Made by a program: the position numbers and the translations under genes. The notes under the pieces were generated by a model that did no database searches, was not told where the DNA came from, and saw only the letters and a program-made list of their open reading frames with translations. A DNA stretch of 64,000 nucleotides, from positions 1,113,701 to 1,177,700 of the forward strand of contig NZ_LMFP01000003.1 of NCBI RefSeq assembly GCF_001426885.1. The letters run 5' to 3'. Shown here in pieces: positions 1 to 64,000 of the stretch (position 1 is its first letter; each line of letters starts with the position of its first letter). Origin of the DNA: Pelomonas sp. Root1444. Lineage in GTDB: Bacteria; Pseudomonadota; Gammaproteobacteria; Burkholderiales; Burkholderiaceae_C.

Positions 1-314
1 CCGCCTTCACCGGCGGGCGTGGGTTGAAACGTCCCAGGTCCAGCCGGTGAAGTCGATCGCCTCGGCACCGCCCGCCTTCACCGGCGGGCGTGGGTTGAAA
101 CATGCGCAAGGTGCAGGAGGCCTGCCCACTGAGCGGCACCGCCCGCCTTCACGGGCGGGCGTGGGTTGAAACCGTAGGGCGCGACGTCAGGGAAGACGCG
201 CGGGCAGCACCGCCCGCCTTCACCGGCGGGCGTGGGTTGAAACATCGGTCATGCCGGCGTCGCGGGCGAACTTGAACGCACCGCCCGCCTTCGCCGGCGG
301 GCGTGGGTTGAAAC
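1..314 (+). CRISPR. CRISPR array, trailer end (5 repeats, 4 spacers visible)
   Basis: Five direct repeats: the first is cut by the window edge (1-30) and four are complete at 66-101, 137-172, 208-243 and 279-314, each also preceded by the same G, so the unit is 36-37 nt. The repeat carries an 8-bp inverted repeat (CGCCCGCC / GGCGGGCG) and ends in GTGGGTTGAAAC. Spacers are a constant 34-35 nt with no resemblance to each other. Repeat 3 (one C to G change) and repeat 5 (one A to G change) are variants, and no repeat follows 314, so this is the leader-distal end; leader and any cas genes would lie left of the window. The 3' handle and spacer length resemble type I-C, but the repeat is longer than the usual I-C 32 nt, so the type is left open. 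Confidence 0.95.
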
Positions 315-408
315 ATGACGATGGTGCGGCGGCCCGTCATCAACGCACGCGATTGGCTCACGATGCCAATAAGCCATGCCCGACGATTGCCGGGCGGCAG
401 TGCCCGTC

Positions 409-645
409 TCAGAACGCGCTGTCCGCAGCGCGGCGAAGGTCTGCTGCCATGCTTGGCATGGAGGACTCCATCTCGTGCGCCAGGTGGCGCAAAGCAATCG
501 CCTCGCGGAGCAGGCGACGCCGCTCGCCCCGGGCCGCGTGCGCGCGCTGGAACGCCTGCACCGCGTCTGTCGCACGGCCGATCCAGAACGCCAGGCGCGG
601 GGTGAGAGGCTGAACAGGGACGAGCACTTCGACGTAGGTGGACAT
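409..645 (-). CDS. Small conserved hypothetical protein (78 aa)
   Basis: A 78-residue protein beginning MSTYVEVLVPVQPLTPRLAF. GGAG lies seven bases before the ATG, which makes this a credible gene although longer open frames read through it on the same strand. The sequence is Arg/Ala/Glu-rich and predicted mostly helical, with no signal peptide, membrane segment or known catalytic motif. It is a single gene whose 3' end points at the CRISPR trailer 95 bp away and whose 5' end is divergent from msrP. I do not recognise a characterised family; a DNA- or protein-binding helical protein is only a guess. Confidence 0.6.
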   Translation of the reverse strand: MSTYVEVLVPVQPLTPRLAFWIGRATDAVQAFQRAHAARGERRRLLREAIALRHLAHEMESSMPSMAADLRRAADSAF

Positions 646-692
646 GATGGTTCTCCAAACTTTTACTGCCGGGCCTCCGATGGAGACCGATT

Positions 693-710
693 CATGCAGC
701 GGGATGCATG
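693..710. promoter_or_regulatory. Inverted repeat upstream of msrP (possible operator)
   Basis: A perfect 6-bp inverted repeat CATGCA-6 nt-TGCATG, followed at 721-728 by the palindrome GGTTAACC, in the 297-bp region between the divergent small gene (start 645) and msrP (start 943). This region has no gene. The position suits an operator, but I cannot tie it to a regulator. Confidence 0.2.
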
Positions 711-942
711 TTGCACCCAGGGTTAACCCTTTGTTGTGACGCAGATCAACCGGACGACATGGGAGGCCCGCAAGCCCATCGGCGTGACGAAGGTCGCCGT
801 GGTCGGCCACCACGGTTGACTGGACGCCCGAGCCGTCCTGAGCGGTCGGGAATTCACACCCCTTCGCGCGCAAACCGATGCATCGGTGTAAGTTGTGGCG
901 CCCGCCCGACGACCGATCCTTATCCCACTCCCGTGCCATCCC

Positions 943-1914
943 ATGCTGATCAAGACGCCCGCCCCCCACGAGCCGCACCCGAGCGAAATCACGCCTCACC
1001 GTGCCTACCTCAACCGCCGCACCACGCTGGCCGCCCTGGGGCTCGCGGCGGCCTCGCCGCTGGCGCTGGCCCAACCGACGGCCGCGGGCGGCGGCAAGCT
1101 GGCCAAGCTGCCGGGTGCGCGCAGCGCCGTCGCCGGCGCGATGGTGCTGGACAAGCCCACGAGCTACGCCGACGCGACCTCGTACAACAACTTCTACGAG
1201 TTCGGCACCGACAAGGCCGACCCGGCCCAGCTTGCGCACACGCTGAAGCCCCGCCCGTGGACAGTGGCCGTCGAGGGCGAGTGCGCCAAGCCGGGCAACT
1301 ACGACATCGACGCGCTCATGAAGCTGGCTGCCATGGAGGAGCGCATCTACCGGCTGCGCTGCGTGGAGGGCTGGAGCATGGTCATCCCCTGGGTCGGGTA
1401 TTCGCTGTCCGAACTGATCAAGCGAGCGGAGCCCACGGGCAAGGCCAAGTTCGTCGAGTTCACGACGCTGGCCGACCGCGCGCAGATGCCCGGGCTGCGC
1501 TCCGGCGTGCTGGACTGGCCGTATGTGGAGGCGCTGCGCATGGACGAGGCCATGCACCCGCTGGCGCTGCTGACCTTCGGCATGTACGGCGAGGTGCTGC
1601 CCAACCAGAACGGCGCACCGGTGCGCGTGGTGCTGCCCTGGAAGTACGGCTTCAAGTCGGCCAAGAGCATCGTCAGGATCCGCTTCGTCGAGAAGCAGCC
1701 GCGCAGCAGCTGGGAGCAGAGCGCGCCGCAGGAGTACGGCTTCTATTCCAACGTGAACCCGAACGTGGCGCACCCGCGCTGGAGCCAGGCCAGCGAGCGC
1801 CGCATCGGCGAGGACGGCCTGTTCGCCAAGAAGCGGCCGACGCTGATGTTCAACGGCTACGAGGCGCAGGTGGGCCAGCTCTACGCCGGGATGGACCTGC
1901 GCAAGTTCTTCTGA
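943..1914 (+). CDS. msrP: Protein-methionine-sulfoxide reductase, catalytic molybdoprotein MsrP
   Basis: 323-residue periplasmic molybdopterin oxidoreductase that reduces methionine sulfoxide in envelope proteins using electrons from the membrane partner MsrQ. The start is set at 943 because it gives an N-terminus of family length with a twin-arginine signal (RR at residues 25-26, hydrophobic stretch to about 43, ALAQ cleavage region). Cys140 in YRLRCVEGW is the expected Mo ligand of the sulfite-oxidase fold. The msrQ gene follows after 3 bp, so the pair is one operon. An upstream in-frame start would add only 16 unconserved residues. Confidence 0.95.
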
Positions 1915-1917
1915 TCG

Positions 1918-2625
1918 ATGAAGCATGACCTGACGACGGCGCCGCAGGACCAGCGCCGGGCGGCCCCGAGTTCGGCCGCTGCGCCGGGTGGGCGGACGGT
2001 GCGGCGTATCGTCCAGCCGGCACTGATGCATCGCGCCGCGAAGCCGCTGCTGTTCTTGGCGTGCCTCGCGCCGCTGGCCTGGCTGGTCTATGCGGCCGCG
2101 GCGAATCGGCTCGGCGCGAACCCGGCGGAGGCGTTGATCCGCGGCCTGGGTGACTGGACGCTGCGCGGCCTGTGGCTGACGCTGGCCATCACGCCGCTGC
2201 GCGAGCTGACGGGCCTGGCGGCGCTGGCGCGCTTTCGGCGCATGCTAGGCGTGTTCACGTTCTGCTATGCCAGCGTGCATCTGCTGGCCTACGGCTGGCT
2301 GGACATGGGGCTGGACCCGGCCGAGATCGCCGCCGACATCGCCAAGCGGCCCTTCATCCTGATGGGCTTCACGGCCTGGGCACTGATGCTGCCGCTGGCC
2401 GCAACCAGCTTCAACAAGGCCATCAAGGCCGTCGGCGCCAAGCGCTGGCAGGCGCTGCACAAGGCGGTCTATGCGGTGGCCGTCGTCGCGCTGCTGCACT
2501 TCATCTGGATGCGCGCCGGCAAGAACAACTTCGCCGAACCGGCCGTGTACGGCGTGATCCTCGCCGCGCTGCTGGGGTGGCGGCTCTTCAAACGGCTGGG
2601 CAGAAAACAAACCCGGCTGGGATAA
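1918..2625 (+). CDS. msrQ: MsrPQ haem-binding membrane subunit MsrQ
   Basis: 235-residue inner-membrane b-type cytochrome of the ferric-reductase-like family that passes quinol-derived electrons to periplasmic MsrP. About six hydrophobic segments are seen, with candidate haem histidines in YASVHLLAY, ALHKAVY and LLHFIWM. The N-terminus has about 35 polar residues before the first helix, longer than typical, so the true start may be a later ATG such as the one in PALMHRAAK. It starts 3 bp after msrP. Confidence 0.93.
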   Translation: MKHDLTTAPQDQRRAAPSSAAAPGGRTVRRIVQPALMHRAAKPLLFLACLAPLAWLVYAAAANRLGANPAEALIRGLGDWTLRGLWLTLAITPLRELTGLAALARFRRMLGVFTFCYASVHLLAYGWLDMGLDPAEIAADIAKRPFILMGFTAWALMLPLAATSFNKAIKAVGAKRWQALHKAVYAVAVVALLHFIWMRAGKNNFAEPAVYGVILAALLGWRLFKRLGRKQTRLG

Positions 2626-2651
2626 TTCGCGGCTTTGCTCCCGCCGCACCC

Positions 2652-3899
2652 ATGCCCAGCCCTCTTGTCCTCGACGTAGCCATCCTCGGCGGCGGCCCCG
2701 CCGGCTGCAGCGCTGCGTCCTGGCTGGGGCAGATGGGCATGACGTCGCTGCTGGTGGAGCGCGAGACCCGGCTGTGCGCCGCTTTGGCCGGGCTCAACTT
2801 CGCGCAGGACTGGGTGCTGGGCGAACCCGCCGCGCACCTGGCCGCCTTGGGCCAGCACTACGCCGCCCAGGCCCAGGCCACGCCGGGCCTGACGCTGCGC
2901 CTGGGCACGCGGGCCGAATCGGCCCGCCACACGCCCGAGGGCTGGGCGCTGCAGCTGGCCACCGGCGAGCATGTGCAGGCCCGCGCGCTGCTCATCGCCA
3001 CCGGCCTGCGCCTGCTGCGCCCGGCGCGCTACTTCGCCGTGCCGCACGAGCGCGTGCTGGACGCCTCGCAGCTGACCGCCCGCCGCGAATCCCTGCCCCC
3101 CGGCCGCGTGCTGCTGCTGGGCGCCGGCGACAACGCGGCCGAGAACGCCATTTTCCTCGCCGAGCGCGGCCATGACGTGACGCTGTGGTCGCGCGGCAGC
3201 TGGCGCGCGCAGATCCACCTGGCCCAGCGCGCCGAGGCGCACCCGCGCATCACGCTGCGGCTGGCCACGCAGCTGCCCGAGGCGCTGCTGCCGGACGACA
3301 GCGGCGTCACGGTCGGCGCCGAGCGCTTCGATGTCGTCGCCGCGCTGCTGGGCTTCGAGCCCGAGCCCTCGGCCTTCGCGCTGCTGGACGAGGCCTCGCG
3401 CCAGCGCGCCTTCGTGGCCGGCGATGCCAGCCGCCGCTGGCACCCCTGCGTGCAGACGGCGCTGGCCGACGGCGTGCAGGCGGCCAAGCAGATCGAACTG
3501 GCGCTGCGCCCACAGGTGGCTGCGGCGCCGCAGCGCTACAACAACCGCCAGGTCATCCATCTGCAGGGCCTGCGCTTTCGCGCCAACCTGGGCGTGCTCG
3601 ACTTCGAGCGCACCGGGCCGCAGCCCATCCAGGTCGATGCCGAGGTCAACCTCGGCGCGATGCCGGTCGTCGCCCGCGACGCCGACATCGGCCACGTGCT
3701 GGACTACCGCCGCGTGCGCACGGCCATCATCGACGAGTGCACCTCCGAGCACACCGACCTCGTCGAAGCCCTGCTCGGCAAGCTCTGCAACCGCCTGATG
3801 AGCCTGCCCGGCGTCGTCGGCGTGCGGCTGAAGCTGACCAAGCTCGAAATCTTTCCCGACTGCGAAGTCGCAATCAGCACTGAACTGGGTGCATGGTGA
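2652..3899 (+). CDS. FAD-dependent oxidoreductase fused to dihydroneopterin aldolase (FolB)
   Basis: 415 residues in two parts. Residues 1 to about 290 form a two-dinucleotide-fold flavoprotein of the thioredoxin-reductase/ferredoxin-NADP-reductase type: FAD motif GGGPAG near residue 13 and NAD(P) motif [13 protein letters not shown] near residue 155. The redox CxxC of true thioredoxin reductases is absent. Residues of about 300-415 are a complete FolB domain ([19 protein letters not shown], then LDYRRV, ending [15 protein letters not shown]), the aldolase that makes 6-hydroxymethyl-dihydropterin for folate. The frame is open and continuous across the junction. The stop overlaps the start of ttcA by 7 bp; folB beside ttcA is, from memory, usual in Burkholderiales, but there folB stands alone. 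The role of the flavoprotein half is unknown. Confidence 0.85.
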
Positions 3900-4900
3900 A
3901 CAACATGTCTGAACTTGATTTGCCCCCACGCTCGCATGGCGAGCTGCCCCCCGAAGGGGCTGCCAGCGGTTTCGGGCGGCCGGGCACCGCTGACGTTTTG
4001 GATTTCGCCGACCAAGCCGCCGCCGACAAGAAGGCCGCGCACGAGATCAACAAGCTGTCCAAGCGCCTGCACCGCCAGGTGGGCCAGGCCATCACCGACT
4101 TCAACATGATCGAAGACGGCGACAAGGTCATGGTGTGCCTGTCGGGCGGTAAGGACAGCTACGCGATGCTGGACATCCTGCTGAACCTGCAGCAGCGCGC
4201 GCCGATCAAGTTCAGCCTGGTCGCCGTCAACCTCGACCAGAAGCAGCCCGGCTTCCCCGCGGAGGTGCTGCCCAACTACCTGCGCTCGCGCGGCGTGGAC
4301 TTCCACATCGAGACCCAGGACACCTACGCCATCGTCAAGCGCCTCATCCCCGAGGGCAAGACGACTTGCAGCCTGTGCTCGCGCCTGCGCCGCGGCATCC
4401 TGTACCGCGTGGCCGGCGAGCTGGGCGCGACCAAGATCGCGCTGGGCCACCACCGCGACGACATGGTCACGACGCTGTTCCTGAACATGTTCTTCGGCAG
4501 CCGCCTGAAGGGCATGCCGCCCAAGCTCGTCAGCGACGACGGCCGCAACGTCGTCATCCGACCGCTGGCCTACGTGAAGGAGCCCGACCTCGTGCGCTGG
4601 GCCGAGCACCGCGAGTTCCCGATCATCCCGTGCAACCTCTGCGGCAGCCAGGAGAACCTGCAGCGCGTGCAGGTCAAGGCCATGATCAACGAGTGGGAGA
4701 AGCGCTACCCGGGCCGCATCGACAACATCTTCACGGCCATGGGCAACATCGTGACCTCGCACATGATGGACAAGAAGCTCTACCCCTTCGAGACGGCCCG
4801 CGCCACGGGCGTGCCGGAAGCGGGCGGCGACATCGCCTTCGACGACGATGAAGGCTGCGCGACACCTTCGCCAGCGGCGGTCATCACGCTTCAACGCTAG
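3893..4900 (+). CDS. ttcA: tRNA 2-thiocytidine(32) biosynthesis protein TtcA
   Basis: 335 residues; adenylates and thiolates cytidine 32 of certain tRNAs using an Fe-S cluster. The PP-loop SGGKDS is at residues 84-89; the cysteine pairs C159/C162 (CSLC) and C247/C250 (CNLC) provide the cluster and active-site cysteines. The ATG at 3893 overlaps the FolB-fusion stop; an ATG at 3905 (MSELDL) is an equal alternative. Residues of about 9-31 are a Pro/Gly/Ser-rich segment encoded by a palindromic GC-rich insert, absent from the N-termini I remember for relatives; the conserved protein begins around [18 protein letters not shown]. Cytoplasmic, co-transcribed with the upstream fusion gene. Confidence 0.95.
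3923..3990. repeat. GC-rich palindromic repeat inside the ttcA N-terminus
   Basis: In-frame stretch with nested inverted repeats: GCTCGCATGGCGAGC near 3931 and CCCCGAAGGGG near 3948, then a TTTCGGGCGGCCGGGC tail. It resembles the intergenic palindromes I associate with Comamonadaceae/Rubrivivax-type genomes (recalled, not searched). Here it is translated as roughly [17 protein letters not shown]. Confidence 0.45.
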
Positions 4901-4982
4901 CGAGAGACGCTTTTGCCTTGCCTTTACACGCAGGCAAACTGGGCGGTTCAAAATCCCAACATCGCCACGATGGAGGTGCTTC

Positions 4983-5603
4983 ATGAACCGCCGCCTGATC
5001 CTCACTGTCCTTGCCGCCGCTTCGGTCGCCGCCATCACCGGCTGCGCCGGCCCGTACACGGTCTCCGCTGACGTATCCAGTTATGGCAACTGGCCGGCCG
5101 ACCGCAAGCCAGGCACCTATGCCTTCGACCGCCTGCCCTCGCAGCAGCAGAGCGAGGAGGCCACCAAGCGCCAGGCCACGCTGGAAGACGCCGCCCGCGG
5201 CGCGCTGGAGCGGGCCGGCTTCAAGCCCGCGGCCGACGCGAAGAGCGCCGACGTCCTGGTGACGCTGGGCGCCCGCGTCACCGCGTACGACCCGGTGCCC
5301 TGGGACGACCCGCTGTGGTGGCGCTGGCGCGGCCGGCTGCTGTCGCCGCGCTACGGCTACGGCGGCTGGGGGAGCTGGGGCTGGCGCCAGGACCCCTTCT
5401 TCGACCGCCGCTACGACCGCGCCGTGGCCCTGCTGCTGCGCGACCGCGCCACCGGCGAGGCCTTGTTCGAGACGCATGCCAGCAACGAGGGCATGACCAT
5501 GGGCAGCGAGGCGCTGCTGACGCCGCTGTTCGACGCCGCGCTGGCCGAGTTCCCCAAGGTCAACCCGAAATCGCATCGGGTGTCGGTGCAAGCCGTCCGT
5601 TAA
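4983..5603 (+). CDS. DUF4136 family outer-membrane-type lipoprotein
   Basis: 206 residues. A signal peptide ends in a lipobox (AAITGC, Cys21), so the mature protein is lipid-anchored. The body matches the DUF4136 pattern: a YAFDRLPS-like start, an ADVLVTLG strand pair, a Trp/Tyr/Gly-rich centre (RYGYGGWGSWGW) and a C-terminal region with LLLRDRATGEALFETHAS. GGAGG precedes the ATG by a few bases, which fixes the start at 4983 rather than the longer open frame upstream. Monocistronic between ttcA and glmU; biochemical function of the family is not known. Confidence 0.85.
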   Translation: MNRRLILTVLAAASVAAITGCAGPYTVSADVSSYGNWPADRKPGTYAFDRLPSQQQSEEATKRQATLEDAARGALERAGFKPAADAKSADVLVTLGARVTAYDPVPWDDPLWWRWRGRLLSPRYGYGGWGSWGWRQDPFFDRRYDRAVALLLRDRATGEALFETHASNEGMTMGSEALLTPLFDAALAEFPKVNPKSHRVSVQAVR

Positions 5604-5665
5604 AGGGCTCGCTGCCCTGCCTGCCCATAATCGCGGCTTCGCAAAAACGTAGTCGCAAGGCAGGC

Positions 5666-7045
5666 ATGGCGCTGAACATCGTGATCATGGCGGCGGGCAA
5701 GGGCACCCGCATGAAGTCCGCAACGCCCAAGGTGTTGCACAAGCTCGCGGGGCGCTCGCTGCTGGCGCATGTGCTCAAGAGCGGTGAACCGCTGGCGGCG
5801 GACGCGCGCATCGTCATCACCGGCCATGGCGCCGAGCAGGTGGAAGCGGCGGTGAAGGCCGACGGCATCAGCTTCGTGCGCCAGATGCCCCAGCTCGGCA
5901 CCGGCCACGCCATCCAGCAGGTCGTGCCGGCCCTGGTGGGCGAAGGCACCACGCTGATCCTCAACGGCGACGTGCCGCTCATCGAGACGGCCACCGCCAA
6001 GGCGCTCATCGATGCCTGTGCCGGGCATGCGCTGGTGCTGCTGACCGTCGACCTCGCCGACCCGACCGGCTACGGCCGCATCGTCCGCGACAAGGACGAT
6101 GGCGGCGTGCTGGCCATCGTCGAGCACAAGGATGCGACGCCGGAGCAGCGCCTCATCCACGAGGGCTACAGCGGCATGATGGCCGCGCCCACGGTGGCGC
6201 TCAAGCGCTGGGTCGGCCAGCTGACCAACAACAACGCCCAGGGCGAGTACTACCTGACCGACATCGTCGCGATGGCCGTGGCCGAGGGCCTGCCGGTGCT
6301 GGGCATCAAGGCCCACAGCGAGACCGAGGTGCTGGGCGTCAACGACCCCGTGCAGCTCGCACAGCTGGAGCGCGCCTTCCAGGCCCAGCAGGCCGAAAGC
6401 CTGATGCACGCCGGCGTGCGGCTGGCCGACCCGGCCCGCTTCGACCTGCGCGGCACGCTGACGCACGGGCAGGATGTCGAGATCGACGTGAACTGCGTGT
6501 TCGAGGGCCATGTGGCGCTGGGCGACGGCGTGCGCATCGGCGCCAACTGCGTGATCCGCAACGCCACCATCGCCGCGGGCGCGCGCATCCACGAGTTCAC
6601 CCACATCGACGGCGAGGCGGCGGGCGCGAGCGTCGGCGAGGGCGCGCTGATCGGGCCGTTCGCCCGCCTGCGCCCGGGCGCGCAGCTGGGCGCCGAGGTG
6701 CACATCGGCAACTTCGTCGAGGTGAAGAACTCGACGCTGGCCAAGGGCGCCAAGGCCAACCACCTGGCCTACCTCGGCGACGCCACGGTGGGCGAGCGTG
6801 TCAACTACGGCGCCGGCTCCATCACGGCCAACTACGACGGCGCCAACAAGCACCGCACGACCATCGGCGACGACGTGCACGTGGGCTCCAACTGCGTGCT
6901 GGTCGCGCCGGTCACGCTGGGCGCGGGTGCCACCATCGGCGGCGGCTCCACCATCACCAAGGATGTGACGCCAGGTGACCTGGCCGTGGCGCGCGGCAAA
7001 CAGGTTGCATTGAGCGGCTGGACCCGCCCGACCAAGAAGCGTTGA
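5666..7045 (+). CDS. glmU: Bifunctional UDP-N-acetylglucosamine pyrophosphorylase / glucosamine-1-phosphate N-acetyltransferase
   Basis: 459 residues, close to the usual 456. The N-terminal uridyltransferase domain (1 to about 230) has the nucleotide-binding motif MAAGKGTRMKS at residues 8-18 and NGDVPL for the metal site; the C-terminal domain is a left-handed beta-helix of hexapeptide repeats (VRIGANCVIRNATIAAG onward) that acetylates glucosamine-1-phosphate and carries the trimer interface. The product UDP-GlcNAc feeds peptidoglycan and lipid A. No glmS is seen next to it. The start ATG at 5666 gives the canonical MALNIVIMAAGKG beginning. Confidence 0.97.
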   Translation: MALNIVIMAAGKGTRMKSATPKVLHKLAGRSLLAHVLKSGEPLAADARIVITGHGAEQVEAAVKADGISFVRQMPQLGTGHAIQQVVPALVGEGTTLILNGDVPLIETATAKALIDACAGHALVLLTVDLADPTGYGRIVRDKDDGGVLAIVEHKDATPEQRLIHEGYSGMMAAPTVALKRWVGQLTNNNAQGEYYLTDIVAMAVAEGLPVLGIKAHSETEVLGVNDPVQLAQLERAFQAQQAESLMHAGVRLADPARFDLRGTLTHGQDVEIDVNCVFEGHVALGDGVRIGANCVIRNATIAAGARIHEFTHIDGEAAGASVGEGALIGPFARLRPGAQLGAEVHIGNFVEVKNSTLAKGAKANHLAYLGDATVGERVNYGAGSITANYDGANKHRTTIGDDVHVGSNCVLVAPVTLGAGATIGGGSTITKDVTPGDLAVARGKQVALSGWTRPTKKR

Positions 7046-7140
7046 ATAGAAGCACTGCCGTGACTTTGTTCCGGCGATTGCTTCACGCCGCCCGGGGTCG
7101 GGGGGCACCTGCGCAACCGACCCGCCGTTAGGATGACCCC

Positions 7141-7560
7141 ATGGCCGAACACCTCGACTTTGCTGCGTTCTCGCTCGACGATGCCGTGCCGGCGGACCTC
7201 GGGGCCCATGAGGCCATCGAAGCCCGGCAGCAGCAAGACGCCCGCAGCCGCGCGCTGGAACTGAAGGCGCAGGCCTGCGACAACGCCGCCGACGCCTGCT
7301 GGTACCTCGCCCGCAGCCTGGGCGCGGCCCGCGACCTGCCGCAGGGCGGCGACGCCAGCCTGGAGCTGCTGTTCCAGCTGATCGGCGCCCTTGCCGACCT
7401 GCCCGCCGAGATCGCCGCGGCGCCGCTGCCGGACGTGGTCGGCGGCCGCGACGACGGCATCACCGAACTCTGCCTGCAGCTGGAAGCCGCTCGTGAAGTG
7501 ACGGAAGAGGCGTTGATCGACGCCGACCTGGCGCCGGCCCGCACGCAGCTCTGCCACTGA
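7141..7560 (+). CDS. Conserved hypothetical protein (139 aa)
   Basis: Acidic, Ala/Leu-rich, predicted all-helical cytoplasmic protein beginning MAEHLDFAAFSLDDAVPADL. No signal peptide, transmembrane segment or catalytic motif. Lies 95 bp after glmU on the same strand and ends just before an intrinsic terminator, so it is probably the last gene of its transcript. Not a family I can name. Codon use matches its neighbours, which supports a real gene. Confidence 0.6.
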   Translation: MAEHLDFAAFSLDDAVPADLGAHEAIEARQQQDARSRALELKAQACDNAADACWYLARSLGAARDLPQGGDASLELLFQLIGALADLPAEIAAAPLPDVVGGRDDGITELCLQLEAAREVTEEALIDADLAPARTQLCH

Positions 7561-7580
7561 GCCGCCAACGCACAAAGACA

Positions 7581-7606
7581 AAGGCGCCCGATGGGCGCCT
7601 TTGCTT
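7581..7606. terminator. Intrinsic terminator, likely bidirectional
   Basis: Perfect stem AAGGCGCCC-GAT-GGGCGCCTT followed by TGCTTTT on the plus strand, with the matching A-run on the other side. It sits between the convergent 7141-7560 gene and the BON-domain gene and can serve both. Confidence 0.8.
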
Positions 7607-7627
7607 TTGGGGAGTGCCTGATCAGGA

Positions 7628-8683
7628 TCAACCGCCGCTGGTCGGTGTCACGCCACCCACCGTGGCCACCGGGGGCACCGTCAACCGGTTGTCGACCGCC
7701 TTGACGCCGCTCGTCGCGGCGGCAACGACCGTGGCGCGTTCGCGGGTGGAGGCGTCCGGCGCCTGGCCTTCCAGCTTGACGACGCCGTGGTCGGTGCTGA
7801 CGGCGATGGGCACGGCGGCCAGCGTGGAGTCGGCAGCCAGCGCGGTGCGGACATTGACGGTGATGCTGCTGTCCTCCGGAGCCGCAACGGGCGGCTGCGG
7901 CTGCGGCGCGGCCTGGGCCACGGGCGGCACGGTCTCAGGCGGCACCGCGGCCGGCGGCGTCTGAGGGATCGGAGCCGGAGCCGGGGTCGCGGCCACCACC
8001 GGCGGCGCGGCCTGCACGGGCGGCGTCACGGCAGGCGTGACCGGGGCCAGCGGCTGCAGCGCCGACTCACGCACGGGCGGCGGGGAGGCCTGAGCCAGCG
8101 TCCTGGGCGTCGTGGCGGGGTCCCCACGCACCACCGGTAACGGCGGCGTGGGCGCCTCGGCCACCTTGGTCGGCGTCGCGGCGGCCTTGGGCTCCACGGC
8201 GGGCGCAGGCGCCGCCGGCGTCTCGGCAGGTTGCGCTTCCGGCGCTGGTGTCACGGGGCCGGCACTCGGCGGCTGGGACTGCAGCAGCGTGTCCTCAGGC
8301 GACGGTGTGGCCTGGCTGAGCACGGCGGCAGGCGGTGCGCTGGGCTCGCTGGGCGACATGGTGCGCGACATCGTCACGGCCAGGCCGATCAACGCCGCGC
8401 CAACGCCGGCACCGATGAGCCAGGGGTTGACGCCCGAGCGCGGCGCCGTGCTGGCAGCCGGTGTGCGGCTGGCCCCCGTGGAGGCGGTGAACGGTGCCGG
8501 CGCGGCGGCGAAGCTGACCGGCTCGACGCGAGGCGCGGCCTGCGTCGTCGTGGCACGCAGCGGCTCCCCACGCAGGGTGGGCTTGACGCCCATCGGCTTT
8601 GCTGCGGGCGAGGGCTTGTCGGACTTGGTCGTATCGATGTGATTGGACCAGCCGTCGGCGTGCAGAGATTTTGGAAACTTCAT
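7628..8683 (-). CDS. BON-domain protein with membrane anchor and proline-rich stalk
   Basis: 351 residues. A cytoplasmic N-terminus of about 85 residues is followed by one transmembrane helix (NPWLIGAGVGAALIGLAV, around residues 88-105), a long Pro/Ala-rich linker (about 110-280), and a C-terminal BON domain (SITVNVRTALAADS through VKAVDNRLTV, about 283-340), a fold thought to bind phospholipid or other envelope components. AGGAGG lies five bases before the ATG at 8683 and only two before a GTG at 8686, so ATG is preferred. The linker probably spans the periplasm. Confidence 0.75.
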   Translation of the reverse strand: MKFPKSLHADGWSNHIDTTKSDKPSPAAKPMGVKPTLRGEPLRATTTQAAPRVEPVSFAAAPAPFTASTGASRTPAASTAPRSGVNPWLIGAGVGAALIGLAVTMSRTMSPSEPSAPPAAVLSQATPSPEDTLLQSQPPSAGPVTPAPEAQPAETPAAPAPAVEPKAAATPTKVAEAPTPPLPVVRGDPATTPRTLAQASPPPVRESALQPLAPVTPAVTPPVQAAPPVVAATPAPAPIPQTPPAAVPPETVPPVAQAAPQPQPPVAAPEDSSITVNVRTALAADSTLAAVPIAVSTDHGVVKLEGQAPDASTRERATVVAAATSGVKAVDNRLTVPPVATVGGVTPTSGG

Positions 8684-8829
8684 CACAGCCTCCTGTCGTC
8701 GAAATCGACGGTTGCGATGAAGTCATTGTTGAGACGGTCCGGGTGTGCACCCTGCCGGCCCAGGCACCGTCTCCGTGTAGGACAACGGACCCAAGGCGTG
8801 TGGAATTGCGAGCCGCGTGAGCAGATCCG

Positions 8830-9684
8830 CTAGAAACCGCGCACTGGCAACGACTCGTCACGCTGCAGCCAGTTGCGTGGCGAGTAGCGGCTGGCCGCAT
8901 CCGTCACATGCAGCGTGTAGGCGTGACGGGACTTCGCTGAGCGGTTGGCGGCGGAGTAATGCGGCAGCAGGCCGTGGAAGACGACCAGCGAGCCCGCCTC
9001 CACCTCCAGCGGGATCGCCTCCTTCGAATCGGCGGCCGGCCAGGGCGTGGAGTCGATGGATTCCATCCAGGCCTTGCGGCCCTCGCGCACGAAGCGCTCG
9101 CGCAGCACGCCGCGCCGGCCCTTGTGGCCGCCCGGCTCGGTCCACAGGCAGCCGTTGGCCAGCGTCGCGTCCTCCAGTGCGAACCAGAAGGTCGTCACGG
9201 TGATGGGGTCGGTCTCGAAGAAGCTGGCGTCCTGGTGCCAACGCACCTCGCCGCCGATGCCGGGCTGCTTGAAGATGAACATCGACTGCCAGACCTGCGG
9301 CCGCGCCAAGCCCAGTGCGGCGGCGACGCCGCGCAGCGCCTCGCCCTTGGAGAAGGCGCTGAAGACCGGATCGAGGTCGTGCATCGCATGGCCGATTTTG
9401 TTGATCGCCAGCTCCTTGGGGACGCGCAGCCGGCCTTGCGCATCAAAAGCCTCCTCCTCGAAGAAGCAGCGCACCTGGTCGCCGCTGTCGAGGAAGTAGT
9501 CGTCCACGTGGCGCTGCTGCTCCTCGGTCGTGAACACCGGGCGCTGCTCGCCGGGGTCGAAGGCGTCGACGATCTGCAGCGCGCGCTCGCGCAGCGCGGC
9601 GATCTCGGCGGCGGCCTTGAAGCCGGGGATGATGAGGAAGCCTTGTTCGGCGTAGGTGGCGGCGAGGTCGACGTCAACAGTCAT
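8830..9684 (-). CDS. Phytanoyl-CoA dioxygenase (PhyH) family protein
   Basis: 284-residue Fe(II)/2-oxoglutarate-dependent oxygenase. Metal ligands are visible: H150 and D152 in WHQDASF and H242 in LLPHYSAANRS, with R248 as the expected 2-oxoglutarate ligand. The substrate is unknown; bacterial members hydroxylate varied small molecules. The start at 9684 (MTVDVDLAATYAEQGFLIIPGF) is the usual family start; the longer frame upstream is not conserved in character. Divergent from the SRPBCC gene with an 84-bp shared promoter region. Confidence 0.85.
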   Translation of the reverse strand: MTVDVDLAATYAEQGFLIIPGFKAAAEIAALRERALQIVDAFDPGEQRPVFTTEEQQRHVDDYFLDSGDQVRCFFEEEAFDAQGRLRVPKELAINKIGHAMHDLDPVFSAFSKGEALRGVAAALGLARPQVWQSMFIFKQPGIGGEVRWHQDASFFETDPITVTTFWFALEDATLANGCLWTEPGGHKGRRGVLRERFVREGRKAWMESIDSTPWPAADSKEAIPLEVEAGSLVVFHGLLPHYSAANRSAKSRHAYTLHVTDAASRYSPRNWLQRDESLPVRGF

Positions 9685-9768
9685 GGGGATGCTCGGGGAG
9701 TTGTGCGGATTGTGTGGCGGCCGGCGGGCGCTCACAGTGCGCCCCACTCAAACCCAGGGAGAGTCCCG

Positions 9769-10299
9769 ATGAAAGCGCTGAAGACCCTGCTGATCGCCGT
9801 CGTCGTGCTGCTGGCCCTGCTGTTCGGCATCGGCCTGCTGCTGTCGCCCAAGTTCGTCGTCTCGCGCAGCGTGACCGTCAACGCCCCACCGGAGAAGATC
9901 TACGCTCTCATCGCTGACCCGCGCGGCTGGAAGCAGTGGAGCGCCTGGAACCAGCGCGACCCGCAGATGACCATCGAGTACAGCGGCCCGGCCTCGGGCG
10001 CGGGCGCCGTCTGGGCCTGGCAGAGCAAGAGCCAGGGCGACGGCCGCATGACCTTCGCGACCGCCGAGGCCCCCAAGCGGCTGGGCTACGAGTTGTTCTT
10101 CCCCGACTTCGGCACGACGTCGACCGGCGACTTCCGGCTGGACGCCAATGGCGGCGCGACGCAGGTCACCTGGTCCATGAACGGCGACATGGGCGCCAAC
10201 CCGCTCTACCGCTGGATGGGCCTATTCATGGACAAGATGGTCGGGCCGGACTTCGACGCCGGCCTGTCCAACCTCAAGGCCCTCGCCGAGAAGCCCTGA
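9769..10299 (+). CDS. SRPBCC (polyketide cyclase/START-like) family protein with N-terminal anchor
   Basis: 176 residues. One N-terminal transmembrane helix (residues 4-27) anchors a START/SRPBCC ligand-pocket domain: VSRSVTVNAPPEKIYALIADPRGWKQWSAW is the typical first strand and helix, and the domain runs to the C-terminal helix MDKMVGPDFDAGLSNLKALAE. The family binds hydrophobic ligands; no specific function can be given. Its 3' end overlaps the convergent EamA gene by 26 bp. Confidence 0.82.
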   Translation: MKALKTLLIAVVVLLALLFGIGLLLSPKFVVSRSVTVNAPPEKIYALIADPRGWKQWSAWNQRDPQMTIEYSGPASGAGAVWAWQSKSQGDGRMTFATAEAPKRLGYELFFPDFGTTSTGDFRLDANGGATQVTWSMNGDMGANPLYRWMGLFMDKMVGPDFDAGLSNLKALAEKP

Positions 10300-11140
10300 C
10301 CAAGCCGCCGGCCCCAAGCAGGATGGCGGCCGCACCCAGCCACTGCAGCGGCGCCAGCGCGTGGCCCAGCGCCAGGCGGTCCACGCCGATGGCCACCACG
10401 GGATAGAGGAAGGACAGGCCGCCCTGCAGCGCCGTCGGCAGGCGCTGCACGCCGGCGTACATCAGCGCGTACATCAGGCCGGTGTGCACGACACCCAGCA
10501 CCACCAGCGGCATCCAGCCCAGCGTCGTCTGGGGCAGCGCTTCGAACCGCGCGAAAGGCGCCAGCATCAACACGCCCACGCCCACCTGGATCAACGCAAT
10601 CAGCGGCGCCGGCATGCCGCTCAGGCGCTTGGCCACGACGGCCGCCACCGCCCACAAGGCCGCCGCGGCCAGCGCCATCAGCACGCCCAGCGTGAAGCTG
10701 CCGCCGACGTAGCCCGCGCTCGGGCGCGCCTGGACGATGAGCAGCACGCCCGCGAAGGCCAGCGCCACCCAGGCCAGCCGCGCGGCGCTCAGGCGCTCGC
10801 CGAAGAACACCACGCCCAGGCCCATCAGCAGGAAGGGCTGCAGGTTGTAGACCGCCGTGGCGACCGCCACCGAGGCCCGGTTGTAGGCGCCGAACAGCAG
10901 CACCCAGTTCAGCACGATGGCCACGCCGCCGAGCACGGCCAGGCCCAGCTCAGGCACGCTCGGCCGGCGCCACAGGCCGAGTGCCGTGCAGATCAGCGCC
11001 AGTGTCAGCAGCCCGAAGCCGCAGCGCCAGAACACCACGTCCAGCGGCGCCAGGCCGGACAACAGCACGAAATAGCCGATGGAGCCCAACAGGCTCATCG
11101 CGCTGCCCATTTCCAGCACGCCGCGGGTGGTCGGTGACAT
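10274..11140 (-). CDS. EamA/DMT-family transporter
   Basis: 288 residues with about ten hydrophobic helices in two five-helix halves, the two-EamA-domain arrangement of drug/metabolite exporters. The start SPTTRGVLEMGSAMSLLGSIGYFV is typical. Substrate is not predictable, but a divergently transcribed AsnC/Lrp-type regulator 106 bp upstream suggests export of an amino acid or related metabolite under its control (inference). Confidence 0.85.
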   Translation of the reverse strand: MSPTTRGVLEMGSAMSLLGSIGYFVLLSGLAPLDVVFWRCGFGLLTLALICTALGLWRRPSVPELGLAVLGGVAIVLNWVLLFGAYNRASVAVATAVYNLQPFLLMGLGVVFFGERLSAARLAWVALAFAGVLLIVQARPSAGYVGGSFTLGVLMALAAAALWAVAAVVAKRLSGMPAPLIALIQVGVGVLMLAPFARFEALPQTTLGWMPLVVLGVVHTGLMYALMYAGVQRLPTALQGGLSFLYPVVAIGVDRLALGHALAPLQWLGAAAILLGAGGLVRASRRGP

Positions 11141-11246
11141 GCTCGGTTCCTTGCAAGCAAAGACGCCATTGTTTCAAGGCCGCCTGCTGCATCACAGATG
11201 ATATGAACGGCAAATCAGAAGAAGCGCAGAATCCACGACGGAGAAA

Positions 11247-11711
11247 TTGAATTTCAGCAGAAACATGATTGACGACACCGACCGCCTGCTGCTGCAAGCC
11301 CTCGCTGCAGACGCCCGGGCGCCGCTGAAGGACCTGGCCGAGGCCATCGGCCTGTCGCCGCCGGCGACATCGGAGCGGCTGGCGCGTCTGCGCGAACGCG
11401 GCGTGATACGCGCCTTCACCATCGAGATCGACCCGCTGGCCCTGGGCTTCCCGCTGCAGGCCATCGTGCGCGTGCGGCCCATGCCGGGCGCGCTCGCCAC
11501 GGTTCAACAGCGCATCGCCGCCATGCCGGAGGCGTTGGAATGCGACAAGGTCACGGGCGACGACTGCTTCGTGCTGCGGCTGGCGCTGCGCTCCATCGAG
11601 CACCTCGACCAGGCGCTGGACCGGCTGGCCGACTGCGCGCAGACCAGCTCCAGCATCGTCAAGGCCCAGGCCCTGCGCCGGCGCGTGCCGCCGCTGAAGC
11701 TGGAGACTTGA
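11247..11711 (+). CDS. Lrp/AsnC-family transcriptional regulator
   Basis: 154 residues. N-terminal winged helix-turn-helix (IDDTDRLLLQALAADARAPLKDLAEAIGLSPPATSERLARLRERGVI) and C-terminal RAM ligand domain (FPLQAIVRVRPMPGALATVQQ...). The first ATG at 11247 adds six residues before MIDDTD at 11265; the latter matches most family members. Divergent from the EamA exporter, so it likely senses the exported metabolite and controls both promoters in the 11141-11246 gap. Confidence 0.9.
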   Translation: MNFSRNMIDDTDRLLLQALAADARAPLKDLAEAIGLSPPATSERLARLRERGVIRAFTIEIDPLALGFPLQAIVRVRPMPGALATVQQRIAAMPEALECDKVTGDDCFVLRLALRSIEHLDQALDRLADCAQTSSSIVKAQALRRRVPPLKLET

Positions 11712-11717
11712 GGGGTT

Positions 11718-12407
11718 TCAGCTCGGTTCCGAGGCCAGCGCCAATGCCAGCGCCGCCTCGGTGACGGCGCGGCCCAGCGGCGTTGCGGGGTCGGGCCGGC
11801 GCAGGCGCGGCACGCCGCCGCTCAGGTCGACGGTGCCGACCACCGTGCCCTGGTGCAGCATCTCGTAGCCCACGGCCGCCGTGTGCGGCGTGGGACTGCC
11901 CTCCATCAGGTGCACCGAGCGCAGGCCCACCGTCAGCTCACCGCGGCGGTAGGCGCCCTCGCGGCTGAGCTTGCCGCGGCGCATCTGGCCTTCGCCGATC
12001 TGCAGCATGGCGGCCGGCGCGCTGCCCCAGCGGCAGCTCAGCACCCAGGGCTTGGCAGCGGCCAGGCGGCCATTGGCACTTTGCTCCGGCGTCCAGCCCT
12101 CGCAGGTGGTGGCGCTGTCGCCGGCCGGGCTGGCCCAGCTGAAGCGCAGCGGCACGCGCACATCGGCTGCAAGCGGCTCGAACAGCGACAACCGCTCGGC
12201 GCCGCGCTCGTAGCGCACGCGCTGGCCGCTCAGCGTGAACTCGCCCTGGCGCCCCCAGGCCGGCTTGCCGAAGCTCTCCTCCGCCACGCCGGCCACCGAG
12301 GCTGGCTGGGCCATGCGCGATTCCTTCGCTGGACGCGGCTCCCGCACCGAGGCGCAGCTGGCAAGCAGCAGGACAAGGGTGGCAAGGACGAACGGCGAGC
12401 GGCGCAT
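11718..12407 (-). CDS. Hypothetical lipoprotein (229 aa)
   Basis: Signal peptide with lipobox LLASC (Cys18), then a secreted domain with two further cysteines (TTCEGW, LSCRWG) that could form a disulfide. No family recognised. Predicted beta-rich. Convergent with the AsnC gene (6 bp apart). Codon use is native, and the signal sequence supports a true start at 12407. Confidence 0.7.
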   Translation of the reverse strand: MRRSPFVLATLVLLLASCASVREPRPAKESRMAQPASVAGVAEESFGKPAWGRQGEFTLSGQRVRYERGAERLSLFEPLAADVRVPLRFSWASPAGDSATTCEGWTPEQSANGRLAAAKPWVLSCRWGSAPAAMLQIGEGQMRRGKLSREGAYRRGELTVGLRSVHLMEGSPTPHTAAVGYEMLHQGTVVGTVDLSGGVPRLRRPDPATPLGRAVTEAALALALASEPS

Positions 12408-12512
12408 GGCGAATGTCTGAAGGTGTCGGGACGACTTACTCTAGGTCTCCACTGTGCCGTCAAGAAACTGTTACCCGGCGTTGCGTCCTGTCGCGCGTCG
12501 CCACCCCCGCCC

Positions 12513-13259
12513 ATGCCCGCCACGTCCTACCCCGTCAGCCGCCACGAACTGCGCCTCGCCGGCCTGTGCTACCTCGCCATCATTGCGCTGGGTCTGAGCA
12601 GCGAGGTCTTCCTGCGCGGCGCCCTCGTCGTGGCCGGCGATGCCTCTGCCACCGCGCACAACATCGCCGCGCAGCCGCAGCTGTGGCGCCTCGGCCTCGC
12701 CGCCGACCTGCTGATGCAGGTGCTGGACCTGCCCGTCATCGTCGTGCTCTGGCGGCTGCTGCGGCCCGTCAACGAGACCTGGGCGCTGACGGCCACCGGC
12801 CTGAACCTCGTGCAGACCGCCGTGCTCGTCGCCAACCGCGTGCAGCTGCTCACCGCATTGGAGTTCGCGACCGCACCCGGCCTGGCGGCCGCCTTCCTGC
12901 CCGGCCAACGCGACGCGCTCGCGATGCTGGCCGTGCAGTTGCACGGGCAGGGCTTCGGCATCGGCCTGGTGTTCTTCGGCTTCGCCTGCGTCATCCGCGG
13001 CGCGCTGGTCGCCGCCAGCGGCGTGGCACCCCGCGTGCTGGGCTGGCTGCTGATCGCAGCGGGGCTGGCCTATCTGCTCAACAGCTTTGCGCTGCTGCTG
13101 GCGCCGACGTTGGCGCAGTGGCTGTTCCCGGCCGTCATGCTGCCCGTCCTGGTCGGCGAACTGGCGTTCGCGCTGTGGCTGACTGCGGGCAAACACCCAC
13201 TTGCCGCCCCGGCAGCCGGCCCCACTTCCGCCCCTCCACCCTCTGGACCCACCCGATGA
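12513..13259 (+). CDS. DUF4386-type integral membrane protein
   Basis: 248 residues with about six transmembrane helices, beginning YPVSRHELRLAGLCYLAIIALGLSSEVFLRGALVV, which fits the DUF4386 family pattern, including a PLWRL-type loop (QPQLWRLGLAADLLMQVLDL). Function of the family is unknown. The stop overlaps the start of the truncated haemoglobin gene by 4 bp (ATGA), so the two are translationally coupled. The tail after the last helix is Pro-rich. Confidence 0.8.
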   Translation: MPATSYPVSRHELRLAGLCYLAIIALGLSSEVFLRGALVVAGDASATAHNIAAQPQLWRLGLAADLLMQVLDLPVIVVLWRLLRPVNETWALTATGLNLVQTAVLVANRVQLLTALEFATAPGLAAAFLPGQRDALAMLAVQLHGQGFGIGLVFFGFACVIRGALVAASGVAPRVLGWLLIAAGLAYLLNSFALLLAPTLAQWLFPAVMLPVLVGELAFALWLTAGKHPLAAPAAGPTSAPPPSGPTR

Positions 13260-13726
13260 CCGATGCTGCCGTCCCCACGCTCTACGACTGGCTCGGCGGC
13301 CTGCCCGCCCTGCTGCGGCTGACTGAACGCTTCTATGAACGCGTCAAGGACGACGCGCTGCTTGGCCCGGTGTTCGAGCACATGGGCGGCGAGCACCCGG
13401 CCCATGTCGCCGCCTTCCTCGCCGAGGTGCTCGGCGGGCCCGCGGCCTACTCAGCCGACCACGGGGGCCATCCGCACATGATCCGCCAGCATCTGCACCG
13501 CCACCTGTGCCAGGCGCAGCGCCGCGCCTGGGTCGCGCTGCTGCTGGACACTGCCGACGAGCTGGGCATGCCCGACGACCCGGAGTTCCGCTCCGCGCTG
13601 GTGGGCTATCTGGAATGGGGCTCGCGGCTGGCCGTCATCAACTCGCAGCCCGGCGCCGTGGTGGACGCCGACGCGCCCATGCCCAAATGGGGCTGGGGCG
13701 AGGTCAAGGGGCCGTACGCCGGTTGA
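13256..13726 (+). CDS. Group II truncated haemoglobin
   Basis: 156 residues. Shows the trHbII pattern: TLYDWLGGLPALLRLTERFYERVKDDALLGPVF, the proximal-His helix (PHMIRQHLHRHL) and the C-terminal EWGSRLAVINSQPG that marks this group. Cytoplasmic haem protein able to bind O2, NO or other small ligands, often linked to peroxide or NO handling. Coupled by ATGA overlap to the DUF4386 membrane protein, which suggests a shared role. Confidence 0.9.
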   Translation: MTDAAVPTLYDWLGGLPALLRLTERFYERVKDDALLGPVFEHMGGEHPAHVAAFLAEVLGGPAAYSADHGGHPHMIRQHLHRHLCQAQRRAWVALLLDTADELGMPDDPEFRSALVGYLEWGSRLAVINSQPGAVVDADAPMPKWGWGEVKGPYAG

Positions 13727-13730
13727 TGCC

Positions 13731-14195
13731 TCAGCCGCGCTCGACGCGGCACTGGAAGCAGTTGAACTTGGAGCGGATGTGCACGTAGGCGACGGCCTCG
13801 TTCTCCAGGATGCTGCGGCAGGCGGCCTCAAGCTCACGTCCCACCACCACCCGGCCGGTCTCGTAGACGATCCAGTCGTGGGCGTCATAGCCGCGCACCA
13901 GTGCCTGCGTCATGAAGCCGAACCAGGCCGGCAGCGCGTCGGCGTCGTAGCGCTCGCAGCCCGCCGCATGCAGGAAGACGGGGCCTGTCTCGGCATAGGG
14001 CTGCGGGCTGGCGAACGGCCGGTAGCTGAGCACCAGCTTGTCATCGCCCTCGGCGATCAAATCCAGGCAGTGCCGGCAGGGATTGCCCTGGCCTTCGGCG
14101 CGGCGCCTCAGCGCGGCCTGGCCGTTGGCATCAGGCCCGCCGCGGCGGAGCTGGTCGGCATCGGGGGTCGGGATGCCTCGCACGGCAAGTCTCAT
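13731..14195 (-). CDS. DUF1203 domain-containing protein
   Basis: 154 residues beginning MRLAVRGIPTPDADQLR. The CRHCLDLI motif, then LVLSYRPF and an HAAGCERY segment are as in DUF1203 proteins. AGAGGA precedes two adjacent ATGs (14198 and 14195); the second has the better 7-base spacing. No catalytic assignment known. Convergent with trHb, 4 bp apart. Confidence 0.8.
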   Translation of the reverse strand: MRLAVRGIPTPDADQLRRGGPDANGQAALRRRAEGQGNPCRHCLDLIAEGDDKLVLSYRPFASPQPYAETGPVFLHAAGCERYDADALPAWFGFMTQALVRGYDAHDWIVYETGRVVVGRELEAACRSILENEAVAYVHIRSKFNCFQCRVERG

Positions 14196-14281
14196 CATTC
14201 GTTCCTCTGGCGGTGGGTTGCAGAACACCGCCATTCGAACGCCTGCGGCCGCCGGAGGCTGGCCGCTTTGGGACCTGCAAT

Positions 14282-16540
14282 TCAGTTCAAGGGGAACTGG
14301 GGTTCCGACGCCGCTTCGGATGCCGGCTCGGGCGGCGGCGGCGGCGGCAGGCCGATGCGGGCGATGGCCAGGTCGCCGGAGAACTCGGTGTAGAACCAGT
14401 CCTCGCCCATCTTGACGAGGCCGTCGCCGGGTGGGGCAAGCTGGTTGTTGGGCTGGCCCTTGAGCGCGACGGCCATGGTCGCGGCCCAGACCGGCAGGGC
14501 CAGGCCGCCGCCGGTCTCGCGTTCACCCAGCGACTTGGGCTGCGGATAGCCTATCCACACGGCACCGACGCGCGAGGCCTGAAAGCCGCAGAACCAGGCG
14601 TCCACGGCGTCGTTGGTCGTGCCCGTCTTGCCATAGAGATCCCAGCGGCCGAGCGTGGTGCTGGCGCGCGCGCCGGTGCCCTCGCGGGCGACGGCCGCCA
14701 GCAACTGCGCAGTCATGAAGGCGTTGCGCGCGCTGACCGCCTGGCGCGGCGGGGGCGGGTCGGCCTCGAACAGGGTCTCGCCCTGCGCGTCCTTCACACG
14801 CTGCACCAGCCAGCCGGTACGCAGCTGGCCTTCGTTGGCGAAGGCGCCATAGGCCTGCGCCATCTGCAGCGGCGTGACCGCGCCGGTGCCCAGGGCCAGC
14901 GTCAGGTTCAGCGGCTGCCGCTCCTCGTCCAGGCCGAACCGGGCCGCCCAGGCGCGCACGCGCTGCGGACCCAGTGTCTGCACGAGGCGGATGGTCACCA
15001 TGTTCTTGGAGCGCGCCAGGCCCTGGCGCAGCGTCAACGCCTCCTCGTACTGGCCGTCGTAGTTGCGCGGCGCCCAGTCGCCCTGCACGAAGGGCTGGTC
15101 GCTGACGAGCGTGCCCGCCCAGGCGCCCTGCTCGATCAGGGCCGAGTAGACGAAGGGCTTGAAGGCCGAACCGGGCTGGCGGTAGGCCTGGGTCGCGGAG
15201 TTGAACTGGTTGCGCGTGAAGTCGAAGCCGCCGACCAGCGAGCGGATAGCGCCGGTGGCCGGGTCCATCGTCACGACCGCGCCCTCGGCCTGCGGCGTCT
15301 GGCTGAGCTGCCACTGGTTGCCCTTGCCCTCCAGCACGCGCACCACGGCGCCCCGCTTGAGGCTTTGCAGCGGCCGCAGCGACGCGCCCTTGAGCGTGAT
15401 GCGCTCGCCGTCGGCGAGCACCAGCTTGGCGGCGCCCTTGTCCTGCTCCAGCAGCACGGCGGTGCGCAGCTCGCCCAGGTCGGGGTGGGCGTCGAAGGCG
15501 GCGTCCAGCGCGTCGTCCAGGCCGTCGCTCTTGGCATCGGACTCAGGCAGGTCGACCATCGCCTCCGGCCCGCGGAAGGGCTGGCGGCGCTCGAGCTCGA
15601 AGAGGGCGTGGCGCAGCGCCTCCTGGGCGGCGCTCTGCTCGGCGTAGAGCAGCGTCGTGGTCACGGTCAGGCCGCGCGTGTAGGCCGCCTCGCCGAAGCG
15701 GGTCAGCATCTCCTGGCGCACCTGCTCGGCGGCATGGTCGGCCACGCCCGCCGTGCGCTTGGGGCGGTGGATGTCCAGTGGCTGCTCGCGGGCCGCCTTG
15801 ACTTGCTCAGGCGTGATCAGGTCCACGGCAGCGAGACGCTCCAGCACGACGGCTTGGCGGCGCTTGGCACGCTCGGGATAGACGGCCGGGTTGAGGCGGT
15901 TGGGGTCCTTGGGCAGGCCGATCAGCAGCGCCGTCTCGGCCGTGTCGAGCTTGTCCAGCGTCTTGCCGAAGTAGCGCTCGGCGGCCGCCGCGAAGCCGTA
16001 GGCCCGGTTGCCGAGGTAGATCTGGTTCATGTAGATCTCGAGGATCTGCGCCTTGGTCAGCGCGCGCTCGATCTTCACGGCCAGCAGCGCCTCGACGACC
16101 TTGCGCGACCAGCGCTGCTCCTTGGTCAGGAAGGTGTCGCGCGCCAGCTGCTGGGTGATCGTCGACGCGCCGTGCAAGGGGCCCCGGACGGTCGTCACAT
16201 TGCGCCACATCGCGCGTGCAATGCCGCCGAAGTCCAGCCCCGAGTGGGCGTAGAAGTCGGCGTCCTCCACGGCCAGAAGTGCGTCCTGCATGGGCTTGGG
16301 GATGTCCTTGAGCGGCACGAAGCGGCGGCGCTCGGCGCCGAACTCGCCCAGCAGCTGGCCGTCGGCACTCATGACGCGCAGCGGCTGGTGCGGCTGGTAG
16401 TCGGTCAGCGTGTCGAGGTCAGGCAGCTGCACCCACACCAGCGCCGCCACGATGGCACTCAGCAGCAGGAGCACCAGGGGCAGCGCGACGATGGCGCCCA
16501 GCCAGGGACGTCGGACGAGGAGCTTGAGCATGGCGCGCAT
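14282..16540 (-). CDS. mrcA: Penicillin-binding protein 1A (glycosyltransferase/transpeptidase)
   Basis: 752-residue bifunctional peptidoglycan synthase. One N-terminal anchor (WLGAIVALPLVLLLLSAIVAALV), then a GT51 domain with EDADFYAHSGLDFGGIARA and ASTITQQLARDTFL, then a transpeptidase domain with the three active-site motifs: PGSAFKPF (Ser nucleophile), SKN, and KTGTT. The C-terminal tail is Pro/Glu-rich. The start at 16540 (MRAMLKLLVRRPW) is chosen because the 14 preceding residues lack family character; MLKLLV at 16531 is also possible. Monocistronic or followed by the DUF1203 gene. Confidence 0.95.
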   Translation of the reverse strand: MRAMLKLLVRRPWLGAIVALPLVLLLLSAIVAALVWVQLPDLDTLTDYQPHQPLRVMSADGQLLGEFGAERRRFVPLKDIPKPMQDALLAVEDADFYAHSGLDFGGIARAMWRNVTTVRGPLHGASTITQQLARDTFLTKEQRWSRKVVEALLAVKIERALTKAQILEIYMNQIYLGNRAYGFAAAAERYFGKTLDKLDTAETALLIGLPKDPNRLNPAVYPERAKRRQAVVLERLAAVDLITPEQVKAAREQPLDIHRPKRTAGVADHAAEQVRQEMLTRFGEAAYTRGLTVTTTLLYAEQSAAQEALRHALFELERRQPFRGPEAMVDLPESDAKSDGLDDALDAAFDAHPDLGELRTAVLLEQDKGAAKLVLADGERITLKGASLRPLQSLKRGAVVRVLEGKGNQWQLSQTPQAEGAVVTMDPATGAIRSLVGGFDFTRNQFNSATQAYRQPGSAFKPFVYSALIEQGAWAGTLVSDQPFVQGDWAPRNYDGQYEEALTLRQGLARSKNMVTIRLVQTLGPQRVRAWAARFGLDEERQPLNLTLALGTGAVTPLQMAQAYGAFANEGQLRTGWLVQRVKDAQGETLFEADPPPPRQAVSARNAFMTAQLLAAVAREGTGARASTTLGRWDLYGKTGTTNDAVDAWFCGFQASRVGAVWIGYPQPKSLGERETGGGLALPVWAATMAVALKGQPNNQLAPPGDGLVKMGEDWFYTEFSGDLAIARIGLPPPPPPEPASEAASEPQFPLN

Positions 16541-16625
16541 CGTAGGGCGTGCGCCGGCCGCGTCGCCGTGGTCACGTGGCAAGGTGTTACGCGGCGCCGG
16601 TCACCGCCGTCTCAAGCCGAGTTGC

Positions 16626-17492
16626 TCAGGCCGGCTTGAGCCCGAACAGCCCGGCCGCATTGCCCCATGCGATGCGCCGCGCCACCTCGTCCGGCAGCTG
16701 GCCCAGCCAGCCCCGGTAGTCGGCGAAGAGGCTCTCGTAGTGCTGCCAGCGCGGCGTGACCCAGGTGTCGGAGCCCACCAGGAAGCGGCCCGCATGCGCG
16801 GCGAACAACGCCCGCCATTCCGGCGTGATGCGGCCGTCGTGCGTCAGGCCGGGCCGGTAGGACAGTTCGCCGCGCAGGCCCGGGTGCTTGGCGAACAGCT
16901 CGCGCACCTGCTCGACCGGCTCGCCGGAGATGCCGGTGTGCGCCCAGATCAGCGAGGTGCCGGGGGCATGGCCCAGCAGCTTGTGCACCGCCACACCGTC
17001 TACATGGGCCAGCACCGTGAGGCCGCGCTCGCGGGCCAGCTTCATCAGCGCGACGGCCGTCGGCCCGTCCGCATTCGCACTGTCGTAGAGGTGGAACTCG
17101 CCCAGGCCGCGGAACGGCCCGGCCGGGCTGCCTTCATTTCCTTTGGCCAGCAGCTCCAGCACCATGCGGCGGATGCTGTCGTCGGCGAACCAGCCCGTGT
17201 AGTCCGCGCGGTTGCGGTACAGGCGGATGAAGGGCACCCACTGCGGCCCCGCTTCGGCCACCAGGCGCAGCGTGCCGTCGTTGGGCCGGCTGTTGACCAA
17301 CGCGCCGCGCACGCCGGCGCGGGCCATGCGCGCCATCACGTCGGCCGGCGGGTGCGGCGCCTGCGCGTCGTCGTTGTAGTGCAGGTGGGCGTCGAAGATG
17401 GGGCCGGCATAGGCGGCTTGCGCCTGGGTGGCCAGCGGCAGGCCGGCGAGCAGCAGCGCGCGGCGGCTCACGGACCAGCGGCCTGGGCTCAT
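16626..17492 (-). CDS. Exported amidohydrolase-superfamily (TIM-barrel) protein
   Basis: 288 residues. An N-terminal export signal with an RR pair ([20 protein letters not shown]) suggests Tat-type export. The metal-binding start motif FDAHLHYN, an AHVDGV strand, AHTGIS and LVGSDTWV match metal-dependent hydrolases of the TatD/amidohydrolase-2 type. Substrate unknown. Its ATG overlaps the stop of the upstream membrane-protein gene by 4 bp, so the two proteins are probably made together. Confidence 0.82.
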
Positions 17493-18943
17493 GTGGGGCG
17501 CGGCGTGGCGCTTTCCGGCTGCGTGAAGGCTCGCACGGTCTTGTCCAGCATCGAGAAGAGGATTTCGATACCGTAGCCGAAGATGAACGGCACGAACAGC
17601 GGCGGCAGGCTCTTGCTCACTTCGTTGCCCGGCGCCAGCATGCTGCCGAACACGCCGGCGATGGCACCCAGCACGATGCGCACGACGCTGATGCTGACCG
17701 ACACCGGCACGTAGGTGTGCTCGCGCAGCTGCGTGGTCAGCGCGCGCAGGATGAAGGTCAGTGCGCCCAGCACGCCCAAGGCCATCGCGATCAGGTAGGC
17801 ACTGATGTTGGCGGCGATCAGCCTCACTTCGACGACGATGTTGCGGAAGTTGTCGGCCTGCTTGGCGCGCTTCTCGGCTTCAAGTTGCCCGATATCGCGC
17901 CGCAGGACGTTGCGCGCGGACCAGGCCGAGTAGCTGCGGTCCACCGCCTGTGCCTTCGCGGCGTCGCCGGAAAGGGCGTTGCCCGCTTCGGCCCGGGCGA
18001 GTTCAGCCTTCTTGAGTTCGATGTCCTTGTCTATCCTCGCGGTGCCTTGCGGGTCCACCTTCGGTCGGTCCACTGGACAGAAGAATCGCAGCGGCTTCTG
18101 TTCGCACACCTCGCAGGCTCGCCCGTGCCACTGCGTCAGCAACTGCTCCACCGGGCGCCACAGCTCCAGCAGCTTCGCCATCTCCGCCTCGAATTCGTGG
18201 CCCATCAGCTCCTTGTCCAGCACTTCGCTGCGCAGCGCCCGCGCCTCGCCGTTGAGGGTGCTGAGCAGGTTCTGGTCCGCAGGTGTTTTCGCCCGCGCGG
18301 GCAGCGTCATACCCATGTCGAGGAAGAGGCCCGTGCAGGTGCCGAGTTCACATATCCGCCGCATCTTCTCCTCGAGCCTCGCGTTGGCACGCTGCAGTGC
18401 AGCGTCGTTTTGCTCCTGGCGCTCGACGAGCTTCGTCTTCTGCGTTTCGAGCTCGGCGGCGCGGCGGGTGAGCTCATCGCCTGCGACCCAGAACGCCTGC
18501 AGGATCAGGCACAGGCTGAACACGGCCACCGCTGCGGCGGCATGAAATGACGTGCCGGTGAACAGCGACGCCGGGAAACGCAGCCCGTTGAGGTACTGCG
18601 ATGAGCGGATGGAGTGGGCGCTCAATGGCGCGATGTCGACCGCGAAGGCGTCGTAGCTGGTCCAGAAGGCTGTCAGCTGGGCGGCGCTGGGCTCCTGCCC
18701 GGCGGCGCGCACGGTGCGCAGAACCTCCGCCGCCGTCATCAGCCTCTCGACCTTGTCCGCCTTGACGCTGCGGCGGCTCTGGGCGGCGAATGCCATCAGC
18801 AGCTGAACGTCGTCGAGGGCGCCGCCGACCGGGTCCGCCGCGTGGATGGGGCTGTCATTGCGGCCATCGCACGCCGGCAGCCGCAGGGCCAGGCAGGCCC
18901 AGGCCGCACGCGCACGTTCCGTCAGCCAGTCGGCGAAGCTCAT
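17489..18943 (-). CDS. Large membrane protein of unknown function with coiled coil and CxxC motif
   Basis: 484 residues. Predicted membrane helices at about 133-154, 380-402, 416-437 and 447-466. Between the first and second lies a 225-residue soluble region that begins as a coiled coil (about 155-197), carries CxxxxC (198/203) and CEVC plus FCPV (277, 280, 289), which could bind metal, and has a second helical stretch (about 305-365). The N-terminal 130 residues are soluble. No family recognised. The overlapping 4-bp coupling to an exported amidohydrolase is the only clue to function. Confidence 0.7.
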
Positions 18944-19032
18944 GGGTTTCTCCCGCGGTGGGCCCGACTCTGCGGGAGCCGGACCGCCCGGTCATCCCCA
19001 GTTCTGTCGACCTCGCGGTGCCCGGGATGGCG

Positions 19033-19878
19033 TCAGACGGCCCGTTCCGCGGCGGCGATGAGCCGGCTGATGCGAGATACCGACAGGCCCAGCTGGGCGG
19101 CCAGCTCCGTCATGGCGACGCCACCCTGGGTGTGTGCCAGCCACAGCGCCTGCTCGCGGATGCCGCCGGCGCGCTTCAGCCACTCGGCCCAGCTGGTGCG
19201 GGCGACGCGCCGGGGTGCGACGGCGGCGGCGCGCATGCGGCGGGCGAATTCGGCGTCGCCGAGGAAGATCTGCTCGCGCAGCCGGCCCGGGAAGAGCTGC
19301 AGCCCCGGTTCGGACGCGACGAGGCGGGCATAGCGGTCACCGGCCAGCCGATGCTGGGCGGCCGTCACCGCCGGGCGGCCCAGCAGGTGGCCATGCAGGC
19401 CATCGACGTCCAGCCACTCGGGCGCTGCCTCCAGGCCTGCCAGTGCGCGAAAGCTCGAGCCGGCCCAGCCGGCCGCGCCGCGCGCCAGGCCTTCGCGCAC
19501 CGGGTTCAGGTCCACCCAGCGGCAGGCGTCCAGCAGATGGCGCTCGCGGTCCACCAGCACGGCGTGGAAGCGCCCCTGGAACAGCGGTCCGCTGAAGCCA
19601 TGGCGGCGCTGGCGGTGCTGGGTGTAGACGCCGTTCACGTGGCGCATCAGCTGCGACAGGTTGGCCCGGCGCGTGAACAGCAGCAGGTCGTAGTGCTCCG
19701 GCATCAGCGCGTAGGCCAGCGCCTGGGCGTCGAAACGGTGCAGCGCCTGGGCCAGCAGCGCACGCATCTCAGCGCGGTCGGTTTCGTCGGCAAAAGCCGG
19801 CCGGCCGCTCTCGAACGGGCAGTGGGCGCCGATCAGGTAGACCGCGCCGGCAATCTCGAGTCGAGCAGGCCGGGCCAT
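19033..19878 (-). CDS. REP-associated tyrosine transposase-like protein (RAYT, Y1 family)
   Basis: 281 residues. The Y1/IS200-like fold is recognisable: a MPEHYDLLLF strand, the helix NGVYTQHRQRRHGFSGPLFQGRF with candidate catalytic Tyr85, and VDLNPVREGL. The usual HUH metal motif (H-x-H) reads H62-Y-D64, so the second histidine is replaced by aspartate. A C-terminal extension (about 225-281) contains a helix-turn-helix (MTELAAQLGLSVSRISRLIAAAE), as in many RAYTs. No IS ends or target duplications are visible beside it. It is likely a domesticated single-copy RAYT rather than a mobile IS; whether it is active is unknown. Confidence 0.85.
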   Translation of the reverse strand: MARPARLEIAGAVYLIGAHCPFESGRPAFADETDRAEMRALLAQALHRFDAQALAYALMPEHYDLLLFTRRANLSQLMRHVNGVYTQHRQRRHGFSGPLFQGRFHAVLVDRERHLLDACRWVDLNPVREGLARGAAGWAGSSFRALAGLEAAPEWLDVDGLHGHLLGRPAVTAAQHRLAGDRYARLVASEPGLQLFPGRLREQIFLGDAEFARRMRAAAVAPRRVARTSWAEWLKRAGGIREQALWLAHTQGGVAMTELAAQLGLSVSRISRLIAAAERAV

Positions 19879-19944
19879 GCGCGGACCTTAGGGCCAGCGG
19901 CCATGAATGGCAAGATGGCGGACCGCCGGCCGTCATTTCCGCCC

Positions 19945-20184
19945 ATGAAAACCCACCAGATCGAAATCCAGAAGTTCAAGGCCGCGTCCGCCAACCAGCA
20001 CGGCCAGATCCTTTTCAAGGTGGACGCCCTCGTGGCGCCCAAGACGCCCATCGACGGCATCGAGCCCAGCAGCATCCTGCTGATGACCGAGCAAAACGCC
20101 CGCGTGCTGATGGCCTTGCTGAAGGTGCAGCTCGCCGAAGTCGACAGCAAGAAACCCAAGAGCCGCCACGGCCGCCACGGTTGA
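19945..20184 (+). CDS. Small conserved hypothetical protein (79 aa)
   Basis: Begins MKTHQIEIQKFKAASANQHG and ends in a basic tail (KKPKSRHGRHG). Hydrophilic, mixed alpha/beta, no signal or catalytic motif. Lies just upstream of a UPF0149 gene on the same strand, 23 bp apart, so the two may be co-transcribed. Divergent from the RAYT gene. I think I have seen similar short proteins in Burkholderiales genomes, but I cannot assign a function. Confidence 0.65.
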   Translation: MKTHQIEIQKFKAASANQHGQILFKVDALVAPKTPIDGIEPSSILLMTEQNARVLMALLKVQLAEVDSKKPKSRHGRHG

Positions 20185-20207
20185 ACTCAAAAACAAAGGA
20201 CGATGCC

Positions 20208-20819
20208 TTGCAGTACCCCCAATACAACCCCGCCTCCGACAACCGCCCGCTGTCGGACGACGAGATCAACGACCTCGATGAGCTGCTGGCCGCCCTGCCG
20301 ACCGACGCCGCCATGAACGTCGAGGCGCTGGACGGCTACCTCGCCGGCCTGCTGCTGACGCCGGGCCGCCGCCTGGCCGACCTGCCGGGCGAGGCCTGGC
20401 TGCCCCTCATCTGGGGTGGGGACGGCGAGCCCGACCCGGCGCCCTTCGCCAGCGGCAAGCAGCGCAAGAAGGTCACCCTGCTGGTGCTGCGGCACCTCCA
20501 TTCCATCGCCATCGCCTGGGCCGAGCGCCCGCAGGCCTGGGAACCCATCTTCAGCTTTGCCGAGGGCGAGGACGAGGACACCGAGTACGCCGACGCCGAG
20601 GACTGGGCCGCCGGCTTCCTGGTGGCCGTGAGCCTGGCACCCGAGGCCTGGGGCCCACGGTTCGACGGCGAGGCGACCGCCCCGCTGCTGGCGCCGATCG
20701 CGGCGCTGGGCGCGGAGGACGGCGGCCTGGCCGACGCCACCGCGGCGGAGCGGGATGCCGCCAGCCGCGCGATTCCTGACGCCATGCTGGCGTTGTGGGC
20801 GCTGCACCAGAAAGCCTGA
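20208..20819 (+). CDS. UPF0149 (YecA/YgfB-like) family protein
   Basis: 203 residues with the UPF0149 layout: PLSDDEINDLDELLAALP, MNVEALDGYLAGLLLTPG and WAAGFLVAVSL. An all-helical cytoplasmic protein; the C-terminal SEC-C zinc motif seen in some members is absent. The start is placed at TTG 20208 because AAAGGA lies seven bases upstream; a TTG at 20181, overlapping the preceding stop, would add nine residues and lacks a ribosome-binding site. Confidence 0.8.
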   Translation: MQYPQYNPASDNRPLSDDEINDLDELLAALPTDAAMNVEALDGYLAGLLLTPGRRLADLPGEAWLPLIWGGDGEPDPAPFASGKQRKKVTLLVLRHLHSIAIAWAERPQAWEPIFSFAEGEDEDTEYADAEDWAAGFLVAVSLAPEAWGPRFDGEATAPLLAPIAALGAEDGGLADATAAERDAASRAIPDAMLALWALHQKA

Positions 20820-20864
20820 CATCCACCGGTGGCCGCAGACGCGGGTTTAGGTCACACTCAAGCC

Positions 20865-21176
20865 ATGGTTCACACCCTGCTCGCCGTCGCCGGCCTGGTC
20901 GTCTGCCTTGTGCTGGCGCTGCACATGGCCCTGCCCTACCGCATCCGCGCCCGGGTCGACGCGACTTTGGCGCGCGTGGGCGCCTGGCTGCAGGGCCAGG
21001 CCAGCCGCGCCACCGGCTGGCGCCGCCGCCAGCGCCAGACCCGCGCCGCAGCACTGGAGGCGGAGCGCGTCATCCGCCGCGCCCGCGAATCAGCGCAGAA
21101 AAGCCGGGTGGACGGCGAATGGGACGGCAACGTCTACCGCCCCAAGAACTTCGACAAGCCGAAGAAGCCTCACTGA
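20865..21176 (+). CDS. Hypothetical single-pass membrane protein (103 aa)
   Basis: Begins MVHTLLAVAGLVVCLVLALHM, one clear transmembrane helix, followed by a strongly basic helical tail (about 15 Arg) and a C-terminus VYRPKNFDKPKKPH. Function unknown; the topology suggests an inner-membrane anchor with a cytoplasmic basic tail. It overlaps the convergent ABC exporter gene by 7 bp. Start chosen at the ATG that places the helix at the N-terminus. Confidence 0.65.
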   Translation: MVHTLLAVAGLVVCLVLALHMALPYRIRARVDATLARVGAWLQGQASRATGWRRRQRQTRAAALEAERVIRRARESAQKSRVDGEWDGNVYRPKNFDKPKKPH

Positions 21177-22978
21177 TCGCCCGACGACTGCTGCAGCCGC
21201 CACATCTCGGCATAGCGCCCGCCGCGGGCCAGCAGCACGTCGTGCCGGCCGCGCTCGATGATGCGGCCCTGCTCCAGCACCAGGATCTCGTGCGCATCCA
21301 CCACCGTCGACAGCCGGTGCGCGATGACCAGCACGGTCTTGTTCTGCCCGACCGCCTCCAGCTCGGCCTGGATGGCGCGCTCGTTGGTGGAGTCCAGCGC
21401 CGAGGTGGCCTCGTCGAAGATGAGGATGGGCGGGTTCTTCAGCAGCGTGCGGGCGATGGCCACGCGCTGCTTCTCGCCGCCTGACAGCTTCAGGCCGCGC
21501 TCGCCGACCATGGTGTCGTAGCCCAGCGGCGTGGCGCTGATGAAGCCGTGGATGTGGGCCGCGCGCGCCGCCGCCTCGACTTCTTCCTTGCCGGCACCGG
21601 GCCGGCCGTAGGCGATGTTGTAGGCCACCGTGTCGTTGAAGAGCACGGTGTCCTGCGGCACGATGCCGATAGCGCGGCGCAGGCTGGATTGCGTGACGGC
21701 GCGGATGTCCTGGCCGTCGATGCGGATCTGGCCGCCATCGATGTCGTAGAAGCGGTAGAGCAGCCGCGCCAGCGTGCTCTTGCCCGAGCCACTGGGGCCG
21801 ACGACGGCGACCTTCTTCCCGGCCGGGATCTCGAAGCTGACGCCGTGCAGGATGGGCCGCACCGGGTCGTAGGCGAAGCGCACGTCGTCGAACACCACGG
21901 CGCCGCCGCGCACCTGCAGCTCGGTCGCATCCGGCAGGTCGGCGATCTCGCGCTCGCGGTCCAGCAGCAGGAACATCTTCTCGATGTCGGTCAGCGCCTG
22001 CTTGATCTCGCGGTAGACCACGCCGAGGAAGTTCAGCGGGATGTAGAGCTGGATCATGAAGGCGTTGACCATCACCAGGTCGCCCAGGCTCATGTGGCCG
22101 TCCACGACGCCCTGCGTGGCGCGCCACAGCATCAGCACCAGTGCCGTGGCGATGATGAGCTGCTGGCCGGTGTTCAGCAGCGACAGCGTGGTCTGGCTCT
22201 TGAGCTGGGCGCGGCGCAGCTTCTCCAGGCTCTCGTCGTAGCGCGCCGACTCGAAGCCCTCGTTGTTGAAATACTTGACCGTCTCGTAGTTCAGCAGCGA
22301 GTCGATGGCCTTGCTGTGGGCGACGGAATCCAGCTCGTTGAGCGTCTTGCGGAACTTGGTACGCCACTCGGTGACGACGACGGTGAAGCTGATGTAGACC
22401 ACCAGCGCCGCGACGGTGATGCCGGCGAACCAGACATCGAACTTGACGCCCAGCAGCGTCAGCACCAGCACCACCTCGATCAGCGTCGGCACGATGCTGT
22501 AGAGCGAATAGCTGATCAGCGAGTGCACGGCGCGCGTGCCGCGTTCGATGTCGCGCGTCATGCCACCGGTCTGTCGCTCCAGGTGGAAGCGCAGGCTCAG
22601 GTCATGGAGATGGCGGAACACCTGCAGCGAGATGCTGCGCGCCGTGCCCTCGGTGGCCTTGGCGAAGATCAGCTCGCGGGCTTCGGTGAACAGCGAGGTG
22701 GACAACCGCAGCGCCCCATAGGCCACCAGCAGGCCCAGCGGCACGACCAGCAGAGCCTGCGGCTGGCCGGGCTTGAGGTCCAGGCGGTCGACCAGGTTCT
22801 TCAGCAGCAGCGGCACGCCGACATTGCTGAGCTTGGCGCCCACCATGAAGGCCAGCGCCAGGCCGACGCGCCAGCGGTAGCGCCACAGGTAGGGCAGCAG
22901 GCGGCCGACGGTACCCCAGTCGCCACGGGCGCTGCTGGCAGGGGCGGGCTCGGGAAGGCGGGCGGCAAGTGAACGCAT
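21170..22978 (-). CDS. ABCB7/Atm1-type ABC exporter (permease-ATPase fusion)
   Basis: 602 residues. N-terminal six-helix exporter domain (about 25-340) with the family stretch SISLQVFRHLHDLSLRFHLERQTGG and NYETVKYFNNE, then an ATPase domain with Walker A GPSGSGKST, signature LSGGEKQR, Walker B ILIFDEATS and H-loop AHRLST. The NYETVKYF sequence is characteristic of Atm1/HMT1 relatives, which export glutathione-linked sulfur or metal conjugates. Works as a homodimer. The start at 22978 (MRSLAARLPEP) is preferred over an upstream in-frame start that would add 42 low-complexity residues. Confidence 0.92.
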   Translation of the reverse strand: MRSLAARLPEPAPASSARGDWGTVGRLLPYLWRYRWRVGLALAFMVGAKLSNVGVPLLLKNLVDRLDLKPGQPQALLVVPLGLLVAYGALRLSTSLFTEARELIFAKATEGTARSISLQVFRHLHDLSLRFHLERQTGGMTRDIERGTRAVHSLISYSLYSIVPTLIEVVLVLTLLGVKFDVWFAGITVAALVVYISFTVVVTEWRTKFRKTLNELDSVAHSKAIDSLLNYETVKYFNNEGFESARYDESLEKLRRAQLKSQTTLSLLNTGQQLIIATALVLMLWRATQGVVDGHMSLGDLVMVNAFMIQLYIPLNFLGVVYREIKQALTDIEKMFLLLDREREIADLPDATELQVRGGAVVFDDVRFAYDPVRPILHGVSFEIPAGKKVAVVGPSGSGKSTLARLLYRFYDIDGGQIRIDGQDIRAVTQSSLRRAIGIVPQDTVLFNDTVAYNIAYGRPGAGKEEVEAAARAAHIHGFISATPLGYDTMVGERGLKLSGGEKQRVAIARTLLKNPPILIFDEATSALDSTNERAIQAELEAVGQNKTVLVIAHRLSTVVDAHEILVLEQGRIIERGRHDVLLARGGRYAEMWRLQQSSGDQ

Positions 22979-23145
22979 GCGGGCATTGTCCCGCCCCGCC
23001 TTCGGCGGCGCGGCAGGCGGGGTACTGGCATGACGCACCGGCGCTTGCCATGACGCAGCGCAAGTGGCGCGCGCGCCCGCGCTCCTATGCTGGGCCGGCA
23101 CCAAAACCGGGACGGCGGGTTTGCCACCCCGCCTGAAAGGGCTTC

Positions 23146-24758
23146 ATGCGCAACAACCTGCCGGTGACCCAGAACGGGTACGCCCTGACCCCCGACCAGA
23201 CCCTGATCTCCATCACGGACCTCAAGGGTCGCATCACCTATTGCAACCCCAGCTTCGTGGCCGTGAGCGGCTTCACGCAGGCCGAGTTGCTGGGCCAGCC
23301 GCACAACATCGTGCGCCACCCGGACATGCCGGAGGAAGCCTTCCGCGACCTGTGGGCCACCATCGAGGCCGGCCTGCCCTGGAGCGCCCTCGTCAAGAAC
23401 CGCCGCAAGAACGGCGACTTCTACTGGGTGCGCGCCAACGCGACCCCGTGCGCAACGGCGAGCGCACGGTGGGCTATCTGTCGGTGCGCACACCGCCGAG
23501 CGAGATGGAGGTGTGCCAGTTCGAGCAGCTCTACGCGACGATGCGTGCCGAGGCGGCGACGGGCCGGCGGGTCCATGTGCTCAGGCGTGGCGTGGTCAGG
23601 CGCAACGATGTCTTGGGCCGCATGGCGGGCTGGCTGAGGCCGGAGCTGCGGGGGCAGGTCGTCGCGCTGTCCGCCGTGGCCGCAGCCGGCCCGGTGCTTG
23701 CAGCCTGGGCCGGCGCCCCCGGTTGGGCACTGGTGCTGGCCGCCGCGGCCAGCGCCGCCGTGGCGAGCGTCGGCGTCATGGCCCGCGCGGTCAGGCCGTT
23801 GCGGCAGGTGGTCGCCACCGCCAACCTGCTGGCGGGCGGCGACCTGACCCGGCCAGTCGAGATCAGTGGCCGTGGCGAGATCGGCGAGCTTCAGCTGGCC
23901 CTGGCGCAGCTGACGGTGTCGATGCGCACGGTCGTGCGCGACGTCCGCCAGGAAGTGGCCCATCTGCAGGAGGGCGCCCGGGAGAGCGCGGCCGGCAATC
24001 AGGATCTGTCGTCCCGCACGGAGTCCCAGGCCACCAGCCTGGAGCAGACCGCCGCGGCGATGGACGAGATCGGCGGGACCGTGCGACAGACCTCGGACCT
24101 GGCCAGCGAGGGCGCCCGGTCCGCCCACGACACCACCGCCCTGGCGCAGCGCAGCCAGGAAGCGGTGCACGGCGTGGCGAGCACCATGCACGAGATCGCG
24201 GACTCGTCGCGCCGCATCGGCGACATCATCCAGGTCATCGAAGGCGTGGCCTTTCAGACCAACATCCTGGCGCTGAACGCGGCCGTGGAGGCGGCGCGTG
24301 CGGGTGAGCAGGGCCGGGGTTTTGCGGTGGTGGCCGCCGAAGTGCGGGCGCTGGCCCAGCGCACCAGCGCCGCCGCCAAGGAGATCCGCAGCCTCATCGA
24401 GGACTCGCGCCAACGTGTCACCACCGGCGGCGAGCGCGCCGACGACGCCCGGGTGCGCATGGACGAGGTGATGGGCGCGGTCTCGCGCCTCAGCCGCGTG
24501 CTCGAGCAGATCGACAGCGCCGCGCGCGAGCAGTCCGTCGGCGTCGGCCAGGTCGGCGAGGCGGTCCAGCAGCTGGACTCGCTCACCCAGCAGAATGCCG
24601 CCATGGTGGAGGAACTGGCTGCCTCGGCCAGCGAGCTGAACGGCCAGGTCGCCCGGGTCCATGACACCATCCGCGTGTTCCGCCTCACCGCGCAGGACAA
24701 GAGCCTGGCCGAGACCGACGCCGTCGGATTGCGCCGGGACGCCAGCCGGGCGGCCTGA
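23146..24758 (+). pseudogene. PAS-domain methyl-accepting chemotaxis protein (Aer-like), single-base frameshift
   Basis: The N-terminal PAS domain (MRNNLPVTQNGYALTPDQTL... to DFYWVRANATP) is read in one frame from 23146 and the rest, from RNGERTVGYLSVRTPPS to the end, in another. The break is at 23445-23450 (ACCCCGTGCG); adding one base restores a 537-residue protein with PAS (1-110), two hydrophobic segments (about 170-210), a HAMP region and the MCP signalling hairpin (GVAFQTNILALNAAVEAARAGEQGRGFAVVA). Aer-type receptors sense redox through FAD in PAS. Either a recent inactivating deletion or a sequencing error: both halves otherwise look fully conserved. Confidence 0.85.
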
Positions 24759-24803
24759 CACCCCACGCCTGCGTGGCGCGCGCTGCGCGGGGACAATGGG
24801 GTC

Positions 24804-25205
24804 ATGGATTCAACCGCCTCCCCCTCCCTGTCCGGCACCGACCGTCAACTGGTCTTGCGTGTCATGCCCATGCCGGCCGACGCCAATGCCAACGGCGACG
24901 TCTTCGGCGGCTGGATCATGGCCCAGGTGGACATTGCCGGCTCCATCATGCCGGCGCGCATCTCGCGAGGCCGGGTCGCGACCGTGGCCGTCAACGAGTT
25001 CGTCTTCAAGCAGCCGGTGTCCATCGGCGACCTGCTGAGCTTCTACGCGACCGTGACCCGCGTGGGCCGCACGTCCGTCACCGTGCATGTCGAGGTGATG
25101 GCCGAGCGTGACCCCGAGAACCTGCACGTGGTGAAGGTGACCGAGGCCAACCTGACCTTCGTGGCCATCGACCGCGAAGGCAAGCCCAGGCCGATTACGG
25201 TCTAG
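24804..25205 (+). CDS. Acyl-CoA thioesterase, YciA-like hotdog family
   Basis: 133 residues. The hotdog fold signature NANGDVFGGWIMAQVDIAGSIMPARIS with the catalytic Asp in QVD, then VAVNEFVFKQPVSIGDLLSFYATVTRVGRTSVTVHVEV, matches YciA/BACH-type acyl-CoA hydrolases. Cytoplasmic, hydrolyses fatty acyl-CoAs to free acids. Same strand as the chemoreceptor (45 bp downstream) but functionally unrelated; ends next to a dispersed intergenic repeat. Confidence 0.9.
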   Translation: MDSTASPSLSGTDRQLVLRVMPMPADANANGDVFGGWIMAQVDIAGSIMPARISRGRVATVAVNEFVFKQPVSIGDLLSFYATVTRVGRTSVTVHVEVMAERDPENLHVVKVTEANLTFVAIDREGKPRPITV

Positions 25206-25213
25206 CCTGGGCT

Positions 25214-25356
25214 CGCGGGCCGAGCGCCGGGCCGTCCCAAGCCGGCCCGCCTTGGGCGATGTGCATGCGGCTCAATGCCGCATGCATCGCCGTCCCCTCG
25301 GGGGACCGGCTGGGCTCGTCCGCGTTCAGCGGAGCGAGCCCGGACGAGGGGCTTCA
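25214..25356 (+). repeat. Dispersed hairpin-rich 3'-end element, copy A
   Basis: About 143 bp. Head CGCGGGCCGAGCGCC, a long hairpin (GCATGCGGC-TCAAT-GCCGCATGC inside GGCGATG/ATCGCC), a short hairpin GTCCCC-TCG-GGGGAC, a third hairpin with loop GTTCA between CCGC and GCGG, and tail GGACGAGGGGCTTCA. The tail's TCA is the stop codon (read on the minus strand) of the rhamnogalacturonan lyase gene. It fills the gap between that gene and the convergent thioesterase. Related copies lie at 41536, 47351 and 50437. Confidence 0.85.
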
Positions 25357-27192
25357 GGGCGTGACGATCAGGTCGACCGCGTCATAGGACAGGCCCGGGC
25401 TGAGGAAGCCCGTGCCCGACGTGCCGCTGACGACGTTGAGGGTCACCGTGTTGGTGCCGGCCACGAGCGCGGTCGACGGGATGTCGAAGCTGTAGAGCCG
25501 GTTGACGCCGCGGTAGGTGCCGACCGTCAGGTTGCGCGAGCCCTTGGGCGGCGCGGTCGGGATGGCCGAGGTCCAGCTGTTGTTGTTGACGCTGACCTGG
25601 GGGCGGGCGCTGTTGAAGTCGGTCGTCGTGCCGACGCGCAGCGTCAGGTTGCGCACCTGGGCGCTGGTCAGGTTGAACTGGATGACGCGCGCGTTGTTGA
25701 CGTCCTTCCACTGGTAGGCCGGGAAGCCGCTGGCGGCGCTCGACGAACCGACCACGAAGGTGGCCGGCACCCAGCTGCTCATGCGCACGTCCGACGGGTG
25801 CATGGTCGTCAGCCGACCGCCGTTCAGGAACTCGTTGGGCAGGCCGTCCCAGTTGCCGATGCGCCAGATCGCCGCGGTGCTGGACGGGTCGGCATTGATC
25901 GTCAGCGTGTTGAGCGTCGTCGTGTTGCCGGCCGTGACCGTCACGCTGCCGGTGTAGACCGCCAGCTCGTTCTTGTAGACCGTGACGGTGTAGTTGCCGG
26001 GCCGCATGCCGGTGCTCTTGAAGAAGCCGTTGTTGGCCAGGTTGGCGGTGGTCCAGTACTGCGCCTTGTCGCTGGAGAAGCCCACCGTGTAGGTGTAGGC
26101 GGAATCCGTCCCCGACAGGCCCACGCCCGCCACGGTGCCGCGGCCCGACGGCGCGACGAAGCCGTCCAGCCCCATCACCGAGAACCAGCTGGTGTCGGGC
26201 GCGGTCGGCGCGGCGCCACCGGTGAACATCAGCGTGTAGCTGTTGAGCACGCCCATGCGGAAGGCCTCGGTCTGGCCTTCGCCGTAGTTGACGATGTAGG
26301 TGAGCTCGTTGTTGGTGGAGGTGATCTGGTTGAGCAGGCTGCGATAGAACGGCCCGCCGGAGTTGCCTTCGTTGTTGTCCCGGTAGAACCACAGGCCCAC
26401 CGTGCTGCCGCTGTTCAGGCCGCCGAAGTACTGCCAGTCCTTCAACCGCATGTTGGAGTAATGCTTGGAGCGCGTCTGACCGGCGTTGGACGTGCCGCTG
26501 GAGAAACCGAACACGTCGCTGGCCTCAATGGTGCTGTTCGTGCCACGCAGGTCCTGTGGCCAGGTGCCGTTGCTGGCCAGGCCACCGGGCACGCCAGCCG
26601 CGGGCCCGCGGGACAGCACGCCGATCGGCACGCGCACGATGTAGCGCACCAGGTTCAGCGTGTCGGGCTCCTCGGTGAAGTAGGTGCCCATGTAGACGCG
26701 CGGCTCGCCGCTCCTGGCCATGTAGTAGTGCTTGAGCACACCGCCATTGGCGCTGAAGACGGTGACCGTGACCTTGATGTACGCGCCGCCGCTGACGACG
26801 CCGCCGTTGGCGGTGGAGGCCGGCGTGGCCGCCCCGGTGCTGCTGATCATCTGGGCCTGCACGTCGACGGCCGAGACGTTGCTGTAGAGGAAGTCAAAGC
26901 CCGAGTTCAGCTGCGAGCCGCGGCTGGCATCGGCGTATTGGGCGCCGTTGTAGACCAGGCTGGAGATGTCGCCCTTGGACTGGGTGCTCACCCCGTTGTC
27001 GTAGGCCATCACCTTGAACACCAGGCCGCCGCCGGTGTCTACCTGGTACTGCACCTTGGCGGCGTTGCCGCCGTCGTGCAGCGTCGTCAGGCTGAATGCC
27101 GCCATGGCCGGGGATGCCATGCCTGCCAGCCCGGTTGCGAGCGCGAGTGCGCCCAGCCGGCGCAGGCGCCGGCAAAGTCTGTCGATCCACAT
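25354..27192 (-). CDS. Secreted rhamnogalacturonan lyase, polysaccharide lyase family 4 type
   Basis: 612 residues. A Sec signal (LGALALATGLAGMASPAMA) leads into three domains typical of PL4: an N-terminal beta-supersandwich (about 30-330, with VLKHYYMARSGEPRVYMGTYFTEEP, TRSKHYSNMRLKDWQ and GPFYRSLLNQ), a short fibronectin-III-like module (SWFSVMGLDGFVAPSGRGTVAG to VTAGNTTTLNTL) and a C-terminal jelly-roll carbohydrate-binding domain ending YDAVDLIV. Cleaves the rhamnose-galacturonate backbone of pectin by beta-elimination. AAGGAG lies seven bases before the ATG at 27192. No other pectin genes are adjacent. Its stop codon lies within repeat copy A. Confidence 0.88.
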   Translation of the reverse strand: MWIDRLCRRLRRLGALALATGLAGMASPAMAAFSLTTLHDGGNAAKVQYQVDTGGGLVFKVMAYDNGVSTQSKGDISSLVYNGAQYADASRGSQLNSGFDFLYSNVSAVDVQAQMISSTGAATPASTANGGVVSGGAYIKVTVTVFSANGGVLKHYYMARSGEPRVYMGTYFTEEPDTLNLVRYIVRVPIGVLSRGPAAGVPGGLASNGTWPQDLRGTNSTIEASDVFGFSSGTSNAGQTRSKHYSNMRLKDWQYFGGLNSGSTVGLWFYRDNNEGNSGGPFYRSLLNQITSTNNELTYIVNYGEGQTEAFRMGVLNSYTLMFTGGAAPTAPDTSWFSVMGLDGFVAPSGRGTVAGVGLSGTDSAYTYTVGFSSDKAQYWTTANLANNGFFKSTGMRPGNYTVTVYKNELAVYTGSVTVTAGNTTTLNTLTINADPSSTAAIWRIGNWDGLPNEFLNGGRLTTMHPSDVRMSSWVPATFVVGSSSAASGFPAYQWKDVNNARVIQFNLTSAQVRNLTLRVGTTTDFNSARPQVSVNNNSWTSAIPTAPPKGSRNLTVGTYRGVNRLYSFDIPSTALVAGTNTVTLNVVSGTSGTGFLSPGLSYDAVDLIVTP

Positions 27193-27504
27193 TGCTTGTC
27201 TCCTTAGGGATCCGACCGTCATTACGGCTCGTGCGGCCGGTGTTGCCACGTGATTGCGGCGCGGCCAGTCTAGGAGTGCAGGCTGCGGGCGCAGCGCTCA
27301 AGATCGTGAGTGAATCGGCCGCGGGAAGACCCCGCTGGCGCCGTTGCCGGCATTGCGCCAGCGGTACCGGCGCGGGTCATTTCGTTGTAACGGCGTCAGT
27401 GGTGTCCGACTCCATGCACCTGTGCCGTCCGGCATGTCTGGCACGGGCGCGTCGGTAGGCTTCAACTGTCCGCCATTCAGGCATCAACCCGTGAGGAGTT
27501 CGCC
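27193..27504. other. Gene-free intergenic region (312 bp)
   Basis: Lies between the divergent lyase gene and the DUF1328 gene, so it must hold both promoters. I see no RNA gene, terminator or strong palindrome in it, and no open frame with a ribosome-binding site. Confidence 0.5.
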
Positions 27505-27666
27505 ATGCTGCGTTACGCCATCATCTTCTTTGTCATCGCCCTGATCGCGGCCGTGTTCGGCTTCACGGGCATTGCGGCCAGTGCGGCCGGTTTTGCCCAG
27601 ATCCTGTTCTACGGCTTCCTGATCCTGGCCGTCATCGGCCTGGTGGTCGGCCTGATCCGGAGATAG
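27505..27666 (+). CDS. DUF1328 (UPF0391) small membrane protein
   Basis: 53 residues: MLRYAIIFFVIALIAAVFGF and a second hydrophobic stretch, ending GLVVGLIRR. This is the classic UPF0391 two-helix membrane protein, often stress-induced, function unknown. GAGGAG lies nine bases before the ATG. Stands alone between the lyase promoter and the beta-oxidation operon's 3' end. Confidence 0.92.
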   Translation: MLRYAIIFFVIALIAAVFGFTGIAASAAGFAQILFYGFLILAVIGLVVGLIRR

Positions 27667-27686
27667 CGCCCACCCGCCTCACGCGC

Positions 27687-28451
27687 TCAATCGAACTTGG
27701 AAAAGTCCGGAGCGCGTTTCTGGAAGAACGCCTGGAAGGCCTCCATGGCTTCCGGGCTGCGCAGGCGGGCGCCGAAGATCTCGGCCTCCCGCGTGATGGC
27801 CGCCTTGACGGCGTCACGCTGAGGGTCGCGGATCAGGCGCTTGCTGTCGCGCACCGCGCCGGGCGCCAGGTTGTTGAAGCGCTCGGCAATGCGCCGGGCA
27901 TGGTTGACGACCTCGCTGCCCGGCAACACCCGGTTGGCGATACCGCATTCGACGGCCTGCTCCCCGGTGAAGGGGTCGCCCAACAACAGCTTCTCGGCCG
28001 CACGCCGGTTGCCGATCAACTGCGGCAGCACCACGCTGGAGGCGAACTCGGGCACCAGGCCCAGCGCCACGAAGGGCATCGCGAGGCGCGCATCGTCGGC
28101 CACGAACACCAGGTCGCAATGCAGCAGCATCGTCGTGCCGATGCCGATGGCCGCACCGGTCACGGCGGCGACGACGGGCTTGCCGCAATCCACCAATGCA
28201 TGCATGAACTGGAAGGTCGGCGCGTCTTCGCCACGCGTCGGGCCGGCCATGAAGTCCTCGAGGTCGTTGCCCGACGTGAAGATGCCGGGCTGGCCGGTGA
28301 TCAACACCGCACGCACCGCCTTGTCGGCATCGGCAGCGCGCAGCGCGTCGGCCATGGCCTGGTACATGGCCTGCGTGATCGCGTTCTTCTTCTCGGGGCG
28401 GGCGATCTCGAGGGTCGCGACGCCGTTGACGGTGTAGCTCTTGATGGTCAT
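27687..28451 (-). CDS. Enoyl-CoA hydratase/isomerase family protein
   Basis: 254 residues of the crotonase fold. Oxyanion-hole segments are ARPEKKNAIT and ITGQPGIFTSGNDLEDF, followed by the AAVTGAAIGIGTTMLLHCDLVFVADDARLAMPF core. The acidic residue pair of classic hydratases is partly replaced, so isomerase activity is possible. Last gene of the minus-strand beta-oxidation operon that starts with the acyl-CoA dehydrogenase. Confidence 0.9.
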   Translation of the reverse strand: MTIKSYTVNGVATLEIARPEKKNAITQAMYQAMADALRAADADKAVRAVLITGQPGIFTSGNDLEDFMAGPTRGEDAPTFQFMHALVDCGKPVVAAVTGAAIGIGTTMLLHCDLVFVADDARLAMPFVALGLVPEFASSVVLPQLIGNRRAAEKLLLGDPFTGEQAVECGIANRVLPGSEVVNHARRIAERFNNLAPGAVRDSKRLIRDPQRDAVKAAITREAEIFGARLRSPEAMEAFQAFFQKRAPDFSKFD

Positions 28452-28462
28452 TGTGCGGTCCT

Positions 28463-28996
28463 TCAGGCGGTAGCGGTCCTGGCGTGGAATTGCGTCCAGT
28501 GATTGCCCAGGTGCATCAGGTGGGCTCGCTCGTACTGCGGCTTGGTCAGCTCGCCGTAGGCGAAATGAGGCCGCAGCGTACCGTTGAACTGGGCGAATGC
28601 GTCCATCGCGTCCAGCAGCCGCTGTACCGAGGTCTTGAGGGCCTGTGACGCATCCAGCGCCGGCGCGCCGGGAATGGGCTCGGCGAGGTCGTGGCTCATC
28701 GTGCCCCGTGCATTGAAGACCGCGAACGCCGCCGAGCCGACCGAGGATCGGAACCAAGCCCCCTTGAGCGCCGGATAGCCCTGCATCGAGTACTCGATGC
28801 TTTGGGCCAGGTGCTGCATCACCTGGCTGAGGTTCCAGGCGTTGCCCTGAACGACCTTGGGTGCGAACAACAGGTCCAGCACGGCCTGCTGGGCCTGCTT
28901 CCAGTTGGAGAAGGTCTTGAGCTTGCCGGTGCAGGCGGCAAGCGGCGTCGCCGCGAGCAGTACCGTGGTGGTCTTGAGGGCGCGGCGACGGTCCAT
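28463..28996 (-). CDS. DUF1569-type (DinB-like) lipoprotein
   Basis: 177 residues. N-terminus MDRRRALKTTTVLLAATPLAAC carries an Arg-rich start and lipobox LAAC, so it is exported and possibly lipidated. The rest is four-helix-bundle-like with KLKTFSNWKQAQQAVLDLL near the start and AHLMHLGNHWTQFHARTA near the end, as in DUF1569/DinB-superfamily proteins. Role inside a beta-oxidation operon is unclear. Sits 3 bp after the thiolase stop. Confidence 0.75.
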   Translation of the reverse strand: MDRRRALKTTTVLLAATPLAACTGKLKTFSNWKQAQQAVLDLLFAPKVVQGNAWNLSQVMQHLAQSIEYSMQGYPALKGAWFRSSVGSAAFAVFNARGTMSHDLAEPIPGAPALDASQALKTSVQRLLDAMDAFAQFNGTLRPHFAYGELTKPQYERAHLMHLGNHWTQFHARTATA

Positions 28997-28999
28997 GGC

Positions 29000-30214
29000 T
29001 TACAGCCTTTCGAAGATGCCGGCTGCGCCTTGCCCGGCGCCGACGCACATCGTCACCATGCCGTACTTGCCGCCGGTGCGGCGCAGGCCGTGGATGACCG
29101 AGGCCGCGCGGATGGCGCCGGTGGCGCCCAGCGGGTGGCCCAGCGCGATGGCGCCGCCGTTGGGGTTGACCTTGGCGCGATCCAGCACGATGCCCTTGCT
29201 GTCGAGGTCGTTCAGCACGGCCAGCGACTGCGCGGCGAAGGCTTCGTTCAGCTCGATCCAGTCCAGGTCCGCGGCGGTGATGCCGGCGGCCTTCAGCGCC
29301 GCCGGGATGGCCTCGATGGGGCCGATGCCCATGATCTCCGGCGGCACGCCGCGCACGGCGAACGACACGAAGCGGGCCAGCGGCGTCAGGTTGAAGCGCT
29401 TGAGTGCCGCTTCGCTGACGATCAGCAGGCCGCCCGAGCCGTCGGAGGTCTGCGAGCTGTTGCCGGCGGTCACGCTGCCCTTGGCGGCGAACACGGGCTT
29501 GAGCTTGGCCAGGCCTTCCAGCGACGTGTCAGGGCGCGCGCCTTCGTCGAGCTTGACGGTGCGGGTCTTCACGTTGACGGTGCCGTCGGTCAGGTTGGGT
29601 GTGCGCTCGACGACATCGAACGGCGTCATCTCAGCGTCGAAGTGACCGGCCTGCATGGCGGCCACCGCGCGGCGGTGCGATTCCACCGAGAACGCGTCCT
29701 GCGCTTCGCGGCTGATCTTCCACTGCGCGGCCACCTTCTCGGCCGTCAGGCCCATGCCGTAGGCGATGCCGATGTTCTCGTCGCGCTCGAAGATCAGCGG
29801 CGACAGGCTGGGCTTGTTGCCGCCCATCGGGATCATGGACATCGACTCGACACCGCCGGCGAACATCACATCGGCCTCGCCGACGCGGATGCGGTCCGCG
29901 GCCATCTGCACGGCGGTGATGCCGGAGGCGCAGTAGCGGTTGATCGTCACGCCGCCGATGGTGGGGCCCAGGCCCGCCAGCACCGAGGCCACGCGGGCGA
30001 TGTTCATGCCCTGCTCGCCTTCGGGGAAGGAGCAGCCGACGATGGCGTCTTCGATGGCGGCCGGGTCCAGGCCCGGGGCTTGCGCCAGCACGGCCTGCAT
30101 GACCTTGACGAGCATCTCGTCGGGGCGGGTGTTCTTGAAGTAGCCACGGCCGCTCTTGCCGATGGGCAGACGGGTGGCGGAGACGATGTAGGCGTCTTGG
30201 ACTTGCTTGCTCAT
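29000..30214 (-). CDS. fadA: Acetyl-CoA acyltransferase (3-ketoacyl-CoA thiolase), FadA type
   Basis: 404 residues. Active-site Cys in NRYCASGITAVQ (about residue 94), the GHP histidine in ALGHPLGATGA and the second cysteine in MCVGAGQGAAG are present. Performs the final thiolytic step of beta-oxidation, releasing acetyl-CoA. Co-directional with a FadN-type dehydrogenase/hydratase and an acyl-CoA dehydrogenase, the same trio as Bacillus subtilis fadNAE. Confidence 0.95.
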   Translation of the reverse strand: MSKQVQDAYIVSATRLPIGKSGRGYFKNTRPDEMLVKVMQAVLAQAPGLDPAAIEDAIVGCSFPEGEQGMNIARVASVLAGLGPTIGGVTINRYCASGITAVQMAADRIRVGEADVMFAGGVESMSMIPMGGNKPSLSPLIFERDENIGIAYGMGLTAEKVAAQWKISREAQDAFSVESHRRAVAAMQAGHFDAEMTPFDVVERTPNLTDGTVNVKTRTVKLDEGARPDTSLEGLAKLKPVFAAKGSVTAGNSSQTSDGSGGLLIVSEAALKRFNLTPLARFVSFAVRGVPPEIMGIGPIEAIPAALKAAGITAADLDWIELNEAFAAQSLAVLNDLDSKGIVLDRAKVNPNGGAIALGHPLGATGAIRAASVIHGLRRTGGKYGMVTMCVGAGQGAAGIFERL

Positions 30215-30234
30215 GGTGTTTCCTTGGTCAGTTG

Positions 30235-30274
30235 GGGACAGAGCTACGCGCGGGTACGCGCTTCGGTCTGTCCC
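30235..30274. repeat. REP-like palindrome across the DUF4442 stop codon
   Basis: Perfect 8-bp inverted repeat GGGACAGA / TCTGTCCC around a 24-nt loop that contains TACGCGC twice. The loop includes the stop codon of the DUF4442 gene, and the element reaches to 20 bp before the thiolase start. The GTCTGTCCC arm resembles palindromes I associate with RAYT-type transposases in other proteobacteria (memory, not searched). Confidence 0.45.
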
Positions 30275-30774
30275 GCAAGGTCTTGGGATTGGGGCTTCTC
30301 TTTGGGCACCCAGGCCCAGACAAATTCACACTCGATCGGCTCGATGCCGGCTTCATCGGTCACGGTCACGGCGACGCGCACTTCACCCTTGGTCTCGCTC
30401 GCCATGCTGGCGCGCTGGGCGTCCGTCAGATGCGCCTTGGCGGTGAGTCCGCCCGTGGCACGCTTGCGGAAGTTCACCTGCAGCGACTTGCACAGCGGCA
30501 GGCAGTCGTCGCGCACGTTCATGCCCACCACCATGCCGGTCGCCGTCTCGGCCAGCAGCGACATCGCGGCCGCATGCACGCCCTTGATGTGGTTCTGCAC
30601 CGGGCGCTTGTTGGCGACGCGGATCTCGCTGTGCTCGGGGGTGAGCGCAACGAAGTCCAGCGACGCCGTGCCCGTGAAAGGCACCGCGCGGCGCAGCGCA
30701 AAGTTGCGCGCAGGCCCACGCAGCGGGGACGGCAGGCCGTCCAGCTTGGCGAGCGTGCGTTGAAGCCGGTTCAC
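30244..30774 (-). CDS. DUF4442 hotdog-fold (thioesterase-like) protein
   Basis: 176 residues of the DUF4442/PaaI-like hotdog fold: ARNFALRRAVPFTGTASLDFVALTPEHSEIRV, then NHIKGVHAAAMSLLAETATGMVVGM, the helix that bears the catalytic site in thioesterases. Probably releases CoA from blocked or excess acyl-CoAs made by the operon. Between the FadN-like gene (8 bp) and the thiolase. The last 15 residues are encoded by a palindromic repeat and may be an extension. Confidence 0.8.
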   Translation of the reverse strand: MNRLQRTLAKLDGLPSPLRGPARNFALRRAVPFTGTASLDFVALTPEHSEIRVANKRPVQNHIKGVHAAAMSLLAETATGMVVGMNVRDDCLPLCKSLQVNFRKRATGGLTAKAHLTDAQRASMASETKGEVRVAVTVTDEAGIEPIECEFVWAWVPKEKPQSQDLAGQTEARTRA

Positions 30775-30782
30775 GTCGGACC

Positions 30783-33182
30783 TTAGTTGCGGACGGGCTT
30801 GCCGGTCTGCAGCATGCCCATGATGCGTTCCTGCGTCTTGGGGTTGTCCAGCAGCGAGCAGAAGTGCTTGCGCTCCAGCGCCATCAGGTACTCCTCCGTC
30901 ACCAGGGAGCCGGCCTCGACCTCGCCCCCGCAGACCACGTCGGCGATGGCAGCGGCCAGGTGGTAGTCGTGCGCGCTGACGAAGCCGCCGTCGCGCATGT
31001 TGGCGACCTGGCCCTTGATCGTCGCGATGCCGCTGCGGCCGGCGACCGGGAACAGCGCCTTGTGCGGCGCGCGGTAGCCGGCCTCGGCCATGCCCAGCGC
31101 GGTGGCCGTGGCCACGTGCAGCAGTTCGTCCTTGTGCGGCACGATGATGTCGGACTCCAGCAGGAAGCCGTTCTTCCTGGCCTCATGCGCCGACGTCGCG
31201 ACCTTGGCCGTGGCCGCGGTCAGGAAGCCGTCCTTCAGGAAGGTCAGGATGTCGGCACCGGCATTGCCGGCTGCGGCCATCTCGGCGGCGCGGCGGGCGA
31301 TGTAGGTCAGGCCGCCGCCGCCGGGGATCAGGCCCACGCCGACTTCGACCAGGCCCACGTAGCTCTCGACATGCGCAACGCGGCGCGCGCAGTGCACGGC
31401 CAGCTCGGCGCCGCCACCCAGCGCCAGGCCGCGCATGGCGGCGACGACCGGCACCGACGCATAGCGCAGGCGCAGCATCATGTCCTGCAGCTTCTTCTCT
31501 TCCGGCGCGATGCCCTTGCTGCCCATCTTCATGAAGACGGGCATCAGGCTTTCCAGGTTGGCGCCGGCGGAGAACACGTCGTCCGGGCTCCAGATCACCA
31601 GGCCCTTGTACTGGCTTTCAGCGATCTCGACGGCCTTCAGCAGGCCCTCGGTGACGGCGGGGCTGATCAGGTGCAGCTTGGCGGTGATGGAGGCGATGAC
31701 GACGTTGCCGTCCCGCGTCCAGACGCGCACTTCGTCGTTCTTGAACAGCTCGGTGCCGCTCTTCAGCGGGTCGGCCGCGCCGGTGCCCAGCAGCGATTCG
31801 CGGAAGGCCTGGCGCTCGTACACCGGCAGCTCGCTGCGCGGCTTGAACTTGCCCTCCGCGGCGCTCCACGAGCCCTGCGGCGTGTGCACGCCACCAGCCT
31901 CGGCGACCGGGCCTTCCGTGACCCATGCCGGCAGCGGCGCGCTGGACAGCGTCTTGCCGTCGGCGATGTCGGCGGCAATCCACTCGGCCACCTGCTTCCA
32001 GCCGGCGGCCTGCCACAGCTCGAACGGGCCTTGTTGCGAGCCGAAGCCCCAGCGCATCGCGAAGTCGATCTCGCGCGCGGTGTCGGCCACGGTGTCCAGG
32101 TGCACGGCGGCGTAGTGGAAGCTGTCGCGCAGGATGGCCCACAGGAACTGCGCCTGCGGGTTGCTCGATTCACGCAGCAGCTTCAGGCGGTCGGCCGGCT
32201 GCTTCTTGAGCATGCGGGCGACGATCTCGTCGGCCTTCTTGCCGCCGGCGACGTACTCGCCCGTGGCGAAGTCCAGGCGCTGGATGTCCTTGCCGACCTT
32301 CTTGTAGAAGCCGGCACCGGTCTTCTGGCCGAGCGCCCCTTTCTGGATCAACTCACCCAGCACCTTGGGCGTGGCATAGGTGCTGTAGAACGGGTCGTCC
32401 TTCAGGTTGTCCTGCATCGTCTTGACGACGTGGGCCATGGTGTCCAGGCCCACGACATCCGCGGTGCGGAAGGTGCCGCTCGACGCACGGCCCAGCTTCT
32501 TGCCTGTCAGGTCGTCGACGACGTCCACCGACAGGCCGAACTTCTCGGCCTCGATCATCGTGGCCATCATGCCGGCGATGCCGACGCGGTTGGCGACGAA
32601 GTTGGGCGTGTCGTGGGCGCGCACGACGCTCTTGCCCAGCGACGTGGTGACGAAGGCCTCGAGCTGGTCGAGGATTTCCGGCTGCGTGGTCGGCGTGTTG
32701 ATCAGCTCGACCAGCGCCATGTAGCGCGGCGGGTTGAAGAAGTGGATGCCGCAGAAGCGCGGCTTGATTTCTTCGGGCAGAACTTCCGACAACTTGGTGA
32801 TCGACAGGCCCGACGTATTCGACGCGACGATGGCGTGCGGCGCGACGAACGGCGCGATCTTGGTGTACAGGTCCAGCTTCCAGTCCATGCGCTCGGCGAT
32901 GGCCTCGATGATGAGGTCGCAGCCCTTGAGGACTTCGAGGTGCTCTTCGTAGTTGGCCTGCTGGATCAGCGCCGCCTCAGCGGCGTCACCCAGCGGCGCG
33001 GGCTTGAGCTTCTTCAGGCCGTCGACGGCCTTGGTGACGATGCCGTTCTTGGCGCCTTCCTTGGCGGGCAGGTCGAACAGCACGACCGGCACCTTGCAGT
33101 TGACGAGGTGGGCCGCGATCTGCGCGCCCATCACGCCGGCGCCGAGCACGGCGACCTTGCGGACTTGGAACTTGGAACTCAT
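30783..33182 (-). CDS. fadN: 3-hydroxyacyl-CoA dehydrogenase / enoyl-CoA hydratase, FadN type
   Basis: 799 residues. The NAD-binding dehydrogenase domain is N-terminal (AVLGAGVMGAQIAAHLVN at residues 10-27; ASNTSGLSITKLSEVLP; FCGIHFFNPPRYM), followed by two C-terminal 3HCDH domains, and a crotonase domain at about 500-720 (SPDDVFSAGANLES, AAMRGLALGGGAELAVHC). This order, dehydrogenase first, is that of B. subtilis FadN (about 790 aa) and opposite to E. coli FadB. Carries out hydration and oxidation of enoyl-CoA. Confidence 0.95.
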   Translation of the reverse strand: MSSKFQVRKVAVLGAGVMGAQIAAHLVNCKVPVVLFDLPAKEGAKNGIVTKAVDGLKKLKPAPLGDAAEAALIQQANYEEHLEVLKGCDLIIEAIAERMDWKLDLYTKIAPFVAPHAIVASNTSGLSITKLSEVLPEEIKPRFCGIHFFNPPRYMALVELINTPTTQPEILDQLEAFVTTSLGKSVVRAHDTPNFVANRVGIAGMMATMIEAEKFGLSVDVVDDLTGKKLGRASSGTFRTADVVGLDTMAHVVKTMQDNLKDDPFYSTYATPKVLGELIQKGALGQKTGAGFYKKVGKDIQRLDFATGEYVAGGKKADEIVARMLKKQPADRLKLLRESSNPQAQFLWAILRDSFHYAAVHLDTVADTAREIDFAMRWGFGSQQGPFELWQAAGWKQVAEWIAADIADGKTLSSAPLPAWVTEGPVAEAGGVHTPQGSWSAAEGKFKPRSELPVYERQAFRESLLGTGAADPLKSGTELFKNDEVRVWTRDGNVVIASITAKLHLISPAVTEGLLKAVEIAESQYKGLVIWSPDDVFSAGANLESLMPVFMKMGSKGIAPEEKKLQDMMLRLRYASVPVVAAMRGLALGGGAELAVHCARRVAHVESYVGLVEVGVGLIPGGGGLTYIARRAAEMAAAGNAGADILTFLKDGFLTAATAKVATSAHEARKNGFLLESDIIVPHKDELLHVATATALGMAEAGYRAPHKALFPVAGRSGIATIKGQVANMRDGGFVSAHDYHLAAAIADVVCGGEVEAGSLVTEEYLMALERKHFCSLLDNPKTQERIMGMLQTGKPVRN

Positions 33183-33213
33183 GGGGTCTCCTGTTTGAAG
33201 CGGGGACCGCGGC

Positions 33214-34074
33214 TCAGGCCGCGGTCAGAAAGTCGTGCACGGCCGGCCAGTAGACCGCGCGCTCGTCGCGCATGCCGTGCGTGTGGTCGGCGCGCGCGAG
33301 CGTCAGCCGCTCGACGCGTGCGCCTTTGGGCGCGGCAGCGGCGAGTCGGTCGCCATGATCGATGGGTGTCCATCGGTCGCCCCGGCTGTGCACGAGCAGC
33401 AAGCGCACGTGCGCGGGCAACCGCGTGATGCTGAGCTCGGGCCGCAGCCGGCGCTCACCTTCGGGCGACACGGCGCTGCCCAGGCGCAGCACCGCATGGG
33501 CGAAGGGATAGTGCTTCCAGAATGCCGGCAGGCTGGAGGCACAGCCTTCGGCCACGATGCGGTCGTATGGGTAGTCCGCCGCACCGAGTGCGTTCAGTGC
33601 GTGCATCGCACCGAACGACGCGGTCAGCGCATGCACCGGCAGTCCGGGGAACAACTGCCGCGCGTGGCGGCCCGCGGCCAGGCTGTCGGCCGGCCAGTCG
33701 AAGTTCGTGGAGGGACTTTCGCCAAAACCGTTGAAGTCGAAGGCGAGCACGTGGAACCCCGCAGCCAGCAGCGCATCCGCGTGGCCGTTGCGCAGCCAGA
33801 AGCCTTTGGCGGCCAGGCCCATCGGGTGGGCGCAGACGACCACGCCGCGTGGTGCGCCAGCGGTCGTGCGCTTCAACACCGCGGCCAGCGTCGAACGGCT
33901 GGCGCTGGCGATGCGCAGGCGCTCCCACCCCTCGGAGGGCACGTCCAGCGGCCAGCGCCACGGCTTCATGAAGCGCCCGAAGAACGGCTTCTTCAGCTGC
34001 CGATGCCAGAACCAGCGCGCCACCGGCATGCCGGTGGCCAGGCCCTGCCAAGCGCGTCCAGCGAGCTCACCCAT
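33214..34074 (-). CDS. Alpha/beta hydrolase family protein
   Basis: 286 residues. Nucleophile elbow is TASFGAM (a variant of GxSxG with Ala in the first Gly place), with an oxyanion stretch VVCAHPMGLAAKG and a likely catalytic His in RADHTHGM; the acid is probably the Asp of HSRGDRWTPIDH. Cytoplasmic serine hydrolase, perhaps an esterase acting on lipid substrates of the operon. Between DUF2147 and the FadN gene on the same strand. Confidence 0.82.
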   Translation of the reverse strand: MGELAGRAWQGLATGMPVARWFWHRQLKKPFFGRFMKPWRWPLDVPSEGWERLRIASASRSTLAAVLKRTTAGAPRGVVVCAHPMGLAAKGFWLRNGHADALLAAGFHVLAFDFNGFGESPSTNFDWPADSLAAGRHARQLFPGLPVHALTASFGAMHALNALGAADYPYDRIVAEGCASSLPAFWKHYPFAHAVLRLGSAVSPEGERRLRPELSITRLPAHVRLLLVHSRGDRWTPIDHGDRLAAAAPKGARVERLTLARADHTHGMRDERAVYWPAVHDFLTAA

Positions 34075-34080
34075 GCTGCG

Positions 34081-34506
34081 TCACTCCACGCGCAGCCACA
34101 GCTGGCTGCGGTAGAACGGCCCGATGTAGCCACGCATCTCCAGCTTCTTGCCGCCGTCCACCGGCTTCAGGCGCGTGCGGTAGGTCTTGCCGTTGTTGGG
34201 GTCCAGGACCTCGCCGCCGCCCCAGACGCCATCGCCCTCGGCCTTCACGCCGCGGATGATCTGCAGGCCCAGCACGGGCTTGTCCTTGCGGTCGTCATTG
34301 CACTTGTCGCACTTGGCGTCGGCCGGCGCCGTGGGGTCCAGCAGCTTGTCGATGCTGCCGACCAGGGTGCCCCCCTGTTCGCTGATGCGGACCAGCGACT
34401 TCGCGGTTTTGCCGTCGTCGTCGATGGTCTTCCACAGGCCCACGGGTGTTGCCTGCGCGAGCGCAAGCACGGGCGAAAGCAGCGCAGCAGCGAACAGGGA
34501 TTTCAT
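34081..34506 (-). CDS. DUF2147 exported protein
   Basis: 141 residues with a Sec signal (MKSLFAAALLSPVLALAQA) and the DUF2147 body: PVGLWKTIDDDGKTAKSLVRI, a CDKCNDD insert giving a CxxC pair, and GYIGPFYRSQLWLRVE at the end. Small periplasmic beta-barrel-like (lipocalin-type) protein, often next to fatty-acid genes in Burkholderiales, which suggests lipid handling. Ends 6 bp before the hydrolase gene. Confidence 0.85.
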   Translation of the reverse strand: MKSLFAAALLSPVLALAQATPVGLWKTIDDDGKTAKSLVRISEQGGTLVGSIDKLLDPTAPADAKCDKCNDDRKDKPVLGLQIIRGVKAEGDGVWGGGEVLDPNNGKTYRTRLKPVDGGKKLEMRGYIGPFYRSQLWLRVE

Positions 34507-34516
34507 CGGGGCATCC

Positions 34517-36307
34517 TTAGAAGAGGGCCTCTTCCATTTCCATCAGCGGCGCCAGGCCGGCACGGCAGGTGCGGATCAGGCTGGCTGTCTCGGGCAGCAG
34601 CTTGGCAAAGTAGAAGCGCGCCGTGGCCAGCTTGGCGGTGTAGAACGGATCGCCGCTGTCCTTCTTGGCCAGCGCGATCTTGGCGGCCTGGGCGAAGAAA
34701 TAGGCAAAGGTCATGTGGCCCACCACGCGCAGGTAGTCCACCGCTGCGGCGCCCACTTCGTCGGGGTTGCCGAAGGCCTTCATGCCGAGCTCCTGGGTCA
34801 GCTTGTTGACCTTGTCGCCCAGCTCGGCCAGCGGGTTCACGAACTCCTGCATCGCCTCGTTGGTGCCCTCTTCCTCGATGAAGGCTGCGATCTTCTTGCC
34901 GAACTTCTTCAGCGTGGCGCCGTTGTTGCCCAGCACCTTGCGGCCCAGCAGGTCCAGCGACTGGATGGTGTTGGTGCCCTCGTAGATCATGTTGATGCGC
35001 GCATCGCGCACGAACTGCTCCATGCCCCACTCGTGGATGAAACCGTGGCCGCCGAACACCTGCATGCAGTGCGACGTGGCGAGCCAGCCGTTGTCGGTGA
35101 TGAAGGCCTTGATGATGGGCGTCAGCAGCGCGACTTCGGCATCGGCTTCCTTGCGCTCGTCCTCGTCGTCGCTCTTCAGCGCCTTGTCCAGCTGCAGCAC
35201 CGTGTAGGCCTGCAGCATGCGGCCGCCCTCGGCGAAGGCGCGGGCGGTCAGCAGCATCTTGCGCACGTCGGGGTGCACGATGATGGGGTCGGCCGGCTTG
35301 TCCGGCGCCTTGGGGCCGGACAGCGCGCGCATCTGCAGGCGGTCCTTCGCGTAGGCCACGGCGTTCTGGTAGGCCACCTCGGTCAGGCCCAGCGACTGGT
35401 TGCCCACGCCCAGGCGGGCCGCGTTCATCATGACGAACATCGCCGCCAGGCCCTTGTTGGGCTGGCCCACCAGCGTGCCGTTGGCGCCTTCCAGGACGAT
35501 CTGCGCAGTGGCGTTGCCGTGGATGCCCATCTTGTGCTCCAGGCCGGCGCAGAAGATGCCGTTGCGCGAGCCCAGCGAGCCGTCGGCGTTGACGTTGAAC
35601 TTGGGCACGACGAACAGCGAGATGCCCTTGCTGCCCTGAGGCGCGTCAGGCAGGCGGGCCAGCACCAGGTGGATGATGTTGTCGGCCATGTCGTGCTCGC
35701 CGGCCGAGATGAAGATCTTGGCGCCGGTGAGCTTGTAGGTGCCGTCGGGCTGCGGCTCGGCCTTGGTGCGCAGCATGCCGAGGTCGGTGCCGCAATGCGG
35801 CTCGGTCAGGCACATCGTGCCGGTCCACTCGCCGCTGGTCAGCTTGGGCAGGTAGGTGGCTTGCTGCTCGGGCGTGCCATGGGCGTGCAGGGCCTCGTAG
35901 GCGCCGTGGCTCAGGCCCGGGTACATCGTCCAGGCCTGGTTGGCCGAGTTCAGCATCTCGTAGAAGAACTGGTTCACCAGGTGCGGCAGGCCCTGGCCGC
36001 CGAACTCGGGGTCGCAGGAAAGCGCCGGCCAGCCGCCTTCGACGTACTGCTTGTAGGCCTCCTTGAAGCCCTTGGGCGGCGTCACCTCGTGGGTGGCCTT
36101 GTCCAGGGTGCAGCCTTCGGCGTCGCCGCTCAGGTTGATGGGCGCGATGACTTCGGCCGCGAACTTGCCGCCTTCCTCGAGCACCGCGTTGATCGTGTCG
36201 GCGTCGATGTCCTCATGACCGGGCAGCATCTTCAGCTCGTCGACAACGTTCAACAGCTCGTGCATGACGAACTGCATGTCACGCATGGGCGGGGTGTACT
36301 GGGGCAT
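34517..36307 (-). CDS. Acyl-CoA dehydrogenase with extra C-terminal domain (FadE/DmdC-like)
   Basis: 596-residue flavoprotein, longer than classic 380-residue enzymes because of an N-terminal extension (PQYTPPMRDMQFVMHELLNV) and a C-terminal acyl-CoA-dehydrogenase-C domain. FAD and substrate motifs include MCLTEPHCGTDLGMLRT, KIFISAGEHDM and QVFGGHGFIHEWGMEQFVRDARINMIYEGTN. Introduces the first double bond in beta-oxidation. First structural gene of the operon, 35 bp after its TetR regulator. The length matches B. subtilis FadE. Confidence 0.94.
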   Translation of the reverse strand: MPQYTPPMRDMQFVMHELLNVVDELKMLPGHEDIDADTINAVLEEGGKFAAEVIAPINLSGDAEGCTLDKATHEVTPPKGFKEAYKQYVEGGWPALSCDPEFGGQGLPHLVNQFFYEMLNSANQAWTMYPGLSHGAYEALHAHGTPEQQATYLPKLTSGEWTGTMCLTEPHCGTDLGMLRTKAEPQPDGTYKLTGAKIFISAGEHDMADNIIHLVLARLPDAPQGSKGISLFVVPKFNVNADGSLGSRNGIFCAGLEHKMGIHGNATAQIVLEGANGTLVGQPNKGLAAMFVMMNAARLGVGNQSLGLTEVAYQNAVAYAKDRLQMRALSGPKAPDKPADPIIVHPDVRKMLLTARAFAEGGRMLQAYTVLQLDKALKSDDEDERKEADAEVALLTPIIKAFITDNGWLATSHCMQVFGGHGFIHEWGMEQFVRDARINMIYEGTNTIQSLDLLGRKVLGNNGATLKKFGKKIAAFIEEEGTNEAMQEFVNPLAELGDKVNKLTQELGMKAFGNPDEVGAAAVDYLRVVGHMTFAYFFAQAAKIALAKKDSGDPFYTAKLATARFYFAKLLPETASLIRTCRAGLAPLMEMEEALF

Positions 36308-36342
36308 CGGGTACTCCTGGAACGGTCTGTGTAGTGATGGGG

Positions 36343-37077
36343 TTAGCGCTTGGCAGCGCCGGTCTTGGGCGACTTGCGCGCACGGTCGAGCTCAAGGCCG
36401 GCCGGCGTGGCATAGAACTGGATGGTCCGGTCGAAACCGGTGCCGGCGCGCGCGAGGGCGCCGGGGATGCGCATGAAGCGCGCATCGTGGTGCAGCGAAA
36501 GGATCAGGCCGTGCAGTTCGAACACGATCTGCTCGACATCCGCATCGGCCCGCAGATGGCCTTCCTCGACGGACAGCACGATGGCCTTGTGCAGCGCCGC
36601 ATGCCAGGCCTTGACCATGGCGACCAGCGCATCGCGCACCGGGCCGGGCCGGTCGTCGAACTCGACGGCGCCGCTGATGTAGATGCAGCCCGAGTCCACC
36701 TCGACCGACACGCGGCGCACCCAGCGCTCGAACATCGCGCGCAGCCGCGGCAGCCCGCGTGGCTCGCGAATGGCGGTGAAGAAGACTTCTTCCTCGAACT
36801 TGGCGTGGTACTCGGTGACGACCGCGATCTGCAGTTCCTCGCGCGAGCCGAAGTGGGCGAACACGCCCGACTTGCTCATGCCGGTCACATCCGCCAGCGC
36901 GCCGATGGACAACCCCTCCAGGCCCATGTGCGAGGCCAGGCCGAGGGCGGCGTCGAGGATGGCGGCGCGGGTCTGCTGGCCCTTCTGCAGAGAGCGCGCC
37001 ACCCCGGCGGATTTGGGCACCGGCTTGGCGGCGCGCAGCGGGGCGGCTTTCTTGGCGGGGACGGGCAGCGTGGACAC
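36343..37077 (-). CDS. TetR-family regulator of the beta-oxidation operon
   Basis: 244 residues. A basic 30-residue N-terminal tail precedes the helix-turn-helix (TRAAILDAALGLASHMGLEGLSIGALADVTGMSKSGVFAHFGSREELQIAVV, about 36-85); the rest is a ligand-binding helical domain. The upstream region holds a perfect palindrome (37104-37115). It is the first gene of the minus-strand run reaching 27687, so it is probably autoregulated and derepressed by acyl-CoA, as for other FadR/PsrA-like TetR proteins (inference). Confidence 0.9.
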   Translation of the reverse strand: MSTLPVPAKKAAPLRAAKPVPKSAGVARSLQKGQQTRAAILDAALGLASHMGLEGLSIGALADVTGMSKSGVFAHFGSREELQIAVVTEYHAKFEEEVFFTAIREPRGLPRLRAMFERWVRRVSVEVDSGCIYISGAVEFDDRPGPVRDALVAMVKAWHAALHKAIVLSVEEGHLRADADVEQIVFELHGLILSLHHDARFMRIPGALARAGTGFDRTIQFYATPAGLELDRARKSPKTGAAKR

Positions 37078-37103
37078 GGACGGAGTGGACTCTGGAATAA
37101 AAC

Positions 37104-37115
37104 GAACGATCGTTC
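37104..37115. promoter_or_regulatory. TetR-type operator palindrome GAACGATCGTTC
   Basis: A perfect 12-bp palindrome embedded in an A/T-rich patch (AAAAC before, TATTTTG after), 27 bp before the TetR start codon. Such CGAACGATCGTTC-like sites are typical TetR operators. It is the most A/T-rich spot of the 209-bp divergent region, so it probably overlaps the promoter. Confidence 0.7.
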
Positions 37116-37286
37116 TATTTTGCAGGTCGCTCGCGTGACAGCGCCAGCTTGCCCTGGCGATTTCTAGGGTGATGTGCCTAATACTGCCGCGGACCTAGGG
37201 ATGACCCGGAGGGCCGGGCCGTCACGGGCCCGCGCTTGAGCGGCGGAGGCCTTCTGCAGTAGTCTCACGCTTGGAGGTTGACTTCT

Positions 37287-37844
37287 GTGGATGTGCTCCA
37301 ACTCGATGTCTCCGGCCGCCCCCAGGCCTGGATCACGACCCGCGAAGCGGCCGTGATCTACGCCTGCGACGGCGTCGCCTGGACGCTGGGCGACCCCTGC
37401 CAGGTGCTGCGCGGTGGCTGGCAGCGCCTGTCGGGCCGCCAGTCGCGCATCGAGGTGCATTCCATCATCGCCGTGCGCGGCGCGGTACCCAGCCGGGCCT
37501 GGCGCCAGGCGCCGGCGCTGTCCAACGCCAAGCTGTTCGCGCGCGATCGCTTCGTGTGCGCCTACTGCGGCCACCGGCATGACGTCGAGGACCTGACCCG
37601 CGAACACATCCAGCCGACCTCGCGCGGCGGCCGGGACACCTGGATGAACTGCATCACGGCCTGCCGGTCCTGCAACGGCCGCAAGGGCAGCCGCATGCCG
37701 GAGGAGGCGCATATGAGCCTGCTCTACCTGCCCTACGTGCCCAGCCTGCACGAGGACATGATCCTGCGCGGCCGCCGCATCCTGGCCGACCAGATGGAGT
37801 TCCTGCTGGCCAGCGTGCCGCGCAACTCGCGCCTGCACGGTTGA
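37287..37844 (+). CDS. HNH endonuclease domain protein
   Basis: 185 residues. The C-terminal half is a zinc-bearing HNH domain: CAYCG (C91, C94), REHIQPTSRGG (H107), then WMNCITACRSCNGRKGSR (C126, C129, N130). The N-terminal 80 residues are a beta-rich domain ending in APALSNAKLFARDRF. This is the widespread housekeeping HNH architecture of unknown role, not a restriction enzyme with a visible methylase. The start is GTG at 37287, nine bases after GGAGG; a TTG at 37278 abuts that site and is unlikely. Confidence 0.88.
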   Translation: MDVLQLDVSGRPQAWITTREAAVIYACDGVAWTLGDPCQVLRGGWQRLSGRQSRIEVHSIIAVRGAVPSRAWRQAPALSNAKLFARDRFVCAYCGHRHDVEDLTREHIQPTSRGGRDTWMNCITACRSCNGRKGSRMPEEAHMSLLYLPYVPSLHEDMILRGRRILADQMEFLLASVPRNSRLHG

Positions 37845-37942
37845 CCGTTGCCGGGTAAAGAGTTGTAGCGGCCGGCCACCAGCGGTCAACGGCGGGACAA
37901 TTCGACACGTTGGGCCCGCTGTACCGCCCACGGAGATTCCGA

Positions 37943-38434
37943 ATGTCCAAGCTCATGACCTCCCTCACGCTCGCCGCGGCCCTGGTGCTGTCGGCCTGCT
38001 CGACGACCAGTCCCGACGTCGTCCAGCGCGGTGACGCGCAGCGCCTGTCGCAGGTGCAGGACGCGACCGTGCTGTCCTCCCGCCCCGTCACGGTCGACGG
38101 CTCGCAGAGCGGCGTCGGCGGCGTGGCCGGCGGTGTCACCGGCGCCATCGCCGGCAGCTCGGTCGGCGGGCGCCGTGAAGGCGCGGTCGTCGGCGTCATC
38201 GGCGCCGTGGCCGGTGCCGTCATCGGCAACGCCATCGAGCGCTCGGCCACCAAGGAAGACGCGCTGGAGATCATCGTCCAGCTGCGCAACGGCGAGCGCC
38301 GCGCCATCATCCAGGCCAAGGGCACCGAGAGCTTCAACAGCGGCGACCCCGTCGTGCTGGTGACGACCGGCGGCAAGACCCGCGTGACGCGCGCGCCGGC
38401 CGTCATGCCTGCCGCTTCCGCCAGCAACGGCTGA
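37943..38434 (+). CDS. Glycine-zipper outer-membrane lipoprotein (SlyB/Pcp-like)
   Basis: 163 residues. Lipobox VLSAC near residue 19, then a glycine-zipper segment (about 57-98: GVGGVAGGVTGAIAGSSVGG and GAVVGVIGAVAGAVIGNAIE), then a small beta domain (ALEIIVQLRNGERRAIIQ). Matches the SlyB/17-kDa-antigen family that stiffens the outer membrane. A lone gene on the plus strand; the next gene starts 51 bp later behind a strong hairpin. Confidence 0.88.
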   Translation: MSKLMTSLTLAAALVLSACSTTSPDVVQRGDAQRLSQVQDATVLSSRPVTVDGSQSGVGGVAGGVTGAIAGSSVGGRREGAVVGVIGAVAGAVIGNAIERSATKEDALEIIVQLRNGERRAIIQAKGTESFNSGDPVVLVTTGGKTRVTRAPAVMPAASASNG

Positions 38435-38449
38435 CGGTTCGCCGCGGCG

Positions 38450-38484
38450 AAGGACAATGGCAGGCTTTCAAGCCTGCCATTTCC
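38450..38484 (+). promoter_or_regulatory. Shine-Dalgarno separated from its start codon by a perfect hairpin
   Basis: AAGGA (38450-38454) is followed after one base by a perfect 12-bp inverted repeat with a 2-nt loop (AATGGCAGGCTT-TC-AAGCCTGCCATT, 38456-38481), then TCC and the ATG at 38485. If the hairpin forms in mRNA, only about four unpaired bases separate SD and start. It may instead be a terminator of the upstream lipoprotein gene, but only a TTT follows. Confidence 0.5.
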
Positions 38485-38970
38485 ATGTCCGATTCCGACG
38501 ACGAACCCCTCTACGAAGCGCGCCTGTGGCGCGACAACGGCTGGACCGCGCAGGTCATCAAGAACGAGGACGACGAGGGCTGGGCCGTCGCCATGTTCAA
38601 GGCCGGCGAGAGCGAGCCCGCGCTGGTCGGCCCGTGGACCATGGGCCGCGACAAGAAGAACCCCAAGCCGCTGGACGTCAACGCCTTCAACACGCTGGTG
38701 AAGACGGCGTCCGAAGTGATCCGCCGCCACGAACAGCAGCTGCACGCCCAGCTGAACAAGGCGCTCTACGTCGCGCGCGACGGCAACTGGCTGAAGATCA
38801 CGCTGGAGATCGTGCCCGCCGAGGACGATCCCTACGCCTGGCTCGCCGCCTTCGACGCGGCCGGCGAGAAGCTGGCGCAGGTCAAGGTGCTGGCCGGCTT
38901 CAAGCTCAGCCAGTCGGCCGCCGAGGCCTGGGTGGACAGCGGCTTCGAGCGCCCGGCCGGCCGGGACTGA
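38485..38970 (+). CDS. Conserved hypothetical protein (161 aa)
   Basis: Cytoplasmic, acidic, beginning MSDSDDEPLYEARLWRDNGW, with three short beta strands (WTAQVIKNEDDEGWAVAMF, EPALVGPWTMGRDKKNP, NWLKITLEIVP) around helices. No named family recognised; it looks like a typical small conserved betaproteobacterial protein. Stop codon is directly adjacent to the convergent hydrolase's stop (TGATCA palindrome at 38968-38973). Confidence 0.7.
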   Translation: MSDSDDEPLYEARLWRDNGWTAQVIKNEDDEGWAVAMFKAGESEPALVGPWTMGRDKKNPKPLDVNAFNTLVKTASEVIRRHEQQLHAQLNKALYVARDGNWLKITLEIVPAEDDPYAWLAAFDAAGEKLAQVKVLAGFKLSQSAAEAWVDSGFERPAGRD

Positions 38971-39704
38971 TCAGCCCGCGTCCAGCGCCACGACCACCTG
39001 CGCCGCCGCGTCGCGCGGCAGCGTCGCAACCCGGCGCCCGTCCGGCGCGATGACGACGCTGTCGCCGAAGCCGCGCTGCGCCGGTGCATTCAGCGACTCG
39101 GGCCAGTTGCTCTGCAGCACCCAGGCGCCCAGGTCGCGCGCCAGGCCCGCGGCGCCGAGGCGGTAGGCCTTGCACAGCGCCGACTGCTCGGCGTCGGATT
39201 CGGCGATGTAGCTGGGCCAGAAGACCACGCGCGGCCGCGCATCGCCCGCAGGCAGCGCGGCTCGCAACTCCGGCATGAGGTCGGCGCCGTCGAGCATCTC
39301 GCGGCACAGCACCGACGTCGCCAGCACGCCGCCGATGGCCGTCCAGACACGCGGGCCGCCGCGTGCGAAGAAGCTGGCCTCGCTGTCCGTCAGGCCGCGC
39401 TTGTGGATGCGGCCGAGCTCGCGGCCCGCGGCGTCGATGTAGAGATGGCTGTTGAAGATGACGCCGGCAGCGCCAGGCGCGCGCAGGCGGCGCGCAGCTG
39501 GCGCTCGGCATCGGCCAGCGCCTCGACGTCGAGCAGCTCGGGCACGCGGCGATGAAAGCCGGTCAGCGCCAGCTCGGTGCTCAGCAGCCCGTCGGCACCC
39601 GCCGCCGCCGCGGCCTCCAGCGCCGCCAGCGTCTCGGCGAGGTTGCCGGCCAGAGTGACATGCATGCGGGGCTGGGCGATGGCCCAGCGCGGCGCGCGGC
39701 TCAT
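38971..39704 (-). pseudogene. Carbon-nitrogen hydrolase (nitrilase family), single-base frameshift
   Basis: Start MSRAPRWAIAQPRMHVTLAGNL (39704) continues to about 39468 (RAACARLALPA), where the frame breaks; the rest of the enzyme (VIFNSHLYIDAAGRELGRIHKRGLTDSEASFF, then VLATSVLCREMLDGADL to the end) is in the next frame. One inserted base near 39466-39470 restores 244 residues with the Glu (STELALTGF), Lys (HKRG) and Cys (LCREM) of the nitrilase triad. Its ATG overlaps the stop of the upstream reductase. A recent deletion or a sequencing error; no further decay is seen. Confidence 0.82.
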
Positions 39705-40930
39705 GCGGTGATCTCGAAGGACAAACCGGCGCGCGCCTGCAGGCGCCGCACCAGCGCCAGGCCCATCGCGCTGCCCGGCGTCCAGACGCCGCCGGGCGTG
39801 GCGTCGCGGCCCACGTCCTGCACGAGGCACAGCGCGGCCTCGCTGATGAGCTTGCAGGTCGAGCCGTAGCCGGGGTCGCGGTCGCCCCTGACGATGGCGC
39901 GAAGCGTCTGGCCGCCCGCGGCCCTGCCGGTGAACCAGACCTCGTAGCGCCCGGCTTCGCGCGCCGCCTTGTCCGGGCCGTCGCCGGGCTGGGTCAGCAC
40001 GAAGCGGCGCAGCAGCGCGCGCGTCGGCCCGAAGCCCAGGGCCAGGTTCTGCAGCCTGGTGAAGCGCGCCAGCGCGACGGCCTTCTTGCGGCCCTTGTCG
40101 CCCTGGCCGGGCTTGCCTGTCAGCAGCTTCTCGCTGTAGATGAAGCCCGCGCCCCAGGGGTGGCCGCGCAGCGCGTTGCTGCGGTGCACGTTCTTGGTGT
40201 TGATGGTCGCCATGACGAAGGGGCCGGCCCAGGCGTCGGCCCAGTCGTCGTAGCCGGCGCCCTGGTCGTCGGGCTGCCGCGGGCCCTTGAAGCCGCCGGC
40301 CAGCGCGAAGGGGTTGGCCATCAGCTTGATCTGCGCCGGGTCGCGGCGGACGGCCTCGATGGTTTCCAGCATGCTGGCAAAGGTGCCGCCGGAGAAGGTG
40401 CCCTTGAGCCTGGCGACACGCCCGCGCACCTCGGGCAGCGGCGCGCTAGAGCGGGCCTGCGCCTCGGCCTGCAGGTAGACGACGCCGAGGTCGAAGGGGA
40501 TGGAGTCGAAGCCGCAGGAGAAGACGATGCGCGCGCCGCTTTGTTGCGCCAGCGGCGAGAGCTTGTCGATCATGCGTGCCATCCACAGCGGTTCGCCGCA
40601 GAGGTCGACATAGTCGGTACCCCCTTCGGCGCAGGCGGTGGCGAGCGGCTCGCCGTGCAACTGGTAGGGGCCGACCGTCGTGATGACGCAGCGGGTGCGT
40701 GCGACCAGCGTTTTCAACGCTGCGGCGTCGCCGGCATCGGCCTTCAGCAGCGCGACGGCGGGCGGCAGGTGCAGTTCGTCGCGCACCTTGGCGAGCTTGT
40801 CGAGGCTGCGCCCGGCGATGGCCCAGCGCGCACCGGCGGCGCCGCTGAGGTGCAGGTACTCGGCGACGAGCCGGCCGGTGAAGCCGGTCGCGCCGAAGAC
40901 GATGAGGTCGAATTCCTTCTTGTCGCTCAC
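39701..40930 (-). CDS. Saccharopine-dehydrogenase-like (trans-acting enoyl reductase type) protein
   Basis: 409 residues. NAD(P)-binding motif VFGATGFTGRLVAEYL at residues 11-26, AGRSLDKL, TTVGPYQLHGEPLATACAEGGTDYVDLCGE and the family marker FSCGFDSIPFDLGV. Relatives include mycobacterial trans-acting enoyl reductases and many uncharacterised bacterial enzymes. Begins with GTG overlapping the GNAT stop by 4 bp and ends overlapping the nitrilase start by 4 bp, so the three are translationally coupled. Confidence 0.88.
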   Translation of the reverse strand: MSDKKEFDLIVFGATGFTGRLVAEYLHLSGAAGARWAIAGRSLDKLAKVRDELHLPPAVALLKADAGDAAALKTLVARTRCVITTVGPYQLHGEPLATACAEGGTDYVDLCGEPLWMARMIDKLSPLAQQSGARIVFSCGFDSIPFDLGVVYLQAEAQARSSAPLPEVRGRVARLKGTFSGGTFASMLETIEAVRRDPAQIKLMANPFALAGGFKGPRQPDDQGAGYDDWADAWAGPFVMATINTKNVHRSNALRGHPWGAGFIYSEKLLTGKPGQGDKGRKKAVALARFTRLQNLALGFGPTRALLRRFVLTQPGDGPDKAAREAGRYEVWFTGRAAGGQTLRAIVRGDRDPGYGSTCKLISEAALCLVQDVGRDATPGGVWTPGSAMGLALVRRLQARAGLSFEITA

Positions 40931-41472
40931 GCCGCCCTGCCCTTCATCGCCAGCCAGTCGCTGCGCAACAGCGACAGCGCATGGCAGTCCACATACTCGC
41001 CCGCGACGAAGACGACGCCGCGCTGGATGCCTTCATGCTCGAACCCGCACTTCTCGGCCACGCGCCGCGACGCATGGTTGTGGACGGACATGCCGCAGGA
41101 CAGGCGGTTCACCGGCCAGTTCTCGAACAGGTAGTCCACCAGCAGGCCGGCCGCCTCGGTCGTCAGGCCCTGGCCACGCATCGACACGTCGGCGAGCGTC
41201 CAGCCGATCTCGCGCGCGGTCGTGTAGCGCGCGGCGCTGAAGTGCACCACCTCGCCGATGACGCTGCCGTCCAGCAGGTGGCAGATCAGCAGCCGCTCCA
41301 GGTCCTCGCCCGCGAAGCCGTGCTCCTGCCAACGCCGGTCGATCTGGTGCGGCGGCGTCATGCGCGAGCCGCCGAACGGCCCCCGCACCTGCGGGTCGCC
41401 CAGCATGCGCTTGAGCCAAGGCAGGTCGTCTTCGGTCATGTGCCGCAGGCCGATGCGTTGACCTCTGAGCAT
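40927..41472 (-). CDS. GNAT-family (RimJ/RimL-like) N-acetyltransferase
   Basis: 181 residues of the Acetyltransf_3 type: LRGQRIGLRHMTEDDLPWLKRMLGDPQVRGPFGG at the start, the acetyl-CoA segment SMRGQGLTTEAAGLLVDYLFEN (a Q/RxxGxG variant) and NHASRRVAEKCGFEHEGIQRG near the end. Acceptor unknown. The start at 41472 has GGAGAGG nine bases upstream; the ATG at 41481 directly abuts that site. A terminator-like hairpin ends just before the ribosome-binding site, see the entry at 41493. Confidence 0.85.
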   Translation of the reverse strand: MLRGQRIGLRHMTEDDLPWLKRMLGDPQVRGPFGGSRMTPPHQIDRRWQEHGFAGEDLERLLICHLLDGSVIGEVVHFSAARYTTAREIGWTLADVSMRGQGLTTEAAGLLVDYLFENWPVNRLSCGMSVHNHASRRVAEKCGFEHEGIQRGVVFVAGEYVDCHALSLLRSDWLAMKGRAA

Positions 41473-41492
41473 GGATCTCATCCTCTCCAACG

Positions 41493-41515
41493 AAAAAGCC
41501 CGGCCGGAGCCGGGC
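41493..41515 (-). terminator. Intrinsic terminator or attenuator before the GNAT gene
   Basis: On the minus strand: perfect 7-bp stem GCCCGGC-TCCG-GCCGGGC followed by TTTTT. It lies 150 bp after the acyl-CoA-reductase-like gene and ends only five bases before the GNAT ribosome-binding site (41488-41482), leaving no room for a promoter between hairpin and gene. Confidence 0.8.
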
Positions 41516-41535
41516 CCAGTGCGAAGCGCCGAGTT

Positions 41536-41671
41536 CCGGGCCAAGCGCCGGGCCGCCCCAAGCCGTCCCGACTGGCGGCGCCCAGTGGGCAGCGTGTGCC
41601 TGCCGAAGCGCGGTCTGCAAGACCGACCGGGCACGCCCGCGTTCAGCGCGGCGAGCCTGGACGAAGGGTCA
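41536..41671 (+). repeat. Dispersed hairpin-rich 3'-end element, copy B (diverged)
   Basis: Head TTCCGGGCCAAGCGCCGGGCC and the segment CGCGTTCAGCGCGGCGAGCC plus tail GGACGAAGGGTCA match copies A and C; the centre is diverged but still holds hairpins (GGTCT-GCA-AGACC). The tail's TCA is the stop codon, on the minus strand, of the acyl-CoA-reductase-like gene. The intrinsic terminator at 41493-41515 follows 20 bp beyond its head. Confidence 0.75.
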
Positions 41672-43663
41672 AAAGTGTATTCCGCGCATCATCTGCTGCA
41701 TGGCGATGGCTTCCGGCGACAGCCCCGACTTGCCGGACTTGTCGCCCTTGGCGGCCGAGCTGTCGGGGAACATGCGGAAGGTGGTGTTCATGACGATCTG
41801 TGCGATGCGCGGCGCGGCGGCATGCAGCATTTCGCCGGAGATGCCCAGGCGAGTGGCGATGCGCACGGGCTTGTTGATGCAGGCCTGCGCAATCATGTCG
41901 GCGGCCTCCTCGGGCGCCAGCGTCGGCACGTTCTTGTAGATGGCCGTGGGGGCGATCATCGGCGTGCGCACCAGCGGCATGTTGATCGTGGTGAAGGTCA
42001 CGCCGGTGTCGGCGAACTCGCTGGAGGCGCAGCGCGTCCAGGCGTCCAGCGCGGCCTTGCTGGCGACGTAGGCGCTGAAGCGCGGCGCATTCGTCAGCAC
42101 GCCGATGGAGCTGATGTTGACGACATGGCCCTTCTTCTTGGCCACCATGCCGGGCAGCAGGCCCATGGTCACGCGCAGGCAGCCGAAGTAGTTCAGCTCC
42201 ATCGTGCGCTGGAAGTCGTGGAAGCGGTCATAGCTGCTCTCGATGGCGCGGCGGATGGAGCGGCCGGCGTTGTTGATGAGGAAGTCGACGCCGCCGAACT
42301 CGTCGTTGCACCACTGGAGCAGCCCGGCGCAGCCAGCCTCGTCGGCGATGTCGCAGGCATAGCTGTGGATCTGCGCGTCCTTGCCGGCTGCGGCCTTGAT
42401 CTCCTTGACCGCCTCGGCCAGCTTGGCCTCGTCGCGCGCGCAGATCAACGTGATCGCACCCGCCTCGGCGAACTTGATGGCCGCCGCCAGGCCGATGCCC
42501 GACGAGCCGCCCGTCACCAGCACCACCTTGCCGCCGGTCGCACCGCGCAACGACCGGTCGATGAACAGCGCCGGGTCGAGATGACGCTCCCAGTAGTCCC
42601 ACAGCCGCCAGGCGTAGTCGTTCAGGTCGGGGCAGGCGATGCCCGAGCCCTTCAGCGCCGCCTCGGTGTCGCGGCAGTCGAAGCGGGTCGGATAGTTGAT
42701 GAAGGTGAACATGTCCTCGGGAATGCCGAGGTCCTTCATCACCGCGTTGCGGATGCGGCGCACCGGCGCCAGCGCCATCAAGCCCTTCTTCACGCTCTTG
42801 GGGATGAAGCCCATCAGCGCCGCATTGATGAAGAGGTTCATCTTGGGCGCGTGCGCGGCCTTGCTGAAGATGTCCAGCACGTCGCCGACGCGGTAGCCCT
42901 TCGGGTCCACCAGGTGATAGCAGCCGTGGCCCTTGCTGACCTTGTGCGAGATGTGGTCCAGCGCGTCGACGACGAAGTCCACCGGCACGATGTTGATGCG
43001 ACCGCCCTCCAGGCCGATGCTGGGCATCCACGGCGGCAGGATCTGGCGCATGCGCTGGATCAGCTTGAAGAAGTAGTAAGGCCCGTCGATCTTGTCCATC
43101 TCGCCGGACGTGGAATCACCGACGACCAGCGCGGGCCGGTAGACCGTCCACGGCCGCTTGCACTCCTTGCGCACGATCTTCTCGCTCTCGTGCTTGGTCA
43201 TGAAGTAGGGGTGATCGAGGTTCTCGGCCTCGTCGAACATGTCCTCGCGGAACACGCCTTCGTAGAGGCCCGCGGCGGCGATCGACGACACATGGTGCAC
43301 ATGGCCGGCGTCGATCGCCTGCGCGAACTCCACCATGCTGCGCGTGCCCTCGATGTTCACCGCGACCTGCGACTCCTCGTCGGCGCCCAGGTCGTACACC
43401 GCGGCCAAGTGGTAGAGGTGGTCGATCTGGCCCTTCAGGCTCTTGATGACGTCGCTGGCCGCGCCGAGCTTCTTGCCCGTCAGGTCGCCATAGACCGGAA
43501 TCGCACGGGTCTTGCCCACGCCCCAGTAGGCCAGCAGGTCGGGCAGCTTGGCCGCGCTCTCCTCGCGCATCAGGAAGTAGACCGTGCTGCCGCGCCGGGC
43601 CAGCAGCTTCTTGACGAGTCGCTTGCCGATGAAGCCGGTGGCACCGGTGACGAAATACTGCAT
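41669..43663 (-). CDS. Two-domain SDR, fatty acyl-CoA reductase (FACoAR)-like
   Basis: 664 residues. N-terminal extended SDR of the fatty-acyl-reductase (NAD_binding_4) type: YFVTGATGFIGKRLVKKLL, catalytic YFMTKHESEK and YRPALVVGDSTSGEMDKIDGPYYFFKLIQ. C-terminal classical SDR from about residue 375: VLVTGGSSGIGLAAAIKFAEAG, NNAGRSIRR and the active-site YVASKAALD. Length and order match the Marinobacter 660-aa fatty acyl-CoA reductase that makes fatty alcohols for wax esters. Substrate here is not proven. Divergent from the phasin gene across 197 bp. Confidence 0.85.
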   Translation of the reverse strand: MQYFVTGATGFIGKRLVKKLLARRGSTVYFLMREESAAKLPDLLAYWGVGKTRAIPVYGDLTGKKLGAASDVIKSLKGQIDHLYHLAAVYDLGADEESQVAVNIEGTRSMVEFAQAIDAGHVHHVSSIAAAGLYEGVFREDMFDEAENLDHPYFMTKHESEKIVRKECKRPWTVYRPALVVGDSTSGEMDKIDGPYYFFKLIQRMRQILPPWMPSIGLEGGRINIVPVDFVVDALDHISHKVSKGHGCYHLVDPKGYRVGDVLDIFSKAAHAPKMNLFINAALMGFIPKSVKKGLMALAPVRRIRNAVMKDLGIPEDMFTFINYPTRFDCRDTEAALKGSGIACPDLNDYAWRLWDYWERHLDPALFIDRSLRGATGGKVVLVTGGSSGIGLAAAIKFAEAGAITLICARDEAKLAEAVKEIKAAAGKDAQIHSYACDIADEAGCAGLLQWCNDEFGGVDFLINNAGRSIRRAIESSYDRFHDFQRTMELNYFGCLRVTMGLLPGMVAKKKGHVVNISSIGVLTNAPRFSAYVASKAALDAWTRCASSEFADTGVTFTTINMPLVRTPMIAPTAIYKNVPTLAPEEAADMIAQACINKPVRIATRLGISGEMLHAAAPRIAQIVMNTTFRMFPDSSAAKGDKSGKSGLSPEAIAMQQMMRGIHF

Positions 43664-43860
43664 GCGAGGTCTCCTGCTTGTTGGAAGGGGGTGAGCGCGC
43701 CGATTCTTCCCCAGTGCCTGGGGTGGCCCGCTGCGCACTTTCCCCAGTGAAGGCCACCGCCGGCGTAGAGCGCCCACACTAGGAATGGACGCGCCGATGC
43801 AGGATGCGAGGGCTACAGTCCCGCCGGTCAATACATTGCGCTCACTCGAAAGGACACCCC

Positions 43861-44556
43861 ATGGTCAAGAAGCTCCAGAAGATGGCTGACAAGAAGAAGG
43901 CTGCGGCCGCCACCGGCTTCCCCGCTGGCCTGCTCGACAGCGCGATGGCACAGAACGTCAAGGACAGCGCCCAGCAGATCTGGGCCGCCGGCCTCGCCTC
44001 CTTCGCCAAGGCCCAGGGCGAAGGCTCCAAGGTCTTCGAGGCCCTGGTCTCCGAAGGACAGAAATTGCAGAAGAAGACCCAATCCGCCGCTGAAGAGAAG
44101 CTCAGCGCCGCCGCCAGCAAGCTCAGCGGCGTGGCCGGTGATGTCGGCGCCAAGGCCGGCCAGCACTGGGACAAGCTCGAGTCCATCTTCGAGCAGCGCG
44201 TCGCCAAGGCCTTGAAGGCGCTGAACGTGCCGTCCGCCAGCGATGTCGACAGCCTGATCAAGCGCATCGACGCGCTGGCCGTGTCGGCCGGCCTGAAGAA
44301 GGCTGCACCCGTGAAGGCCGCCCGCAAGACCGTCGCCAGGAAGGCCACCGCGGCCAAGACGGCCGTGGCTGCCAAGGTCGCGCCGGCCAAGAAGGCGGCG
44401 GCCAAGAAGGCTGCGCCCGTGAAGGCCGCCGTCAAGGCCGTGGCCAAGAAGGCCGCTGCGCCGGCCAAGGCACCGGCTGCAAAGAAGGCCGCGCCGGCCA
44501 AGCGCGCCCCGGCCAAGAAGGCGGCTCCGGCCGCCGACACGGCAGCGCAGGCCTGA
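43861..44556 (+). CDS. Phasin (PhaF-like) with lysine/alanine-rich tail
   Basis: 231 residues. N-terminal phasin domain (about 1-145; SAMAQNVKDSAQQIWAAGLASFAKAQGEGSKVFEALVSEG), an amphipathic helix that coats polyhydroxyalkanoate granules, and a C-terminal tail of Lys/Ala/Pro repeats (KKAAPVKAA and variants, about 147-225) like histone H1, which in PhaF binds DNA and helps granule segregation. Start ATG at 43861. The next gene on the strand is a patatin lipase 22 bp downstream. Confidence 0.9.
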   Translation: MVKKLQKMADKKKAAAATGFPAGLLDSAMAQNVKDSAQQIWAAGLASFAKAQGEGSKVFEALVSEGQKLQKKTQSAAEEKLSAAASKLSGVAGDVGAKAGQHWDKLESIFEQRVAKALKALNVPSASDVDSLIKRIDALAVSAGLKKAAPVKAARKTVARKATAAKTAVAAKVAPAKKAAAKKAAPVKAAVKAVAKKAAAPAKAPAAKKAAPAKRAPAKKAAPAADTAAQA

Positions 44557-44578
44557 GCACCGTTAGCTCTTCCTGACC

Positions 44579-45829
44579 ATGCGCCAGCCCAGGATTGGCC
44601 TGGCCCTGGCAGGCGGAGGCCCACTGGGCGCCATCTATGAAGTTGGCGCCCTTTGTGCTTTGGAGGAGGCCGTCGACGGCCTGGACTTCACCGCCTGCGA
44701 CGGCTACATCGGCGTCAGCGCAGGCGGCTTCATCGCCGCCGGCCTGGCCAACGGCATGACGCCGCGCCAGCTCTGCGCCGCCTTCATCGAGAACACCGCC
44801 GGGGCGCCCGACCGCTTCGACCCCGCCGAACTGCTGCAGCCCGCCTGGGCCGAGTTCGGCGAGCGCCTGCGCCTGCTGCCGCGGCTGCTGGGCGACGCGG
44901 CGCGCGAGGTGCTGCTGGAAGGCCGCTCCGCACTCGGCGCCATCGAGCGCCTGGGCCGCGTGCTGCCCACCGGCCTGCTGTCCAGCAACCGCTTCGCCGA
45001 GGCGCTGACCCGCGTCTTCGCGCGGCCCGGCCGCACCGACGACTTCCGCCAGCTGCGCCACCGCCTGGTGCTGGTCGCCACCGACCTCGACAGCGGCGAG
45101 GCCATCCCCTTCGGCACCGAGGGCTGGGACCATGTGCCCATCTCGCAGGCCGTGCAGGCCAGCGCCGCGCTGCCGGGGCTGTTCCCGCCGGTGGAGATCG
45201 GCGGCCGGCACTACGTGGACGGCGCGCTGAAGAAGACGCTGCATGCCTCCGTGCTGCTGGACCGCGGGCTGGACCTGCTGATCTGTCTGAACCCGCTGGT
45301 GCCCTACGAAAGCGACCGCCTGTCCAACCGCGAGGCGCGCTCGCGCCGCGCGAAGAAGCTGGCCAGCAAGCTCGGCCGCCCGGCCGTGCGCGCGCTGCAG
45401 CCGCGCATCCACCGGCTGGTGGACGGCGGCCTGCCGCTGGTGCTGTCGCAGACCTTCCGCTCGCTGATCCATTCGCGGCTGGAACTGGGCCTGCGCGGCT
45501 ACGAACTCAGCCATCCCGAGACCGACATCCTGCTGTTCGAGCCCGACCCGCGCGACGCCGAACTGTTCCTGGCCAACACCTTCAGCTACAGCCAGCGCCG
45601 CCACCTCGCCGAGCACGCCTACCAGGCCACGCGCGAGCTGCTGCGCGAGCGCGCCGCGACGCTCCAGGCCCAGTTCGCCCGCGCCGGCCTCACGTTGCGC
45701 GAGGATGTGCTGGCCGATCGCGAAGCACGCCTGCTGCCCGCACCGGGCGAGACCCGCATCGAGCAGGCGTTGCGCTCGCTGCGCGGCAGCCTCGCCGTTC
45801 TGGAGGCTCGCGGCGCGCAGCACCCCTAG
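44579..45829 (+). CDS. Patatin-like phospholipase family protein
   Basis: 416 residues. Oxyanion loop LAGGGPLGAIYEVG (12-17), nucleophile elbow GVSAGG (Ser47) and catalytic Asp in the YVDGALKKT segment complete the Ser-Asp dyad. A cytoplasmic lipid acyl hydrolase. Following a phasin gene by 22 bp, it might act on granule lipids or granule polymer (inference), although characterised PHA depolymerases belong to other families. Confidence 0.9.
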   Translation: MRQPRIGLALAGGGPLGAIYEVGALCALEEAVDGLDFTACDGYIGVSAGGFIAAGLANGMTPRQLCAAFIENTAGAPDRFDPAELLQPAWAEFGERLRLLPRLLGDAAREVLLEGRSALGAIERLGRVLPTGLLSSNRFAEALTRVFARPGRTDDFRQLRHRLVLVATDLDSGEAIPFGTEGWDHVPISQAVQASAALPGLFPPVEIGGRHYVDGALKKTLHASVLLDRGLDLLICLNPLVPYESDRLSNREARSRRAKKLASKLGRPAVRALQPRIHRLVDGGLPLVLSQTFRSLIHSRLELGLRGYELSHPETDILLFEPDPRDAELFLANTFSYSQRRHLAEHAYQATRELLRERAATLQAQFARAGLTLREDVLADREARLLPAPGETRIEQALRSLRGSLAVLEARGAQHP

Positions 45830-45946
45830 AAGGCGCACCGTTCCTCAACCGAGCGGATGCCTCGGGCAGAGGCGGCGCCCACACTGACTGCGCCGTCGCA
45901 TGGCATCGGGCCGGCGATGGCGTTGTCACTTCCTGGGAGCAGCACC

Positions 45947-47353
45947 ATGCCCATCGAATCCATCTCCGACCCTTCGCTCACCGGCCGCGCGCTGACCGAG
46001 CCGCCCCAGGGCGCCGCCGCGCCCGGCTGTGCCATCAATCCGTACGCCCTGGCGGAAGTCGTGTCCGGCAAACGCATCGACTGGAAGCAGGTTGCCAACA
46101 AGCCGGCCCTGCTCGAGCAAGTGCTGGGCATGCCCTACGAGGAGCTGTTCGACCCGAAGTTCGGCGGGCCGCTCTACATCGGCGGCGCGCGCCAGCCCGA
46201 CGGCAGCATGCGGGCGCAGCGCTCGACGCTGCTGGACATCGAGATGCCCAGCGGCCCCAACGACGCGGAGCGTCCGCCCATGGCGGAGCTGGGCGGGCTG
46301 ACCAGCCTGAAAGACATCGCCCGCACGCTGAACATCAACTCGCTGGACGACCTGACCGTCGGCTGCATCGACTGGAGCCGTGCCACCAAGCTGCGCCTCA
46401 CCTTCGACCTGCCGCGGGCCGTCAGCGACCTGCGCATGGCGCGCCACTACACGCCCGACCTCGTGCGCACCGTCAGCCACGACCCCGCGCTGCAACTCGG
46501 CAACAACCAGGACTGGACGCCGCCCAATGCCAGCTGGCAGGACGGCGGCCGCTTCTTCGACGAGACCGCCGAGTTCTACGACCCCGTGCAGGGCGCCGTG
46601 GCCAACTGCTACTTCATCGCCGCGCTGTCGGCCATCGCCTGGGCCCAGCCCTACCGCATCGCCCAGCACACGCGGGCCACGGGCGCCAGCCAGAGCCAGT
46701 TCTTCGACCGCGTGACTTTCTACAAGCCCGACAACCAGGGCATCGACCGCGAGATCGAGGTCAGCGAGACTGTGCCCAAGACGGCCGGCGGCAACTTCAT
46801 CTACGCACGCTCCAGCGAAAGCGGCGAGGCCTGGCCCGCCATCTACGAGAAGGCCTTCGCCAAGCTCGAGACCGGCACGACGACCGACCACCCCGACATC
46901 ACCGCCACCGGCTGGGGCGACTGCGTCTGGGCCACGGCCCAGCTCACCGGCGGCAGCCGCGCCTACCACGACACCGCCTCGCGCTCGGCCGACCAGCTCT
47001 GGCACACGCTGCGCAGCCACTGCCTGAGCTACCGCACCATCCGGCCGATGACGGCCTGGACCTACGGCTCCGGCGCCGATGCGCCCGACCCGGTGGACTA
47101 CAGCTCCGCGCAGGTGGTGGGTTCGCACTGCTACACGGTGCTGGGCTGGGCCTACCGCAACTGCAAGCGCTACATCCTGCTGCGCAACCCCTGGGGCAAC
47201 ACCGAGGCGACGGTGAACGCGCTGGATGCCACGGTCTACGCCCACGACGTGAGCTGGTGGCGCCCGATCGCGCTGAAGGAGGTCGACGGCACCTTCGCGA
47301 TGGAGATCGGCACGTTCAAGCGGTACTTCGCTGGCTTCGGCGTGGTGAGCTGA
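45947..47353 (+). CDS. Calpain-like cysteine protease (family C2)
   Basis: 468 residues. The calpain catalytic core is recognisable: VQGAVANCYFIAALSAIAW (Cys221), VVGSHCYTVLGW (His394) and LLRNPWGNTE (Asn414), spaced as in eukaryotic and bacterial C2 proteases. The N-terminal 200 residues are a separate domain of unknown fold; no EF-hand or C2-like domain and no signal peptide are seen. The start at 45947 has GGGAG seven bases upstream, better than ATG at 45857. The stop TGA is part of repeat copy D. Bacterial calpains are sporadic. Confidence 0.85.
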   Translation: MPIESISDPSLTGRALTEPPQGAAAPGCAINPYALAEVVSGKRIDWKQVANKPALLEQVLGMPYEELFDPKFGGPLYIGGARQPDGSMRAQRSTLLDIEMPSGPNDAERPPMAELGGLTSLKDIARTLNINSLDDLTVGCIDWSRATKLRLTFDLPRAVSDLRMARHYTPDLVRTVSHDPALQLGNNQDWTPPNASWQDGGRFFDETAEFYDPVQGAVANCYFIAALSAIAWAQPYRIAQHTRATGASQSQFFDRVTFYKPDNQGIDREIEVSETVPKTAGGNFIYARSSESGEAWPAIYEKAFAKLETGTTTDHPDITATGWGDCVWATAQLTGGSRAYHDTASRSADQLWHTLRSHCLSYRTIRPMTAWTYGSGADAPDPVDYSSAQVVGSHCYTVLGWAYRNCKRYILLRNPWGNTEATVNALDATVYAHDVSWWRPIALKEVDGTFAMEIGTFKRYFAGFGVVS

Positions 47354-47392
47354 AGCCCCTCGCCCGGCCCTCCGCGGGCGCTCGGCCCGCGG
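47351..47392 (-). repeat. Dispersed 3'-end element, copy D (internally deleted)
   Basis: On the minus strand: head CCGCGGGCCGAGCGC, a 15-nt remnant, and tail CGAGGGGCTTCA; the hairpin centre is missing. The tail's TGA (read on plus) is the stop codon of the calpain-like gene. It fills the whole gap to the convergent UbiH-family gene. Confidence 0.7.
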
Positions 47393-47393
47393 C

Positions 47394-48545
47394 TCAGACA
47401 GCGTCCACCAGCCTGCGCGTGATCGCCGCCCGCAGCGGCGGCAGGTGCCGTGCCACGTCGATGACGGCGCGGCGCAGCGCCAGCATCGGCGCGCGGTCGT
47501 CGGTGAAGAAGCGCACCAGCGCATTCGTACCGGCATAGAGCGGCCCGGCAGCGCGGCGATGCTCGGCCTCGTAGGCCTGCAGCGGCCCGGGCTCGCCGGG
47601 GTCGCGGCCGGGGCCCAGGCGTCGCGCCAGCGCGTCGATGCCGTACAGGCCCAGGTTGTAGCCATGCGCCGTCACCGGGTGCATGCCGACGGCCGCGTCG
47701 CCGATCAAGGCAAAGCGCGGCGCGACGAAGCGCTCGGCCCAGACGGCCACCAGCGGATAGACATGCCGCTGGCCGACGACGTGCATCGCGCCCAGCTTGC
47801 CGTCGGCGGCCGCCTCGATGGCCGCAGCCAGCGCCGCATCGTCCAGCGCCGCGATGCGCGGCAGCTCGGCGTTCGCCACCGTCCACACGGCCGAGCAGCG
47901 CCGCCCCGTCATCGGCAGCAGCGCCAGCGTGTGGCCTTCGAGGAAACACTCCTGCGCCAGGCCCTCGTGCTCGGCCTCGTGGGCCAGCGGCACCAGCAGC
48001 GCGCTGCGGCCGAAGTCCTGGTGGCGCGCCGCAATGCCGGCCAGCCGGCGCAGCGCCGAGAAGCGGCTGTCGGCCGCCACGACCAGCGGCGCCGCATGCA
48101 GCTCACCGCAGGCGGTACGCACACGCGCCTGCAAGGCGTCGCGCTCCAGGCCGACGACGCTGTGGCCGCACAGCACGTCGATGCCGCGCTCGCGCGCACC
48201 CGCCCAGGCCGCCGCGCGGATGCGGTGGTTGGGCACCAGCCAGCCGAGGTCCTGCCCCGCCGACTCGAAAGGCAAGACCTGGCGCGAGCCGCTGGAGCGC
48301 ACGCTGGCGCGCCGCAGCGGCGCGATGTCGGCGAGGCGCTGCCACAGGCCCAGGCCTTCGAGCAGGCGGCGCGAGCGGTGCGTCAGCGCGATCTCGCGGC
48401 CGTCATCCGCGGGCTCGGCGAGCTGGGCCTCGCCGGCCTGCTCCAGCACCTGCACGGCCAGGCCACGGTCGTGCAGCGCGCAGGCGAGCGCCAGGCCGGC
48501 GGGGCCGGCGCCGCAGATCAGCACCTGGGGAAAAGTGGGATTCAT
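47394..48545 (-). CDS. UbiH/UbiF-family FAD-dependent hydroxylase
   Basis: 383 residues. FAD-binding motif VLICGAGPAGLALACALHDRGL at the start, the DG motif (VVAADSRFSALRR variant) and GDAAVGMHPVTAHGYNLGLYGIDALARRL, the ubiquinone-hydroxylase signature. Probably a ring hydroxylase of ubiquinone biosynthesis (UbiM-like members occur in betaproteobacteria), though this cannot be fixed from sequence. The start at 48545 (MNPTFPQVLICGAGPAG) places the Rossmann fold correctly. Confidence 0.88.
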   Translation of the reverse strand: MNPTFPQVLICGAGPAGLALACALHDRGLAVQVLEQAGEAQLAEPADDGREIALTHRSRRLLEGLGLWQRLADIAPLRRASVRSSGSRQVLPFESAGQDLGWLVPNHRIRAAAWAGARERGIDVLCGHSVVGLERDALQARVRTACGELHAAPLVVAADSRFSALRRLAGIAARHQDFGRSALLVPLAHEAEHEGLAQECFLEGHTLALLPMTGRRCSAVWTVANAELPRIAALDDAALAAAIEAAADGKLGAMHVVGQRHVYPLVAVWAERFVAPRFALIGDAAVGMHPVTAHGYNLGLYGIDALARRLGPGRDPGEPGPLQAYEAEHRRAAGPLYAGTNALVRFFTDDRAPMLALRRAVIDVARHLPPLRAAITRRLVDAV

Positions 48546-48615
48546 GAAGAAGACGGACGAGCCCGGGACAACGCTGCAGCCTAGGCGCCATCGCACCGCC
48601 CCGTCTTGACCCAGG

Positions 48616-50391
48616 TCAGGTCGCCTCGGAATCCGGCTCGGCTTCTTCCAGCGTCTGCAGCTCGACCAGGCGCCGGTACAGGCCGCCGTCCAGGCCCATC
48701 AGCGCCTCGTGCGTGCCGCGCTCCTGCAGGCGACCGTGGTTCAGCACCAGGATCTGGTCGGCCGCGCGGATGGTGGACAGGCGGTGCGCAATGGCGATGA
48801 CGGTCACGCGGCCGCGCAGCGCCGTCAGCGCCTCGCCGACGCGCTGCTCGGTGGCGCTGTCGATGTTGCTGGTGGCCTCGTCGAGGAACAGGATGCGCGG
48901 CGCACCGGCCAGCGCGCGCGCCATCGCGATCAGCTGCTTCTGCCCGGTGGACACGCGCGCGCCGCCTTCGCCCAGCCGGGTGTCGTAGCCCTGCGGCAGC
49001 GCGGTGATGAAGTCGTGCGCGCGGGCGGCCTGCGCCGCGGCCTGAACGGCGGCCTCGGTGATGCCGGGCCGGCCCATCGCGATGTTCTCGCGCACGCTGG
49101 CCGCCATCAGGTACGGCTCCTGCGGCACCAGGCCCACGGCGTCGCGGAAGGCCGCGTCGGGCACGGCTGCCAGCGGTTGCCCATCGACGGTGATGCGGCC
49201 TTGTTGGGCCGTGTAGAAGCGCAGCAGCAACGACAGCAGCGTGCTCTTGCCGCTGCCGGTGTGGCCCACGATGCCGACGAAGCTGCCGGCGGCGATGTCC
49301 ACGTCAATGCCATGCAGCACCGGGCGCGCCGGGTCGTAGCCGAAGGTCAGCCCCTCGATGCGGATGGCGCCCTGCGTGACCGGCGCGCCGTCCTGCGGCG
49401 GCCCGCGGAACTCGTCCTCCTCCAGCAGCGCCCGCACGCGCGACGCCGCCACCATGGACTGCTGCAGCTGGCCGAACTGCATGGTGATCTGGATCAGCGG
49501 CTCCACCACACGGGCGATGTAGGCCAGGAAGGCGTACAGCAGCCCCACCTCCAGCCCCGACAGCTCGCGCCGGCCGAAGCCGTAGATGACGGTGACCAGC
49601 AGCAGCACGTTGAGCAGGTCCAGCGCCGGGCGCAGCAGCCAGGCGTTGGCGCGCAGCTCGGCGATGCGAGAGAGGCGGTGCTCGGCGTTCACCGCCTCGA
49701 AGCGCTCGCCGAAACGCCCCGCCGCGCCCGCCGCCTGCAGCACCGCCATGCCGGCCATGCTCTCGGCCATCTGCGCGTTGATGTCACTGCGCAGCTGGCG
49801 CGTGCGCGCCACGGCCGGGGCGGACAGGCGCTGGTAGGTCTTGATGATGACCACCATGGCCGGCACCAGCGTCGCGACGATGAGCATCAGCCGCCAGTCA
49901 AGCCAGGCCATCGCGACCAGCGAGCCGACGACGACGATGGTCGAGTCCAGCATCACATACAGCACCTGCCGGTACAGCTGGTTGACGGCCTCGGTGTCGT
50001 TGGTGACGCGGCTGACCAGCTGGCCGGTGATGGCCTTGTCGAAGAAGGCCATCGGCAGCGCCAGCACATGGGCGTAGACCCGCTCGCGCAGCCGCAGTAC
50101 CGAGCGCCGCGCCACGCCGGCCATGCGCGACAGCTGGGCGTAGCGGATCCAGCTCGACGCCCAGCCCGTCAGCAGCACGGTGGCGAGCAGCGCGCCCATC
50201 GCGCCGAGGTCGTAGTGGCCGGGCAGCAAGTAGTCGTCGATGTAGCGCTTGCCGAGGATGGGGGCGATGGCTTCGAGGCCGGCGGCCAGCAGCAGCCACA
50301 GGCCGCCGCGGACGAGCTGCGGGCGCTCCGGCCGCGCCGAGTCCATCAGCAGGCCGACGCTCTGCCACGGCTTCTCTAGGGTCCTTGCCAT
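48616..50391 (-). CDS. ABC exporter half-transporter, MdlB/SmdB-like
   Basis: 591 residues: six-helix exporter domain (about 25-325; YDLGAMGALLATVLLTGW, FFDKAITGQLVSRVTNDTEAVNQLY) and ATPase with Walker A GHTGSGKST, signature VSTGQKQL (instead of LSGGQ), Walker B ILFLDEATS. The degenerate signature and the partner ABC gene directly upstream fit a heterodimeric exporter such as SmdAB/MdlAB. Start at 50391 follows the family length. Confidence 0.92.
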   Translation of the reverse strand: MARTLEKPWQSVGLLMDSARPERPQLVRGGLWLLLAAGLEAIAPILGKRYIDDYLLPGHYDLGAMGALLATVLLTGWASSWIRYAQLSRMAGVARRSVLRLRERVYAHVLALPMAFFDKAITGQLVSRVTNDTEAVNQLYRQVLYVMLDSTIVVVGSLVAMAWLDWRLMLIVATLVPAMVVIIKTYQRLSAPAVARTRQLRSDINAQMAESMAGMAVLQAAGAAGRFGERFEAVNAEHRLSRIAELRANAWLLRPALDLLNVLLLVTVIYGFGRRELSGLEVGLLYAFLAYIARVVEPLIQITMQFGQLQQSMVAASRVRALLEEDEFRGPPQDGAPVTQGAIRIEGLTFGYDPARPVLHGIDVDIAAGSFVGIVGHTGSGKSTLLSLLLRFYTAQQGRITVDGQPLAAVPDAAFRDAVGLVPQEPYLMAASVRENIAMGRPGITEAAVQAAAQAARAHDFITALPQGYDTRLGEGGARVSTGQKQLIAMARALAGAPRILFLDEATSNIDSATEQRVGEALTALRGRVTVIAIAHRLSTIRAADQILVLNHGRLQERGTHEALMGLDGGLYRRLVELQTLEEAEPDSEAT

Positions 50392-50436
50392 CTCAGCTGT
50401 CCATTCCACACTCGCGACGCATGAAGCTGCAGCATT

Positions 50437-50577
50437 CCGGGCCGAGCGCTGGGCCGCTCCCGAGCCGGCCCGCACCGGCGATGGGCTCGCGGCTCGATGC
50501 CGCGAGCATCGCCGTCCCCTCGGGGGACCGGTCAGACGCACCGCGTTCAGCGGCGTGCGGCTGGACGAGGGGCTTCA
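50437..50577 (+). repeat. Dispersed hairpin-rich 3'-end element, copy C
   Basis: Head TTCCGGGCCGAGCGCTGGGCC, long hairpin GCTCGCGGC-TCGAT-GCCGCGAGC within GGCGATG/ATCGCC, short hairpin GTCCCC-TCG-GGGGAC, third hairpin around loop GTTCA, tail GGACGAGGGGCTTCA. Relative to copy A the long stem differs at two positions per arm, and both changes are compensated in the opposite arm. It separates the two ABC half-transporter genes and starts 2 nt after the stop of the upstream one. Confidence 0.85.
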
Positions 50578-50579
50578 CA

Positions 50580-52343
50580 TCACTCGGCTTCAAGGCTGGC
50601 CTCGATCTGTTGGTAGCGCCACTGCACGGCATACCAGCCGCCCAGGCGCAGCAGCTCGGCATGCGTGCCGCGTTCGACGACATGGCCCTGCTTGAGCACG
50701 ATGACCTCGTCGGCATCCATCACGGCCGACAACCGGTGCGCGACGACGATGACGCTGCGGTCGGGCCGCGCGGCGCGCAGCTCTCGCAGGTGGTCGAGGA
50801 TGTCGGTTTCGGTGCCGGTGTCGACGGCCGACAGCGCGTCGTCCAGCACCAGCAGCGGCGCGTCCGACAGCAGCGCCCGCGCGATGGCCACGCGCTGGCG
50901 CTGGCCACCGGACAGTGTCACGCCGCGCTCGCCGACCTCGGTGGCATAGCCGCTGGGCAGGCGGACGATGTCGTCATGCACGGCGGCCAGTCGCGCGGCC
51001 GCTTCGATCTCGGCCGGCGTGGCGGCGGGCCGCGCCAGCGCGATGTTCTCGGCCACCGAGGCGGAGAACAGGAAGGGCTCCTGCGGCACCCATGCGATGT
51101 GGGCGCGCAGGGTCGCCAGCGGCAGCTCGGGCAAGGGCAAGCCACCCAGCGTCAGCCGGCCCGCATCGGGCTCGGCCTGGCGCAGCAGCAGCCGCACGAA
51201 GGTCGACTTGCCGGCGCCGGTCGCGCCGACGATGCCCAGCGTCCGGCCCGGGCGCAGCGTCAGGTCCAGGCCTTCGAGCGCGGGCCGCTTGGCGCCGGGG
51301 AAGGTGAAGGTGAGACCTTCCGCCCGCAGCTCGGCGCGAGGGGGCGGCGCCGCATGACCGTTATCGGCCAGCGTCAGCGGCGCATCCAGCACCGGCGCCA
51401 GCCGGGCCCACGCGGCGCGGCCGCGCTCCAGCAGCGCCAGCACCCAGCCGGCCGCGAACATCGGCCAGATCAGCTGGCCCAGGTACATCGTGAAGGCCGT
51501 CAGCTGGCCGATGCTGATCTCGCGCTGCGCCACCAGCCAGCCGCCCACGGCCAGTGCGATGGCGGTCGCCGCGCCCAGCGTCATGCCGACGGCGGGCTCG
51601 TAGGCGGCCTCCCAGCGCTGCGATCGGAAGGCCGCCTCGGCCGCGTTCCCGGCCAACTCGCCGAAGCGCTGCTGGCTGCGGCCGACGAGGCCTAACGCCC
51701 GCAACGTGCGCACACCGGCCAGGCTTTCCTGCACCTGCTGGTTGAGGTCGCCGAAGCGGCTCAGCGAGTCCTGCGCGGCTTCATGCAGGTGCTTGGAGAT
51801 CCACCAGAACGCCAGCGCCATCAACGGGAACGGCACGAGCGCCGCCAGGCCCAGGCGCCAGTCGATGGCGAGCGTCATCATGGCCAGCACGAGGACCAGC
51901 GTCTGCGTGCCGTCAAAGCCGGCGAGCATTGCCTCACCCGCCGCCTGCTCGACGGCGTCGATGTCGTTGGTCGCCAGTGCCATCAGGTCGCCGGTGCGCT
52001 GCTGCTGGAAGTAGGCCGGCCCCTGCAGCGCCAGCCGCGCGAACAGCCGCGTGCGCAGGCGCGCGCCGAGCTTGAACGCCGCCCTGAACAACGCCAGCCG
52101 CCAACCCACGCGCAGCAGGTAGATCACGAGGCCGGCGGCGACGAGCAAGGCGAGCTGCTCGATGAGCGCCGGCCCCTTCAGGCCGCCGGCCACCAGCGCG
52201 TCGACGACATGGCCCACCTGGCGCGGGATCCAGACGGTCAGTGCGGCGATGCAGGACAGCATCGCGGCGGCGGACGCATAGGCGTGCCAGTGCTCGCGCA
52301 CGAAGGCGGCGAGCATGCGGGTGAGGCTGTTCTCTATTCGCAC
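50580..52343 (-). CDS. ABC exporter half-transporter, MdlA/SmdA-like
   Basis: 587 residues. Exporter domain with QRTGDLMALATNDIDAVEQAAGEAMLAGFDG and ATPase domain with Walker A GATGAGKST, signature LSGGQRQRVAIARALL and Walker B LLVLDDALSAVD. The DIDAVEQ-type coupling region and DDALSAVD are like E. coli MdlA. Partner of the gene at 48616, with a repeat element inserted between them. The start is GTG at 52343 by length; ATG at 52316 is also possible, and neither has a strong ribosome-binding site. Confidence 0.92.
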   Translation of the reverse strand: MRIENSLTRMLAAFVREHWHAYASAAAMLSCIAALTVWIPRQVGHVVDALVAGGLKGPALIEQLALLVAAGLVIYLLRVGWRLALFRAAFKLGARLRTRLFARLALQGPAYFQQQRTGDLMALATNDIDAVEQAAGEAMLAGFDGTQTLVLVLAMMTLAIDWRLGLAALVPFPLMALAFWWISKHLHEAAQDSLSRFGDLNQQVQESLAGVRTLRALGLVGRSQQRFGELAGNAAEAAFRSQRWEAAYEPAVGMTLGAATAIALAVGGWLVAQREISIGQLTAFTMYLGQLIWPMFAAGWVLALLERGRAAWARLAPVLDAPLTLADNGHAAPPPRAELRAEGLTFTFPGAKRPALEGLDLTLRPGRTLGIVGATGAGKSTFVRLLLRQAEPDAGRLTLGGLPLPELPLATLRAHIAWVPQEPFLFSASVAENIALARPAATPAEIEAAARLAAVHDDIVRLPSGYATEVGERGVTLSGGQRQRVAIARALLSDAPLLVLDDALSAVDTGTETDILDHLRELRAARPDRSVIVVAHRLSAVMDADEVIVLKQGHVVERGTHAELLRLGGWYAVQWRYQQIEASLEAE

Positions 52344-52358
52344 AACGCAACGAAGACT

Positions 52359-52829
52359 TTAGAAGCTGACAAGTCTGTACTCGAAGGTTGTGCTCGGAAA
52401 GCCGCAGTCTCTTCGCATCGCAGCGATGGCGGCTGCATACGCTCGTTGAAGAGTGTTCTCCCTTACCGAGCCACGTTCGGCAGAGTTTTTCCTGATGAGG
52501 TCTAGCAATTCGCCAACCGCGTTCATCACATCGTCAGGAGCCCACAGCGCTGCCTCGTCGTAAGCCTCCAAGAAGCTCATTCTTTGCTCGTCCTCCCGCT
52601 GCGTACTAGCGCTGAGAAAGACACGCATGGAAACAGCAAGCTTGCCGTACACATTCCGACGTCGGACCAAAAGTTCTTGTTCTCGAACACCCGTCAACTT
52701 TTCACGCTCAACAATTCGAGCGGCCCAGAGTCCGCCAAGCCACTGCGTTAGTGCAAAAACCAGAGCGGCACCGCCACCCAATCCGATGAAAACTGAGCCA
52801 GCAATGGAAAGTAGATCGAGAAAGGTCAT
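52359..52829 (-). CDS. Orphan membrane-anchored protein, lower GC than surroundings
   Basis: 156 residues: an N-terminal transmembrane helix (SIAGSVFIGLGGGAALVFAL) followed by a helical cytoplasmic region with RRRNVYGKLAVSMRVFLSAS and AYDEAALWAPDDVMNAVGELLDLI. No family assigned. The DNA is clearly less GC-rich (roughly 50-60% against about 70% around it) with many A/T-ending codons, so it looks horizontally acquired. Proteins of this plan (short anchor plus helical body) are often lone accessory genes. Start at 52829; an upstream in-frame ATG would add 17 residues. Confidence 0.65.
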   Translation of the reverse strand: MTFLDLLSIAGSVFIGLGGGAALVFALTQWLGGLWAARIVEREKLTGVREQELLVRRRNVYGKLAVSMRVFLSASTQREDEQRMSFLEAYDEAALWAPDDVMNAVGELLDLIRKNSAERGSVRENTLQRAYAAAIAAMRRDCGFPSTTFEYRLVSF

Positions 52830-52842
52830 GGCGAAGTGCAGA

Positions 52843-54261
52843 TTACCGGCGGCCGACGAGTGTCCCTTGGTGCTTGCCAAACATCCACAACCCGGCCCAC
52901 GTCAGCACACCGTTCAGCAACAACAGCTCCAACCCGATCCGATACCCCCCATACGGCTGCCCGAAGTCCAGCACCGCACACAGCAGCGGCGCCGCCACGC
53001 ACACCGCCACCAGCGCCCGCCCCGACACCTGGCGCGGGGTGAACATCGCAAACGCGAACAGCCCGAGCAGCGGCCCGTAGGTGTAGCCCGCGAGCTTCAG
53101 GATCAGATAGATCATGCTGGCGTTGTCCAGCGCCTTGAAGCCAAGCACCAGCAGCAGGAACAGCGCCGCGAAGCCGAGGTGCACGCGCCGGCGGGTGCGG
53201 GTGTCTTCCTTGCCCACCCGAAGCAGATCAAGACATGTGCTGGCGGTCAGCGCCGTCAGCGCACCGTCCGCGCTCGGCAGCAGCGCCGAGACCAACGCGA
53301 TGACGAAGACCGCCTGCACCCAGGCCGGCAGGTATTGCATGACGACCGCGGGGAAGAGCGCATCGCCGCTGACGTTCAGGCCGTGTTCGCGTGCGAACAG
53401 CGTCAGCAGCCCGCCGAGCAGCAGGAAGGCCGCGACGACGACGAGCATCAGCACGGCCAGCACGAGCAGGTTCTTCTGCGCGTCGCGCAGCTTGGCGACC
53501 GACAGGCTCTTCTGCATCATTTCCTGGTCCAGCCCCGTCATGGCGATGGCGATGAACATGCCGGCCAGCAAGGCCTTCACGGAGAAGTCGCGGCTCAGCG
53601 GGTCGCCCACCCACACGCGCGACAGGCCCGTGGCATCCAGCTGAGCGAAGGCGTCCGGCCGCCACAGCAGCACCGCGCAGACGACGAGGCCCGTCAGCAT
53701 GCCGGCGGTCTGCAGCGTGTCGGTCCAGACCAGCGCCTTCACGCCGCCCTCGACGGTGTAGAGCAGGATCATCACCAGCACGACCGCCGCACCTACCGCG
53801 AAGGGCACGCCCAGCGGCTGCAGGATCAGCGTGTGCAGCACCGCGACGACCAGGTAGAGCCGCGCCGTGGCGCCCAGCGTGCGGCTCAGCACGAAGTAGG
53901 CCGAGCCCAGCCGCTGCGCCGCCGGCCCCAGGCGGTCGCCCAGCAGGCCGTAGATGGAGGCCAGCTTCAGCCGGTGGTAGGCCGGCAGCAGCACCAGGGC
54001 GATGACGGCATAGCCGACGACCTGGCCGAGCGCGATCTGCAGGTAGGTGAAGCCGCTGGCCGCGACCGAGCCCGGCACGCTGATGAAGGTGACGCCGGAC
54101 AGCGACGTGCCGACCATTCCGAAGGCGACAACCGGCCAGGGACTTTCCCTGCCCCCCACATAGAAACCCTCAGCACCGGAACCGCGCGAGACGCACCGCG
54201 CCAGTACCAGCAGCAGGCCGAAATAGGTGAGAACCCCGATCAAAAGCAGTGCAGGCGGCAT
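52843..54261 (-). CDS. Sodium:solute symporter family protein
   Basis: 472 residues with about 12-13 transmembrane helices of the SSS fold: GAEGFYVGGRESPWPVVAFGMVGTSLSGVTFISVPGSV at the N-terminus and GLDQEMMQKSLSVAKLRDAQKN in the middle are family markers; ALLPSADGALTALTAS holds the conserved Na-site Ser region. Solute not predictable. A longer open frame continues upstream antisense to the nuclease gene, but the ATG at 54261 is where symporter similarity starts. Confidence 0.92.
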   Translation of the reverse strand: MPPALLLIGVLTYFGLLLVLARCVSRGSGAEGFYVGGRESPWPVVAFGMVGTSLSGVTFISVPGSVAASGFTYLQIALGQVVGYAVIALVLLPAYHRLKLASIYGLLGDRLGPAAQRLGSAYFVLSRTLGATARLYLVVAVLHTLILQPLGVPFAVGAAVVLVMILLYTVEGGVKALVWTDTLQTAGMLTGLVVCAVLLWRPDAFAQLDATGLSRVWVGDPLSRDFSVKALLAGMFIAIAMTGLDQEMMQKSLSVAKLRDAQKNLLVLAVLMLVVVAAFLLLGGLLTLFAREHGLNVSGDALFPAVVMQYLPAWVQAVFVIALVSALLPSADGALTALTASTCLDLLRVGKEDTRTRRRVHLGFAALFLLLVLGFKALDNASMIYLILKLAGYTYGPLLGLFAFAMFTPRQVSGRALVAVCVAAPLLCAVLDFGQPYGGYRIGLELLLLNGVLTWAGLWMFGKHQGTLVGRR

Positions 54262-54375
54262 GGGCCGGGATGATGCCCGAGGGCGGGTTTGCGCGCCCCC
54301 ACGAACGGGGTGGATCAAATCGTCATCAAGCCTCCCTACGATGCGCCCCGTTTGGGCAATTTTTACTAACCCGTC

Positions 54376-57300
54376 ATGCAACTGAAACCCCTGGTGTCCC
54401 TCCTCGCCGCGGCCTTCGCCGTGCCCGTCGCGCTGGCGTCGACGAACGGTGTCGTCATCAGCCAGGTCTACGGCGGCAATGGCAACGTCTACAAGAGCGA
54501 CTACGTGGAGCTGTTCAACGCCGGCGCTGCGCCGGTGTCGCTGAACGGCATGTCGGTGCAGTACGCCAGCGCCACGGGCACCGGCAACTTCGTCGCCGTG
54601 CCGCTGACCAACGTGATGCTGCAGCCTGGCCAGTACTACCTGGTCAAGCTGGCCACTGCCGCGGCGGGCGCCGACCTGATCACCCCGGACGCCTCCGGCA
54701 GCACCGACCTGTCGGGCACCAACGGCAAGGTCATCCTGGCCAGCCAAGCCACGACCATCGGCTGCAACGGCGGCTCCAACGCCTGCTCGGACGCGCAGAA
54801 GGCGCTCATCGTCGACCTGGTCGGCTACGGCACGGCCAACTTCTTTGAGGGCGCGGCGTCCATCGCCTCGAACAGCACGAGCGGCCTGTTCCGCGCCGCC
54901 AACGGCTGCACGGACACCGACAACAACCTGGCCGATTTCAGCCGCGGCACCCCGGCGCCGCGCAACACGGCGAGCACGTTCAACGCCTGCGGCGGTGGCG
55001 GCGGCAACGCCCCCATCGTGCCGAGCTGCCCCGACGCCGTCGCCGTGGCCGGCACCGCGTCCGGCTTCTCCGTCAGCGCCAAGGACACCGACAGCCGCGT
55101 CACGGCCGTCAGCGTCGTCGGCAGCCTGCCCGACGGCGTGGCGCTGGACAGCTTCGTTGCCGCCAGCGGCGACGGCGTGGCCGCCACGCAGTCGTTCAGC
55201 GTCGCCAACACGCTGGCCGCCGGCAACTACAACCTCAGCCTGAAATGGGACAACGACGAAGCGCAGACCGCGAGCTGCACGTTCAAGCTGACCGTCAGCG
55301 GCATCGTCACCATCCCGGCCATCCAGGGCTCGGGCGCCAAGAGCACGATGGACGGTGCCAGCGTCACCACTAGCGGCGTCGTCACCAAGCTGATCAACAA
55401 CGGCTTCTACCTGCAGGACCCGGACGGCGACGGCGACCCGGCCACGTCCGACGGCGTCTTCGTCTTCACCAGCACCGCGCCTACCGTCGCCGTGGGCGAC
55501 AAGGTGACCGTCTCGGCCAAGGTGCAGGAGTACTCGGTCTCCACCAGCGCGGCCAGCCAGGCCAACCCGCTGACCGAGCTGAGCAGCGTCTCCGCCGTCA
55601 CCGTCGTCAGCACCGGCAACCAGCTGCCGCAGCCGGTCGAGGTGAGCCTGGCCGCGCTGGCCACGCAGTCGGCGATGGAGCGCTACGAGGGCATGCTGGT
55701 GCGCATCACCGACGCGCTGACTGTCAACCAGACCAACTTCGTCGGCAGCTGGGGCCAGCTGACCGTGTCGGCCGGCGGCCGCACGCTGACGCCCACCAAC
55801 GTGCTGCGCCCCGGCGCCGCGGCCCAGGCCTTGCTGGCCGCCAACCTGGCCCGCAGCGTCGTGCTGGACGATGGCAGCGCCACCAAGTTCCCCAACCCGA
55901 CGCCCTACCTCTGGCAGGACGGCACCGTGCGCGCCGGCGACAGCGTCGAGGGCGTGACCGGCGTGGTCGACTTCGGCCCGTCGACCGACTCGGCCGGCGG
56001 TCCGCTGTCGTACAAGATCCACCCGACCGCCGCGCCGGTGTTCGCCCGCCCGACCGCCCGCCCGGCCACGCCGCCGGCCGTGGGCGGCAACCTGCGCGTG
56101 GCCAGCGCCAACGTGCTGAACTACTTCACCAGCGGCAGTGGCGGCGCGTTCGTGGCCGGCAGCCCCAGCTGCGGCAGCGACTGCCGCGGCGCCAACACGC
56201 TGGCCGAGTTCAACCGCCAGCGCACCAAGATCCTGGCCGCGCTGTCGGGGCTGAACGCCGACGTCGTGGGCCTGATGGAGATCCAGAACGGCGGCAGCAA
56301 CTTCGCCGTGCAGAACCTCGTCGACGGCCTGAACGCCATGCTGGGCGCCAACACCTATGCCGCCGTGCCGCTGCCGGCCGCCGGCACGGGCACCGACGCC
56401 ATCCGCGTCGCGATGATCTACAAGCCGGCCAAGCTGGGCCTGATCGGCGCGTCCATGTCGGACACCAACGCCGTCAACAGCCGGCCGACCTTCGCGCAGG
56501 GCTTCGTCGCCCCGAACGGCGAGAAGTTCGCCGTCGCCGTCAACCACCTGAAGTCCAAGGGCAGCTGCGGCTCCGGCCTGAACGCCGACCAGGGCGACCT
56601 GCAGGGCTGCCACAACCAGACCCGCAAGGAGCAGGCCCAGCGCCTGCTGGCCTGGCTGCCCACCGTCAAGGCCACGGCCCAGACGGAGGACGTCATCCTC
56701 ATCGGCGACTTCAACGCCTATGCCCAGGAAGACCCCATCGAACTGCTGACCACCGGCGGCCTGGTGGACCTGGTCGGCAAGTTCGACCCGGCCGACTACA
56801 GCTACGTGTTCGACGCCGGCGCCGGCCGCCTGGACCACGGCCTGGGCACGGCCAGCGTCGCCGCCAAGGTGGTGGGCGCCACCAGCTGGCACATCAACGC
56901 CGACGAACCCGAGTGGACCGACTACAACACCGAGGACAAGGCCGCCGGCAACGACTGGTACCAGCCGACGGTGTTCCGTGCGTCGGACCATGATCCGATG
57001 TTGATTGGGTTGAGTGTGGTGAAGAAGCTGGGCGGCACGGCCGGTAACGACACCATCGTGGGCACCGATGGCGACGACGTCATCGAAGGCGGCCTGGGTC
57101 GTGACACGCTGACCGGCAAGGCCGGCGCGAACCAGTTCGTCTACCGCACTGGCAGCGACGGCCTGGACACCATCACCGACTTCAAGCCAGGCGTGGACAG
57201 CCTCGTCTTCACCGACCTGCTGAAAGCCGTAGGCATTAACAGCGGTGCGCCGCTTGCCACCGGCCATGTCACCTGCGTCAACCAAGCGGACGGCGCTCTG

Positions 57301-57408
57301 ATCGGCTACGACCCCGACGGCTCTGCCGGCGCCGCTGCGTCGCGCCCCGTCGCCAAGCTCAAGGCCGTGCTGTGCGCCGCAATCAACGCGGCGTCGTTCA
57401 AGTTCTGA
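54376..57408 (+). CDS. Secreted LTD-EEP-RTX nuclease (ExeM/NucH family)
   Basis: 1010 residues. Signal peptide (MQLKPLVSLLAAAFAVPVALA), N-terminal lamin-tail domain (about 22-170: VVISQVYGGNGNVYKSDYVELFNAG), beta-rich linker and OB-like regions, an endonuclease/exonuclease/phosphatase domain (about 571-880: RVASANVLNYF, GLMEIQNGG, VNHLKSKG, IGDFNAY, ASDHDPM), then one block of RTX calcium nonapeptides (GTAGNDTIVGTDGDDVIEGG, about 891-925). Extracellular DNase of the Shewanella ExeM type, involved in DNA use or biofilm dispersal. The RTX block with a Sec signal is a common but mixed feature. Confidence 0.93.
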   Translation: MQLKPLVSLLAAAFAVPVALASTNGVVISQVYGGNGNVYKSDYVELFNAGAAPVSLNGMSVQYASATGTGNFVAVPLTNVMLQPGQYYLVKLATAAAGADLITPDASGSTDLSGTNGKVILASQATTIGCNGGSNACSDAQKALIVDLVGYGTANFFEGAASIASNSTSGLFRAANGCTDTDNNLADFSRGTPAPRNTASTFNACGGGGGNAPIVPSCPDAVAVAGTASGFSVSAKDTDSRVTAVSVVGSLPDGVALDSFVAASGDGVAATQSFSVANTLAAGNYNLSLKWDNDEAQTASCTFKLTVSGIVTIPAIQGSGAKSTMDGASVTTSGVVTKLINNGFYLQDPDGDGDPATSDGVFVFTSTAPTVAVGDKVTVSAKVQEYSVSTSAASQANPLTELSSVSAVTVVSTGNQLPQPVEVSLAALATQSAMERYEGMLVRITDALTVNQTNFVGSWGQLTVSAGGRTLTPTNVLRPGAAAQALLAANLARSVVLDDGSATKFPNPTPYLWQDGTVRAGDSVEGVTGVVDFGPSTDSAGGPLSYKIHPTAAPVFARPTARPATPPAVGGNLRVASANVLNYFTSGSGGAFVAGSPSCGSDCRGANTLAEFNRQRTKILAALSGLNADVVGLMEIQNGGSNFAVQNLVDGLNAMLGANTYAAVPLPAAGTGTDAIRVAMIYKPAKLGLIGASMSDTNAVNSRPTFAQGFVAPNGEKFAVAVNHLKSKGSCGSGLNADQGDLQGCHNQTRKEQAQRLLAWLPTVKATAQTEDVILIGDFNAYAQEDPIELLTTGGLVDLVGKFDPADYSYVFDAGAGRLDHGLGTASVAAKVVGATSWHINADEPEWTDYNTEDKAAGNDWYQPTVFRASDHDPMLIGLSVVKKLGGTAGNDTIVGTDGDDVIEGGLGRDTLTGKAGANQFVYRTGSDGLDTITDFKPGVDSLVFTDLLKAVGINSGAPLATGHVTCVNQADGALIGYDPDGSAGAAASRPVAKLKAVLCAAINAASFKF

Positions 57409-57431
57409 TTTCTTGCAAGGAGAACAACATC

Positions 57432-57917
57432 ATGCAATTCCGCCCCCTGCTGATCGCTGCCGCCGCGCTCATGGCCGCGTCGGCCCAAGCCGCCACGTTC
57501 AACTTCAACGGCGTCATCGATGCCGGCCCGCTGGCGGCCGACAGCGTGCCGTTCTCGGGCAGCTTCAGCTACACCGACCCGGTCACCGGTTCGGGTTTCG
57601 AACAGATCGCGCTGACGGCCTTCTCGCTGAATTTCCTGCTGACGAACTTCCCGCTGAACGCGGGCGCGACGGCGGACTTCGACAACGGCGTATTCCTGGG
57701 CCTGAGCTACAGCCATCTCTCCAACGCCGACTTCACGCTGACGATGACCTCCGGCAGCATGGACGTGACCGACGCCTTCCTGCACTACACGCCCACCGGT
57801 GGCATCGAGAGCAGCGGCGGCTACAGCATCTCTGCCGTCCCCGAGCCGGAGAGCTACGCCCTCATGCTCGGCGGCCTCGGCCTGGTCGGCTGGATGGCCC
57901 GGCGTCGCAAGGCCTGA
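57432..57917 (+). CDS. PEP-CTERM sorted exported protein
   Basis: 161 residues. Sec signal (MQFRPLLIAAAALMAASAQA), a beta-rich mature part (FNFNGVIDAGPLAADSVPFSGSFSYTDPVTGSG) and the C-terminal sorting signal VPEPESYALMLGGLGLVGWMARRRK: PEP motif, hydrophobic helix, Arg cluster. Handled by the exosortase system, so the host must carry exosortase elsewhere. Starts 24 bp after the nuclease stop and ends at an intrinsic terminator, so the two may form an operon. Confidence 0.92.
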   Translation: MQFRPLLIAAAALMAASAQAATFNFNGVIDAGPLAADSVPFSGSFSYTDPVTGSGFEQIALTAFSLNFLLTNFPLNAGATADFDNGVFLGLSYSHLSNADFTLTMTSGSMDVTDAFLHYTPTGGIESSGGYSISAVPEPESYALMLGGLGLVGWMARRRKA

Positions 57918-57935
57918 GCCTGCCTGCTGCGCCTG

Positions 57936-57966
57936 ACGGCCCGCTTCGGCGGGCCGTTTGCTTTTT
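57936..57966 (+). terminator. Intrinsic terminator after the PEP-CTERM gene
   Basis: Perfect 9-bp stem ACGGCCCGC-TTCG-GCGGGCCGT followed by TTTGCTTTTT. The T-run reaches the stop codon of the convergent PaiB-like gene. Confidence 0.92.
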
Positions 57967-58607
57967 CAGGGAGGCGACGAATCCTGGCCCACCTGTCTCA
58001 TCCGCGCAGCCATCTCCACCGAGCCGCGGGCGTGCAACTGGTCCGCAGCGCCCTCGCGGTCGCGCGCGTCCTTGTTCTGGCTGAGCTTGACCTTGCCCAC
58101 CAGCGACGTGATGACGATCTCGATGCCGACGATGTGGCCCAGCAGGCCATCGATGAAATCGGGCGCGGAGTCGCCCATCTTCCACGGCCGGGGCTCGGCC
58201 GCTTCATGCCGGCGCGTCAACGCCGCCAGCAGGCCGCGGACGAAGCGCGCGTCGTCGCGCACGGTCATCACGCCATGCGCGTGCACGACCTCGTAGTTCC
58301 AGGTCGGCACCTGGCGGTGCGCCTCGTGCTTGCTCGGGTACCAGTTGGGCGAGACATAGGCCTGGGCGCCGCGGAAGGCGACCATCACCGCGGTGCCGGT
58401 GGGGCAGCGCCGCCACAGGTCGTTGGCGCGCGCCACGTGGGCCAGCAGCCGCCCGTGCGGGCCGTGCGCCACGTCGAGCTCGAACGGGATGTGGTCGGCG
58501 TCCAGCCCCGCGGGGCCGTGCGTGACCAGCATGCCCAGCGGGTGGGCGCGGATGATGCGGTGCAAGGCCTCGGGCCGGGTCTCGGCGAATTGCGGGGGGA
58601 TGTACAT
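57966..58607 (-). CDS. FMN-binding negative transcriptional regulator, PaiB-like
   Basis: 213 residues of the PaiB/FMN_bind_2 family: MYIPPQFAETRPEALHRIIRAHPLGMLVTHG, HIPFELD, YVSPNWYPSKHEAHRQVPTWNYEVVHAHG. A flavin-reductase-like split-barrel; PaiB was named for effects on sporulation-gene expression, and its biochemical role is still unclear. Divergent from a MocR-type regulator with 79 bp between, a frequent pairing that suggests that regulator controls it. Confidence 0.88.
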   Translation of the reverse strand: MYIPPQFAETRPEALHRIIRAHPLGMLVTHGPAGLDADHIPFELDVAHGPHGRLLAHVARANDLWRRCPTGTAVMVAFRGAQAYVSPNWYPSKHEAHRQVPTWNYEVVHAHGVMTVRDDARFVRGLLAALTRRHEAAEPRPWKMGDSAPDFIDGLLGHIVGIEIVITSLVGKVKLSQNKDARDREGAADQLHARGSVEMAARMRQVGQDSSPP

Positions 58608-58686
58608 CGGTGCGAGTTCGTTGCGGCAGGCACCGACGATGCCTGCAGGCCGGCACAATGAGAAGTGCCAGTTCGGAGGAATTCAA

Positions 58687-60222
58687 GTGGTCCAGTTGCG
58701 CGCCTCCGCGCCCGCCCGCCAGACGAGCCGTACCCGCCGCAGCCGCGATGGCACCGGGCGCCGCATCTACGACCTGCTGCGCGCCCAGATGGCCGACGGC
58801 ACGCTGGCCGCGGGCGCCCGGCTGCCGTCCACGCGGGCGCTGGCCGCCGAGCTGGGCGTGTCGCGCACCACGGTGACGGCCGCCTACGAGCAGCTCGCGG
58901 CGGAAGGCTTCATCGCCACGTCCGCCGGCCGCGCCGCCACGGTGGCTTTGCCGGCGAGGCCGGCGCGGCCCATGGCACCGCGGGCGGGCAGCCGGCGCGC
59001 GAACGCACCGGCCTTGTCGGCGTTCGCGCACCGGCTGCTGGGGGCCGAACTGCCGGCCCTGCCGGCGGAGCGCGTCCGCATCGACTTCCGCTACGGCGCG
59101 CTGGCCTCGCGCGACTTCCCCGCGCTGGCCTGGCGGCGCGAGTACCAGGCCCAGCTGCTGCAGCAGCGCGACGCGCTCGGCTACATCGAGCCCGAGGGCG
59201 ACGCCACGCTGAGGCAGTCGCTGCAGGGCTACCTGCGGCGCGCGCGGGGCATGGCCTGCGACGCCGGGCAGATCGTCATCGTCCACGGCTCGCAGCAGGC
59301 GATCGACCTGTGTGCGCGGCTGCTGCTGGATGCGGGCGATGCGTTCGTGTTCGAGGAGCCGGGCTACCTGATGGCGCGCGCTTGCTTCGAGGCGACCGGC
59401 GCGAGCCTGCTGGCCACGCCGGTCGATGCCCACGGCATCGACACCGCCAGGCTGCCCGAGGGCGACCGCGTTCGCCTGGCCTACGTCACGCCCTCGCACC
59501 AGTTCCCACTCGGCGGCGTGCTGCCGGTCGGGCGGCGCCAGCAGCTGCTGCAATGGGCCCAGCGGCACGGCGCCTGGGTCATCGAGGACGACTACGACGG
59601 CGAGTTCCGCTACGGCCAGCGCCCGATCGACGCGCTGCAGTCGATGGACGCGGACGGCCGCGTCATCTACATCGGCACCTTCTCCAAGGCGCTGTCGCCG
59701 CAGCTGCGGCTGGGCTACCTGGTGCTGCCTGCCGAGCTGGTGCCCGTGTTCCAGCGCGTCAAGCGGATGACCGACCGCCACGCGCCGGTGTGGGACCAGC
59801 GGGTGCTGGCGGCGCTGATCGCCAGCGGCGCCTACGAGCGCCACGTGCGCCGCATGCGGCGCGAGCACGAGCGCCGGCGCGCGGCGCTGCTGGATGCCGC
59901 CGCGCGCCACCTGCCCGCGGACTGCCGCATCGACGGCGCCGCCGCGGGGCTGCACGTCGTGCTCTGGCTGCCGTCGCTGCGGCCGCGGGACGAAGCCGCG
60001 CTGGCCACGGCCGCACGCGGCCGCGGCGTAGGTGTCTACCCGGTCTCGCCGCTGTATGCCGCGCCGCACGGTGCCGACCGGCCGGCTGGCCTGGTGCTGG
60101 GCTACGCCAGCCTGACGCTTGAGCAGATCGAGCAAGGCATCCACGCACTGGCGCTGAGCCTGAAAGCCCTGTCCAGGGCAGCGCGGCCGGCCCGGCCGGT
60201 CAGTACGTCCGGCCGCCCTTGA
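58687..60222 (+). CDS. MocR/PdxR-type GntR regulator with aminotransferase domain
   Basis: 511 residues. N-terminal GntR winged helix (about 25-90: [50 protein letters not shown]) joined to a fold-type I aminotransferase domain with PLP lysine in [16 protein letters not shown] (about residue 333). PdxR-like members regulate PLP synthesis; others regulate divergent genes, here probably the PaiB-like gene. The start is GTG at 58687, six bases after GGAGGA. Convergent with ruvC, 23-bp overlap. Confidence 0.9.
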
Positions 60223-60748
60223 ACTGCGCGTGCTGGCGGCGCTGCAGCGTCGTGCTGCGGCTCATCGCTTCGAAGCTGACGCGCGCATGCGCATGCATGA
60301 TGGCAATGCCCAGCGCGTCCGCCGCGTCCTTGCCGGGCAGGCCCGGCAGGTTGAGCAGGCGCTGCACCATGGCCTGGATCTGCTCCTTCTTCGCGTGGCC
60401 GTGGCCCACGATGGCCTTCTTCATCTGCAGCGCCGTGTACTCGCTGACGAGCAGGTCGGCCGACACCAGCGCCGTGATCGCCGCGCCGCGCGCCTGGCCC
60501 AGCAGCAGCGTGGACTGCGGGTTGACGTTGACGAAGACGATCTCGACCGCGGCGCACTGCGGCTGGTAGCGCGCCGTCACCTCGCGGATGCCGTCGAACA
60601 GGATCTTCAAGCGCGCCGGCAGGTCGCCGGTGTCGACGGCGCTGGTCTTGATGGTGCCGCTGGCGACATAGGCCAGCCGCGGGCCGTCCGCTTCGATGAC
60701 GCCAAAGCCGGTGGTCTGCAAGCCGGGATCGATACCGAGAATCCTCAT
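60200..60748 (-). CDS. ruvC: Crossover junction endodeoxyribonuclease RuvC
   Basis: 182 residues. Holliday-junction resolvase with acidic active site: Asp7 in LGIDPGL, Glu in AVEIVFVN (about 68), and the C-terminal [13 protein letters not shown] pair. Start MRILGID at 60748. The first 15 codons are duplicated 143 bp upstream with only synonymous differences; in this intact copy five of those codons end in the less GC-rich base for this genome (ATT, GGT, GAT) or are otherwise less favoured (CCC, TTG). See the repeat entry. The gene would otherwise overlap cdsA directly. Confidence 0.96.
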
Positions 60749-60893
60749 CGCTGCCAAATGCCCATCAAGGTGACCGTGGCAAGGCTTCTGTGCAGGCTCA
60801 TGAGCGCAAAGCGCTCGTGAAGTCGCGACAGCGACGGGCCGAAGCTAAAGCCGGTGGTCTGCAGGCCCGGGTCGATGCCGAGGATCCTCATCG
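60704..60893 (-). repeat. Duplicated ruvC 5' end flanking a ~96-bp hairpin-bearing insert
   Basis: Copy 1 (60704-60750) is the start of intact ruvC; copy 2 (60847-60893) reads [15 protein letters not shown] too. Over 47 bp they differ at five positions, all synonymous. Copy 2 uses the host-preferred codons (ATC, GGC, GAC, CCG, CTG) and its ATG overlaps the cdsA stop (ATGA), so it looks like the original start. The insert 60751-60846 has hairpins GAGCGC-AAA-GCGCTC (near 60803) and GTCGC-GACA-GCGAC (near 60823). From copy 2 an open frame of 48 codons runs into the insert and ends with TGA overlapping the ruvC ATG. Confidence 0.9.
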
Positions 60894-61886
60894 ATACCCC
60901 AGCGGCAGCTGGAAATACCAGCGCGCCGAATGGAAGAACACGGGCGCCGCAAAGCACAACACGGCGATGCGGTCCAGCAGGCCGACCGCGCCGGTGATGG
61001 AGCTGCGGTTGCCCCAGTAGCGCACGCCGGCGTCCTTCTTCAGCGCCTTCATGACGAGGCCGCCGAAACCTGCCGCGGCGGCGGTCAGGAAGGCCATGCC
61101 CAGCGCCTGGCCGGCCTTGAACGGCGTGATCCAGAACAGCAGCCCGCCGGCCAATGAACCGGTCAGCGTGCCTATCCACCAGGCGCGCATCGAGAAGCTG
61201 CGGCTGATGCGCCGCGCCACCGGCCGCCGGCGCAGCGTGCGCGTGGCGATCTCCTGCGCGATCTGCGAGGACGCCACCACCATGACGAGGAAGAACAGCA
61301 GGAAGGCGCCGCGGCCGGTGTAGCCGGGGAAGTCCAGCAGCAGCAGCGCCGGCGCGTGCGACAGGCCGTAGACGCAGACCATCACGCCCCACTGGATCTT
61401 GGCGTTGCGCTCCAGGTACTGGCGCGGGTCATCGGCGAAGGCGCTGACGATGGGCAGCGCCAGGAAGCCGTAGACCGGCAGGAAGACGGTGAACAGGTCG
61501 AAGAAGCGCGTGCCGCAGATCATGTACTGCACCGGCAGCAGCACGAAGAAGGCGACGATCAGCGTGCGGTGGTCGCTGCGCTGCGTGTGCACGAGAGTGA
61601 TGAACTCGCGCAGCGCCAGGAAGGAGAACAGCGCGAACAGCAGCGTCGCGCCCAGCGGCCCGGAGATCCACGCGACCCAGAACATGCAGCCGCCGATCCA
61701 GGCCGCGCGCAGGTCGCGGCGCACGCGCTCCCAGGCCAGCTCGGATGCGCGGCGCGCGTCGTCGTCCTCGCGCTCGCGCAGCGAGTTCAGGAACAGGCCG
61801 ATCGTCAGCAGCATCAGGAAGCCGAACAGCACGACGAAGAGCAGCGCCACCTGCTCGCTGGCGCTCAAGGCTTTCAGCCAGCGCAT
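60888..61886 (-). CDS. cdsA: Phosphatidate cytidylyltransferase
   Basis: 332 residues, about eight transmembrane helices. Makes CDP-diacylglycerol from phosphatidate and CTP. C-terminal signature region is visible: GGLVMKALKKDAGVRYWG and GAVGLLDRIAVLCFAAPVFF. This length and the N-terminal extension (RWLKALSASEQVALLFVVLFG) are those of the cdsA-like group next to plsC in many betaproteobacteria. Overlaps plsC upstream by 1 bp (TGATG) and the displaced ruvC start downstream by 4 bp. Confidence 0.9.
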   Translation of the reverse strand: MRWLKALSASEQVALLFVVLFGFLMLLTIGLFLNSLREREDDDARRASELAWERVRRDLRAAWIGGCMFWVAWISGPLGATLLFALFSFLALREFITLVHTQRSDHRTLIVAFFVLLPVQYMICGTRFFDLFTVFLPVYGFLALPIVSAFADDPRQYLERNAKIQWGVMVCVYGLSHAPALLLLDFPGYTGRGAFLLFFLVMVVASSQIAQEIATRTLRRRPVARRISRSFSMRAWWIGTLTGSLAGGLLFWITPFKAGQALGMAFLTAAAAGFGGLVMKALKKDAGVRYWGNRSSITGAVGLLDRIAVLCFAAPVFFHSARWYFQLPLGYR

Positions 61887-62536
61887 CAGTCGGCCTCCGC
61901 CAGGCGCCCGACCTGGGTCGGATCGGGCCGCTGCTCCATGACCGCCTCGCGGGCGCGGCACAGGAAGTCGGCCTTGCTCTCGCCTGGCAACAGCTGGATG
62001 GGCGCGCCGAACGTGACCGTGCACAGGATGGGCACCGGCACGACCTCGCCCTTGGGCATGACGCGCTGCACGTTGTCGATCCAGGTCGGGATCAGCGGCA
62101 CGTGCGGGAACTGCTCGGCGAGGTGGTAGATGCCGCTCTTGAAGGGCTGCGGGTTGCCCTTGTTGGAGCGGGTGCCTTCCGGAAAGATGACCAGCGAGTC
62201 GCCGTTCGCGAGCGCCTCGACGAGCGGCTCCAGCGGGTCTTCGTCGGGGTTGGCGCGGGTGCGGCTGACGTAAATGGCGTTGAAGACCTCGGTCGTCAGC
62301 CAGCGCCTGAAGGCGCTCTTGGTCCAGTAGTCGCGCGCGGCGATGGCGCGGGTCTGCGCGCGCAGCTCATGCGGGAAGGCGGCCCAGATCAGGACGAGAT
62401 CGAAGTGACTCTGGTGGTTGGCGATGTAGATGCGCTGCTCGGCTTGTGGCGGGCAGCCCTTCCAGTGGCCCTGCGCACCCGTGATGAGCCGGGCGATGGA
62501 GGCGAGCAACTGGCCGGTGAGAGCGGCTGGCGTCAT
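61886..62536 (-). CDS. 1-acyl-sn-glycerol-3-phosphate acyltransferase family protein
   Basis: 216 residues of the PlsC family: catalytic NHQSHFDLVLIW (HxxxxD), FPEGTRSNKG and PLIPTWID. Makes phosphatidate, the substrate of the CdsA-like enzyme encoded by the next, overlapping gene; coupling by TGATG supports a shared pathway. The start MTPAALTGQ at 62536 is preferred to an in-frame start nine residues earlier. Confidence 0.9.
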   Translation of the reverse strand: MTPAALTGQLLASIARLITGAQGHWKGCPPQAEQRIYIANHQSHFDLVLIWAAFPHELRAQTRAIAARDYWTKSAFRRWLTTEVFNAIYVSRTRANPDEDPLEPLVEALANGDSLVIFPEGTRSNKGNPQPFKSGIYHLAEQFPHVPLIPTWIDNVQRVMPKGEVVPVPILCTVTFGAPIQLLPGESKADFLCRAREAVMEQRPDPTQVGRLAEAD

Positions 62537-62578
62537 GGGGCGGATTATCAGTGCCGCCCTCACCTCGGATAGCCGGGC

Positions 62579-63472
62579 TTACCAGTCGTCGCCACCGCCG
62601 CCGCTGAAGTCACCGCCGGCGTCGCCGCCACCACCCCAGCCGTCGCCGCTGCCGAAGTCGATGTCGCGCTGGGTCAGCTCGGTTGCGGCGCTATCGCCGC
62701 CGCTGAAGCTGCCGGGAATGAGGCCTCCCGCGGTGCCCGCACCGGCATCGGCCTGGTGCGCCGTGCCGCGCTCGTCATGGCCGCCATTGAGCAGCCGCTC
62801 GGCCAGCATGCCGGCCGCCACACCGCCGGCCGCGGCGAGGCCCACGCCCATCAGGCCCGAGCCGCCGCCCGCCATCGGGCCTTGCTGGGGCATGCCAGGG
62901 GCATAGCCGCCGCCCATGCCGTAGCCGCCGGCCATCGCCGGCTGTGCGGCCGGCGCAGCCGCGCGGCGGCGCATCCAGCTCGCGGCCAGCGCGATGAAGG
63001 CGATCGCGCCGACGACCAGCATCCAGACCGGCACGCCGCCGCCGCTCGACGATTCGGCCGCCGTGGCCGGCGCAACGCGTTGCTGTGGCGGTGGCGCGGT
63101 GGCCTCCAGCGGCGTCGGCGCGGCCGGCTTGGCAGCCGCGATCTGCTCGCGCTGCAGCAGCTGCTCGAAGGCCTTGAACTTGGCGGGGTCGGCGAACTTG
63201 ATGGCCGGGTCCAGCGAGCGCGCGCGACGCGTGTGCTCGGCCGCCTCGTTGAACTGGCGCTCGTGCGCCAGGATCTCGGCCAGCACGTAGTGGGCGCGGG
63301 CACTGTCGGGCTTGGCCGTGACGACCTCGCGCATCATCTTCTCGGCGCCCGCATAGTCGCCGCGCTGCGCGGCGGCCTGCACCTGGTCGACGGTAGGCAG
63401 CGCCTGCACGGCGCCTGTCCACAACACCGCCAGCAGGCCCAGGCAGGCCAGCAGGAATCGGGGGTACTTCAT
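62579..63472 (-). CDS. Exported TPR protein with membrane anchor and Gly-rich tail
   Basis: 297 residues. Sec signal (MKYPRFLLACLGLLAVLWTGAVQA), a pair of tetratricopeptide-like helices (about 28-110: AAAQRGDYAGAEKMMREVVTAKPDSARAHYVLAEILAHERQFNEAAEHTRRA), a transmembrane helix (VPVWMLVVGAIAFIALAAS, about 148-166), then Gly/Met-rich and Gly/Asp-rich regions ending GGDFSGGGGDDW. The tail resembles that of TPM-domain proteins, but no TPM domain is present. Probably an inner-membrane scaffold; function unknown. Confidence 0.78.
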   Translation of the reverse strand: MKYPRFLLACLGLLAVLWTGAVQALPTVDQVQAAAQRGDYAGAEKMMREVVTAKPDSARAHYVLAEILAHERQFNEAAEHTRRARSLDPAIKFADPAKFKAFEQLLQREQIAAAKPAAPTPLEATAPPPQQRVAPATAAESSSGGGVPVWMLVVGAIAFIALAASWMRRRAAAPAAQPAMAGGYGMGGGYAPGMPQQGPMAGGGSGLMGVGLAAAGGVAAGMLAERLLNGGHDERGTAHQADAGAGTAGGLIPGSFSGGDSAATELTQRDIDFGSGDGWGGGGDAGGDFSGGGGDDW

Positions 63473-63580
63473 GGCAACACTCCTCCAACCAACGCCCGCG
63501 CGACAGACGCGCGGAACGGCACAAGTTTGCGATCCGGATCTGACGCCGGGCCGTCGGCTTTCAAGGCTTTACCTGTAGGA

Positions 63581-63970
63581 CTAGAACCAGTAGTCCGCGA
63601 CGCAGCGCCCGTCGCGCGGCAGGTCGTCGAAGGTGTCGAGGCCGTCGAAGTGGTCGATGGGAATCGCCGCGACCGCCTCGGGCTCCGCCAGGCGCAGGTT
63701 GACGGCGATGCGGCGGCGGCCATCCGCCTCCAGCCGCAGCCCGCGCCAGTGCGTCACGCAGCCGCAGGCGGGGCAGAAGTGGAACTCCAGCGCCTTGCCG
63801 CGCACATAGGCCTGCGTGGCGCCGGTCACGTGGATGCCTTCGTCCACATGGTCGTAGGCCCAGAGCGTGCCGTAGCGCCGGCAGGCGGTGCAGTTGCACG
63901 CAGTGGCGCCGTCGGGCTGGCCATCGAAGCGCCAGCGCACGCTGCCGCACAGGCAGGAACCTTCGATCAT
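63581..63970 (-). CDS. GFA (DUF636, glutathione-dependent formaldehyde-activating-like) protein
   Basis: 129 residues with the Mss4-like zinc fold: GSCLCGSVRW, CNCTACRRYGTLWAY and FCPACGCVTHW give seven cysteines for two zinc sites. Members often act on glutathione adducts, but most have no proven activity. GGAGG lies nine bases before the ATG at 63970. A possible upstream gene ends between the ribosome-binding site and this start, so it is likely the downstream gene of an operon. Confidence 0.88.
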   Translation of the reverse strand: MIEGSCLCGSVRWRFDGQPDGATACNCTACRRYGTLWAYDHVDEGIHVTGATQAYVRGKALEFHFCPACGCVTHWRGLRLEADGRRRIAVNLRLAEPEAVAAIPIDHFDGLDTFDDLPRDGRCVADYWF

Positions 63971-63974
63971 GGCG

Positions 63975-64000
63975 TCAGGCCTCCAGGGACTGGGCGGCCG
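63975..64000 (-). CDS. Possible 3' end of an upstream gene (partial)
   Basis: The last 26 bases read AAQSLEA and TGA on the minus strand, with the stop lying just before the GFA start codon. The frame looks coding in composition, but it is too short to identify. Confidence 0.3.

Follow-up and report, generated by a model that had tools for sequence, protein, structure and literature searches.

The window, a 64,000-nt stretch of the Pelomonas sp. Root1444 genome (positions 1,113,701 to 1,177,700 of contig NZ_LMFP01000003.1, forward strand), contains several copies of a structured repeat, each lying directly at the end of a gene, and so raises the question of what such a repeat does at stop codons. 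A preliminary description had listed three full copies (here A, B and C) and one internally deleted copy (D), all 3' of a gene and in one orientation relative to that gene, and had considered the element to be a mobile or maintained 3'-UTR module that supplies stop codons and perhaps acts on termination, mRNA stability or decay.

Copies of the Element in the Window

Re-examination of the four copies yielded the same sequences and coordinates as first described, and both the site 3' of a gene and the single gene-relative orientation were true of 4/4 copies. The claim that the terminal TGA is the stop codon of the gene in three of the copies applied to copies A, B and D, in which TGA adjoins the core; in copy C, the stop is a separate TGA just upstream. 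Read in gene sense, the core of the window copies begins immediately after TGA with AGCCCCTCG and ends with GGCCCG. The copies and the neighboring features are listed below, with genes being called by our own codon-usage gene finder, such that start positions are rough.

25216..25353, minus strand: copy A, long form, between two convergent genes; the core follows the stop TGA at 25354-25356
25354..27105, minus strand: gene upstream of copy A, with rhamnogalacturonan lyase (PL4) domains
41493..41518, minus strand: ancestral intrinsic-terminator-like hairpin and T run downstream of copy B, also found in relatives without the element
41538..41668, minus strand: copy B, a long-form copy whose middle part is variant
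47351..47392, plus strand: copy D, internally deleted, flanked by two convergent stop codons
48616..50391, minus strand: ABC transporter gene downstream of copy C
50389..50436, minus strand: 3' tail module of copy C, its end forming TGA-G-ATG with the start of the following gene
50393..50578, minus strand: predicted mini-ORF of copy C, 61 codons, with GTG 1 nt past the upstream stop and TGA 1 nt ahead of the downstream ATG
50439..50574, minus strand: copy C, long form, separating two ABC transporter genes
50580..52316, minus strand: ABC transporter gene upstream of copy C

Since the PL4 domains encoded upstream of copy A reach residue 627 of 631, the end of that gene looks native.

Family Size and Distribution

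When copy A served as BLAST query against its own genome, 178 first-look candidates were obtained. All of the 40 candidates that were scored matched (40/40), such that the window copies are not the product of chance. An HMM search over C3:1-1200000, where C3 is the contig containing the window, gave 22 full or partial matches, in which some copies were split into two pieces and one match was to a short form of the element, leading to a figure of about 20 family copies in 1.2 Mb; by extrapolation, a 5.9-Mb genome would carry roughly a hundred copies.

The family extends to related genomes. In a covariance-model survey that scored up to 55 candidates per genome, the element was detected in 20/20 genomes of the same genus (own genome included), in 4/16 other genera of the same family, two of them weakly, and in 0/24 genomes from other families. 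An exact 35-nt search of GTDB contigs returned at least 115 stretches, of which 80 were listed. The genera named among the matches listed were Roseateles, Pelomonas, Piscinibacter, Aquabacterium, Rhizobacter, Methylibium, Ideonella, Paucibacter, Sphaerotilus, Rubrivivax and Aquincola. Of these, Roseateles and Methylibium were looked up and belong to the Burkholderiales, to which we take the remaining genera to belong as well. Neither phages nor plasmids (blastn) nor viral contigs (exact 33-nt pattern) contained a match. In Rfam, nothing in the window reached the gathering score, with copy A giving only low-scoring matches far below it, and the sole match over 18 loci was an SRP RNA away from the element. 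No description of the family in Burkholderiales was found in the literature searched, most subscription journals lying outside its scope.

The Long Form and Its Position at Stop Codons

In gene sense, the long form (L) comprises the AGCCCCTCG head, hairpin 1 with a loop of the CTGAAC type, the short hairpin 2 (GTCCCC/GGGGAC), the long hairpin 3 (GGCGATG...CATCGCC), and the 35-nt palindromic hairpin 4; some copies also have a tail with CACTGA or a similar sequence at its end, just ahead of a start codon. As every tail match adjoins hairpin 4 (12/12, with two sites counted twice), the tail, which is present in copy C, belongs to the element.

The position seen in the window was also that seen elsewhere. 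At the fetched loci, 68/78 full L copies begin -2 to +11 nt past a same-strand stop codon, at least five of the 78 being duplicate entries. Along C3, the same was true of 14/15 HMM matches aligned from model position 6 or earlier, the lone exception being C3:497012, while the probability of starting 0 to 11 nt past a same-strand stop, given a random intergenic position and orientation in C3, is 0.025. The bias in distance and orientation thus holds well beyond the window. The next gene lies on the same strand as the L copy in 58/78 cases and on the opposite strand in 20/78, and for the 63 copies following a same-strand stop, the median distance is 3 nt on the side of the stop and 32 nt on the side of the following gene.

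Filled and Empty Junctions

Several junctions were compared between genomes (designated G001, G002 and so on). Site C, namely, the junction of the two ABC transporter genes, is filled in the own genome, G007, G011, G003 and G002 and empty in nine others, where the two genes overlap or nearly so; G018 contains a different filler, and G016 and G019 were left out of this comparison. In a tree of the three flanking genes, each filled genome has an element-free neighbor (own-G001, G007-G014, G011-G015, G003-G006 and G002-G012). One version of hairpin 1 is common to the own genome, G007 and G011, and other versions occur in G002 and G003, suggesting that the element entered this junction more than once or was replaced there. 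As for the version found in three non-sister genomes, it could reflect either one old insertion followed by losses or transfer.

Comparable differences were seen at other sites. Site B is filled in the own genome, G007 and G009 among 13 genomes compared, with the element lying between the stop codon and the still-present ancestral terminator. At site A, considered across six close orthologues, the own genome and G002 are filled and G012, G016, G009 and G005 are empty. Across 19 genomes, the junction ahead of the ferrochelatase gene (hemH) contains the element in the own genome, G009 and G007 and a remnant of it in G011. Given that junctions filled in some species are empty in their sisters, the compared sequences indicate that the element moves or turns over. 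The same comparison led to rejection of the earlier proposal that the element supplies stop codons, as the native stop of relatives without the element occupies the corresponding codon at each of sites A, B and C.

The Short Form

A second, short form lacks hairpin 3 and assumes the opposite orientation relative to genes. It occurs at numerous loci in related genera, was found a single time over 1.2 Mb of the own contig (C3:279831-279907), and fills the space between the gene 1 stop and the gene 2 start. The short-form loci were picked by exact 35-nt match, among the matches listed, and hairpin 4 is therefore conserved there by construction. The 68 short copies for which both neighbors were called, again among the matches listed, were subjected to a tight-operon filter calling for co-oriented neighbors, a gene 2 start at most 15 nt away and a gene 1 stop at most 60 nt away, which 33/68 passed.

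In 29/33 of the filtered copies, a predicted mini-ORF starts between the gene 1 stop and hairpin 4 and ends coupled to gene 2; the other four contain no coupled mini-ORF. Of the 29, the start is at -4 (NTGA) in 24, while the stop is coupled through NTGA in 28 and through TGA-N-ATG in one. Gene 1 ends in NTGA in 27/33 copies, and gene 2 starts in NTGA in 30/33, as compared to 397/956 C3 genes (p = 1e-8, a value that is optimistic, like the other p-values given here, since element copies are related). Moreover, the phase between the gene 1 stop and the gene 2 start is the same in 28/33 copies (p = 1.5e-9), with the linker ahead of hairpin 4 ranging from 1 to 41 nt, whereas ordinary C3 gaps of 20-300 nt present no such bias (phases 136/126/103). 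Shine-Dalgarno-like motifs within the end of gene 1 precede the short-form mini-ORF start in 10/27 cases vs. 106/685 ordinary gene ends and 42/96 ordinary NTGA overlaps. That a frame is open proves nothing in the short form, as 98/99 frames are open. Finally, 39/72 short copies lie outside the filter, with convergent, tandem, misassigned-start and non-coupled ones among them, and in many of these NTGA is not kept.

Individual loci illustrate the arrangement. In the single short copy found on the own contig, the mini-ORF reads MNILMTTTSRRAERRAAPSRPAIPSGDRSAYSTNEGQT, and its stop codon overlaps the next ATG. At four loci among the 80 listed, each with two exact hairpin-4 matches, short units of 90 bp, i.e., a multiple of three, occur in tandem, and in two of these (L183 and L219) the frame is continuous through both units. 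At another junction, Pfam matches to Glyco_tran_28_C and Mur ligase were obtained, such that the genes look like murG and murC. Of the 16 same-genus genomes displayed for this junction, 13 are free of the element, their two genes overlapping by GTGA or ATGA. A short element flanked on both sides by NTGA was found in G007, where its mini-ORF shares ATGA with the following gene, and in G002, where its mini-ORF terminates as TGA-C-ATG. The respective sisters, G014 and G012, are empty, and G009 contains another insert. The Piscinibacter copy at the same junction (L224) lacks a frame coupled to the next gene.

Mini-ORFs in the Long Form

An ORF running from at or just after the gene 1 stop through hairpin 4 was found in 50/63 co-oriented L copies and was missing from the other 13/63; 8/19 convergent L copies have such an ORF without need for one. 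In 49 operon copies with gene 2 at most 70 nt away, 40/49 of the frames with a start located from -4 to the head are open, as compared to 49/98 of the other frames (p = 0.0003). Among the open frames, 19/40 of those that are start-anchored have their stop at the start of gene 2 (NTGA, TGATG-type or TGA-N-ATG), as compared to 6/49 of the others (p = 0.0003). The 19 coupled stops comprise 12 at -4, 6 at +1 and 1 at -1. As NTGA provides a -4 start at 341/781 gene ends anyway, such a start is weak evidence when considered alone, and no Shine-Dalgarno signal was detected upstream of the L mini-ORFs (4/38 and 2/25). L mini-ORFs are often found in operons, with weaker support than those of the short form.

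The products of these mini-ORFs were also considered. All three frames across hairpin 4 are used, by 28, 12 and 8 of the 50 ORFs, two being unassigned. Five mini-ORF peptides matched no Pfam or NCBIfam family, a Pfam kinesin line with an E value of 0.18 being the only return, and third positions showed no excess in the short form. On these three grounds, a function of the peptide was rejected. Because all three frames are used and third positions are in no excess in the short form, it appears to be an open path, i.e., ribosome passage, rather than a peptide that is kept.

A Proposed Mobile Element at the Joint Between Two Genes

We propose, with a probability of about 0.7, that the repeat is a small non-autonomous mobile element that works in the manner of MIRUs (mycobacterial interspersed repetitive units), its niche being the joint between two genes, where ribosomes could be passed from one gene to the next. 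The element would have one end at a stop codon; in operons, its other end would reach the start codon that follows. Moved by an enzyme presumably acting in trans, the element would survive where it inserts just past a stop or within a stop/start overlap, since both neighbors would then stay intact; after insertion in an NTGA overlap, each side of the element has NTGA or TGA-N-ATG, such that neither gene is broken. Ribosomes ending gene 1 would start on the mini-ORF, cross the element and restart on gene 2, and as the element body is stop-free in a suitable frame, they could read through as far as gene 2. Intact or coupled neighbors may thus explain why insertions are tolerated.

One alternative, which we consider unlikely, holds that a selfish palindromic repeat inserts 3' of TGA-like targets and plays no role in translation, with the mini-ORFs arising incidentally from GC-rich DNA and from purifying selection that acts on the neighbors. 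Such a repeat would account for the convergent copies, which make up 19/82 of those following a same-strand stop, and for the many frames that are open by chance. It would not readily account for the 28/33 short copies that keep phase despite varied linkers or for the enrichment of stop coupling in start-anchored frames of the long form. The stop codons themselves point in both directions, with TGA being found at 56/63 L copies vs. 762/956 genome-wide (p = 0.10) and TAG being found at 6/63. As the stop types are not clearly unlike those of the genome and TAG stops occur, insertion purely at TGA targets was rejected.

Covariation and the Probable Role of the Hairpins

The compensated changes first noted between copies A and C proved to be general. 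In 87 distinct L copies, pairing is intact in 95.1% of cells, and both-side changes occur in 23/48 pairs. The cells with both-side changes number 188, as compared to 43.2 +/- 5.3 upon shuffling and at most 39 when the pairing was slid. This strong covariation beyond copies A and C is carried by hairpin 1 (11/13 pairs) and hairpin 3 (9/15 pairs). The hairpin of the short form covaries as well, with 34 double changes vs. a shuffle mean of 5.8 and a maximum of 13, as determined in the 46/71 copies of modal length. In hairpin 4, the sequence itself is conserved (mean majority frequency of 0.979 in 61 L rows chosen without exact match), and two T-G pairs are nearly fixed on the gene-sense strand. 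An alternative head stem (CCCCTCG/CGAGGGG) was rejected, having no pairs with both-side changes in either L or 46 short copies.

Strong covariation, together with stop adjacency in one orientation and the deep hairpins of copy A (z = -4.55; copy C is weaker, with z = -2.12), is also what might be expected of a functional RNA element in the 3' UTR that stabilizes, processes or terminates the mRNA of the upstream gene. Nonetheless, this explanation seems improbable. Hairpins 1 and 3 contain 44 G-U pairs vs. 75 A-C mismatches on the gene-sense strand, and with no excess of G-U, selection on the sense transcript is not favored. The most conserved hairpin assumes the opposite gene-relative orientation in the short form, and sister species differ in occupancy. 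As to the termination role considered earlier, the ancestral hairpin-plus-T terminator remains downstream of copy B, making a terminator role for the element unlikely, and no T run was found directly 3' of hairpin 4 in 18 right flanks.

Of the original view of a mobile or maintained 3'-UTR module, it is therefore the first part that stands. Because operon copies span the region from the gene 1 stop to near the gene 2 start, often with a coupled mini-ORF, the joint between two genes provides a better frame than does the 3' UTR. Since the same hairpin 4 is maintained whichever way it faces relative to transcription, the conserved base pairing of the hairpins probably serves mobility at the DNA level.

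Relation to Known Repeats

MIRUs have DTGA as target sites and, to our knowledge, are without dyad symmetry. Portions of the relevant sources describe them as apparently mobile repeats that insert at start codons and whose ORF is coupled, at -4 nt, to the following gene (PMC12548453), and as scattered units of 40-100 bp, variable in copy number at some loci (PMC2734929). The element considered here is similar in that its short form lies at the stop/start overlap of co-oriented genes (NTGA at 27/33 gene 1 ends and 30/33 gene 2 starts), in that a predicted ORF is coupled at -4 in 28/33 filtered short copies and in 12/40 open start-anchored L frames, and in that tandem copies occur, at four loci among the 80 listed. 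It differs in lineage, the genera named among the matches listed being Betaproteobacteria (Burkholderiales) and the MIRUs being mycobacterial, and is set apart from MIRUs on grounds other than sequence comparison. Further differences are the strong covarying hairpins of both forms, the opposite orientation of the two forms, a length reaching ~190 bp in L, the occurrence of copies between convergent genes as well and the use of all three frames by the mini-ORFs. The element is, accordingly, probably best read as MIRU-like in its working and new in lineage, structure and the use of two orientations.

ERIC, YPAL and Correia repeats and other MITE-like palindromes are likewise structured, mostly intergenic and without an internal transposase gene. 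Effects at gene 3' ends are described for ERIC in part of one source (PMC10969869), and TA ends and TA duplications are described for ERIC-type units in part of another (PMC2759123); the ends of the present element are unlike these. In those portions of the literature that were covered, no mention of a tie of ERIC/YPAL/Correia-type repeats to stop/start overlaps was found. Rickettsia palindromic elements are palindromic, can be read as protein and lie inside genes, whereas the elements described here lie between genes, as separate mini-cistrons.

It is conceivable, with the odds being about even, that MIRUs and the Burkholderiales elements are independent inventions of one type of mobile DNA with translational coupling as its way of life, in which structured elements insert at stop/start junctions in either orientation, repeat the junction so that both neighbors stay intact and remain stop-free in the frame needed for ribosomes to cross them. 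Were this so, a repeat could spread in tightly packed operons without breaking them, and translational coupling would become a testable niche for mobile DNA. The proposed explanation would also account for an abundant repeat of Roseateles and its relatives with neither an Rfam family nor a description in the literature searched, and sister species that differ in whether a junction is filled offer natural experiments on how an insert between cistrons alters expression of the second gene.

Transposases and Target Duplication

No transposase for the element was found. REP sequences associated with RAYTs (GTAG- and CGTC-tagged) are, in the portion of the source concerned, palindromic dispersed repeats (PMC3733652), and a REP/BIME family mobilized by such a Y1 transposase, as a palindromic, extragenic element with about a hundred copies by extrapolation and three Y1_Tnp matches in the own genome might suggest, is very improbable, given that the element flanks 0/12 Y1_Tnp loci (best E value 3.5), that 49/60 relatives have Y1_Tnp and 26 of those 49 have no element match, that G030 conversely gave three weak element matches and no Y1_Tnp match, and that the element body is composite and 75-190 bp long. 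The link to RAYTs was accordingly not supported, with both the lack of flanking copies and the disagreement between Y1_Tnp presence and element presence speaking against it. Target duplication of constant length was not significant for L (p = 0.17, 0.26 and 0.13; two tests); for the short form, in a set that includes tandem copies, a p-value of 0.0024 was obtained.

Variation in the element and at its sites

In variants at loci L200, L227, L214, and L298, hairpin 2 of the dispersed element is replaced by a long hairpin chain, reading GGTCTTGCAGACCGCGC...GGCCTCAGCCCC and similar, a replacement that is a modular swap. Copy B, the long-form copy of the window with a variant middle (41538-41668, minus strand), may carry a shortened relative.

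The murG-murC-type junction that holds the short element in the same-genus genomes G007 and G002 is also occupied in a third, G009 (locus L332). There, a different long inverted repeat, GCCACGGAGGCACAGAGG..., is in place, followed by sequence similar to the tail of the long element.

In the Root1444 genome itself, a small SRP RNA gene is flanked by two element hits, one on each side (G000:C3:497012-497763). The full hit of this pair (C3:497012) is the exception, with the head lying toward a start codon and not a stop.

Other features of the window

1-327: CRISPR-like array, with a repeat unit GCACCGCCCGCCTTCACCGGCGGGCGTGGGTTGAAAC of about 37 nt and a period of 71 bp
43861-44556: predicted gene with a repetitive stretch (periods 15, 33, and 108)

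The repetitive stretch of the latter gene looks Lys/Ala-rich, in the manner of proteins of the histone H1 type. A weak Y1 transposase-like match (19558-19797; 21.4 bits, under the cut-off) overlaps a predicted gene at 19033-19767, and matches of a similar kind were found in several same-genus genomes.
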